Part shown: positions 1 to 64,000 of the stretch, piece after piece
How positions within the stretch are numbered: position 1 is the stretch's first letter
Layout: every line of letters begins with the position of its first letter
Assembly (NCBI GenBank): GCA_963971405.1
Contig: OZ020492.1
Span: 744,001-808,000 of the forward strand
Reading direction: 5' to 3'
Length of the DNA stretch: 64,000 nucleotides
Origin: Psococerastis gibbosa
Lineage: Eukaryota > Arthropoda > Insecta > Psocodea > Psocidae
Translations under genes and position numbers: made by a program
The notes under the pieces: model-generated
Told to the model about the DNA's origin: nothing
Database searches by the model: none
The model's input: only the letters and a program-made list of their open reading frames with translations

Positions 1-314
1 TTAGGGGGGGTCAGGGGGTCTGGACCCCCCAAAATTAATTGAACATACACTAGATAATATGGGTTTACAGTGGGGATTAAAAATAATAATGTTTTTTAAT
101 GTTATAATCCACTGAATCTGAATCTGCCCGCTGACCACCCCCCCCCTAAATTGGAGGCAAAATCCGCCCTTGCGTACAATCAACCTATTCCTATAACACA
201 CTAACCCACAAAATATAGTCACTATCTTATCTTACATTAATATATACATTTAACATTATAAAATGGCGATTCTTTTAATAATGCATTACACATAGTGTGT
301 TCAAATTATTTCAG

Positions 315-338
315 AATGATCCATTTGAATATGACTCT
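315..338 (+). CDS. Micro-exon m0 (8 codons)
   Basis: Acceptor TTATTTCAG and donor GTAAGTATC flank 24 bases reading NDPFEYDS in phase 0/0. It lies upstream of the first exon pair and shows that micro-exons also precede that module. Its very short length makes it less certain on its own than in the context of the series. Confidence 0.7.
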
Positions 339-3300
339 GTAAGTATCTTCGTGTATTATTGCATTAAATGTTGTGCCATGACATCAAACAGTTTTAGGTA
401 TTTATGTATGGATATATAGTATATAGTATATATATATATATAGTATATATAGATATATCTTAATATCACTTCTCGATACGTCATAGCTTTCCCATTTCTA
501 TTATATCCGGAAAAGGGAATCGAGAATAATCCGTACAGTGCGGGGCTCGAACACGCGCTCTATGAAGAACCAGTAGAATCCGGGCTGATGGGCCGTGGTC
601 GAAATGAAAGTGAACTTCCAAACGTTTCGTCAACATCTGCGGTCGAAATCTTCAGTGGCGCTGCGTAGACTTCGAAGGTTGCACCTTGCTGGCTCCGTAG
701 CGAGTACGGAGTCACTTTCATTTCGACCACGGCCCATTAGCCGGGATTCAACTGGTTCTTCATTCGACTTCGGCCGTGAAAGCCTTTGCAGTTACAAGCT
801 CTATGCCTTTATGTCTAAGCGGTCTAAGCCTGAATACTGGCGTTTGGATCCTCTCTCTTAATCACTCCTCTATTTGTGATGTTTTGGTCAGCAACATGCC
901 CGACCGCTACTTTTCCCCTACCAGTGAAGATAAACTGATCATTTGGTATGGGCAGAAATTTTACTTTTATGTCGGGTCTCGAAACTCCCCGTTCGGCTTC
1001 ATAGTCCAGTGCTCCACTAACTGGACTACATAAAGGCTATGTTGAAGAACACCACTTCGGTTATAAGAGAGCTTCTTTAGATGCTACAGGTAAAATTTAC
1101 CAAAAAAAGAAGTGAAAATCCCGGAATCGGACACACGGGGAGAGAATATATATATATATTGATTAAAAGCAGTTTAGGGGTGAACTAACATTGGTTAGTA
1201 GAGAACTTCCATGAGAACGGCTGTGTCATTACAAATCGAGTTCAAATATTAAAAATTTTACCGATGATTTATAAACTTCCAGAATATACTACATTGCAGT
1301 ACTGACTTAGAACTAACTTTGGTTATAGAGGTCACCTCCTCGTTATAACAAAAATATAGCAAAAACAGGACTTGGCGCAGGATTCGGACCCACAATCTAC
1401 GCCTATCAGCGGCGTAGCCAGAATATTTTATGGGGGGGGGGGGTGTCCAGTTTTCACGCAGCATCAATACATAAAGTTTGCCCGCTTACGATAGGTTTTA
1501 CGAATGGGGTGGGGTTTCTTTTGGCGCTCCCCCCCCCCCCCCCGTATTTTCGTAAAATAGTAGAAAAAGAGGAAAGCCGTTTTCATGGACGTACGCATCT
1601 TCAAATCAGGGGCATGATCTTTATTACCCCACCCGAGGAGTCGGGGCCCGGAAGGGGGGGGGGCGGGGGTCTCCCCCAGGGAAAGTTTTTGAAAAAAATA
1701 GGCCTGAACTGGAGTTTTACATTTTGATGTATATGTGTTTTGTACCATAGTCTAATAATGTTTAGGTTTTACAGCCGAAGAATAGTAGACCTACTGCAAG
1801 AATGAGGGGCACGGGGGTCTCCCCCGGGGGAATTATTTTGAAGAAGAATAGGCCCAAAATAATGGAATTTATGCACTTTCAAAGCAGTTATGTTTATATT
1901 TTACAAGTGAAGAATATTACAGTTAACAAGAGGGGCCCGGGAACTACTCCGGGGAATGTTTTTTAAAAGATGGGCCTGAAATAGTTTGTCGGCGAAAAAA
2001 GTTTGAATTTGTAGACGATGACTTTATCAACAAAACTGGAAACAAAGGGACCGGGGTCTCCCCGGGCAATTTTTTAAAATAAATATCTGAAAAATTTGCT
2101 GTTTTGCTAAATTTGGGGGGGGGGGGTCCGGAGCCAGCTGACCCCCCCCCCCCTTGGCTACACCACTAACGCCTATCCGGGGCATCGTTTTAACTGCTGT
2201 TTTTTATATCCTCTAATTTCGGTTCCAGAATTTAATTGGAGGTCCAAGAATCGAAGCAAAACCTGCTCTACCTGACAATGATATACCTCGCCTGACAAGA
2301 TCTGTAGAGGTTGCTGAACCTATAAATGATGTAGTCTACAGGGCGGGTTTCTCAAATTTGAAGCAACCATACTTACCAGGAACATCGTTCTATCAGCCAG
2401 ATACCTACCTGATGAATAAACAAATTGACTCAATTGGCCAAGCAGTGTCGAGGGTCCATCGTGAAAGTAGCCTGCAGTCAATGGAGCAATTTTTAAAATT
2501 TATCTATCCAGCTGCTCGTTCGTTGCCTGTTCCAAGTTCTGGAAAAGCTTTGTCGTAAGTGAATGAACTTAATCTGAAAGATTGGCTTTTTAAGGTGCGA
2601 TACCGTTTTTTGTACAAAATTTTACCTATGAGGTATCAATAAAATTGCAGATCTGTAATTGAGGACATAGTACGTAGATGAAATATTCTTCTGCGTTTTG
2701 ATGTTTATTATGTGGCCGTCACTAACATCGATTGGCCACAGTTGTGGCACACCGTCCATTGTTGGGCATCCACGCTATGCGTATTTTTTACAGGTTACGC
2801 CCCCCCCCCCCCCAACCTGAGCTTGACATATACCCACGTATAGCAGGACAACAAGTAAGGGGCCGTCTATTATTCACGTGAGGTTCGAAAGGGGGCTGGG
2901 GGTTTGGCAAAATTCACGAAATATAACAAAGCGGTGGGGGGAGGGGGCTATAGTAAAATATCACGTGCATTTATTTTTTCGTCAAATGCATGATCGCATG
3001 ATTACACCTTCCTTCAATATTGTGTGTATGCCAGAAAAAAACAACCTGCAACCTTTCTGTCTGGATATTTTTATCATTTTCCACAATAGAATAAAATTAG
3101 ATTATACTTTATACCTGTATTTAAAAATAATATTATACAAATTTTAAGATTCTTTAATCTTTGTGGGTACTAAAAAATACGTGATTTTGGGTGGTCTTAA
3201 ACCACCCCACCTATCACCAAGGGGGAGAGGGGGTTAAAATTTTTTTAAAAAAACATCACGTGATTAATGGACACCGCAACCGACAGCGTCAGATTCTTAG

Positions 3301-6300
3301 GAATGCTCGTTGACAAGGTCTTAAACTGGAGCAAACACGTCACGAGGCCGAGTTATTAAAAAAAAATATTAGTGGCCTCCTTGTAGTCAGGCGCCTTAGC
3401 TCTGTGTGTCCTCCAGAGGTTACTCTCCAGGCCTACTACTCGCTTTTAATTAGCAATGTAAACTACGGTTAGGCACCACCGTAGGGAACATGGACGCTGT
3501 ACTCAGGCTGCAAAAGAGAGGAGTCCGCAACATGCTAAAACTGGGACCTCGTGTCAGTCTTTACATATTTAGATGCATTTTACAAATCTTAAAGCCTGAG
3601 GTGTTGGGAAAATTTAAACGAAATGGGGACACCTACTCTTACAACACGAGGCAACGGGGAGACCTTGTAAGGCCAGCACCACGCACAGCCAAGTGTGAGC
3701 GACTGGATCCTATACTACAAGGTTTCGCCTACCTTAGAAAACTCCCGAATGAACTGAGAAATGCAACTAACTTCCCTAAATTGCTTAGAGACCATCTCTT
3801 AGAGAAAGCTGTCTTCACTGTCACTGAGGCACTAGCACAATGACAATGACAGAACTACCTGATTTTGACGATTTTACTTTATACTTTCTTGTCGATTACT
3901 TGTTGTTTACTTGATTGTATAATTAACAGAAATATATTTATTTATTTATATATTTATTTACAATGCAAACCAATATGAAGAAGAATACTCCTTCTAAATA
4001 CCATTTTCTCAATATGGGTGATACATTCGATATTTTCTGAGAAATCTTGACACCTTCCTGGTTTTTACCTAAAGTCCAGTGGCGGCTCGTCCATAAGGGC
4101 ACTGGGGCTACAGCCCTCCCATAATTTTACAGGCAAACAAAGCAATTTCCTTTTAATAATAATAATAATCATGAAATAATAATATACTATTCTGAAGAAA
4201 AATGCAACTGCTACAATTTGGCTATGCTATGTGCGTGCTCTGGGCAACTTGGGGCAATTTTCAATTTAGCCCCGGGTCGCCATGGCAACCGAGTCAGGCA
4301 AAAGTTAAGAAGATCGTTCGCACCATTGAAAAGGTGTACACAACTTTTCTCTTATGGACCTTGCAATGCAATTCATGCCATATGCATTTATACATGGGCA
4401 GCGGGGCAGCGCCCCAAAAATGACTTTAAATGTTTCGTATTAATAATATCGTTGAATATTGGTATTTTTTTAAAATCATAATTATAAGAGTTATTTTTGA
4501 GAAGAGTTTCACTATTTTGTCATGACTGATGATTATTATAAAATTTTTCAAAGAAGAATTTTTGACTAGGGAAGTCAGGTTCTGCCCAACGGTCAGGCAG
4601 GGTAATGTAAACAAATATTACAAAAATGTAAAGAGCGAGTGATAGACTTGTTTGCCACATCGAAATGCCGAAGAATCTATTTGTTATTCAAGTAGTGGTA
4701 AGTTATATGCTATTACTTTATTACAATTCGTTGCCCCACCATTTTGATACACCACGAGCCGCCACTGCTAAAGTCATTTATTGAACAAAACCCATAGCTT
4801 AAGAGGAATTATTGACGAAGAATACCTTAACGTATGTACATGCAATAGTTCTACATTTTCTTTGGGGAGGATGGGGACCTGTCTGGAAATAAATTCTGGA
4901 CGCGTGCTTGTACCCCCATCTCCTGTATTCTTTTGATAATTTCACTGACCCCCCAGACCCGGACCTCCTTTTCTTCCCAACTTTGATATTATCTTGTACC
5001 CTTTAAATGTATTTCATTTGATGTAAATTATAAATATATTATAATTTAGCCTGTGGAATTGGCTTATTTTTAAAAGAACAAAATATTGAAACCAAATCGA
5101 ATAACTCAGCGAAATTAAATAATTGCGAAAATGACAACGTCATTTAGAGTTTCAATAACTAATTTTTACAACAAGAGCCGAGCTTCAAGCTCAGTCTCGT
5201 AGTACTAATTAAATTGTCTCTCAACTTAGGATTCTTCTTCTTGAATGAATGAATGAATATATTTTAGTACGATACAATGAGACTATATACAATATAACAA
5301 CAATTTATAAAAATCACGCCACTGGGCAAATGCCCAAGTGTGGCCTACATCCGTTAACACAACGAAATAATCAGTAAAAGTTTGCTAGCTAGGCTACAAT
5401 AAAATAGGTATACTCATGTTTAATTTTGTTTTTCGGACGTATAGTAGCATTGTATACAACTGTATATTGTTATAAATCGACTTTACAAAGTATCAAATGT
5501 CAAAAACATCACGCTCTTTAACGGCTTTAACATAATTAGATATTTCCTTTTTTATGATATATGGACTTCCAGAACTTCGGCATATCAATGGAAAGGCATT
5601 AAAATGTTTTACACCAATGAATAACGCTGATCTCATGAACAGTTTAGAATTGGGATGTGGGACCTTCAGTGGCTCCCTGCTTAAATATCTGGTGCTATGA
5701 TGGTGCCTAACATTGGAAAGGGAGCAGCGCGTCTTCTTCTTCAGCCAACGCCCGTCCCTGACTGGTAGGCCGTGCCGCGTAATAATAGAGCTGGGCCAAT
5801 CCCTCCTGTGTCTCAGTTCGGTTTTCTACCTCAACTTCGGATTTGGACATATTATCTTTGGCATGGGGCCTTGCCTATGCCCCCGCTGCGCTGAAAATAA
5901 TCTTGGTTCCGGTGCTGGTGCCAAAATGTTTCCTTGGAGGGGGCAAACATGATTTTTTATGATTGCAGAAAGGAGTCTCAAATGTTGCATGAAAAGCCTG
6001 GATATAATATACAGGGCATGTCATACTACCAAATTCTGGAACCGGAACTGGAAAATCTTGTAGAAATGCTTGGAAGTATGAGCTTATCTTTCATTGATTC
6101 ACTTAAGGAAGCCTTTAAGATGTATGGAAGTGAATACAGAACTAAGGTAAGGGCCATGTATTTAAGCCTGGATTAAATAAGAAGACACTGTAGTAATGTC
6201 AGGGTATACAAGTCAAAACAATGCTTGGGAAAGCAAAGTCTATGAAGAAAAATTATTTTTTAGTAATTTTTCATTAAATTTGAATTTTATTTTTTTGCCC

Positions 6301-9300
6301 CTAGAACCAAACTATCAAGTGGTGTCTGGGATCTAAAAACGTGTAAATCCATTAAGTCTCAAAATCGGAAATTTCACCCATCACAAAGCTTTCCTTATAC
6401 TAACGCATTACTACTAGTAGCTAGTAGAAAAGCAAAAAGAAATCCTATGAACCGGATGCAAAGGGGAATGGATTGTGGCATTGTTTTCTTCTCGAGTTGT
6501 AATCTAGGGATTGGTTTGCAGCGAACGTTGTATTCTTCTCCTCCGCACCCTAGGTCCTTCATGACATCCTCTAGGTACTCCTTCCTCTGTCTCTTCTGTC
6601 GTAGCATTGTATTGCCTATAAATGGCGATATAATGTTTTTATGATGATACCCTAATTGGCAGACCCGATGCCCCAAGGCCCACTATCAGTATTGTAACAT
6701 ACATGCTCCAAACGCTTTGCGGAACCCAACTTCCGTTGTTTTTAACCAGAAAAATCGTAATTTGTAAACGATTTCCAGCCATAACCTTTAAACAACTGCG
6801 CACTCATATTTTTCATTTTCATTATAGTTATTATAGTCCAGTTCCTAGAGTCTAGGACCTAGACTAAGAAATGGAAGGTATAATTTTCCGATCAAAATGT
6901 AGAGGATCACGTCTTCTTCTACTCTATCACATCTCATTTCATCTCATATTATATGAGATATTTAGCTTTGTGCGGAAATAAGATAGGATGGGGTGTACCA
7001 TTTGCTCTTATATATCGTATCATGACTTTATTATATAGTATACTGTTTCTTGTAGATCCAAGAAATATTTGCTGGAGCCAACTCGATTAACTCATCGACG
7101 ATTGAAAAAACAAAAATTCCAGCCATGCAGATATTTTCTGAGCTAACAGAAGAACCCTCGCCTTTCTTACTAAAAACAAAAACATCATCGCAAAGTAATT
7201 ACGACCTATGGAATAAACAATTGGATTTAATTAAACAAGCTCTTTCGAGAATTAATTCGGAAAGTAAACTATCTGTGCAGCATTTATTTGAAGAAAATCC
7301 CACTCCTTTTTCTCGCCCTGGAGGTGTTCTGCTGATATCAACAATTGGAAATGCTTCGCTGTAAGTATCCCCCCCCCCTTTTATTGTAAATGCTACACTC
7401 GAACGCCGCTGGCATGAGGGGGCATTATTGAGAAATTACACGAATTGCTATTTTCTTATCTCAACAACAGTTCAATATTGCTGCAATGTAAAGAACCGGT
7501 CCGAGTTTACTCGAACATGCTTTCCAATTTATCAACATTAGTAGATCTTCTTCTTCTTCATCTTCAGCCAACGCCCGTCCTTGGCTGGTAGGCCATTTGA
7601 CGCACATTAGTAGATAGAGAATATGAGTAATTTCATGGTAAATAATTAAATTCTAGAAAGGTCAGACCAACACATTAATTACCACACAGCAATAATTGCG
7701 GGGCACACAATGCATTTAAGCGCGAATTTTCTAACATTTTTTCAAAAAATAATTTTTGTGCAAAGCCAAAAATTTTTTGGGAAAGCATCCAATGCTGTTT
7801 CGTTACTCAATTTAACACCTAAAACATACCTGAAGGTAGAAATCATCGATAGAAAGGTTTCGCAGAAAAATTATTTTTTAATAATTTTTCATTAAAATGT
7901 ACATATTTTTATTTTTTACCCCCCGAAGCAAACTATCAAGGGGCAAGCGACCCCCCGCATTTTATCAACATTAATAACAACTACAATATATGAGAATTTA
8001 AAAGAAATCGTTTGAGTCGTTTTCGGGAAATAATTTTTTTAGACGTTTTTTTGGAGTTTTTTGAAAATAAAACCCCCCCAAATTGAGTTAACCCCAAATA
8101 AAAAAACTTCAAAACTTACAGCAGTATTTTTATGATTTTTATCTGTTGATTGGTAGTAGAGGTAATGACTTTTGTAGTTGTATAATACATTGTCAAATAG
8201 ATGTACGATATACTGCTTATAATTATAATTGTACAATAGTTATGTATCACACATGTAAATTATGATAAGCATAGTTAAGTAAGTTAAGTTAATTTGCATA
8301 TTATTGGACATTGTCTGTTTGCAAATAAACGATTATTTATTTATTTATTTATTTAAAATCAGAACCTAATGCGAGAGGGGGGGGGTGTGCTATAGCCCTT
8401 GTAGCCCCCCCCCCCCCCCCCCCCCCCGTAGCTCCGTGCCTGCTTATTACATTACATTTCGTCACAAATAATGAAAAACCGATTTCTTTAAATGCTTTCA
8501 TGTTTCCATTTGTTTCCAATGTAGGCTACCACTGATACATTTTATTTATTAAGAGAACATGCTACGTAGAAAATTCCCAAAATGTGATGTTCTTATTGCC
8601 TCTTTATTTTTTAATTAATGTTAAGCAAGCTATTAAAGGTTCGGCTCTTGTAAGTTGTAGAAGACTACTTCATGCATCATATAATAGGGAATGTTAAATT
8701 TTGGTAGCTTAGTTGTCCACCTGATGTCACTGGAGGTGGGGTAAATTCTAGATAGGTCAGACCAACACATTACCACACAGCAATACTGGCAGGGCACGCA
8801 ATGCACTTGAGCGTGAATTTTCTATCATTTTTTCAAAAAAAACATTTTTTTGCACAAAACCAAATACTTTTCTGGGAAAGTAACCTGTCCAGTTTCGTTA
8901 CTCAATGTAACACCTAAAACATACCTGAAGTTAGAAATCATCGATGGAAAGGTTTCGCAGAAAAATTATTTTTTAGTCATTTTTCATTAAAATTTAGTTA
9001 TTTTTATTTTTTTGCCCCAGAAGCAAAGTATCAAGGGGCAAGCGACCCCCCGCATTTTGTCAACATTAATGACGACTACAATATATGTGAATTTAAAAGA
9101 AATCGTTAGAGCCGTTTTTTAGAACTAATATTTTCAGACGTTTTTTTTTTGAGTTTTTTGAGAATAAAACCCCCCAAATGAAGTTAGCCCCAAATAAAAA
9201 AAAATGGTTCCGAGGTATGAATTTTTTGAACCTAAATGCCGAATTTCACCAAAATCGACCGAGTAGTTTGCCCGGAAATCGACGCACAGACAGACAGACA

Positions 9301-12300
9301 AACAGACAGACAGGCAGACAGACAGACAGACAGAACGACAGACAGACAGACATTTCGTAAAAACCACTTTTTTGGGTTCCTAGGACCTTAAAACGTGTAA
9401 ATCCATTGAAATCTCGGAATCGAAAATTTCGACCGTCACAAAGCTTTCCTTATACTACGTATAAATTGGAAAGCAATGAACGTCTTGCCCTTGCTCGGCG
9501 TAGATAGGATGTTGTCCGCCATTAGTGTGTCTAACCTGATTGCGTAATATGTCCTGTTTATGTCAGCAAGGAGCTGAGCACTGCTACCACTTCTAGCGTG
9601 GCTGGGCTAATGCCATGCAGCTATAAAATAATTTAAAAATAAAAATAAAATAAACATATATTTGGGATGTTTTAGTGAAGTGTTCTAATCAGGGTGTTTG
9701 ATGGGCCTTTGGGACACCAACAAGCCATGACTATTAATAATAATAATAATCTCAATGTAATTGAATGAATTATCTACGATTTTGACTCCTAGCCATGCTT
9801 TGGAGGGCATGCAAAGCAAACCGGCATTCGTAGCATTCGTAGTAGTCCATGAGAGAAGACTCAAACGCGGCTAAGTTAATTCAGTTAATGAGAAATAAAA
9901 TCTTTATTTGCGTGGTACTGACCTAGCACAGCAATCATCGTTTATAATAAATTAGTTTAACATAAGTATACTTAGTTAATTATAATTAATTTTACTATAA
10001 GGTCAGTTTAGTTTAGTTTAGTTAGTAGTAGTTATAAGTTAGTATATCACGTAGTGTTAGTTTTTTTTTAAATTCACTAATTTCTATGTTTTAAGTTTCA
10101 ATAAATCAAGTGTCAAGCGCGGGCTTATCCGTTAGGGCTCTTACTATGAAAAATGTAATAATGTAATGTATTGAAGGAAATAAATAAATATTGTATTGTA
10201 TTGTAAGTATTCTGCGGTCATTTCATGCTAAGAAAATGCCCATGTAGGATGTACATATACTTTCCCATACATAATAAAATGTTGTTAGTAGACCCACCCT
10301 GATCGCAAATGGAATATGTGTACATGTCTTCCAAGAGAAATTGAGGAAGACCGTGCGTTTAGAAGTTGGAAGCCCCTTCTCATAAGTGACAGGTCAAGAA
10401 TTCCCTTTGGGAACAAGGTGGATCGTCTTACAATATCTCACTAAGGTGCCCATTCCACCGACCGGCTAGGGCTATTTACAAAAACAGTGACGTGGTAGCA
10501 GACATTCAAGATTTAGGCGGGGTTTCCCACGACCTCGCATTGCAGAATTGACGGAAATGTATATTTTCCTCTATGCCATAGTTAAGATTGATCAATGATC
10601 ATACAGTAAAATCACAAACAAACAAACTAAAATTAAAAAATGGCGTCATGGGATATGTTAAGTACAAACATTTTAATAGATTTCTATAAAAAGAAAAATT
10701 CTAATTTCCGTCAATGTCATTTGCATTCTGCAATGCGAGGTCGATGGAAACGCCTCCTAAGTCTTGAATGTCTGCTACCACGTCACCGTTTTTGTAAATA
10801 GCCCTAGCCGGTCGGTGGAATGGGCGCCTTAGTATGGAGAAAAGCGATTTCCCTTTTTACACTATTTGCAGGCAACACACTTTTCATAACTTGAAATGAA
10901 CGCAAAATGCGTAAACTGGCTATAGATAAATAAAAGTCAGGACATGTAGATTAGTCGTAAAGACTCTGACTTTCACCCGCAAGGTTGTTGGTTCGAGTCC
11001 CAAACATGCTACATTTTCTGGCCATGCAGGCGGTCCCGGGCCTTCCTAGTTGAGTGTAAGAGAGGGCTTTATAGCCCTAACTCCACTAGGTTGGCTTAGT
11101 AATAAAAAACAAAAAGTCATTATTTATTTATAAATTATAAAACATATGTTTTATGCTTACAGACAGGAGTCCCCGAGTAAAGAATTGGTGGCTGACATGG
11201 ATAACACTGTTTTGGAAACTATGTTATTGGAGCAGCAACCGGACAAAGCACAGGCGGGTCGATCATTAATTAATGTGTGCACTTCATTTATTGATTCCAT
11301 AAAGAAACTCTTCAAGACGCTTGGAAACGATGGATCCTGGAAGGTAAAAAAAAAGATAGAAAATTGTCCCTAATTTTCATGCTGGCAAAGTTTGGGCATT
11401 TTGGCCCACTCTTACATTAACCCATAAGACGTTACGGGTTAAGAGAAACACAAACACATTTTAAAGTCTATGTTTAAATAGCCTATTAATTTAAATTAAA
11501 ATCAGCAATATATTTACTATGCAGCAGTGTAGAAAAGGAGTCCCTTTTTAGCCCCTCTTTGTTGCCTTATTGTAACATCGGTCATATTTGTAACATACAA
11601 GTAGGTTACACACAGACTGGATGTTGTATGATAAGTTGCAGCCATTCAAATTGATGTACATTTCTGGCTTTGCGAAATCAAAAATCAAATGTTGTTCACC
11701 CTTTTCAGTTCACAATGCTCGAAAAAAAACCTATACAAATTTCATAATAGATTTCAGTGTTAAGGTTTCAATATACATATTAGCTGTTGAAAAAGCCAAG
11801 GTGTATGCTGTCGTTGAACCGAATGGAAAAATGTACTGTTGGCGAGGTTCTGAATAGGCTAGGAAGCCGTAGGAAACTGCGACTCGTTAATAAAATGTTC
11901 ATTGCCCTTTTATTCTCAGACCTTATATATTCCAAAAAAAAAAGATTAATCGCATGCAAACAATTTAATGAATGAGCTATTGTATATTCGAAGGTCTTCG
12001 CATACAAAATTCTTATCGAAGCAGTTATACGCAATTCGGTTTAACCAAGGACAGGAAGGTTTTTCATTTTTTTTTAAATATGCTGTTGTTGTTTCTGTTG
12101 TTTCTAACGCCTGCTTTCAGCATTTCTGCTTTAAGCAACCCTGTCAGCCTGGCGGGTGGAGTGAGTCTGTTAACTTGAGGCACTCTAAGGGCAGACTCTT
12201 TCACTTCGGGGAAAGGGGAGTTGACTAACAGGGTGGACCTCCTGATTGTAGTGGGTTCCGAACCACTTGGGGAACATGGTATAAAGTCACACGATTAAAT

Positions 12301-13624
12301 CGGAGGTGACCAGGACTCGACTTATACTGCCTAAGCGCGTTATCATGTCCCACCATGTTCCCCTGCCAACGCTGTGCACACTACCAAGTTGCCGCAGTTT
12401 GAAACATGCTCTGCTGTAATGGAATCAACCGTTGCCCGTTGGCCGTTGGCCGTTTCAAATATTGTTTTGGGGCCTCATTGATTTTCGGGAGAATATGGCT
12501 GATAGCCTGATACAATGAAACGTAGCCTTTGATCTCCTGACTTGTGCATTTACTTATGGGCAGCAGGATGTGTCTCGATAGTTTGATGGTTACTGTCTAC
12601 TGTATAAGAGTATTTAACGTAACTTCGTAAAACAAAATTATACCATTAAGGAATTTAAATTGCACTCAATATTCTGTATTGCATTTTATTGGCCTTTTTG
12701 CTTGCAAATAAATATTTATTTATTTATTTTATTTTATGGCCTAGGAGAAATGCTGCACATGCCCCTCCCCCGTAATGGGAAAATTAAATACGAAATTGAC
12801 TGATGTGAGTTGTTATAATGCACGAATGCATAATTTGCCTGATCTAATAGATGTAAGCAGTCGCGGTATTCCGTTTGATTGGTAGAATTCAACGTCGTCT
12901 CGGGTGGTGATCAGGTCTTGCTTACCCCCCCCCCCCCCTCCCCCACACGAAAATAACTTATATATATTGTTTGAATTATTGACTTAACCGAGGAATTCGA
13001 ATGTTCAACTTCAATTTTCCAAATTCTATACTCAATATTCGGCCATGTCTAATGGCCTCAATGACTTATGCACATGTTAGAGATTGCCTAAAACTGTAAA
13101 TATGAGCATGTTGGCGATTGAGTGAGACGGTTGTTGCAAAATAGCGGACTTGAGCTGGGAAAAGTGCAACCTAAAAAGGCCAAAACCTTCCTTAAAGAAA
13201 AGCTATTGTAGAACAAGCAGTAGTAATAATACCTCAGCAGGTTTCAAGGCTGAAGCACAAAATTAGGCTAAAATGTCCCCCAAAAAAACCAAGAAACAAT
13301 TAGCACTGATCTGTTTCGAGCATATCGTACGTGGGACCCACATTGGAAGGTTTTAAATTACCAGGCCCTACATGAACAAGAGGTCATGCCACAGACCTGA
13401 ATATAGAAATGAATGGGATCATTCAAAAAAGAAAAAGTTGAAAAGAAGAGAGCAGTCATAAACCGTAGCGCTATAGGGGGACGACATGTCGCCCCGAGGG
13501 GAATTTCGGAAGAATATCAACTTACCGTATTTTCCTGCTGTACTAAATTTATCTCGTTATAGGGGTTTAGGGGTTTATTCTGAATATAATAATAAAATAT
13601 ATAATAATAAGAAATGTATTGTTG

Positions 13625-13657
<33 letters not shown>

Positions 13658-16600
13658 GTCGGCGAGGAGCTATACATATACTATAGTGTACGGCAAGGAA
13701 TGTATTGGAGCGTCAATTTTCTATAATTTCTTTAAAAAATAATTTTTTACACAAAACCAAATACTTTTTTGGGAAAACAACCTGTTTGGTTTTGTTACTC
13801 TATTTAACACTTAAAACATACCTGAAGATAGAAGTCATCGATAGATAAGTTCGGCAGAAAAATTATTTTTTAGTCATTTTTCATGAAAATTGAGTTATTT
13901 TTATTTGCTTACCCCCAGAAGCAAACTACCAGGGGGCAAGCGACCCCCCGAATTTTATTAACATTAATAACGACTACAATATATGTTAATTTAAAAGAAA
14001 TCGTTGGTGCCGTTTTGGAGAAATAATTTTTTTAGACATTTTTTTGGAATTTATTGAGAATAAAACCCCCCAAAATTGATTTAGCCCAAAATAAAAGAAC
14101 CAGTCCGAGCTCACTCGAACATGCTTTCCAATTTATCAATTAGTAGATAAATGAAATGAGTAATGTCATGGTAAATAATTTTCCTATGTTTAAATTTCGG
14201 ATATTTCAGGGGGGGGGGGGTTGTTCACCTGACGTCACTGGAGTTGAGGTAAATTCTAGATAGGTCAGACCAATACATCACCACATCAACATTAATAACA
14301 ACTACAACATATGTGAATTTAAAAGAAATCGTTGTTGCCGTTTTTTAAAAATAATTTTTTTAGACGTTTTTTTGGAGTTTTTTGAGAATAAAACGAAATC
14401 GATGAACAGACAGAGCGACAGACAGAGCGACAGCGCGACAGAGCGACAGACAGACAGACATTTTGTAAAAACCACTTTTTTGGGTTCCTGGGACCTCAAA
14501 ACGTGTAAATCCGTTGAAATCTTGAAGTCGAAAATTTTGACACAAAGCTTTCCTAAAACTACGTATAAATTGGAAAGCAATAAGGAAAATTTTGTGATGG
14601 TCAAAACTGACGATACTCCGATTTCAACGGATTTACTCGTGTTGAGGTCCCAGGAACAAAAAAAAAAAGTGTTTTTTGCTTTCCAATTTATACGTAGTAT
14701 AAGCGTAGTATAAGAAAAGCTTTGTGATGGTCCAAATTTTCGATTCCGAGGTTTCAACGGATTTACACGTTTTGAGGTCCAGGAACCCAAAAAAGTGGGT
14801 TTTAAGAAATGTCTGTCTGTCGCTCTGTCTGTCTGTCTGTCTGTCTGTCTGTTCATCGATTTCCGGTAAAACTACTCGGTCGATTGTGATGAAATTTGGC
14901 ATGTAGGTTCACAAAAATTATACCTCGAGATCATTTTTTTTAAATTTTGGGCTAACTCAATTTGGGGGGGGGGGGGGTTTATTCTCAAAAAATTCCAAAA
15001 AAACTTATATAAAAATTATTTCTCAAAAACGGCTCCAACGATTTCTTTTAAATTCCCATATATTGCAGTCGTTATTAATGTTAATAAAATTGCTTGCCCC
15101 TTGATAGTTTGCTTCTGGAAGTAAAAAAATAAAAATAACTCGATTTTAATGAAAAATGACTAAAAAAATTCTTCGGCAGCTTTCTATCGATGATTTTTAC
15201 CTTCAGGCATATTTTTGGTGTTAAATTGAGTAACGAAACTGGGCAGGCTGCTTTCCCAAAAAACTACTTGGTTTTGTGCAAAAAGTGTTGTTTTTGTAAA
15301 AATGATAGAAAACTCACGCTCAAATGCATTGCGTGCCCTGCCATTATTGCTGTGTGGTAATTAATGTGTTTGGCTGACCCCACTCCCCCCCCCCCCCCCG
15401 AGATATCGGAAATTTAACCATAGGAAAATTATTTACCATGAAATTACTTATTTTCTCTATCTACTAATTTTGATAAATTGGAAAGCATGTTCGAGTAAAC
15501 TCGGACCAGTTCTTCTTTTTTAGTGTCTGCCTGTCTAACCGGATTTTGATGTGTGCCTTTAAATCTAGCCTACAAACAGTATAGGGGTAGTGGCAGGGGA
15601 GCCACCTCTGCATATTCGCAGAGACAAGTTAATGGTCCTTTTATTCCCGAGTCATTAGCAATCCGCATCTAGTCACCCTGACTGATGTAACATACCCATC
15701 TTTTGACACCGTCTATAGAACCCACCCTCGATCATCCTACCCCTATTCCTATAGATTACGACTACTTTTAGAAAAGCTAACCACCCGCTTGCCACCAATT
15801 ACAATGCATTACAATCTCGGGTTCACTCCGCCGCCACCATGGATTGTCACTAAGATACGGTGCGATACCTCCCTGACAGATTATCCCAAAAATATTATAC
15901 CACATGTTTTTGTAAACAAATACTTTAAGAATAAACTGTTGTTTTACCCGACTCATACATGGCACCATTTCTATACGCATGGCTCCAAAACCAAGTACGG
16001 CGCAGAGGCCGGTGTGTCATACAATTCAGACATACTCCTCAGACCTTTATTGCCGCAAGCGTCCGTCTATACAGCGGAACTTGCAGATATACATCAAGCA
16101 ATATTGCATATTATAAGACATTCCTTAGACAGAGCACTTATCATCTCCGACAGCTTAGCTGCACTCACAGCTATTCAGCAATTACTCGTATATCCTAAAA
16201 ATCCCCTAATATACTTAATTATTAATTTAATTGCATGCCTACCACCTACCCAATGCATTGAGTTTCTCTGGGCCCCATCCCACATAGGGATAGCGGGTAA
16301 TGACAGGGCCGACAACGCAGCCAATTCTGCAACAAGTCTTCATTCTCCCCCCTTCCCTTACTTTCTCCCGTCAGACTTTAAAAATACAGCCCACAACCTC
16401 TTAACAGAATGTTGCAGACAGGGTGGAGTACTGCGAGGGAAAATAAACTATGAACAATACAGCCAAGGGAGGGGGGCTGGAACTTGTTCGAACACCAGAT
16501 GAGTAGAAGAGACCAAGTGAAGGTGGTTCGTATGAGAATAGGCCATACAAGGTTAACACATGAACACCTAATGGCGGGCACCCCACCACCCATTTGCCAC

Positions 16601-19600
16601 AATTGTCAGGTACGACTTACTATTCCCTGTCTACTCAAGATACAGAACCTTCCCTCCTTTTACAGGTTTGCAGAAAGCAGTCTCGTACAATACAATGTTC
16701 CAGCCAGACTATAACGCTGTCTTAAATTTTATGAACTAGCCTACCATACAGTATATCATGTGAGGACACACTCAGGTAGCAGTGACTCAAGCATAGTAGC
16801 CTTATAAATTTTTAAAAATTTGGAAATTAAATATTTTTCAATTTGCTTTTAATTAAATACTCAAGCTTTATTGCTGATTATAATTCACAGCCATATATTA
16901 GGTATCCAGTATAGGTTAAGATTGCTTGCATAGAAATTTTCATAAAACCTAACGGTCACTCACCTGTGAATACATGCACCCACACACACTTTCTACAGAG
17001 GTACTAATTCAAAAAGAAAGAAGAACTTTACTTCACGAATCTCCGTGTGTCAATGAATTTCCAAAAGGTGCTACCTCCGTTATCAACTCTTATCGGACCT
17101 TCTAACCCCACTAGGTCTACTGCGCAACAATACTCAGCCAATAAGCGACTTGCGCGCGCAATTCACAAGTTTAAAACTTCCAATACTTTAGTACTTCTCT
17201 AAATTTTCCACTTTAATGTCCGGACTGAACGCCTCGCTGGATCCAAACTCTCTCTTCTCTTAACACTGACTATTGTACGATACCTGACCACGATTCCTGA
17301 CACCAAACTAGAATTCGGAGCTCCTCAGATATTCTAGCCCCTTGTGACGAAAAACAAAACCGTCACATTACAAAGGAATGCTTAAATACTTATTCACATT
17401 GCTGGAAACGGGGGGGGGGGGAGGTCTTCCCCTGGGAAATAATTTGAAAATTTAAGTGCAAAATTGGATTTTACACATTTTAACAGCAGTAACATTTATA
17501 ATTTAAGGATGGAAGACTTATTCATGTAAGGGCTTTGTTTACTTTTATACTTTACGTAGCTGTATGAGTTGGATACTTGTGCCCATTAAAATTTGAATTT
17601 CTCACGCTTTTTTCTAAGTTTGACACACCGAGTTGGCAATTATTAATTACATAAGATTAAAACCTTGGTACAATCTTATTTTATACCAACTTTATTTAGT
17701 TTTTTTCTTTGTATGGAACTCTGCTTTTGTCAACTGAGGGAAGGCAAATTACCAACTTTCGCAATTTTACCGATTATTGGGGGGGGAGGCTCCCCCCCTA
17801 TAGCTACTCCCCTGCTTACATATACAGTACATTATGAAAAATATATATATTTTCCTGCAAGTCAAACAAAATTATAGAAAGAGCGAAAACAGGGGAGGTG
17901 GGGCTATAAAAATTAAATAACCGCTTTCGACCTGCAATAAGAAGTAAGAACTACAGCTACAGCAGAAATACACGGTAAATATGTCATTACCTATGAGAAT
18001 AAAATCCCCTTGTGACTAAAATTACTGGGGAGCATTGTCTTGTTACGGTGAAACGCACCCCCTCACCTCCGTTTGTAGCCCCTACAGATCGTTAACTATT
18101 TAATTATTGGGTCCCTTCAGTTGGTTAGGGTGTCATGGAGTTAGTTAAGGGTAGATTTTAGTAAGCTCAATATAACTACATAAAAACATCGATTTAGCAT
18201 ATTTTACTGTCTATCAGCACCCCATTTCACTTGTCTATAATAATTGACATTATTTTTCTCCCCAATTCTTTAAGTCTGCTTTGTCTTTGTCTAGCTTGAT
18301 TTTTATATTCTGAGAATAATAATAATTATTGTGAAGGTATTCGTTCGTTCTCGAGAAATTATAATTAAAATGGTCGAGCATGCCGCATTTCAAAACGACG
18401 GCATTTTATTTTTTACTTCATTTGTAATGCGTGTTTTTACTCTATGAACATTAATCAATTTTAACATTTTCTGGCCATGTAAAGCAGGCGGTCCCGGGTC
18501 TTCCTAGTTGAGTGTAAGAGAGGGCTTTATAGCCCTAACTCCGTTGAAATGGAAAATTACCTAGAGTAAAACCAAAAATTCATAAATTATTTATGAAAAA
18601 TTGACAAGTGGGATAGGTGGCAGTCAAACCTTCTTTGACTAAAATATAGGTTAGCATATATATGAGCGGGGGGGGGGGATAAAAAGGCTAAATTTTCATG
18701 AGAAATGACTTAATGGATAATTTTTGAAGGGAATCTTTTTATCGCTTCTTTCTAACTTCAGGTATGTTTTAGGTGCTAAATAGAGGAACGAAACCAAAAA
18801 TGGGCCGCTTTCCCAAGCAAGGTTTATGTTTAGAAGAAAAAAATAACTTTTTGGAGAAATTATGTATTATATGACACAGTAACCCTATCGTTCAACCGAT
18901 TACTTTAGAATAGGGAAAATCGAGGCATCAGCCAAAATTTATCCGTAGGATAATTATAATTTATCATGGAATTACTCATTTATTTATGGGCCTTTTAAGG
19001 TCGTAGCTCTACTTGTATTGTGACCCATTGAACCTTGCCTTGCTGACGACCCCATCAATTCATTCAGTCTTTCATTATTGGTATTGTTTCCGAATTAATT
19101 TCTTACCATTGGCAAACTAGCTCACCCTTAAAATGTTAATACTAGGTCAGATATTTTTTTTCTATTTTGGGCTAACTCAATTTTGGTGGGTTTTTAACCA
19201 CAAAAAACGTAACTAAACTTTTAAAAAAAATCTAAAACTATTATAATTGCAACTATTAAAAAAAAATTCATATACGTATATGTATTGTAGGCCTAGCCGT
19301 TATCAATTTAAACAAAATATAATACGCCGCTTGCCCCTAGATAGTTTGGTTCCAGGGGAAAAAACTCCATTTTCAAATACGAATCTAATAAATAATTTGC
19401 CTTTTGATCCTTTCTATCGATGGTTTCTAACTTCAGGTAAATTTTAAGTGTTAAATAAAGGTACGAGGTAGCATTCCCAACAAAATCGTAGATGACTGGA
19501 GGAGTGTTGTGTAGGCCAAAGCTCATCAAGGGCTTTTAGTGTTTTTTTTTAAAGGTTAATCCCATACAATCAATTTAATGAATGTATCCGATTAACCTCT

Positions 19601-22600
19601 TCAGCAGTCGCCTCTATAGGCTAGTACCCGTGTTGAGTTACGGCACGTCTCCGATCGCATGGTGTGTAGAGAGCTTCACACAAGTGCAAGCCCGCTACCA
19701 CCTTGCCATCGAAGTCGATAAGTCTACACAGATATTGACCCGTAAACATGTCTGATGGTGTACCGTTATTGTAACTGTACGAATTGAGAAATAGGAAAGC
19801 ATGTACGGGTTTACTCTAACCATTCATGACTTTTTGTTCCATTTCCGGATGGAATAAGCATAATAGGCTTAGCTAGACTAAATGACTTTGAACAGAATGA
19901 CATGTCATAGGGAATAAAACGCTGCAGATTACGGATTACGGCTCTTGTTCCTGACGGTATCAATGCCCACGCGCTCAGTCGCTGCCAACCCTCCCCCCCC
20001 CCCCATTATTTGCATCCCTCATTCACTTTCAAAAGGGGAGAGCGTGTCTCTTTCCATCAGCCCCTCCACAGTCCCCATTATTAGCTTGCCTAATGTTTTC
20101 CAGAAAAAATATCTACGTTGCTCTCGCCTCTTTTAATGCTTCGTAATATCATTTGGTAAGGCTTTTTTATTGACAAAGAGGCGCACCTATAGCGACAAAT
20201 TGGTCCGTGCCCTGCTTACGAGCTAAATAATGTTTCCGATTTATAGATTTTGTTAGCCCATGGGCACAGGTCCTCAATGTCAACCTACACCGGATACAAT
20301 CAGCAATGGAGAAGCCGTGGCTTATGAGGCTTACACGCAGTATTCCGGTGCATGAATATATTATATAGTATTACCCTATATATATCATATGCTCCCAGTG
20401 CTGGAGGTAGGTACCGGCTGGGGGAAAAAATTATTAACTAATAAGAAAAATCCAGTAATATTTTTTGATTTTTTGTAGAATGATGCACCTACTGGCGGCT
20501 ACCTACAAGCCCACAATGAATATCTACCAATTCTTCTAACACCTAACAATTACTACCTCCTACCTTCTGAGCTGAAAGGTTCAACTCTAAATGAAGGCAT
20601 TGAAAATCCTTCTGAAGGTTATAATATGGCACCCTTAACGCAAGCGGCTGTAAAACTGCCTCCGACGTAAGTACATTAGAACTTCAATTCTCTGGACATT
20701 TTGAGTAGTGGTACAGACTCCAACTTTCACCCGAAAAGTGTCGAGTCTCACACTTACCACAGGTGGTCCCTGGTCTTCGGTAATGTAAGAGAGGGCTTTA
20801 TAGCCCTAACTCCGCTAGGTTGGCTTTGTCAATATAAGTTTGTTTATTTATATGTGAAAACACAGATAGAACTTGTGATAACTGAGGGTGCTGACAGGAA
20901 AAATCTGCTGTGGAAACATACGAAATAAAATGCACAATTCAAATATCATAAAAAGTAACGATACTTCATTTTTTGATGTCCATCCAGCCGCTTAAGAAAC
21001 TTTTTGGTTTGCATGAACGAATAAAAAATACGCGGGAATGACATAACAATGAGATAGTAAAACATAATTGTACCTTGAAGGAATTTAAATTGTACTATAT
21101 TTTCTGTGTAAGTTTTGCATTTTGTAAATAAATAAATAAATAAACAAATAAATATCGGCTTTTTTGTTCTATTACTAAGCCAAACAAGCGGGACTTATTA
21201 TTATTATTATTATTGGACTTTTTATTGGATATGTTTGCAAATAAATTTATTTTATTTATATTTATTTTATTTTACGCGCCATTTTGCTTCTTGGTAACCT
21301 TAGTAGTAGTAGTATGGTTTGACACAGTCCCAGGCCACGGTGTGGGCCCATAGGACTCCAGTGGACCTCCTGATTATAGTGGATTCCGAACCACTTGGGA
21401 AACACAGTGAAGTCACACGATTAGTTCGGAGGTGACCAGGACAAGTCCTACCATGTTTCCCTACCGGCACTGTGCACAAGACCAATTTATCTGCAGCTTT
21501 GAACCTGCTCTGGTCCGCTGGATTCAACTTGGTATGGCGGCCGGCTGACCTTAGTAGTCTGAATATTTTAAGATGTGTTATGTTGTAGATCTGGAGAAAA
21601 GGTAACATATAAAAGTACTGCCCCTCTCCATGACTCAAAAGAGGCAACGAAGACTGAAAGTTGGTTTGAAAGCATCGCTGCGAATTTAAATGTGAGTGAA
21701 TATCTTGTAATCTCTCTTTGACAGTTGACGCTTTCATATATTTATAATGGAAGCTCGAGAAATTTTCTACTTTCGCGTCATAAGAGTTGGTTGCTCTTTA
21801 CGAATATCAACCAAAGTTTATTTAAGAAGTCGACTTTGAAAAGGGTAACTGTAATTAATTAGAGAATAAAATTGCGGGCCTTTTCGTTAATCTCGGTATG
21901 GTGAGGATTTGTTTGTATTGTAATACAATATTAGCCTTCCTAGTTCTTACGTACACATGGATATGATTGAAAGGCTAGGGGAAAGCCTCGGAATTGGTGC
22001 TAACTCGCTGTTTTTTTTTTCTTTTTTTTTTTCTACAAAAAGGTTCCTCATTGCATTCTGTAACTAATCGGGAATCAGCAGAACGTGACTTAATATAAAA
22101 AAAAATAACGTGCTTCATTTTATTCATGGGGGGTTCGAACCAACCCCCCCCCCCCCCCCCCCGAAATGGAATGGCTTGATACTAGATAGAATCGGATTTT
22201 GTGAGGAAAAACAAAAACTACCAGGTAATATCCTTGATTTCACTCGTACGACATTTTAGGTGCATATAAACAAGTTGATGGACATAAAATTGCCGATCGA
22301 CTTATGTATGTACACAAATTGTCAACAGCCATCATTCAAACTGGAATGAAGTCACACTCAAAGACGCTTAAAAAGTTCATAAGTTTTTTTGGTCATATTT
22401 TATTCAAACTTGGCATATCGATTCACTATGCCGACAGCCATTGACAGAAAACGTAGGAAGCGTGGCAGCGCACGAGCCAAGTTTCCCGATATAACATGAC
22501 ATTAACTTTGACTATATTTCACTTTTATTTACTTTTACGTATACAATTGTCATCCGCCATCATTCAAACTGTAAAGAAGTCACACTCAAAGACGCTTAAA

Positions 22601-25600
22601 GTGATCATAAGGTTTTTGGTCATATTTTATTTAAACTTGTTATATCGGTTCGACAGCCATTGACAGAGAACTTAGGAAGCGTGGCTTGTCCTATGGGCCC
22701 ACATCGTGGCCTGGGACTGTGTCCAACCATATTACTACTAGGAAGCGTGGCAGTGTACGAGCCAAGTTTCCCTTTATAACATGGCATTAACTTTGCCTCC
22801 ATTTGTCAGATTTTATTCAAACTTGTTATATCGGTTCGCTATGCCGACAGCCATTGACAGAAAACTTAGGAAGCGTGTCTTGTCCTATGGGCCCACATCG
22901 TGGCCTGGGACTGTGTCCAACCATACTACTACTAGGAAGCGTGGCAGTGCACGAGCCAAGTTTCCCTTTATAACATGGCATTAACTTTGGCTCCATTTGT
23001 CCGATTTTAATCAAACTTGGCAGTTGGCATATCGCTTCACTATACCACTGCAAAATTAGGGAGGGATGTAGCATTCGAGGCAAGTTTCCTGTTATAGAAC
23101 TTGCGAACTTGACTAGAGCGCTACAGCACTACCTAATTTTCTATCAAATGTGATTGGCATATTGAACCAAAATGTCCAATTGAATGAAAATCCAACCGAT
23201 TTGTCATATAGGCCTATTAGGCTCGTACTCATATATCTGGTTAACCTCTACTTATAACGAAAGCAATGCAACCTTCTGTAGACTATTTAATCATTACTTT
23301 CATTATCACTATCATTAGTCATGCGGTGCTTAACAGGTTGTAGATCAGTGGCCAGCGGCGGCGGGGGGGGGGGGGGCAACATGGCTCGGGGGCAACATGG
23401 CTGGAGGGCGCACTTCGGCTCCCAGTTCCAGGTTTGTGCAAAAAAAAAACGTATAGCTTATCCTTGATACAACTCAATACGTATATAATAATACTGTATC
23501 TTGAAAATTTTGTAATTTTCATAATATTGTACAACTCAAATTTTAAAAACAGAAAGTTTTACCATCAAAACATTATTTTATATATTATTTATAATATGAT
23601 GTGGTTTGTAGTTAGTATTATTAGTTCCTAGCTGCAATGTTAGTCACCTTGCCTATGTATCTAAAATTGATCAAATGTCTGTTGTACTGAGGTATGACTT
23701 GTTGCTTCAGCTGTTAATTTGTTCTGGTACGTTTCCCATTATTTTATTATTTATGCTTCAAACTTTTATCTTCCCATTCCATACTATTGAATATCACTCA
23801 TAAAAAAAGATGAAATAATGAGATGAGGTAGGGCGCACCGAAGCAAAGGTCTTGCGGGGGGGGGGGGGGGGGGCAGCAGCAGAAGTTATTTACGCCACTG
23901 TTGTAGGTTCGTTGAAGTCTCTTCAATTACTCTCGTAAAAAATTTATACTTCTATATTTTTGAATTATTCACGATATTTCTGCTCTTCAGTTGCTCATAG
24001 GAGAAGTATTTGTTTAATTGCTGTCATTATTAATTGGTATTGTAATAAATAATGAAATTGTTGTCAAATTACAGGTACCTATAATAAAATGGTCTATCCA
24101 ACCAGCAGAGTTCGTAAGTATAACGCTCTTATTTCGATTTGAGGGCTTTATGCCTAGGCTTATGATATTATGCAGGATGCAGATGGGTCATTCGTTTTCG
24201 CTGTAGCGGATACACTGCAGTGAAATGTTTTTAGTCTAGAATGAAAATTAGAACGTGGAAAATAAAGACTCTAAAACATATTATACCTGTAAAACACAAC
24301 AATTGTGGGCAACACTGTTTACAAATTGAATGGCTTATTAGAAGGTACTGCTGACTGTGTACAATGAACTTGAAGCTTGACTGCATTACACTGGCCGCCT
24401 GCAGAGTGCAGACTGTCTCCGTGTGTTTATGAAGCCCCGTGGAAATGTCCATAAGTTAAGTACAGGGGAAAGTTCCGGAGGGGGTCGAGTGTATTCTGTT
24501 TTAGTCACGTGAGTAGCCACTAATGAATGAGGGTTGCGTTAATGAGCTTGTTGGGCCACTGTTATAGATCTTATATCTTAGAGTTATTTTTATTTTTTTA
24601 CCCCCAGAACCAAACTATCAAGGGGCAAGCGACCCCCCGCATTTTGTTAACATTAATAAAATAATGACTACAATATTTGTTAATTTAAAAGAAATCGTTG
24701 GAGCCGTTTTTGAGAAATAATTTTTTAGACGTTTTTTTTGGAGTTTTTTGAGAATAAAACCCCCCCAAATTGAGTTAGCCCAAAATAAAAATAAAAATGA
24801 ACCTACATGACAAATTTCATTAAAATAGACTGAGCAGTTTGCCCGGAAATCGATGAACAGACAGAGCGACAGAGTGAAAGAGCGACATACAGACAGACAG
24901 ACATTTCGTAAAAACCACGTTTTTGGGTTCCTGGGACCTCAGAACGTGTAAATCCGTTGAAATCTCGGAATCGATAATTTCGACCATCACAAAGCTTTCG
25001 TTATACTACGTATAAATTGGAAAGAAATATGCGATTTTCAATATGCCTGTACGTGCTCAACTTTCATTGTCAGCAGTTCCACTTCTTCGCTTCTGCGACA
25101 ACAAGGTTACACTTACCCATAGAGAGCACAATACTGTATTATCCTGTTATCCCCACCGAATAGAAAGAAAAATCTGCAATACACCCGTATATGCGTGTAG
25201 CATTCATCGTCGATCCGGGCTCTTTTGACAAATCTAATTCTTCACTTCCACAACAACTTCCTGCCTATACACTACTATATATTTGTCCTGTTACCTCTGT
25301 CACATAGAAATTTTTTTAAAACGACTCTTTCATTGATTGCAATATATTGCAGCACCGTATTTCTGTACGATCGATGCATACTCTCCTCCGTTTCGTTTTT
25401 TTTTCTTTATCTACCTTGCTTGTGTCCCCCTTGAGAGTGTAAGGGATCCAAAAATTCATACGTCGCACAATCTCTCTCTCCTTCGCACGATTTTTGCTTG
25501 GGCATGGGGTTTACCATCAAACTTACTCGAACACCTTGACTGTTTTGTTATTTATTTTATTATTTATTATTATTATCATCATTATTATTTATTTATATTT

Positions 25601-28600
25601 TATTTATTTATTTTATGATGGAGAAAAATACAATTGCTTAAGTTTAATAACTTTTTAGCTCTTAGTCAATTACTTATTTTGTTTTTTTAAAAGCCTTTCT
25701 GTGTATTTTTTGGTTGCGTGTACTGTACCATGTAAGTGTCATCGTTGTGGACCTGATCTGTTGATGGCTCAAATATAAACTATTATTATTAAGTTTAATA
25801 TTAAGTTAAGTTTGTATGAACTTGATGTTATATGAATGAATGAATATGCTGTAATTATGAGATACCCCTCTCTCGTTGGAAATGTCATATTAGATGCATA
25901 TAGATGCATTAGTAAACAGTAAAAAGTAGGCAGGTAATTCTCAAAATTATTGGTAAGGCCAGTGCAACGATAATAAAACAGAATAGATCGCGCCTAACCA
26001 TAAGCTAACTATTGCCGATAGCGGGAAAATGTAGGGGGAAAGGTAAGGGAAATGGCGAAGGAAATGGTTGCACAAAAAACAGAAAATAGCGGTAAATGAA
26101 AAATAAAATATGGAGAATTCAACAGGCAAGAGCTGACAACAGACTACAGAAAGAAATAAAATTGTCTTTATTTACCATATGGGCGAATTTTGGGCCTTTC
26201 GGCCCACTCTTACAATTAACCCATACAAGCGCAGTAAGTTCTACGCAATCGACCTTGGGTCACTAAGTATCTTAATAGGCTATTTCGACTGTATTTGGCT
26301 TATGGCAGGTACCACCCACTTGAACAAGGACTAAATTTTTTGCTGCTTCATTGCATTGCTTAGTGGCTGGGAGGGGGGAGCTGAGGGGGGGGGGACGGAG
26401 AGTAGAAAGAAAGTAAGATTATAAGTAAGGGCTAATATAGGCGCAACACTCATGTTATAAGGGTAAGGTGGCTCCCACTTAAATTAGGCATGTATTAAAA
26501 CAAAGATTGTTCAATTTATTAGCATTTGCTTAAATAATGTGTTAAATTTTTTGAGGAAAATGATCAATTGTTTAGGGGTTTTGTGGTTCTAGAAAAGAGT
26601 TTTCTCAAGAAACAAAAAAAGGAGTACATTCATTAAATAAATAAAAAACAGAGTACATCATGAGTGACCCAAAAAAGTACATCTCGACACCCTAATGAAG
26701 CCCTTTAAGACGTATACGGTAGGATTATTGAATTGAATTGAATTTCATTGAAACTACTTTATTGAAATACCAAAAGGCGAACAATAAGTCTTGATTTCAT
26801 GCTAACCCTATTTATCAAAATTTAAAATTTTCAAATTTTCAGCTAATACATCCTTTACCCATAAGAATAATTCAAGCTTTAATACCATTCTGGACCAACG
26901 GAGACATCGATTTAATGACTCTAATAAAGGTAAGTTTTCGAATTTATAGCTTACAGTTTAGTTTTAATATTTTTTGTTATATTTTTTACTGTTTTTATTT
27001 TTTGTAATACATTTCTCAGGAGCAAAAGCCCCTGTAGTTTAACTATTTAACTGGCATTGTATTATTTTGAAATATATTAACTTACTTATAGTCACTCCAT
27101 GTAGCATTCACTTTCACTTTAAGTCCAGCGGTGACTCCTCCATGGAAGCTGTGAAGCTGAAACTGATTCCAAAGCATAGCGAAATACCTCAGGATCCGCC
27201 GGATTTCGTAGGCTATTTTTGTTTTTATTAGTTTGAGTTTTTTTTCCCTTTCAGGTTTTCACACCGCTATACATTCGTCTTCGACTAAGTCTTCTACCAA
27301 TACCAAGTGGACCATTCCAGGCTCCAAGCAGATTTGTTGTAAGTTTAAAGAAAATTGTTCATGAATAACTAATTTATTGCTTGCCAATTTATACGTAGTG
27401 TAAGAAAAGCTTTGTGATGGTCAAAATGTTCGATACCGAGTTTTCAACGGATTTACACGTGTTGAGGTCCTAGGAACAAAAAAAAATGGTTTTTACGAAA
27501 TGTCTGTCTGTCTGCCTGTCGCTTTGCAGGAAAACTACTTCGCGGATTTTGATGAAATTTGGCATGTAGCCTAGTTTTACAAAAATCATACCTCGCAAAC
27601 TTTTTTTATTTTCGGCTAACTCAATTTTGGGTGGTTTTATTCTCAATATACTCCAGAAAAACGTCAAAAAATTTCTCATTTACGGCTCAAACTATTTCTT
27701 TAAATTCTTATATATTGTAGCCGTTATTAATAGTAACAAAAAGCGGTGGGTTGCTTGGCCCTTGACAGTTTGCTTCTGGGAGTAAAAATATAAACATAAC
27801 TCAATTTTCATGAAAAATGACTAAAAAATCATTTTTCTGTGGAACCTTTTTTTCTATTGATGATTTCCGCCTTTAAGCATGTTTTAGGTGTTATATAGAG
27901 TAACAAAACCAAACAGGTTGTATAAAAAAATATTTGGTTTTCTACAAAAAAATATTTTTTGAAGAAATGATGGGACATTCACGCTCCAATACTTTGCGTA
28001 CCCAGAGGAGATCGAGGGATCGGAAATTTAACCATTGGAAAATTATTTATATAAACAACGAATCCAGTTCCTGCAGTATGTAGCAAAGCTGTCTCTAATT
28101 CAAAAACATCTTTTAATCTCAGAATTAGAAGAATTCGTGGAAAGTATACGTAGGCCTAGCATAAGGAAAGCTTTAAGGAGCTGTAAGGAAAGCTCGAGAT
28201 TTCAACGGATTTACACGTTTTGAGGTACCAGGAACCCAAAAAAGTGGATTTTACAAAATTTCTGTCTGAATATCCCATCTATCAATTCAGTGGGATAGGG
28301 CATCCGAAATTTATACATAGGAAAATTATTTACAATGGAATTACTCGTATTATCTATATACTAATTGATAAATTGGAAAACATGTTCGAGTAAACTCGGA
28401 CCGGTTCTTGTTAATAGTAGCCAAAAGTGTTGTCTGGAAAGGGTCGAATTCCGCTAAGTTCCTAGCCCTTCATTGGGGAGTAAGCAGTAGAGGAGCATGC
28501 GCATTTTCTTGTGAATTTTTAAAAAAAGGTTAATCGCGTACAAACAATTTAATGAATGTATCCGATTAATCTCTTCAATCGCTTCACTAAGTAACCTTAT

Positions 28601-31600
28601 AGGTGCTTGTGTCTAATTAAAAAAAAAAAAGGTTACGACGCGTCTCCGATCGCAAGGTGTGTAGAGACTCGCACACGAACAAGCACGCTACCACCTGGCC
28701 ACCGAAGTTGCTGTAGTCTTTATATTCAGCAAGGCTCAATTGTCCAAGAGGATTTGAGGTTGAAGCACATGCCCCAAATGTAGCACAAAATAAGAAAAAA
28801 AGTATAGCTTATTTCCCACTGACAGTTTTTGGAAACATTACGCTTTACTAATTTAATATGTTTTTAATCTGAGTCTCAGGACTGTACCACTAAACTATTT
28901 GTAGCGACGTTTTTAACCTAACTTTCAAGGTAAGGTACCAGGTACCTAGTGGTGGGAATGGCCAACGGCCATAACAAGTTGAATCCACCAGTGCATTGCT
29001 TTTTCAAAACTGCAGCAAACTTGTTAGTGTGCACAGCGTTAGCAGGGGAACATGGTGGGACATGCTACCGCGCTGAGACTACCAGCCAGTCTTAGTGCGT
29101 GTCGAGGCTTGGTCACCTCCGAGTTAACCGCGTGACTTTACTATGTCCCCTAGTGGCTTGGTATAGACGATAATCAGGAGGTCCACCCTGTCAGTCAACG
29201 CCCCTTCTCCCTGAGATAAATAAGATAGCCCCTAGGATGCCTCAAGTTAATAAATAGACTCACTCCCCCCCCCCCTCCCCCCGGGTGGACGGGGGGACGG
29301 GGTTGCTTAAAACAGAAATTATGAAAGGCAGCGCTGGAAAAGCAAGCAAAACAAACAGTAGTTGGAATGGGCCCAGTGGAAATGTGTTAAAGCAAATTAT
29401 AATTTAATTAGACAGAAGTATAGGGAGCCCGTAATAAACTTGCGTTGCAACTATTCGTTCATTTGTGTACGGGCTTCTTACTTTCCAGGGTATATTCAAA
29501 GCGTCCTCTCTACCTTATTTTGACCTAATTCTCCGACATAACATCTATGAGCGGCTATATGTAAGTATGGAACGCCGGTAAAACTGTCATTTTGGGCCTA
29601 TATGCAAGGATTGAAAATGGGGCCCTCCTACTGGTACGTCCAAATTTTTAGATCACAAATTAAGTAGGTCAGTGTGCCCTGTAAGGATGGTGGAAAAAAT
29701 GGAATTTTACCCATTTTCACAAAGTATAATAACTTATAATAATCAAAAGAGTGTACAAAAGAAGGCTTGATCATATAACGGTAAAGTGGGGGGGGGTGTC
29801 GGGGGTCTCCCCTGGAAAATCGTTTGAATAAATAGGCAAAAAATAGTGGGTGGCTCATAAAAAAACGTTAGCGGTCGCCCATGTAGGAAATTAAGTGAAG
29901 GAAAACTAACGACAATCAAATTAGCCTGCCTTCAAGATATTAGTGTGTGTTTAAGACCGCACAGCAGAAGTGAAAACTTCATTGGCAATCCCAATCAATT
30001 AATTTGTATTTATATGTATATAGTAGACAATATTATGTATTAATTTATGTACAAGTAGTATTATTAGGGATCGTCTTCGTAGATTGAATGAGAAACAAGT
30101 CAGAAATTAAAGTTAATATTTATTCAATTCTATATAAAACAAATTATTTTTTTCGATCTTTTTTTAAGCATGCATTTGCTAATTTTCTCTTTCGTTTTAA
30201 TTCGTCATCAAGTTTGTTGTTTTGATCCATCGTCGATTTTCCAATCTGAAAAGACATTAGTCAAACATTCATTTCTAATATTATTATAACTCATGAAAAT
30301 AACTTGTTTCTCAAACCTAATTTATTTATTTTTGAATATGGGAAAGTAAAAGTTCTCAGAAAATAAAAGTTATAGGCTAGGGATTTGTAAAGTCTTATTC
30401 AAGGAACCAATCGATTAATGCTAAAAACCAAATTATATTGATGTTATTTACGGTAATCATTTTACACAATTTAAAACTGAATCTTACTTAAAAACATAAT
30501 CTTGCATATTACATTACATTACATTACATTACATTACAATCTTAATCTATTTTGTCCAAAGACCCGACATAGCCTAGTTACCTACACGACATTTGGTGGG
30601 TAATTCAAATTACAAGTTGAACCCCCCACTTACGCGAATTCGACTTACACGGCAATCGCTCGGACTCACCCACCGCATAAGTCCGTTACTATCCACTATC
30701 TTGCTCGCTCGGGTACACTCGGCGGTCCCGAATTCACCCGATCGAGCGTGACGCGTGACGGATCAGCCAACTTACTACCCACGTAAAAATCTGTGTGTGG
30801 TGCGCCAAAAGATGTTTCCACTTCAAAAAGTATTACGAGTTTCAGTGCGGAATACACACTAATTCAAATTCTTCCCATTTAACAGAGACAGCCCTCCAAA
30901 TAAGTTGTAGGGCACGCTGGGAATTTACAGGACGGTTTGTCGAATCGAACTTTAATTTGCATAGTAAAGAATATCGGCTAATGCATACATAAAGTAAACT
31001 ATAACGTTATAGGGAGAATTTTAAGACCCGCCTTTAATAAATAAATAACTAAACAATGACTTTGTTTTATTACGAAGGGCCCGCCATTAATAATTTATTT
31101 TTAATAATATTTCAGAAGTTACTTCCCAGGTTCCCGATGTTTCCAGTGCCACTGCCGAAGAAATTTTTGGTAAGAAGCAAGCTGTCTAACGAAAAATAAA
31201 TAACAAAGACTTGCAGATCAGACGGAAATAGGCAGGAGTGTGTAGGACGGTCATTGAGTAGCTACGATGCGGGGACGCATTATCCCAATAATAAATGGGC
31301 ACAAGACATTTAGACTAGAGTAGTGGTACGGACTCCGACTTTCCCCCGAAATGTGTTTGGTTCGAGTCCCACACTTAAGCATTTACAATTTATTATGCTT
31401 GATGCCAAAGAAGATCAAAGCAAAATAAAGTATGTCTAATTTAAATCTATGCATAAACTTGATGATGCGCACTTGCTTCACATTTACTTTTATCTCAGAA
31501 GCTGTCACATTATTCAGAAGACAACACTTTTTTTCAGAAATTGTGCATTTTTTGACGCGACAACGTCTAATAAATCGATTAACGCTGGCTGGAACACTGG

Positions 31601-34600
31601 ATGCATGCACGAAAAAGCGTTATGTTACGCCGATGCGTTACGCATTTTTATTAGCCCTATTTTTTTATTTTTTTTTCGTTATGACGTTGTCACGTTAAGT
31701 TATCGTCCGTAAACCGACTTTACAGACAACCAATTTTTTTTATATTAAAGCCGTAGCACGACAACCCAATGGGTTCTAGGTATGATGACTCTTTTGAGCA
31801 CTACACTATTTAGGATGTTGTGGTCAGCAACATGCCCAGATACCCGGTTTTTCCCGAAGAATGAAGTTTAAGTACCCAATAGACATTAGGGCTAATTTCT
31901 AATTCATATAGTCTAGTAACTAGTTAAATAAAAAATAATTACTTTTTGTTCTATTGCTAAGCCCACCTAGTAGAGTTAGGAGTATAAACCCCTCTCTTAC
32001 ACTCAACTAGGAAAGCCAGGGATCGCCTGCTTTACATGCCCTCCTAAGCATGGCCAGAAAATGTAGCTATTGCAGGACTCGAACCAACAACTTTTCAGGT
32101 GAAACTTCCGTTCCACTACTCTACATCTCCAAACACGTTTCCTGACGATACCAACTGGACTATTCCTGAATTGTTTTTCACTAATTCCTAAAAAAGGGAA
32201 CAAGAACAGTTCACTTTTATAAAGTCAGTCAGTCAGTCAACTCCCCTTCTCCCCGAGGTGAAGGAGTCTGCCCTTGCTAGGGTGCCTCAAGTTAATAAAC
32301 AGACTCACTTCCCCACCAGGCTGACAGGGTTGCTTAAATCAGAAATGCTAAAAGCAGGCGTTGGAAAACAATAAAACAAACTTTTATAAAGAAATGTGTT
32401 CCTACTTTTTCAACCTGATCTTCAACAGGCCAGTTCCTATTATGATGAACAAAAGTGCTTCATCTGAGAAACCCTCACTGAGCAGGCGCAGCAGTACTTG
32501 TATTTGAAAAAATACAGACACTCAGTAAAATACGTTCATTTGCCCTTTTTAAGCTTGTAGTAGGTTCTTAAAATAGCGCCAGAAGAAGCAGAAAGGCAAC
32601 TGAAGATGTATTAAGTAATCATAATTTTCGTTTTTGATTAATCTACGTTGTGTCGGTTCCCACCCTTATCTTATTTCCCACGTCTTTTGTTATTATAATT
32701 GTATAAGAGGGTTTAATCCAATAATATTTTAGGCTAAGAAAGTGTTGAAGTCGGAATATATACAATACTAGGTATTAGCTGGAAACCAGCGCAACAAAAC
32801 CACTTTATACCGATCACAGTTCCCGAACACCTATAAGATCTGGGAAATTATGCATTACAATTTACAACAGTTCATATTCGTTAATTTCGTCTTAAATTTT
32901 CCTGCCCCTGACGCCACTGACTGAATAAATGAATTTTCACTCTGTGTGATTAAATGCGCTTCAATTTACCAATCTGTTGTAGATGGACCTGGATGGCAAA
33001 TTAACGTTTATTAGAGAAATTTTCCCCAAGGGAAGCATAGCCGTCAAATCTGTACGTATAATCCAAATTGAATGGAGTGTTTTTGAGTTCCCAGATTATT
33101 ACGCTTGCTGCATTGTTACTGAGCGCTTCATAATTGTCCATCAAACCATCATCGATGTTATCTCTAATTTCACTTGCTTTTGTTTTATTTCATATATTGA
33201 AACGCCACTTGTGCTAACATATTTTCTTCTGTTGTGTAAAACCAATGATGCCGTGAATTGCTCGTTAAGGCTAAATAAATTGTTGCGCTTTTACATTTCT
33301 TAAGAAATATTAACAATGTCCCACTCGACCGTAATACGAAGAAACTTGGCGAGGCTTATTTCTTTCGAATGCACCAAGGAATAAGGCCTAGCTATCTTGT
33401 TATCTTACACATTGTTAGTTGCTGTCCTTATGTGAGGAATTACACTACAAAAATAATGAAATGATTTCTTGGATATGGAGAAGGTGCCTTTTATGCGTTA
33501 AGAATCGTATTGTGCTCGTTCATTCATTCTATGATTATTCTTTACGCAGAAAAATTCTTCCTCCTTGATTTGTTTTTAATTATTATTACTAAAAACTAAT
33601 CAATTTCGGAATCGAGTACAAAATCGGAAGATGAATTATATATTCTGCTTCGAAAAAAACGTTGTATGAGGTTTACTTCCTAATGGTATTATGATAAAAA
33701 ATGGCCCAGAAGCAATGTCACGTTCAGGTCAGTTCAGTTCAGTTCTGGTTAGCCATTACTAACTGAGATATTCACAGTGGCGAATAATTATAGGCTTCGT
33801 CAAAGTTTGAAAGATTTTGAAAGCATTGAAAGATGCCGGTGCCGTTTTGCATTTCTTACTGAGACTTTTCATGCGATGGTGGGACTGATCTTTACCAGGA
33901 AGCTTACCATTGACATTGGCCAACCCTGGATCACTCCAAAATAGGTTGGTTTACATTTTTTATTAAAGTTATCACTTACGTGCAGGGACAGATCCTTGGG
34001 GGGGGGCGGTGGGGGCAGTCGCCCCCCCCCCCCCCCCCGAGAAAAATAGCTTTATACTAGATAGAATGGACTTTTGAAGGAAATGAAGAGAAATTGTTAC
34101 TCAAGTAAGGGAAATGCGATATTTTTCAGGTCACCGCCCCCCCCCCCCGAAAACTCTTTCTGAAATCGTCCCTGCTTACGTGAAATAATGATGTGGTGCA
34201 TTCAATTGGTAGAGGACTATTTTTTTTTATGAAAAAAAAAATTAATCATACAAACAATTTAATGAATGTATCCAATTGACCTCTTCAGTCGCCTCAATGA
34301 GTAAATTAATACTTATGCTGAGTTACGACACGTCTCCGATCGCAAGGCATGTAGAGACTCGCACAAGTGCAAGTTCGCTATCACTTTATTAAAATACACC
34401 ATATTATAAGACGTTTTTCATTTTTGTGCCATAATTTTTCCACGAGCTTGATAATTCGGTAAGTATATGTCCCCCATCAGTTTCACAGAGAAACCCTACA
34501 TCAAACTATAAAATTCCTCATATTACTATTTATGAAATAGCCCTTTGCTAATTGATATATTAAGTATTAAATTAGGCATAAATAAAAAATATAAACCAAT

Positions 34601-37600
34601 GTATTGATTCCGAGGTGGCCAATGTCAACAGCCGCCTTCCTTTTAGTAAAAATCCTGAACTCCACTTCAAAATAAGAATTTAAAAAATCTGAAGCTCTAA
34701 TAAACACAACAAATTTTTTTTTATTTCAGTTTGGATTAGGAATTCAGCCCAAAATTGAGCGGAAGACACCAGCAGTGTTTGTAAGAAAATTGTTAGGCTT
34801 CGGCTAACAACTAACGGCCAGGGTCCCCCTCCCCCAAATAATTTGCAGCGAACACTAGATAGAATTAGAATGGAGTTTTAAATATATTGAGGATACCTCC
34901 ACTCTCAAGTGACGTCAGAAAAAATATTCTGTCCTATAATAATATAGTCTAAATAGAACCGGTCCGAGTTTACTCGAACATGCTTTCCAATTTATCAATT
35001 ACTTATGTCAATGTAAATATTTTATATTATAATATATAGATTTATAAGTTATTACAAAGTAAATAATTTCCCTATGGTTAAATTTAGGAACCCCCAGGGG
35101 GGGGGGGTGTCCATCTGACGCCCCTCTGGCTACGGCTCTTACTCCGAAGCACTGAATTAATAGATGGCATTGCATATTATGGAACGGGCAGACATTACCA
35201 CACAGTAATAATGGCACGGCACGCAATTTTCAGTATGTAATTTCATAAAAAAATAATTTTTTTCACAAAATCAAAAACTTTTTTGGGAAAGCAACCTGAT
35301 TGGCTTCGTTACTCTATTTAACACCTAAAACATACCTGAAGGTGAAAATCATAGATAGAAAGCAAAATTATTTTTTAGTCATTTTTCATGAAAATTGACT
35401 TATGCTCATTTTTTTACCCCCAGAAGAAAACTATCAAGGGGCAAGCGACCCACCGCGTTTTATTAACGTTAATATCGACTACAAGATATGTGAATTAAAA
35501 AAAAATAGTTGAAGCTGTTTTTGAGAAACAATTTTTATTTTTACGTTTTTTGGAGTTTTTTTGAAAATAAAACTGAATGAAAATAAAATTGAACTAGCCC
35601 CACATAAATTTTTTTTCTTGAGGTATGATTTTTTTAAACCTACATGCCAAATTTCATCAAAATTGACAGATTAGTTTGCCCAATCCAATATCGACCCTCA
35701 CTGGCCAGCTTTCTAATAATAATATTATAATTATAATAAAAATTAAAAAAATTGTATTGTAATTTGTAAGCACCTAGGTTTATAACTAAAAGGCCTTATA
35801 ACTTAACACGTACCATACTGCATTTGTGTATTTATTTTAAGTGCCACAGTATTATAGGTAGACTATATTGGTACTTTGGGTAATGTAGGTGGCACAATAA
35901 ATTTTTGATACTTTGTCCATTATTTTTAATAACTATTATTTACTATTATTTATTGAAACTGTTTATTTGCAGTTGGGCCCAATATCAATTCTAACAAATA
36001 TCTTTCTAGTAAGTAATGTTTTATCGCATTAAATTACCATATGCCAATTATATTAGAATCGATTGTTTATGAAACGCATTGAGCGCCATTTTTTGCCATT
36101 TTCGGATAATTGGAGTTTTAGGGTCTCTAGACACTAGGTCACCTTTTATTTATGAAAAGACGTAAAGAACATTGATAGTTTCGGCGCAGGAGGGCATTCA
36201 GAATTTCATGTATTAATGAAACACCCCAAATCCAGGATATACGGTTCCTAAAACCTAGAAAAGAGGTGGACATGACCCAACTTTGGAAAGCAAACGACCA
36301 GAAGGTTCCAATCTAGGAAACGAAACTTCAAGATATGGAAAATGTGATGGTACACCTTCCTGAGGCGAAGGTCCTTTTTTATAGGAACAACATAAAATGG
36401 CCGACTAGGCAAAGGTAGTATAGTTGTTCTTTTGCAATTTTGTGAACATATTTAATAAAAACTGACAAAATGTAACATTTTGTGTGTTTAATTAGGAAAC
36501 AACTTATATCCATATATATATATTTTTTTTGAACCCACAATGCAAAAAAAAAAAAATCCACGACTTTCACAAATTTCCCTAGGCTTTTTTTTTTAATTAA
36601 TTAAATTGGGGTACAGGTGTTACCTGTGTGCACTTAAGCCTATTGGCCTATTGTGCCCCCCTACAACAAAGTATCTACATCACTTCTACATCACTTTCTC
36701 GAGGCCTATCTCCCTCAGGAGAGCCAGGATCTTGAGGGGATTCAGAAGTGGTAGGTCTTTTACATGTAACTGCAAGCTTCCCGAGCATACTGCTCTTCTT
36801 CGTGCGATTGCATCGCATCGCATCGCAGGTCCTCCGCACCTTCACTACAGAATCTGCAAGACTATAGTTGTCTCCCTAAGAGACTCCAGATATTTTACCT
36901 CAGGACCAAAGCCGCCAAGGCCTGTTCTTTGTTTTGTACTTCCTAGCCTAGAGCCATCAGTAAACCACTTCATTGTGTGACTATTGAGAATTCCTGCTGA
37001 TTCGCAGCATTCTTTCATTATCCCTAATATAGTTTCGAATTCCCTCCTAAAACAGTATTTTGGATGAATTCTATCGCTTGGCATATCCCGGCTGTGGTCA
37101 GACGTAGTCAGAGAGGCTGAGTCTCTCTTAATTGCCCTTCCACTCCTAATAATGCCATTCGGCTGAAGTTTCCACTGCAACATGGAGGGGTGGGAAGTCC
37201 AGTACTATCTCCATTGCTGCAGTGGGACAGGATTCCGTAGCTCCTGTAAAGCATCATGTTAGAATGCGGGCTTCTGAATGTAGCCATAATTTGGATTATT
37301 CAGAGAAAAATTCTCATGTGGTTTGATTTTGCCGTGTCCATGAAGCCATGACCAATGGTACGGTTACAGCAGGAAAAGACAGGCTGTTTCCCTAGGCTTA
37401 AAAACTCAATGTTCCCTAAAATTGCTGCATTGCCTTGAACAGGTATACACCTAATATTTTACAGCCAGATTTCGCCAGAATTCATGCATGAATTCATGCT
37501 AGATTGTTTTTTGTTGTTCTTAAAAAGTTTGGTCAAGTGTCATAAGTTGTTTCATAAATAACCGATGTTAAATTATTTAACATTTGACGAAGTGATAGGA

Positions 37601-40600
37601 AATGAAGAAAAAGCTTTCAAAAAATTAGTATAAACAAGAAAAACTTTCAAACAATATATTCAATGAAATATTTCATTTCAGCAACCCTTATCAATAACTT
37701 TGAGACGGGACAATGGAGAAATCACTCTGAAACCCTTCGATATCAAGGTAAAAATTCATAAAAGTTTATGAAGGTTAATGTTATACCCTCATATTCCAGC
37801 AGTGGCGCAGCGTGGGACAATTAGGAGTGTAATGCTTGCAAATATTTATGTAAGTTAAAAAAAGTAGAAAACCTGCATCATTATATACGGTGTTCTTCAT
37901 TAAAAGTAAAAATTTGAAAACAAAAAGAATACACGCATCATTTTATATAGTATTTTCTTTCGTCGGGGTGACTCAGATGTGTGTCCCCTCTGCTCCTCCG
38001 GGACCATGGTCGCAAGTCACCTACACACCTGCTCCAGACTCAAGCATCTACCTGCTGATCTAACATAGAGATACTGGGAGGCTCGGCGTCAAATGGCTCT
38101 ACTGCCACAGACGGGCGTTGGCTAAACTAAACTAACTATATAGTATGTTCAATCTTCTTAAAAAGTAAACATTTGAAAACAAAAAAGAAACCATTTGAAT
38201 TCTAAAGTGACGAGATTCTTAATTTTCTTAGACTGCGTTGAAAACGTCATCATGGCTCATACAATGTTATCGTATTTGTTCGCGGCTTCCTATAGATTTC
38301 AACGAACCTCGTAATACAAGGGTCTGTTGAGTGTAATGCGGCATCGCCCGCCTTACATGCACGCTCCACCATTGTAGTCCAGTTGGTAGAGAACTGGGCA
38401 GTGAAACGGAAGGTCGAGGTTCGAGACTCAACACAAAAGGAAAGTTTTTCTATCTGGCCAGGTTCCATCTAACTCTAAAAGTACTTTGATGGTTCATATC
38501 TGTACTTGGTTAAGTCATGCGTTCGCATGTTTCATTGCGCCAATGGTAAGCTTGTCTCAGCTTGTCTATTATCGCCGGTGCTGGTTGATATCGAGAACTT
38601 ATACCAGTTTGCCAATGACCAAAAATTCATACAGAAACAATACAAATAATATCCGAAATCCATGAGGTCCTTGGCATTGGACAAGGGACCAATAGGCCTG
38701 GGTCCACAAAGAAAAACTTAAAAAAACATACTTTCATCAGTAGTGGAAAAACGGTGTTGTCGGGCCTAGGGTTGCCAACATACTCTATTTCAGAGTATTG
38801 TACTCTTTTTCGTGCATGTGTACTCTACAAACTGAAGGTCATTTAGAGTACGCAAAAATACTCTTTTTCTGAAACTTGTAAGAAGCAAAATATTTTTTTA
38901 TGATTTTTATAGATTTAATTGCCTGCCGCCATACCAAGTTCAATCCAGCGGACCAGAGCAGGTTCAAAGCTGCAGATAAATTGGTCGTGTGCACAGTGCC
39001 GGTAGGGAAACATGGTAGGACTTGTCCTGGTCACCTCCGAACTAATCGTGTGACTTCACTGTGTTTCCCAAGTGGTTCGGAATCCACTATAATCAGGAGG
39101 TCCACTGGAGTCCTATGGGCCCACACCGTGGCCTGGGACTATGTCAAAACCATACTACTATAGATTTAATTTGAAATGAGCTATTTATTTACATAAATTT
39201 AGATTTGCAGTGTGAAGAGGCTTTTAGTAGCTTTCTGCGAAAACCTCAAAACAATATTGTTTTAAATTGTAAATAGCTCGTAATTCGAACCCCCCTGATT
39301 TACAATATAATGTTCAAGTGTATTTTCGGCGTAATTTTGACCCATTTAACAGTAAAATATACTAAGTACTCTTTTTTAAATACTGTACTCTTTATATTCC
39401 TTCTCAAAAGTCAAATGTACTTTATTTCGAGAAAAGAAAGTTGGCAACCCTAGTCGGGCCTGTTGCAGACCCTATAACCCGAAATAGAGTAGTGATCAAG
39501 ACAGAAGATATTCTACTGGACCATGGATTAAGACCCACATTGGGTTGTCTCGGCGTTTTTGCTGCTGTAGGAACGATATTTCCTGTGAAAGCTGACTTAA
39601 TAAAAAAACGCGATGTGGAGGTACTCTCATCGTGCATAAAAATAAAAAAAAATTCATATTTTTATCCGACCAAATTAATTTTTCTTTCAATTTTTCTTTC
39701 AGCTGCGACTTTTCCACAGCAGGCCAAGATTTCGTCCAAGAAAGTCTAAGGTACCTACCAACTCTATAAAATAAATTGGAGTCTAATATTATAAATAAGT
39801 TTTTAGAATTGACATTTACAGTAAGATTCAATATTTATTTAATTTCCAAATGATAATTCTTACAATAAATAATTTTTGACCCTGGCTTGGCCGTGTGTTA
39901 ACAAGATTAAGCATTAATTACATGTTAATATTTTTTTTAATTATGGTGCGGAATCGTTGTGGACATAATACCCCCATATTATGCGCCATAGGTAAAAATA
40001 ATAATAATAATAATAATAAATAAAATATGTATTGCGTTTTTTCAATATTACACAGAGTGAGAATATAATATACACCCGGTTCATTCAGCTCTCACGAGTT
40101 ACGGAGGTATTTTTTTATTTCAGCATAATTAATAGAATAGAATTTATTGATCCATTAAGACACAAAACAGTCCTTTCACCAATCGTCAATAATAAATAAA
40201 TAAAAATAAAACACACAAAACCATTTATAAATCTTGTCATCAAACATAGATGGCACATACAATATATGTGGATATATAATGTCAAATGTAATCAAGAACC
40301 ATGAATCATGAATTCATGTATAGTATAGTAGGATTTCTCAATCAGAAAAGTTTTTAGGCATTTTAGAAAAAATAGGTAGTGTCGTATGTTGCCTCAGACT
40401 CAGAGGTCAGGGGAAGTCTGAGATACGATAGAACACTAACTGCTGCTTGTTAATACTTCCAACAATACTTCCAACGACTTTCCACAAGCTGTGCCACGAC
40501 TGTTGCCTGCAGCACGAGCACCGGAACTTGTTCTATTGATGAACACATGTTCGAAAATGTTTCCAGAACATGGCACCAGGCATCACGTGTTGTCCCAGGT

Positions 40601-43600
40601 CAATATGAAAATAATTAGCCAACTGATGCGTACTAATGAATTATCGGAAATCTCTGCCCTTCGACGCCCTTGGCTGGGTTCTGAGAAGACAGCTATTTCC
40701 TCCTTGCGTCTTCTTGCAATTACTCATTAGTGCTGACCCTTCCAATGTCTACAGCCGTAACATCTTAGGCCCGCATCGATCGCAACGCCCACGACCCACT
40801 GGGAAACGTCATTGTAGCCAAAAGCTTGGTTGGTGCAAAAAACAGGGTATTTCTGAGTCAGAATCTGCGGTTTGGCACCTACCCATTTGCTACAATGACA
40901 AATTTCCCAGCGCATTGCCGGCTTCGAGATCGTCCGAGTGTACCAGGCTTTAAATGAAAAATATCTACCCAATCATTCACTCATTTCACATTTCAACGAT
41001 GTCACTCTGTGTTTGAAAGTTTGTTGACAGTATTATCATCTGTAACATTAAACCACTTATTATTGGGGATTGGAAAACCTCATATCACTTAAATCGAACA
41101 GAAGAGACAGCCCCTACTAGCCTGCGCATAGGGCACACCCGTGCCTTACATTTGTTGTCTGGTGTCCAACCCCCTATAGGCGGCAGCCGTTGAGTGCCTC
41201 TAACAGTAAATCATATAATTATCGAATGCTCTGCATACGCAACAGCCAGACTTTCCTTACTGAAACCTTACAGGAACGCCTGTACACCCTGTGAAGCTTA
41301 ATGCCATTGGCTGCTCATAGCAACATTAAGCTTTCTCATGCTTTCCCATTAACACTGGAGTCATGGAACACTTATAGACAGACAAAGGCTGACTGGCTCA
41401 AACGGTAACTACCACAAAAACCAGATAAGAAAATAACACCGTATACATACACCGACCGGTGAAAATACTTAAAAGGGTCCCGCTCCTTAATCTAATTTAA
41501 AAAAAGTATTATCATTTTCTCAAATTAATTAGAGTGCGACTTATCCCCACACTTGTTTATGTAACGCTTAGTGTGGAGGAAGAATTGGTGGCGTGCAGAA
41601 AGTGGGGGGGGGGGGGGTGGTTGAAGTTCTGTTGCTTGAACTATGAAGTGGTGAACACATTGGCTCTAATATTAATTTTGAGTTTCCGTGTTTGAATGAA
41701 TGATCCGGATGCAGAGGCGGACGCAGTGACCGGTACTGCGGGCAATTGCCCCCCCCCCCCTTGGAAGGCAGTTATAGTCTTTGCCTCTAAAAATACAAGT
41801 GCTAACTGCACTCAAAATGCGTAAAACACCGCTATTTCTGCCCTATTTTTGAAAAAAACATCTCCCGGGGGAGACCCCCGAGCCCCCCTTATGCACAATT
41901 TTATTGACTCCCGGTAATTAGGACCCTTATTGCTCTGAAATTATGTTATATTATAATTTTCAAATAAAAATTAAAAAGGGCCTCCCCCTTTTATGAGGTC
42001 TGGGACCGCCTCTGTCCGGAGGTAAGCACTTGTGACGTACTTGATAGTTGTCAAGTCAAGTTGTTGAGGAAGTTGAATGAATCCCCCGAAGGTCAGAATT
42101 CCAAGAATTGAACTGTCAATTTTTATCGAAGAAAAATGATACAATAAAAATTTTCCGCCCATTTGTTGTTACACAGATTGATTTTAAAGAAGATAGGCTA
42201 TAGTGGAAGAGGGTTAGATCGTGGGACGTTACTGAAGACTTGATGATTTTAATATGGCGTGTGGTCAAAATAGTATAACATGCGAAGGGTGATCCAGAAG
42301 TTTGTAGCCTAGTCTAGAAGGAGAACAGCCTTGCCCAATTTTTTTTTATGTTCTCAATGATTATAATTGCACCTAGGTTCACCTTTGTAATATCTTTTTA
42401 GCCCTCAAATTTTATTCCAGACAAGCTGAAGTTTTTGCCCTTTCCAAGTCGCAATCGTCTGTCTATGGGTCATTTCTTTTACTCCGACAACATTAAAAAA
42501 GCTAGGGTATCTTCTAATCCATTACCGAACCTACTTGGCAACTCCTGATCCTTTCAGGTTCACCTTTGTAATATATTTTTAGCCCTCAAATTTTATTCCA
42601 GACAAGCTGAAGTTTTTGCCCTTTCCAAGTCGCAATCGTCTGTCTATGGGTCATTTCTTTTACTCCGACAACATTAAAAAAGCTAGGGTATCTTCTAATC
42701 CATTACCGAACCTACTTGGCAACTCCTGATCATCCTTTCAGGTTCACCTTTGTAATATATTTTTAGCCCTCAAATTTTATTCCAGACAAGCTGAAGTTTT
42801 TGCCCTTTCCAAGTCGCAATCGTCTGTCTATGGGTCATTTCTTTTACTCCGACAACATTAAAAAAGCTAGGGTATCTTCTAATCCATTACCGAACCTACT
42901 TGGCAACTCCTGATCCTTTCAGGTTCACCTTTGTAATACATTTTTAGCCCTCAAATTTTATTCCAGACAAGCTGAAGTTTTTGCCCTTTCCAAGTCGCAA
43001 TCGTCTGTCTATGGGTCATTTCTTTTACTCCGACAACATTAAAAAAGCTAGGGTATCTTCTAATCCATTACCGAACCTACTTGGCAACTCCTGATCCTTT
43101 CAGGTTCACCTTTGTAATATATTTTTAGCCCTCAAATTTTATTCCAGACAAGCTGAAGTTTTTGCCCTTTCCAAGTCGCAATCGTCTGTCTATGGGTCAT
43201 TTCTTTTACTCCGACAACATTAAAAAAGCTAGGGTATCTTCTAATCCATTACCGAACCTACTTGGCAACTCCTGATCCTTTCAGGTTCACCTTTGTAATA
43301 TATTTTTAGCCCTCAAATTTTATTCCAGACAAGCTGAAGTTTTTGCCCTTTCCAAGTCGCAATCGTCTGTCTATGGGTCATTTCTTTTACTCCGACAACA
43401 TTAAAAAAGCTAGGGTATCTTCTAATCCATTACCGAACCTACTTGGCAACTCCTGATCCTTTCAGGTTCACCTTTGTAATACATTTTTAGCCCTCAAATT
43501 TTATTCCAGACAAGCTGAAGTTTTTGCCCTTTCCAAGTCGCAATCGTCGGTCTATGGGTCATTTCTTTTACTCCGACAACATTAAAAAAGCTAGGGTATC

Positions 43601-46600
43601 TTCTAATCCATTACCGAACCTACTTGGCAACTCCTGATCCTTTCAGGTTCACCTTTGTAATACATTTTTAGCCCTCAAATTTTATTCCAGACAAGCTGAA
43701 GTTTTTGCCCTTTCCAAGTCGCAATCGTCTGTCTATGGGTCATTTCTTTTACTCCGACAGCATTAAAAATTTAAAATAGCTGGGGTATCTTCTAATCCAT
43801 TACCGAACCTACTTGGCTACTCCTGACCCTTTCTTGTAGCAGTGTAGCATCATACAGTTTTAAATTTTGATAATCTCTGCAGCCCAAATATAAATTCTTT
43901 TATAATTTTTAACTATGTACTGTAGGTGCTGAAGGAAAACTAATGTACCGTATTAATAATTTCCATTATTTCAAATTTCAGGATTCATTCCCAGTCATTG
44001 AGCTTCCTGGTTTGGTTTCTCCAAAAGGATACATGAAAGTCATTCCGGTTAGTAGCCTGATTTAGGAGGAAATAGGCACACCAAAAACTGGCAATTTTTA
44101 TTTTTACATAATTTATTTCTATTTAGTCTGTTCAAGTTATAGAAGTCTACTAGATATACTCAGTGGTTCTCAAACGTTTTCTTTCGCGGACCCCCAAAAT
44201 TTGTAAAATGATCGGGCGGACTCCTATGAGCTCTAGAAACCAAAAGCCGAAGGTAAATAGAGACAGTTTGGTGTCTAACGCTAACCTAACTCAAAAAGAC
44301 TGCAATAAAATGTTTAATAATCTTTAATGAGACAAATGACACTGAGCTTTTCCTTCTATTATTTTTGAAATATTGGGTTCCATTACTTCCATTTGAGAAA
44401 CGTTCAACCTGAAACCTTTTGTGAAGTCAAGGGGATTGCGATATTTATTTTTCATGTAACACATCGCAGAAAATGCCTTTTCACAAATATATGTTGTGGG
44501 AAACAGGGACGGATCCTTGGGGGGGGGGGCGACCGCCCCCCGAGAGAAAAAGTTTTATACTAGATATAATGGACTTTTGAAGGAAATTAAGAAAAATTAT
44601 TACTCAAGTAAAAGAAACGCGATATTTTTCCGGCCATCGCCCCCCCCCCCCAAAAAAAACTTTTTCTGAAACCGTCCCTAGTGGGAAACGGTAATAAAAA
44701 AGTCAATGCTCACTTGGCTATGTCAGCATAACCCGAACGAGCAATAATCCAGAAATCAAACAAAATTCCATCAGCCTGCGGACCCCAGGGGGTCCGCGGA
44801 CCACACTTTCAGAACCTCTATTATAGGTAATATATATATATTTTTTTTAATTTTTGTGTTTTAGTTATTTCATGAAAGTTACTGGGGACTGGAGACTTAT
44901 TTCAATTCTAATTCGTTCTGATAAACTACCTATAGTTGTAGTTATTAAATGCATTTTTTTTTCTAGTTTCAGTGTCTTTTAATTAGATAGTAGCAGCAGC
45001 AGCAATATGATAAGATAATAAATCAGTCATAAACGCTTTATTGTTCAACGAAAAACAATAAGAATAGACTACGGTACTGGCAGTACCGTACTGCTTGTTT
45101 TTGATACGCTAATATTTAATTGCATCTGAATTATAATTGCATTGAATTAAATTTTATACACTGTAAAGGTAAACCTTGCAATACATAGCTGATCAAATTA
45201 TGATTTATATCTAACCATCATTAGTTTATGTTTTTTTTTTTTCAAAACTATTTTAGAGCAATGACATCGTTGATCTTCCATCAGTAACAAATGTAAGTAA
45301 GCACCGTTGCAGTCACGGAATATAAATTTTATCAATAAATTATAGATTGTCATCTACAGATATGAATAAACTCAAAATACAAATAAGAATTGTTACCGTT
45401 ATTATTGATACATATTGTATTAACATTATATATAGCGTTTTATATTAAAATAAGCGCATACTTGGCTATCGATAAATAAAAAATAATCGGTACGAGCGAA
45501 CCCGTATAGGCTTTCCTATTTACCTATTAGTATAGATACTGCAATAGATAATTATGAATATACTGTAGTTTGATGAATCAGTAGAATCCGGGATGATAGG
45601 CCGTGGTCGTTCTGAAATTGTACTTCCAGGATTCTACTGATTCATCATGTAACTCCGGCCGTGAAATTCTTTGTAAATATACTGTACTTTGTTGGCGAAT
45701 AATTATCCTATGGTTAAATTTTGAATATCATGAGTAGAGGAAGAAGAACGCAATGATCCACAGTAAAATACTTTAATAGTGACCGGTTTCGGATAAAATC
45801 CATCATCAGATCCAAAATCCATTATCCGAGACCGGTCACCATTAAAGTATTCTACTGTGGATCATTGCGTTCTTCTTCCTCTACTCATGATGTTCTCCAA
45901 GTTCCACGAAGTCACCAAGGAAACTCTCACAAGGATAAATTTTGAATGCCTAGATTTCCCCTATCCTAAATAAACGGACAGACCAATAGAATACTTCGCA
46001 ATGATAATTATGTCATGGAATGCAATGCAAGCAAAAAGGGAAAGCAACCTGTTCTGTTTTGTTACTCTACTTAGGCGCCCATTCCACCGACCGGCTAGGG
46101 CTATTTACAAAAACGGTGACGTGGTAGCAGACATTCAAGACTTAGGTGTCGTTTCCACCGACCTCGCATTGCAGACTGCAAATAACATTGACGGAAATTA
46201 GAATTTTTCTTTTTATTGAAATATATTAAAATGTTTGTATTTAACATATCCCATGACGCCATTTTTGCTTTCCAATTTATACGTAGTATAAGGAAAGCTT
46301 TGTGATGGTCGAAATTTTCGATTCCGAGATTTCAACGGATTTACACGTTTTGAGGTCCCAGGAACCCAAAAAAGTGGTTTTTACAAAATGTCTGTCTGTC
46401 GGTCTGTCTGTTCGTCGATTTCCGGGCAAACTACTCGGTGGATTTGAGTGAAATTTGGCATGTAGGTTCACAAAAATCATACCTCGGGACAATTTTTTTT
46501 TTTGGGGCTAACTCAATTTGGGGGGGTTTTGTTTTCAAAAAACTCCAAAAAAACGTCTAAAAAAATTATTTCTCAAAAACGGCTCCAACGATTTCTTTTA

Positions 46601-49600
46601 AATTCTCGTAGATTGTAGTCGTTATTAATGTTGACAAAATGCGGTGGGTCGCTTGCCCCTTGATAGTTTGCTTCTGGGGGTAAAAAAATAAAAATAACTA
46701 AATTTTAATGAAAAAATGACTAAAAAATGCGAAACCTTTCTATCGATGATTTCTACCTTCAAGCATGTTTTAGGTATTAAATTGAGTAACGAAACCGGAT
46801 AGGTTGCTTTCCCAAAAAAATATTTGGTTTTGCCCAAAAAATTATTTTTTGAAAAAAATGATAGAAAATTCGCGCTCAAATGCATTGCATGCCCTGCCAT
46901 TATTGCTGTGTGGTAATTAATGTGTTTGTTTGACCTATCGAGAATTTACCTCACTTCCAGTGACGTCAGGTGGACAACCGCCCCCCCCCCCCCGAGATAT
47001 CGGAAATTTAACCATAGGAAAAATATTTGCCATAAAATTACTAATTTTCTCTATCTAATAATTTTGGTAAATTGGAAAGCATGTTCGAGTGAACTCGGAC
47101 CGGTTCTTTAATTTTAGTTTGTTTGTTTGTGATTTTACTCTATGATCATTGATCAATTTTAACTATGGCATAGAGGAAAGTAAACATTTCCGTCAATTCT
47201 GCAATGCGAGGTCGGTGGAAACCCCGCCTAAGTCTTGAATGTCTGCTACCACGTCACCGGTTTTGTAAATAGCCCTAGCCGGTCGGTGGAATGGGCGCCT
47301 AAGCACCTACGTATGTGTGACCTTGAAGCAGGCACGTAGCCAGGGAGGGGGCTTTGGGGGCGGAAGCCCCCTTGCGGTCGGAGACGTGTCGTAACTCGAC
47401 ACAATTACCTAATAGGCTACTTAGTGAGGCGATTGAAGAGGTTAACCGGAGACATTCATGAAATTGTTTGTACGCGATTAACCTTTTATTAAAAAAAAAA
47501 AGTTTTTTGAATATATAGGCCTATTTATTATGGATCTGATTTTTTAATTAAAGTAATTTTTACATTCAATATTCTGTGTTTGGAAGATATCACACTTTTT
47601 TATCCTTGCATTGGTCAGTTTGATGTTTCACCTGTAATTTTTTTTTCTCCCTCTAAAAACACTAAAACTGTGTGTTTTTGCATGTAAATTCTTAAAAATT
47701 TCCGGGGGTGGGGGACTCGCTGTTTTACTGGGGGTATTCCATACCCCCCGCCCCGACCCCCTGGTAGTTAGCCCCCCCCCCCCCCGAAATAAAATCCTGG
47801 CTACGTGCTTGCCTTGGAGTCAGGATCCAGGCCACAGTTTGGGTTCACAAATAATAAATAAATTTATTTATAAATATATTTCTGTTAAATTATACAATCA
47901 ACTATCAAGTAATCGATAAGGAAGTATAAAGTAAAATAGTCAACATTACAACATTATATCGTCAAAATCAGTTTTTATAGGTAGTTCTGTCATTGTGCTA
48001 GGTCCCCCAGTTCTAGTTGAATTCTATAGCTTCTGCGAATCTCGCTATGACAGCAGGTTGAACTACTTACTGGAAACCCCCGCTCCAAGTCCAGGGTGCC
48101 AAATCAGCAAGAATGTGCCACTTTCTGTCTCCATCTACTTAGCAGCTAACCTGAAGTTAGAAAGCAACGATACTCGATAGTACTAGATAAAAATACCTAG
48201 ATAATAATTAGGTATACGTGATGAATCAGTAGAATCCGAGATAGTATGGCGATGGTGGATCTGAGGGCGTACTTCCAAACTTACTGCTGTTAAGTCTCCG
48301 AGATAGAATCTTAGAAGTCTACGCAGTTCCACTTAAGATGTCGACCGCAGATCTTGAATAGAAGTAATATTGGGAAGTACGCTTTCAGATCCCGGATTCT
48401 ACTGCGTGTAGCGGCTTATACTTTATAAGCTAACCTGTGTCTAATCTCAAATATTAGGCATTATATAGTAAGTTATAATACCTTAATCATCCGATTTGTA
48501 GACTGACAAACTCAAACCCTAATAATACAAGTGGATCGTGAACATTAAGCTTATTAACTGTGCTATCGATATTTGATCCCTACCTTAGGGGTTAGATCAG
48601 CAATGTACAAACACTGAATTCCTAGAATTTAACTTTGAGGTGGACTCAAGCAAGTAATGGAGCCTCAAGTGGCAATTCAAATTACTGTTTACCGTACACT
48701 CATTCCCTGCTTCTCCTCCGGCTGAATTGTGCTGACTAGGTGTTCTGTGAAGTGTGTATATCGCCTGGAAGAGAATCGCCCCTAAATAGTTCATAAAGTC
48801 ATCAATGTTAAAATAAAATTAATTTTATAGGTTTAAGAGGCAATCTCCTTAAGTCATTACATCCCGAATAGTCAAAGGAATATCAAGAAAGAACTGAATC
48901 CTGTTGACCTGTAATAATGGTTTAAATTATTATTATTAATTAAAATTTTACCTTGCAGTGCCACTGCTCTAAGATTTCTTGATAAGCTTGAGCGTGATAA
49001 TTATATGCATAACAATTTTTTTTTCTATATATTGCACCTTGTCCGGGGTTACTGGACAACGAAAAAAGGGATGTGATTTTTTTTTCTTTATAAAAAGGTT
49101 AATCGCATACAAACAATTTAATGCATGTATCAAACTGAACTCTTCAGTCGCCTCTGCAGGTTAGTACCCTGTAGAGTTACGACACGTCTCCGATCGCATG
49201 GCGTGTAGAGAATCGCACAAGTACAAGCACGCTACCACCTTGCCATCGAAGTTGAGAAAGAAAAAAAAATTATATTATATTATATTATATTATATTATAT
49301 TATATTATATTATATTATATTATATTATATTATATTATATTATATTATATTATATTATATTATATTATATTATATTATATTATATTATATTATTCGTGAA
49401 CCTACAATCGATGTCTTACCGCGACATCGTGTATACCACTACACAACATCGGACGGATTTAAATGTCCTAAATGTAGTTATCCATATATTCTGTACTAAT
49501 TTTTGTGAGATATATATGGAAATGGGTAAAAAAAATCTATTGCGTTACTTTCCAGGGAATTCTTTCCTTCCCGGTGGCGTTTTTGAAGATATTATTCCCG

Positions 49601-52600
49601 AAAATGTCGTACCCAGCACCGGACTCTGTAAGTATCCTGCAAACAATACATGTATTTATTTTTTGTTAACACGTGGAAATTTACAGTGTATCCACTCTTT
49701 GAATGAAGAGAAATATGTCAGCTTGACCATTTTAAATAGTAATTCATATTGAAGAGTAGCCAACGACATGAATCATGAAAGGTCCAAATAACTTTAGCAA
49801 TTGTTGTGGAGAATTATTTTACTAATTGTCCTATTTATTATTATTAAGTGGCTTTTTCAATTTTTTTTGGGAGATTTGAAAAATATAATTTTGTTTAATT
49901 TTAAATAGTAATGGGTTTCCATTACCCAAATATTATTAATTTCATATTTTTATCATTCCTACATTTCAGGAAATGATCCGAGTCCCTGTATCAGACATTT
50001 TACCACTGCCACTAAAAATAATCCATGAGGTAAGCTCCTATGGTATAGTATGATATAAAATAATTTTTGGCATCTATTCTTCTTCGTCTGTGTGAGGAAA
50101 GAGAAAGAGATAGAGATAGAGATAGAGATAGAGATAGAGATAGAGATAGAGATAGAGATAGAGATAGAGATAGAGATAGAGATAGAGATAGAGATAGAGA
50201 TAGAGATAGAGATAGAGATAGATATAGAGATAGAGATAGAGATAGAGATAGAGATAGAGATAGAGTTATCAGGACAAGTCTGATGCTCATGGGATAAACT
50301 GCAACTCTTTTAATTCTCTTATATGGCGTAATACTACGTAGGTGCTAAGGGGCTTAATAAAGACTTCCTTGAATACTGTGGTCCACAAACATATATCAGC
50401 TGAGATATTGGAAATTTGAAGTAAAATACAGTAAGTCTTGGCACTGAACTATAAAATCCAACCGATACCAGTCCTAAACAGTTAATCAAATATTAACATG
50501 TAATTGTAAGTACAAATCATCTTAGAATTTGACGATTTTCCTGTCGCAGCTATGGTGGTCCATGGAAAATCATAAAATAATCTAGTGGTTCACGGACAAA
50601 AAAGTTTGGAAACCCCTACACTAAGGTGTGCTGTTTATGTCCTTAAAATACAATAAAAAAAGATTGTATAGACCTCACTAAATTATTCCCAGCAATTAAA
50701 GAAATTTTTAAATGATCAGACTTAAATTGTAAATAACATTTCCTATATGGGCATCCGCAGCATTCTTTCCTTGAGGTAGGCAGGCTGAATCGGAAATTGA
50801 TTTTCCAATCTCCCCGACACTCAGCACGAAGGGGAGGGAAGGTGGGTTGAGCTGGCGACCCCCCCCCCCCCCCCGCCGCTCGCTGCATTGACTTTGTGAC
50901 TTTGACATCACTGTATTTTATCATCAATTTATTACTCAAATTGTTTTTTTTTTTCGCCACCCTTTTAAAATCTTCAGCGCTCTGACCATTCTGTAAATAC
51001 GCCACTGGACTCAATGCATTTTTAAAACAGTAAAGTTTAGTCTTTACTAGCCAAGACTTATTAAAAAAATCACTCCAAACTACTCCCTGGTCCTTAAACG
51101 TTGAGTAAAGGACATGTCGGGTAGTAGAAAGACTCTGACTTTCATCCGAAAGGCTGTTGGTTCGTGTCCCACACTTGCTACATTTTCTGCCCATGCTTCG
51201 GAGGGCAGAAAGTTACACTGGGAAGAAAGGTCGCCGGAGATATGAGAAGCTTTGGGGCTCTCAACAGAGAACGCACAGAACAGGAGTGTTTGGAAACGCT
51301 GCTGTCGTGCCGCTGACCCTCCATGAGGATACTGCGCATTAAAAGTAAAATTAGCTTCGGAGGGTGTGTTAGGCCGGCGTTAGTTGAGGGTTGGAGAGTC
51401 TTAACTCCGCTAGGTTGGCTTAGTAGTAGAATGCCTGGACACAGTCCCAGGCCACGGTGTGGGCCCATAGGGCAGTGGACCTCCTGATTATAGTGGATTC
51501 CGAACCACTTGGGAAACACAGTGAAGTCACACGATTAGTTCGGAGGTGACCAGGACAAGTCCTACCATGTTTCCCTACCGGCACTGTGCACACGACCAAG
51601 TTATCTGCATCTTTGAACCTGCTCTGGTCCGCTGGATTCAACATGGTATGGCGGCCGGCCCGCTAGGTTGGCTTAGTAACAGAACTGAAAGTACTAAAGT
51701 ATTAGGCTAAGCATAAAAATGTTTTCTGCAGTTTAATGTTCATTTTTACGCTACTTTCCATTTTCAATAATATGTTTCCTACATATAGGCTCATTAGCGC
51801 ATTCAGGCTTTTTTGTTGTTTTTCACCTGCACCCCGCAGAAGCTGTTAGGTGAAAAAACAGAAATTTAAATCATGTTGTGTTTTCCATGTTTAGAATACC
51901 CGGGACCGACTTACAATGAATGAAAAGGTAAAGATTGATAGCCTTCAATTCAAGTGTCACCTGGTAGATGAATGTAAGCTCTTGAAAGGGGCTTCCATTA
52001 CATCAAAAGCAAGCTATTAGTATAAACCGAAGGGGTCAGCGTTCAAACTTATATCAAAGCCTAGCGTGCGCCTCATTAAACAGTTAAATAATCCTTTACC
52101 TGTTGCAGGCGTTTCTAGCGAAAAGGCCCTCATTATGGATAATAGCTGTGGTGTCTTCGCTTTTCACAATTTACTTAATTAGAATGCAAGCGCTTCTCGG
52201 CCTGAGACTAAACGAATTCAATACATCTTCGTGAAAGACCGTGTCTTTCAGCTTCTCCTTGTGTATGCTAAACATGCACAGCCTATTTTTGGACATAATT
52301 ACTCATAAACATGTTTTGATTCACCCCAAAGTTCTAACAGACCTTCCCACTGACCCTATCGTAGGAGTTAGTGCAACGAACCTCACTACGCCGCCCTTAA
52401 GGTTAATCGCACTCACACAATTTAATGAATGTATCCGATTAACCTCTTCAATCGCCTGACTAAGTAACTTAAAGGTGCTTGTGTCGAGTTACGTCTCCAA
52501 CCGCAAGGTACACAAGTACAAGTACGCTACCACCCTGCCACCGTAGTCGCATGATGTTCAAGTCTGGGGTGCCAGATCACATGGCACTCAGCGAGAATGT

Positions 52601-55600
52601 GCCATCCACTTTCAGCCGTCACAAATATCCGTTAGATTAGCAGAAATACTCCTCTAAATTTCGATAAATTGCATATGGCCTTCACTAACGAGCTCAGTAC
52701 CCTATTAGTTCCTTGAATCTTAGGCGCCCATTCCACATACGTCTATCGTCAATGAAAAACTGAAAATTGACGTTTTAGCAGACATTAAAGACATACTAAA
52801 AATTCTGCTACCACTTCAATTTACGTCATTTTGACGTCATTTTTCAATTTTTCATTGACCATTGACGTATGTGGAATGGTCGCATTAGAACATTTAGGCC
52901 CTTTTAGAGAATTTTTTGAATTTTTATGTTGTAGTTTATTATAATTGAAAATTTATTAGTATCATCTTGTAATTGCAGGGTAGAGTTATTATACCGTTAC
53001 TTTCGGTGACACTATTTCCGGTAAGTGAAACTGAGACAACTTCATTACTCAGTCTCAATCTATATGTTGTGAATTGAGAAGATACAATTTAAATGGAAAG
53101 CACATATTGTTAATTAATTGATAGAAAAAAGCTAATGATATATCCATTTATTTTATATTATTTTTATTTATATTATATTTTACATTTTACATTTTGCAAT
53201 ATTTACAGAAATTTCCATTTAAAAACAAAAGTTTTTTTTTAGATTGGATTGAGAATACCTACACCCATAATAGAAAAATTTATTCCATTTGCTACGTTCT
53301 CTCCACCGGTAAGTTTTCTATTCTTAATATTGCTATACTACTAATAGAAAGAAAGAAAGAATGAAAGAAAATTGTGTTTATTTTCCATGTGGACGATTTT
53401 TGGGCCTGTCGGCCCTCTCTTACCGTTCACCCGTTAATATTAAATAATAATTAATAATTAATTAATTCTTTCTTTCTTTTTTCCTTCGTCCGTTAGTTAG
53501 AGCATATATATTCATCAGAAAGCACAAAGCATACAATATTTCATGGACTACCAAAAACCCCCTGAGGGGTTTGTCTGAGCTAGTTTCAATACAAGATGTC
53601 ACCTCAGACAGAAAAAGAAAATATCTTCAAATATATTAAATATAAATAATACTGGTAATTTTACCTCTACGAATAGTGTAATACCAACGCCTACAAATAC
53701 GTATTCTTCATGTCCTTGTCATCTTGCTTATTTTAACCCCGTACGTATTTATTATTATTTACGTAATTCAATACCAATATTTTTCAGAGGCTCAGTAATT
53801 TAAACCATAAGTACCTTAAACTATGTTACAATGTGTGGACCACAAGAAATCAAACTATTCATAGAAAATAATCAAGCTAGGCTAAACAAGGCTGTAGCCA
53901 AGGGGGGGTTCAAACCCTCCTCCCCCCCCAAAAAAAATCCTGGCTGCGGCCTTAAGGCTAAATTCATTTTTAGAATCAGTTCTCATGTGTATTGTGTTTA
54001 TCTCTCTTCTTTTTTTTTGCATTTTTATAGCCATTCTTTATGTATCGTAACTTATTCTAACATTCTTAGTATGTTACAATGTGTGTGCGTCTTAAGGACC
54101 ACAAAAATCAAACTATTCATAGAAAATAATCAAGCTAAATACATTATTAGAAGGACTATAATCAGTTCTCATGTGTATTGTGTTTATCTCTCTTCTTTTT
54201 TTTTTTTGCATTTTTATAGCCATTCTTTATGTATCGTAACTTATTCTAACATTCTTAGTATGTTACAATGTGTGTACGTCTTAAGGACCACAAAACTCAA
54301 AAACTCAAATTATTCATAGAAAATAATCAAACTAAATACATTTTTAGAAGGACTATAATCAGTTCTCATGTGTATTGTGTTTATCTCTCTTCTTTTTTTT
54401 TTGCATTTTTATAGCCATTCTTTATGTATCGTATCTTATTCTAACATTCTTAGTATGTTACAATGTGTGTACGTCTGAAGGACCACAAAAATCGAACTAT
54501 TCATAGAAAATAATCAAACTAAATACATTTTTAGAAGGGCTATAATCAGTTCTCATGTTTACTGTGTTTTTTTTTCTCTCTTCTTTTTTATCATTGTTGT
54601 GGTCATTTTTTATGTATCGTATTCTAACATTATTAACTGTTATAAATTATTAGGGGGCCCCAGCAAGGGTTAATCCTTTTGGATCTCCCAATACACCACA
54701 ACCACCAATTATTGTAATATGCTGTTGACCTGGTGCAATACTGTAAATTCTTGTATTATTCTCATTCTTATATTAGTTAATATTGGGTTGACATAATTTA
54801 CCCGATTGCGAGTACTCATATATATTTATAGGTACAGTACTCATTTTATTTTCCATTGTTATTATTGATACTTAATTCAGAACAAACAGGTATATTATCT
54901 TATCTCTCTATTTTTGTAATATTGATATTCTACCTATTACAGGGTGAAGTAACACTGACGCCTATCCCAAAAATATTTGGGCACTTCGTAAGTAGCTGTG
55001 ATATTATTGTCCGTACACGCAATATATGAGATATATTAGTTACTCGTGACTTCGTGGAATTGAATTTTAACTAGGGTTAGTAAAAACCAATCAAACATTA
55101 AAAAATTAACTTTGTCCAAGAAACCCACTAATGTTACAATGTACAAAAAACCCTCAGCTTTCTTGACAATCATTTTGACAGTCATTTACAGAAGGAACCA
55201 CAGTCCATAGGTACAGTTACATCTTATCAAAAATTCGAGGCTTGCTCAACATTTACACATTCTCTTCAGGTTGAGCAAGTCTCAACTCGTTGATAAGGTG
55301 TAACTGTGCTAGTACGTTATGCGTTAACTCAGTAAATGGCAGTTCTTGCCAAAAACGCTCAGGTTTTTTTAAAATAACATTTGTGGGTAACATTGACAAA
55401 GTCTATTTTTTATTTGGGTTCCACTGTAACCCTGGGCTACCTAGTTACTTACTTACTTTAATTTTTCCTCGGTTTTGTACCTAGGTGGGGTCAGTGATAA
55501 GGAAGGTTCTTTTCCATAAGAATGTGAACTTGCCACCTAGCTATTTTTTTTCCTGTACATAACATAACATAATCTAACCTTAACATGAATAGGCTATGAG

Positions 55601-58600
55601 AAATACAATTAAAATATCGTAAGGCGGTAAGAAATATCGTAGAACGATATAATATCGTATAGGTGGCAACCGTAGTTCTAGCTGAGAGCCTCACCAATGT
55701 TGTTTTGTTTATATTTTGTGACTTATTTATTTTGTCGAGTAGTTTGCTTTATGACGAGGACGAGGACGGACTTCATGGATGCAGATAAAATGACAATACA
55801 CATTTGATTTGATTTGAGAACAAAGTCGGATTCAATATGTAAAAATGACTGGAGTAATAAGGTAACAAGCCAACAAGGTATCTTCTTCACTCATACTTTT
55901 ATTTATTTTATTTTGCAGACCCTAGAGCCTCTCGTTAGAGTTCAAAAGGTACGGTACCTGTATGTAAACTGGAACTCCCATACAGTAATAACGCGTGGAG
56001 GAACATTTTTAATGTTTGAATGACGATTAATTTTTAGTACCATATGGGTAATGGCTTGGAGAGATACAGAGTATAATGATATTGATTATATGATATATAT
56101 ATTATACTGTATATATGCCGAACGACAATAGTGCACACCACACATACCTAATTTAAAACCACAGTATTAATTTTTCCTTTTTTCCCCTTTTTTCCCTTTT
56201 TTCCTTGTCCAGTACTCCCGGGACAAGGAGCATATATTACAAAATTCAATAAGTTACATATAATAACATGGTTATTATTCAAATGGAGTTGGTTATTTAC
56301 GTACTCACTAAAGTCAGAAAGACATTGTTCAGCGCTTTTATTCTTCTGAAAACCTTACTGCTTATCATTTATTAACTTATTTTTGTTTAAGTATGTTACT
56401 ATAACTGACCATGAACGGCCTTTTCCATTACTTTCTCCATTGTGGCCTATAGTTTTTTGGGTAAAAGTCAGAGTCTGTACCACTACTCTACGTGTCTTGT
56501 CATCTCGGTTTTGTACAACGCTCCACCATCTACGGAGTCCCAACTCGCGAAAGTCAGTTTCCAACTCATCCTTCTAGCGTTTTCGAGGACGTTCGGTCAG
56601 TTGTCTTCTTGTCATGCTTGCTGTGTAAATCTCTTTTCGGCATGCGGTCGTCTGACATTCTCACGACTATGGTCGTCATTAGTGTGCTTAAAAATTAAAT
56701 TAAATTAGGTTCTGGGGCAAAACAAATCATAATTATATCTCTTGACCATTTTTTCTGTTTTGGGCCATCTTAATTGTGGGGTGTTTTATTTCTGTAGTAT
56801 GTGCTTATCCAACTCATTGCGAGTAACTTAAAACTTAGATCGTTTACAACAATGCTTCTGTTATCTACATTAGAAGCCTTTGTTTGATTTAACGGTTTAA
56901 CTAATTAAGCATACACTCTATCCAAATGGTGCTCGTGTATGTTATTGTAACTGCTCTCTCGTCTCTACTGTATACAAGGCGTAAGTGCTCACTCTAGCAT
57001 AATAGGTAATTGATTTAGTTCAAGTTCAGTGGCTTGCTCATAACGTGACTGTCACCCTTATGCCGGGAATGTTATTGCACTGTTGCAACCATAACTTATT
57101 AAGCAAACGTACATGCCTCGTGGCTCGTGTACAAGCATGCTTAAGTCGAGCTCACGCTTATCACAATGTGACATTGGTGAGCATAATGAGTACTGTAGGT
57201 AGATAATTTTGCTAGGGTTAAATCGGCTTCGATGGCAAGGTGGTAGCGTGCTCGTAGTTGTGCGAGTCACTACACCCCATGCGATCGGAGACGTATCGTA
57301 ACTAACCTACTAACCTACAGAGGCGACTAAAGAGGTCAATCTAATACATTCATTAAATTGTTTGTATGCGATTAACCTTTAAAAAAATATACATATCTCG
57401 ACATCTTCAATTTTCCCCACCCCTAAGCACTGGGCTGATTGGTGAGACAATGGCGAAGTCTCAATAGGCCGACATAGGCCTATAATAATACACACCAATA
57501 ACGGCATGGTACAGAGGTGGACACAGCGACCGGCACTGCGGGCAATTGCCCTCCCCCCCTTTGGATGTCAGTTATATTCTTTGCCTCTAAAAGACAAGTG
57601 TTAACTGCATTCAAAATGCTTAAAACCCCACTACTTCTGCCCTATTTTTCAAGATATTTCTCCCGGGGGAGACCCCCTTCTGCACGATTTTATTAATTCC
57701 CTGTATTATAGACACCTTATTGCTCTGAAAAAGCGTAAAACCCCAATGTTGGAGCCCTATTTTCAAGAAAATTTACCCGGGGGCCCCCCGGGCCCCCTTT
57801 CATATTCTCCGAACCCTCTGGGTCATGCGCAAAGGACACTAAGGTCATTAATTTAAAAGCTGCGTACGTCCATGAGAACGGCATCTCCAATTTTATTCAC
57901 TTTTATGAAAATGGGTGGAGAGGCGCCAAATTATACACCGCCCCCTTCGAAAACCTATCGTTTCGCTACTGAAAAGTGCCTCCCCCTTTTATGAGGTCTG
58001 GGGCCGCCTCTGGCATGGTATGCATTGCATTGGGGTATGTAGTTTAAGGACTTGGCAAAGCAACGTGGTCGGTATGTCACTTTGCTTACCACCTTCATTT
58101 TTTTGTTTCCTTGCGGGTAAACCCCCCCTAATATATTTAGCCCAAAACAGAATAAAATAGTTGTGAGACATAATTTTTTAACACCTGCTGTCGTCAAAAT
58201 CCATCTATCGGCTTGTGTAAATGTCGACGAACATTTGGAGAGGCTGACATATCGATGGATATTTCGTAAAAACTGGGTTACTGGGGCCCCAAAAGGTGTA
58301 AATCCGTCGAAATTGAAAAATTCTAACTTCACAAAGCTTTCCTTATACTAACGTAGAACTAAATTGGAAAGCAAAAACCGGTTCAAGTGAACATGTATAC
58401 ATGCTCTCAGTACGTAAATTTTGTTGTTAGTATTTTTTTTTCCCCCAGCCGGTACCCCCAGCACTGGGAGCATTTAATAGAAAGAATACAATACAACATT
58501 AAAGAAAATAATCGTTTTTACCGGAATACTGCATGTAAGCCCCATAAGGGAGGCTTGTGGCAGGATTCGCCAAAAGACTACAAACAGTTATTATATAGGG

Positions 58601-61600
58601 AGTACGAACTACATTATTACAAGTGTAAATAAAATAATAATAATACAGTTATATAGTTAGTTAATATTAAATAAGTTACCTTACATTATCCTGTATGAAA
58701 TAAAATAAAAATAAATCAAAAGAATTAATCGCCATCATTTAAACAATTTATCAGCCAGTCCCCTAGATTTCGCTTAACAGCATTGTAGCTATCCAACTCT
58801 AGAAGACTGACGGGAATCAAATTAAATACTCGGGGAATTGCCACCTTAAATATAATATAATAATAATATAATAATAATAATTCACTTTTTTCCTTGACCA
58901 GTAACCCCGGACAAGGTGCATAATATATTGAAAAAAAACAATTTGTTATTTGGTGTAATTATATCACGCTCAAGCTACCGCTTATCGAGTGCAGTGGCAC
59001 TGCAAGATATAAAATTTAATCAATAATTAATAATAACAAACCATTATAGAGTACCCACTCTAGCCTTCTGGCAATGAATGAGATCCCTCTGAACTCTGAA
59101 GGATGATATTTAAAATTTATATATATAATATAAATATATATATGAAATAATATGTATAATAAAATGGCTAATAGTCTGTATTTGAAATTAAGTATTTTTT
59201 ATATCTTTTTTTTATTTTCCCTTTTTTGTTCAATTCTTTTAGTTTATATGTGTTATATATAGGAATATTCTGTCTGAATGTGTCTTCATTTCTCAGTTGC
59301 CTCTTATTCTGTGTGTTTCCAACAATTTTGCTTAAATATACTTAAAATAGTTATTCTTTATTATAAGATATTTGTACAGTTTTCCCATTGGTAGTAAGTA
59401 AGTAAGTAAGTAAGTTTATATATAATTGAACAATCATTAAAAATCGAAGCATAAATCCCCAGCACTAAGTACAAAAATGACTTGTCACGCTGGGGTATAT
59501 CTAGAAAGCTGTATTTTTCGTCTATATTTTTTTTTTTTTTTGTTTAATTTATTAAATAGCATGTTTTTTACTATTTTATATTGCATTTTTTGTATTTTTG
59601 TGTAATAGCTGTTGTCATCCCTCCCACAAGTTTGTATTCTACAATTTAATACCGATTCCGCATGGTTAATAATTTTTAGGGTTTTTAGCGGAAGGCAATA
59701 TTTTAATTTTTGTATAGCACAACATCCTGACCTCTTTTTTTGTATATACAATCAATTTGATTCTGCCATGTTAGTCTAATACTACTAATAATAATAATTA
59801 GCGTTAGCAATGGTAAATAATATATACTTTCATCACTCGTATGGTCATGTTTTCGCCTGTTTCATTGCGTCAATGGCAAGCTTGTCTCAGCTTGCCCATT
59901 ATCGCTTGTAGCCGGTGTAGGTTGACATCGAGAACGTATACCAGTTTTCTAATGGCCAAAACTTCATACGGAAACAATACAAAGAATGTCTGAAATCCAT
60001 GGGGTCGTTGGCAAGGAACATGAATTGTTCCATTCCTAAGGTCTAAAGTTTAGACAAAAAAAACACCGTTGAGGGTTTAGACTTCTAACACTCAATGGTA
60101 TAAATTGTGTCAAAACTTCAGCTCAATCGGTGTAGAAGAAAAAAGTTCCAGTTCTTTCCTTGGCATACACTTTCTTTCAATCCACCTTCCCCGCCAAGAC
60201 CAATTATAATGCTTTGTTCTGAATACATTGTAGCATTATATGATATCTCATACTGATATTAAACTAACTTAAGATACCCTGGCAAGGCATAGATCTTGGT
60301 TTCGAATCCCGCAAAGTCCAGATTTACCAATAGATCCTCTACTTTCCCTGTCGTCTGAAATTCCGCCAGTTTTATTTTTATATGAACAATAATATTCCTT
60401 TCTTTTGATTCATTATTTTTTTTATTTTTTTTTCAGGAAAGTGTAAAAATCTCAAACGCTTTGATCTTGAAAATTAATCCCTTTATAAGACTACCTAATG
60501 GAAGAAAGGGTGTCATAGACTTTCATCCGAAAATATTGCAGGTAAAAGTTTTGATCATTACAACTTTCCATCGACTTCGATGGCCAGGTGGTAACGTGCT
60601 GGCACTTGTGCGAGTCTTTACACGCCATGCGATCGGAGACGTGTCGTAACTCAACACGGGTACTAACCTACAGAGGCGACTGAAGAGGTCAGTTGGATAC
60701 ATTCATTAAATTGCTTGTATGCGATTAATCTTTTATTAAAAAAAAAATCAATATATTCAGGACATTAAGAGACGTAGAGTCTTACTATTACTATCACCCG
60801 AAAGGTTGATGGTTCGAGCCCCCACACACATTTCCGGGCCATGCTTTGAAGGGCACGTAAAACAGGCGGACCCGAGTCTTCCTAGTTGAGCGAAAGAGAG
60901 TACTTTATAGTACTAAATCCATTAGGTTCGCTTTAATACTATCGTATGGGCTGTAGTAAATGGCAATGCTGGTTTAAGTTATTATTTTTATTTAACAGTT
61001 AAAATTTCCAGCTGTATTAGATTAAATTAATTATTGAAATAATTTTAATTTTTTGTTACTAATATGTTTCAGCTCCTTCCAATACAGCAAATTCGAAAGG
61101 GGGAAAAAGTAAGTAATTGTCCTTTTTATTATATCCATATAATTTGAAGGCCATATCTTTAGAAGTATATAGGCCTACCTTAAATTTTAGATGAAGAAAT
61201 TAATTAATTAATTAAATAATTTAGTCCGAGGTAAGGGATCTATTCGCAATGGATTTATTCACAGCCTCATTCTGTCCAGTATGATAAATGACTGTGTTCA
61301 GGGCCGCCTCGAAAATTTGGGAATCATATTTACAGTTTGATTTACAGATACCTCGCCTTACTACCCCCCCCCCCCTCCCCCGAGGCAAATTTTTCAAAGG
61401 ATAGACCAAAGGAAACGGGTTTCCACGCATTCTTTTTATGACTCTAATAAGGGGGCCTGGGTGTCTCCCCCGGAGGAAATTTTTTGAAATTGTAAGCAGA
61501 AAATGTTGGGTTTCCACGTTTATTTTATTGGTTTTGGCCGCCAATCCCGTTCTCGCCAATCTTTAAAAAATATTTGACTTGAATTCAATTCAATTCTGTC

Positions 61601-63855: not shown

Positions 63856-64000
63856 GTGAGTGTACTTGCCACCTGTCACTGTTAACTGTCAAATACCTTT
63901 CCAATTCGCTTTTTTCAATTTTCCAATTCCTTTAACTCCTTTGCGAATATTACACCTTATATATTACACAGCATTAGGTCCGTTTTTGTTTTGCTCAAAT

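Follow-up and report, generated by a model that had tools for sequence, protein, structure and literature searches.

A coding locus rich in predicted phase-0 micro-exons extends beyond a 64-kb genomic window

Results

A chain of mostly phase-0 exons crosses the window

The 64,000-nucleotide stretch of DNA analyzed here (the window) is best read as the central part of an insect protein-coding locus that may reach ~143 kb, with ~45 predicted symmetric phase-0 micro-exons and six larger exons, a reading to which we assign a probability of about 0.6. The sequence points to a coding locus that is real and unusual; it exceeds in size, and is less purely phase 0 than, what a preliminary description of this DNA had reported. 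The giant micro-exon architecture proposed there, with mostly symmetric phase-0 exons, was supported.

On the + strand, 32 exons placed by eye and with a script between 315 and 62525 together give a single open reading frame, 922 codons long plus a stop (Table 1). The model consists of 25 symmetric phase-0 exons, six larger exons (103–326 bp), and one weak stop exon; exons make up 4.5% of the model span, and the mean intron length is 1.9 kb. The 25 phase-0 exons (315–338 plus 24 between 24075 and 62306) are 24–105 bp long, their multiple-of-three length having been a selection criterion when they were chosen, and they agree in number and size with the single phase-0 exons read earlier (25, of 8 to 35 codons). 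The 24 micro-exons from 24075 to 62306 have a median length of 60 bp (range 24–105). In the scored scan described below, 23 of the 25 phase-0 exons reached at least 18, the exceptions being 51895–51927 and 54654–54713. In the chain scoring, 31 donors were used, of which nine fell below 6.5. Three further phase-0 open candidates scoring at least 18 lie outside the model (13658–13687, 27721–27732, and 56392–56460); the second, of 12 bp, is probably a chance occurrence.

Table 1. Predicted exons and the exon array in the window (phases are given as entry/exit; "open chain" marks exons that continue the open frame, and "scan" the score in the scored scan)
Feature	Position	Strand	Basis
Phase-0 micro-exon, 8 codons (NDPFEYDS)	315..338	+	strong acceptor, GTAAGT donor, scan ≥ 18
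Larger exon, phase 0/2, 108 codons, module A first half	2229..2554	+	open frame into 5969; resembles 7056–7360
Larger exon, phase 2/0, module A second half	5969..6146	+	resembles 11163–11343
Larger exon, phase 0/2, module B first half	7056..7360	+	open chain, module similarity
Larger exon, phase 2/0, module B second half	11163..11343	+	open chain, module similarity
Larger exon, phase 0/2	20479..20666	+	open chain
Exon, phase 2/0	21589..21691	+	open chain
Phase-0 micro-exon VPIIKWSIQPAEF	24075..24113	+	open chain, scan ≥ 18
Phase-0 micro-exon, 29 codons	26843..26929	+	open chain, scan ≥ 18
Phase-0 micro-exon, 28 codons	27255..27338	+	open chain, scan ≥ 18
Phase-0 micro-exon, 24 codons	29489..29560	+	open chain, scan ≥ 18
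Phase-0 micro-exon, 18 codons	31116..31169	+	open chain, scan ≥ 18
Phase-0 micro-exon, 23 codons	32983..33051	+	open chain, scan ≥ 18
Phase-0 micro-exon, 17 codons	34730..34780	+	open chain, scan ≥ 18
Phase-0 micro-exon, 12 codons	35973..36008	+	open chain, scan ≥ 18
Phase-0 micro-exon, 22 codons	37682..37747	+	open chain, scan ≥ 18
Phase-0 micro-exon, 16 codons, weak donor gtacct	39703..39750	+	open chain, scan ≥ 18
Array, 8 tandem units with 105-bp phase-0 exon, weak donor GTATCT	42402..43783	+	repeat structure
Phase-0 micro-exon, 22 codons, donor gttagt	43982..44047	+	open chain, scan ≥ 18
Phase-0 micro-exon, 12 codons	45257..45292	+	open chain, scan ≥ 18
Phase-0 micro-exon, 24 codons, GILSFPVAFLKILFPKMSYPAPDS	49556..49627	+	open chain, scan ≥ 18
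Phase-0 micro-exon, 20 codons	49970..50029	+	open chain, scan ≥ 18
Phase-0 micro-exon, 11 codons, weak	51895..51927	+	open chain; not listed at score 18
Phase-0 micro-exon, 14 codons	52979..53020	+	open chain, scan ≥ 18
Phase-0 micro-exon, 22 codons	53243..53308	+	open chain, scan ≥ 18
Phase-0 micro-exon, 20 codons	54654..54713	+	weak acceptor 4.5, donor gtaata 3.6; not listed at score 18
Phase-0 micro-exon, 15 codons	54943..54987	+	open chain, scan ≥ 18
Phase-0 micro-exon, 10 codons	55919..55948	+	open chain, scan ≥ 18
Phase-0 micro-exon, 35 codons	60437..60541	+	open chain, scan ≥ 18
Phase-0 micro-exon, 12 codons	61073..61108	+	open chain, scan ≥ 18
Phase-0 micro-exon, 8 codons (IPLPFTLN)	61739..61762	+	open chain, scan ≥ 18
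Phase-0 micro-exon, 20 codons	62247..62306	+	open chain, scan ≥ 18
Possible terminal exon, 40 codons + TAA, weakly supported	62403..62525	+	in frame; acceptor score 1.2

The six larger exons (2229–21691) run through the phases 0-2, 2-0, 0-2, 2-0, 0-2, and 2-0, giving three phase-2 junctions. The preliminary description, which took the gene to be built almost wholly of phase-0 micro-exons, was right for most of the exons but had missed these three 0-2/2-0 pairs; nor does its statement that every cassette is skippable hold for them, as 0-2 and 2-0 exons are skippable only as pairs. The exon pairs 2229+5969 and 7056+11163 represent a duplicated two-exon module, the two copies being 34% identical over the aligned part and having their splice phases in common.

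The exon pattern exceeds chance expectation

The scored scan combined acceptor score, donor score, and amino-acid make-up, and collected non-overlapping phase-0 open candidates over 264 kb. Since its scores were trained on the window exons, the count in the window (22 candidates scoring at least 20) is inflated, and the flanks, on which nothing was trained, provide the fair test. At the same threshold, the 45 kb upstream contained 9 candidates and the 40 kb downstream 12, whereas a Markov simulation (30 runs of 64 kb each) yielded a mean of 0.13 and a maximum of 1. Farther out, there were no candidates in a further 55 kb upstream and one in a further 60 kb downstream. Over the whole 264 kb, the + strand had 44 phase-0 open candidates scoring at least 20, compared with 2 and 3 in the 3n+1 and 3n+2 length classes, and the minus strand had 1, 1, and 1 across the three classes. 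These counts bear out the earlier claim that the blocks are more than chance.

The trained splice scores alone gave a similar strand difference: over 224 kb, 37 of 56 pairs on the + strand were multiples of three, 32 of these 37 being open, versus 7 of 22 pairs, with 2 of 7 open, on the minus strand. A phase-consistent chain over 194 kb, again with scores trained on the window exons, had a score of 800 for the + strand, compared with 148 for the minus strand; the + chain contains some transposon-like and chance pieces.

Untrained rules were also applied. With a strict generic rule (lengths 12–119), a clear excess was absent from the window: 7 of 20 pairs were multiples of three and 6 of these 7 were open, against 4 of 7 pairs and 1 of 4 open on the minus strand of the window. 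A second untrained rule found 10 multiples of three among 20 pairs on the + strand of the window (8 of the 10 open in phase 0), 4 among 13 on its minus strand (3 of 4 open), 8 among 15 in the 50 kb upstream (4 of 8 open), and 10 among 14 in the 40 kb downstream (9 of 10 open). Far upstream, 1 of 5 pairs was a multiple of three (0 of 1 open), far downstream 6 of 12 were (1 of 6 open), and on the whole minus strand 14 of 50 were (8 of 14 open). In the window alone, the untrained rules show little or modest excess, weaker than that of the trained scores.

The absence of a clear excess under the strict rule is what would be expected if the micro-exons were chance AG..GT blocks, or the remains of an expired gene, with the larger exons belonging to a separate gene, and short blocks are fairly often open by chance, as the 8 open readings among those 14 minus-strand pairs illustrate. 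This explanation is nevertheless very improbable: it conflicts with the contrast between 44 scored candidates and the 1–3 of the control classes and with the counts in the untrained flanks, and an expired gene would have accumulated stops and frame shifts. Taken together, the sequence evidence makes it almost certain that the coding exons are real.

The exon pattern continues past both edges of the window

Candidate exons run past both window edges, to ~42 kb upstream and ~37 kb downstream, so the limits of 315 and 63855 given earlier do not hold on either side. In window coordinates, the good candidates reach from -42359 to 100795 (701,641 to 844,795 on C20, the contig of the window), a distance of ~143 kb. 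The scan found no candidate scoring at least 20 between -42116 and -25314; given this gap, the last two exons on the upstream side may lie outside the locus, and its upstream limit is soft. Nor did an exon ending at 63855 fit the pattern: of the 13 AG sites within 200 bases upstream, none opened a symmetric phase-0 open exon longer than 9 bp, and the 143-bp reading from 63713 to 63855, though open, ends in phase 2.

The window model is partial, and its first exon is not the true first exon. By eye, none of the 38 ATG readings listed as containing a hydrophobic segment and ending at a donor was convincing as a start or signal-peptide exon. A signal-peptide-like reading at 12080–12160 was rejected, as it lies inside a repeat recognized by eye elsewhere in the window.

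The flank exons are similar in character to those of the window, for example GDYVLPLMDLRIAFPNIELPGPID at 77061–77132. We consider it somewhat more probable that these exons form one gene than that they belong to a few neighbors. Two or more neighboring genes of the same kind, one ending at 62403–62525 and a tandem relative starting at ~64 kb, are a possible but less favored arrangement. It would fit the in-frame terminal ORF of 40 codons plus TAA, directly followed by ATAAATCA, and the resemblance between 49556–49627 (GILSFPVAFLKILFPKMSYPAPDS) and 77061–77132, as between tandem paralogues, although the score of this pair (40) is within the range of the best shuffled pairs (31–46). Against it, the acceptor of the stop exon scores 1.2, compared with 4.5–17.1 for the other exons, and the exon is missing from the ranking of acceptor-to-stop readings, in which it probably did not reach the cut of 0.5. 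Moreover, four readings with an ATG and a hydrophobic segment are listed at 64.3–65.9 kb, one of which (65155–65265) ends in phase 0, and none was convincing by eye; at the thresholds applied, genome searches disclosed no additional copy in other places.

Other features of the surroundings were noted. At about -84.2 kb on the minus strand, the reading ETPHLLAWVKLNGHPYWPAKVLYLNGHKKIFD looks like the PWWP domain of a ZMYND-type gene and may mark the upstream neighbor. Open stretches that by eye look like pieces of LINE reverse transcriptase occur at 3454–3666 and from about -89.4 to -87.5 kb. Homopolymer runs of at least 10 nucleotides in the 264 kb are more numerous for C (69) and G (71) than for A and T (37 each).

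Tandem exon copies form an array

The array of a further phase-0 exon that had been described earlier was confirmed at 42402–43783. Its unit comprises a 105-bp phase-0 exon and an intron of 76 or 79 bp and measures 181 bp, with one unit of 184. Six copies of the exon are identical and one differs from them by a single substitution, whereas copy eight is altered and has lost the frame. Because the donor GTATCT is weak, use of the array exon is uncertain. The repeat as such spans 42375–43833 with a period of about 181 bp and reflects either an amplification of the exon that took place very recently or an expansion introduced by the assembly. A second tandem array (53974–54621; period 189 bp, 3.4 copies) occupies the intron preceding 54654.

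When 53 exon peptides were compared with one another, 11 pairs, module pairs included, scored at least 30, against a mean of 3.6 after shuffling. As this similarity is only somewhat above that of shuffled peptides, a common origin of most micro-exons is unsupported.

The predicted protein is almost free of cysteine and had no significant match in Pfam, NCBIfam, or the PDB

The 24 micro-exons from 24075 onward encode 447 residues, of which 13.4% are Pro and 38% are Ile, Leu, Val, or Phe; the net surplus of basic residues is 27, and Cys is absent. The gene had been described as lacking cysteine, which is correct for these 447 residues but not for the joined protein of 922, which has one. Hydrophobic periodicity in the larger exons was helix-like (100 degrees, z 4.4), and that in the window micro-exons was strand-like (160–170 degrees, z 3.5); in the flanks, the strand-like signal was weak downstream (z 1.9 and 1.3; 16 exons) and absent upstream (-0.5 and 0.6; 8 exons). 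The AlphaFold2 model of the first larger exon together with its duplicate was of low confidence (mean pLDDT 59), with one better helix at residues 59–92 of the first larger exon (block pLDDT 74–81 over residues 61–90) and low values in the rest.

A Pfam search returned only a sub-threshold Talin_R4 match (E 0.14), and NCBIfam, queried with both larger-exon modules (A and B) as well as the 24 micro-exons, gave no match. The PDB search produced three chance rows (E 0.46–0.67) for the larger-exon part and none for the micro-exon part; Rfam and ARAGORN detected nothing in the window. In its own genome (409 Mb in 68 contigs), the window protein had 21 listed places with E-values of up to 1, all of them inside the window. 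The joined flank exons, searched with E-values of up to 10, had 14 places: 12 were those exons themselves and two were chance matches (E 3.7 and 9.2). These paralogue searches scored the best candidates only, and weak paralogues could escape them.

The architecture resembles that of other micro-exon genes but differs in exon phase from bicycle genes

The genome contains long TTAGG arrays, to which a 25-mer matched 13,701 times in forward and 7,614 times in reverse orientation (control 0 and 1), and all six listed matches to the odorant-receptor family 7tm_6 exceed the family cut-off (best E 2.8e-15). Both features are marks of insects, and the genome is accordingly that of an insect and not of a trematode. 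One odorant-receptor reading was without a PDB match. Bacterial rpoB, a marker for symbionts, gave seven matches on contigs C1, C3, and C19, all below the cut-off, and riboflavin synthase, a horizontally transferred gene of psyllids, gave none. Among the matches listed in a literature search, no phase-0 giant micro-exon gene of an insect was found.

Bicycle genes carry CYC motifs, number 476 in Hormaphis cornu, and start almost all of their internal exons in phase 2 (PMC9168663). The present locus is like them in having many very small internal exons of a single phase, that is, symmetric cassettes. In contrast to them, 27 of its 30 internal exons start in phase 0 and three in phase 2, its predicted protein has one Cys in 922 residues and no C.C, and no paralogue was found. 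The published bicycle gene-structure classifier, run with its published coefficients, gave a linear score of -145 against a cut-off of 0.72 (PMC9168663) for this model, which is partial, restricted to the window, and begins with an exon that is not the true first one. The earlier separation of this gene from bicycle genes is upheld by the phases, the missing CYC motif, and a classifier score far below the cut-off.

The megacycle gene of aphids is similar in scale. The Melanaphis sacchari megacycle is reported to have 118 exons over about 100 kb, to encode 2092 residues, and to have internal repeats and no obvious CYC motif; the gene appears to be a product of internal duplication. Such a gene was recovered from 11 of 12 aphid genomes, and the non-aphid species of that study all lacked it (PMC9168663). 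The two loci share the ~100-kb scale, with more than 100 micro-exons in megacycle, internal duplications, an insect host, and discovery by architecture. They differ in that megacycle was chosen with a classifier that rewards phase-2 exons and is reported from aphids alone, whereas the locus here is phase 0; the phase-2 definition itself derives from bicycle genes.

Could the locus still belong to the bicycle/megacycle lineage as a strongly diverged member? Its scale and internal repeats recall the Melanaphis sacchari gene, in which the CYC motif is likewise not obvious (PMC9168663). Nonetheless, the predominance of phase-0 over phase-2 starts, the classifier result, and the lack of a megacycle in the non-aphid species studied there (PMC9168663) make such membership highly unlikely. 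Because the phase, classifier, and CYC tests all came out negative, the locus has a plan similar to that of megacycle and bicycle genes, and membership in their lineage is unsupported.

Schistosome micro-exon genes (MEGs) are flatworm genes with 10–20 short exons each, mostly of 15 bp and up to 81 bp; the exons are mostly multiples of three between long introns, and Pro, Phe, and Leu are frequent in the products (PMC10526429). The present locus shares the short multiple-of-three exons, the long introns, and the frequency of these residues, its 25 exons of 24–105 bp having been chosen as multiples, and differs in its exon sizes (24–105 bp, median 60), its insect host, and its larger helical modules.

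Discussion

The predicted exon structure with its statistics, the phase bias, and the duplications are supported at the level of sequence. Together, they suggest that the locus is probably a lineage-specific giant micro-exon gene that grew by duplication of modules and exons and encodes a cysteine-poor, Pro/Ile/Leu-rich product. In the mechanism we propose, one pre-mRNA would be spliced to encode a long protein, the first part of which would consist of helix-forming modules and the micro-exon part of an extended, basic, Pro/Ile/Leu-rich, cysteine-free chain. Phase-0 cassettes would be optional without loss of frame, while the 0-2 and 2-0 exons would be used or skipped in pairs. Since nearly every exon keeps the frame, inclusion and skipping of cassettes could yield many isoforms; by analogy, we give even odds to such diversity being in use.

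As a first guess, the analogy with aphid megacycle and bicycle genes and schistosome MEGs suggests a secreted, fast-evolving product. A secreted salivary, glandular, or structural role is accordingly put forward with some reserve. A structural extracellular protein of silk, cuticle, or egg-shell matrix, with phase-0 cassettes like those of collagen or enamel-matrix genes, would be an alternative to a salivary or effector-type protein. Small phase-0 exons and Pro-rich composition are also typical of structural genes, and the high Pro (13.4%) and Ile/Leu/Val/Phe (38%) contents seen here are in keeping with such a protein, but there was no Pfam match to any such family and the peptides are, by eye, varied rather than simple repeats, so we regard this alternative as unlikely.

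More tentatively, the lineage-specific giant gene that we favor may represent a "mega" micro-exon gene that originated independently, in an insect not belonging to the bicycle lineage: a single-copy locus of ~143 kb in which phase-0 splicing would write very many cysteine-free, Pro/Ile/Leu-rich proteins and in which the eight-copy array would indicate that growth is ongoing.

Ordinary annotation and sequence searches readily overlook a gene that is split into dozens of very small exons. The locus is relevant to the question of why micro-exon genes keep one exon phase, and its recent eight-copy exon array is a place to watch such an architecture grow. If our reading is true, a phase-0 insect case that differs in structure from the phase-2 bicycle genes would point to repeated origins of this architecture.
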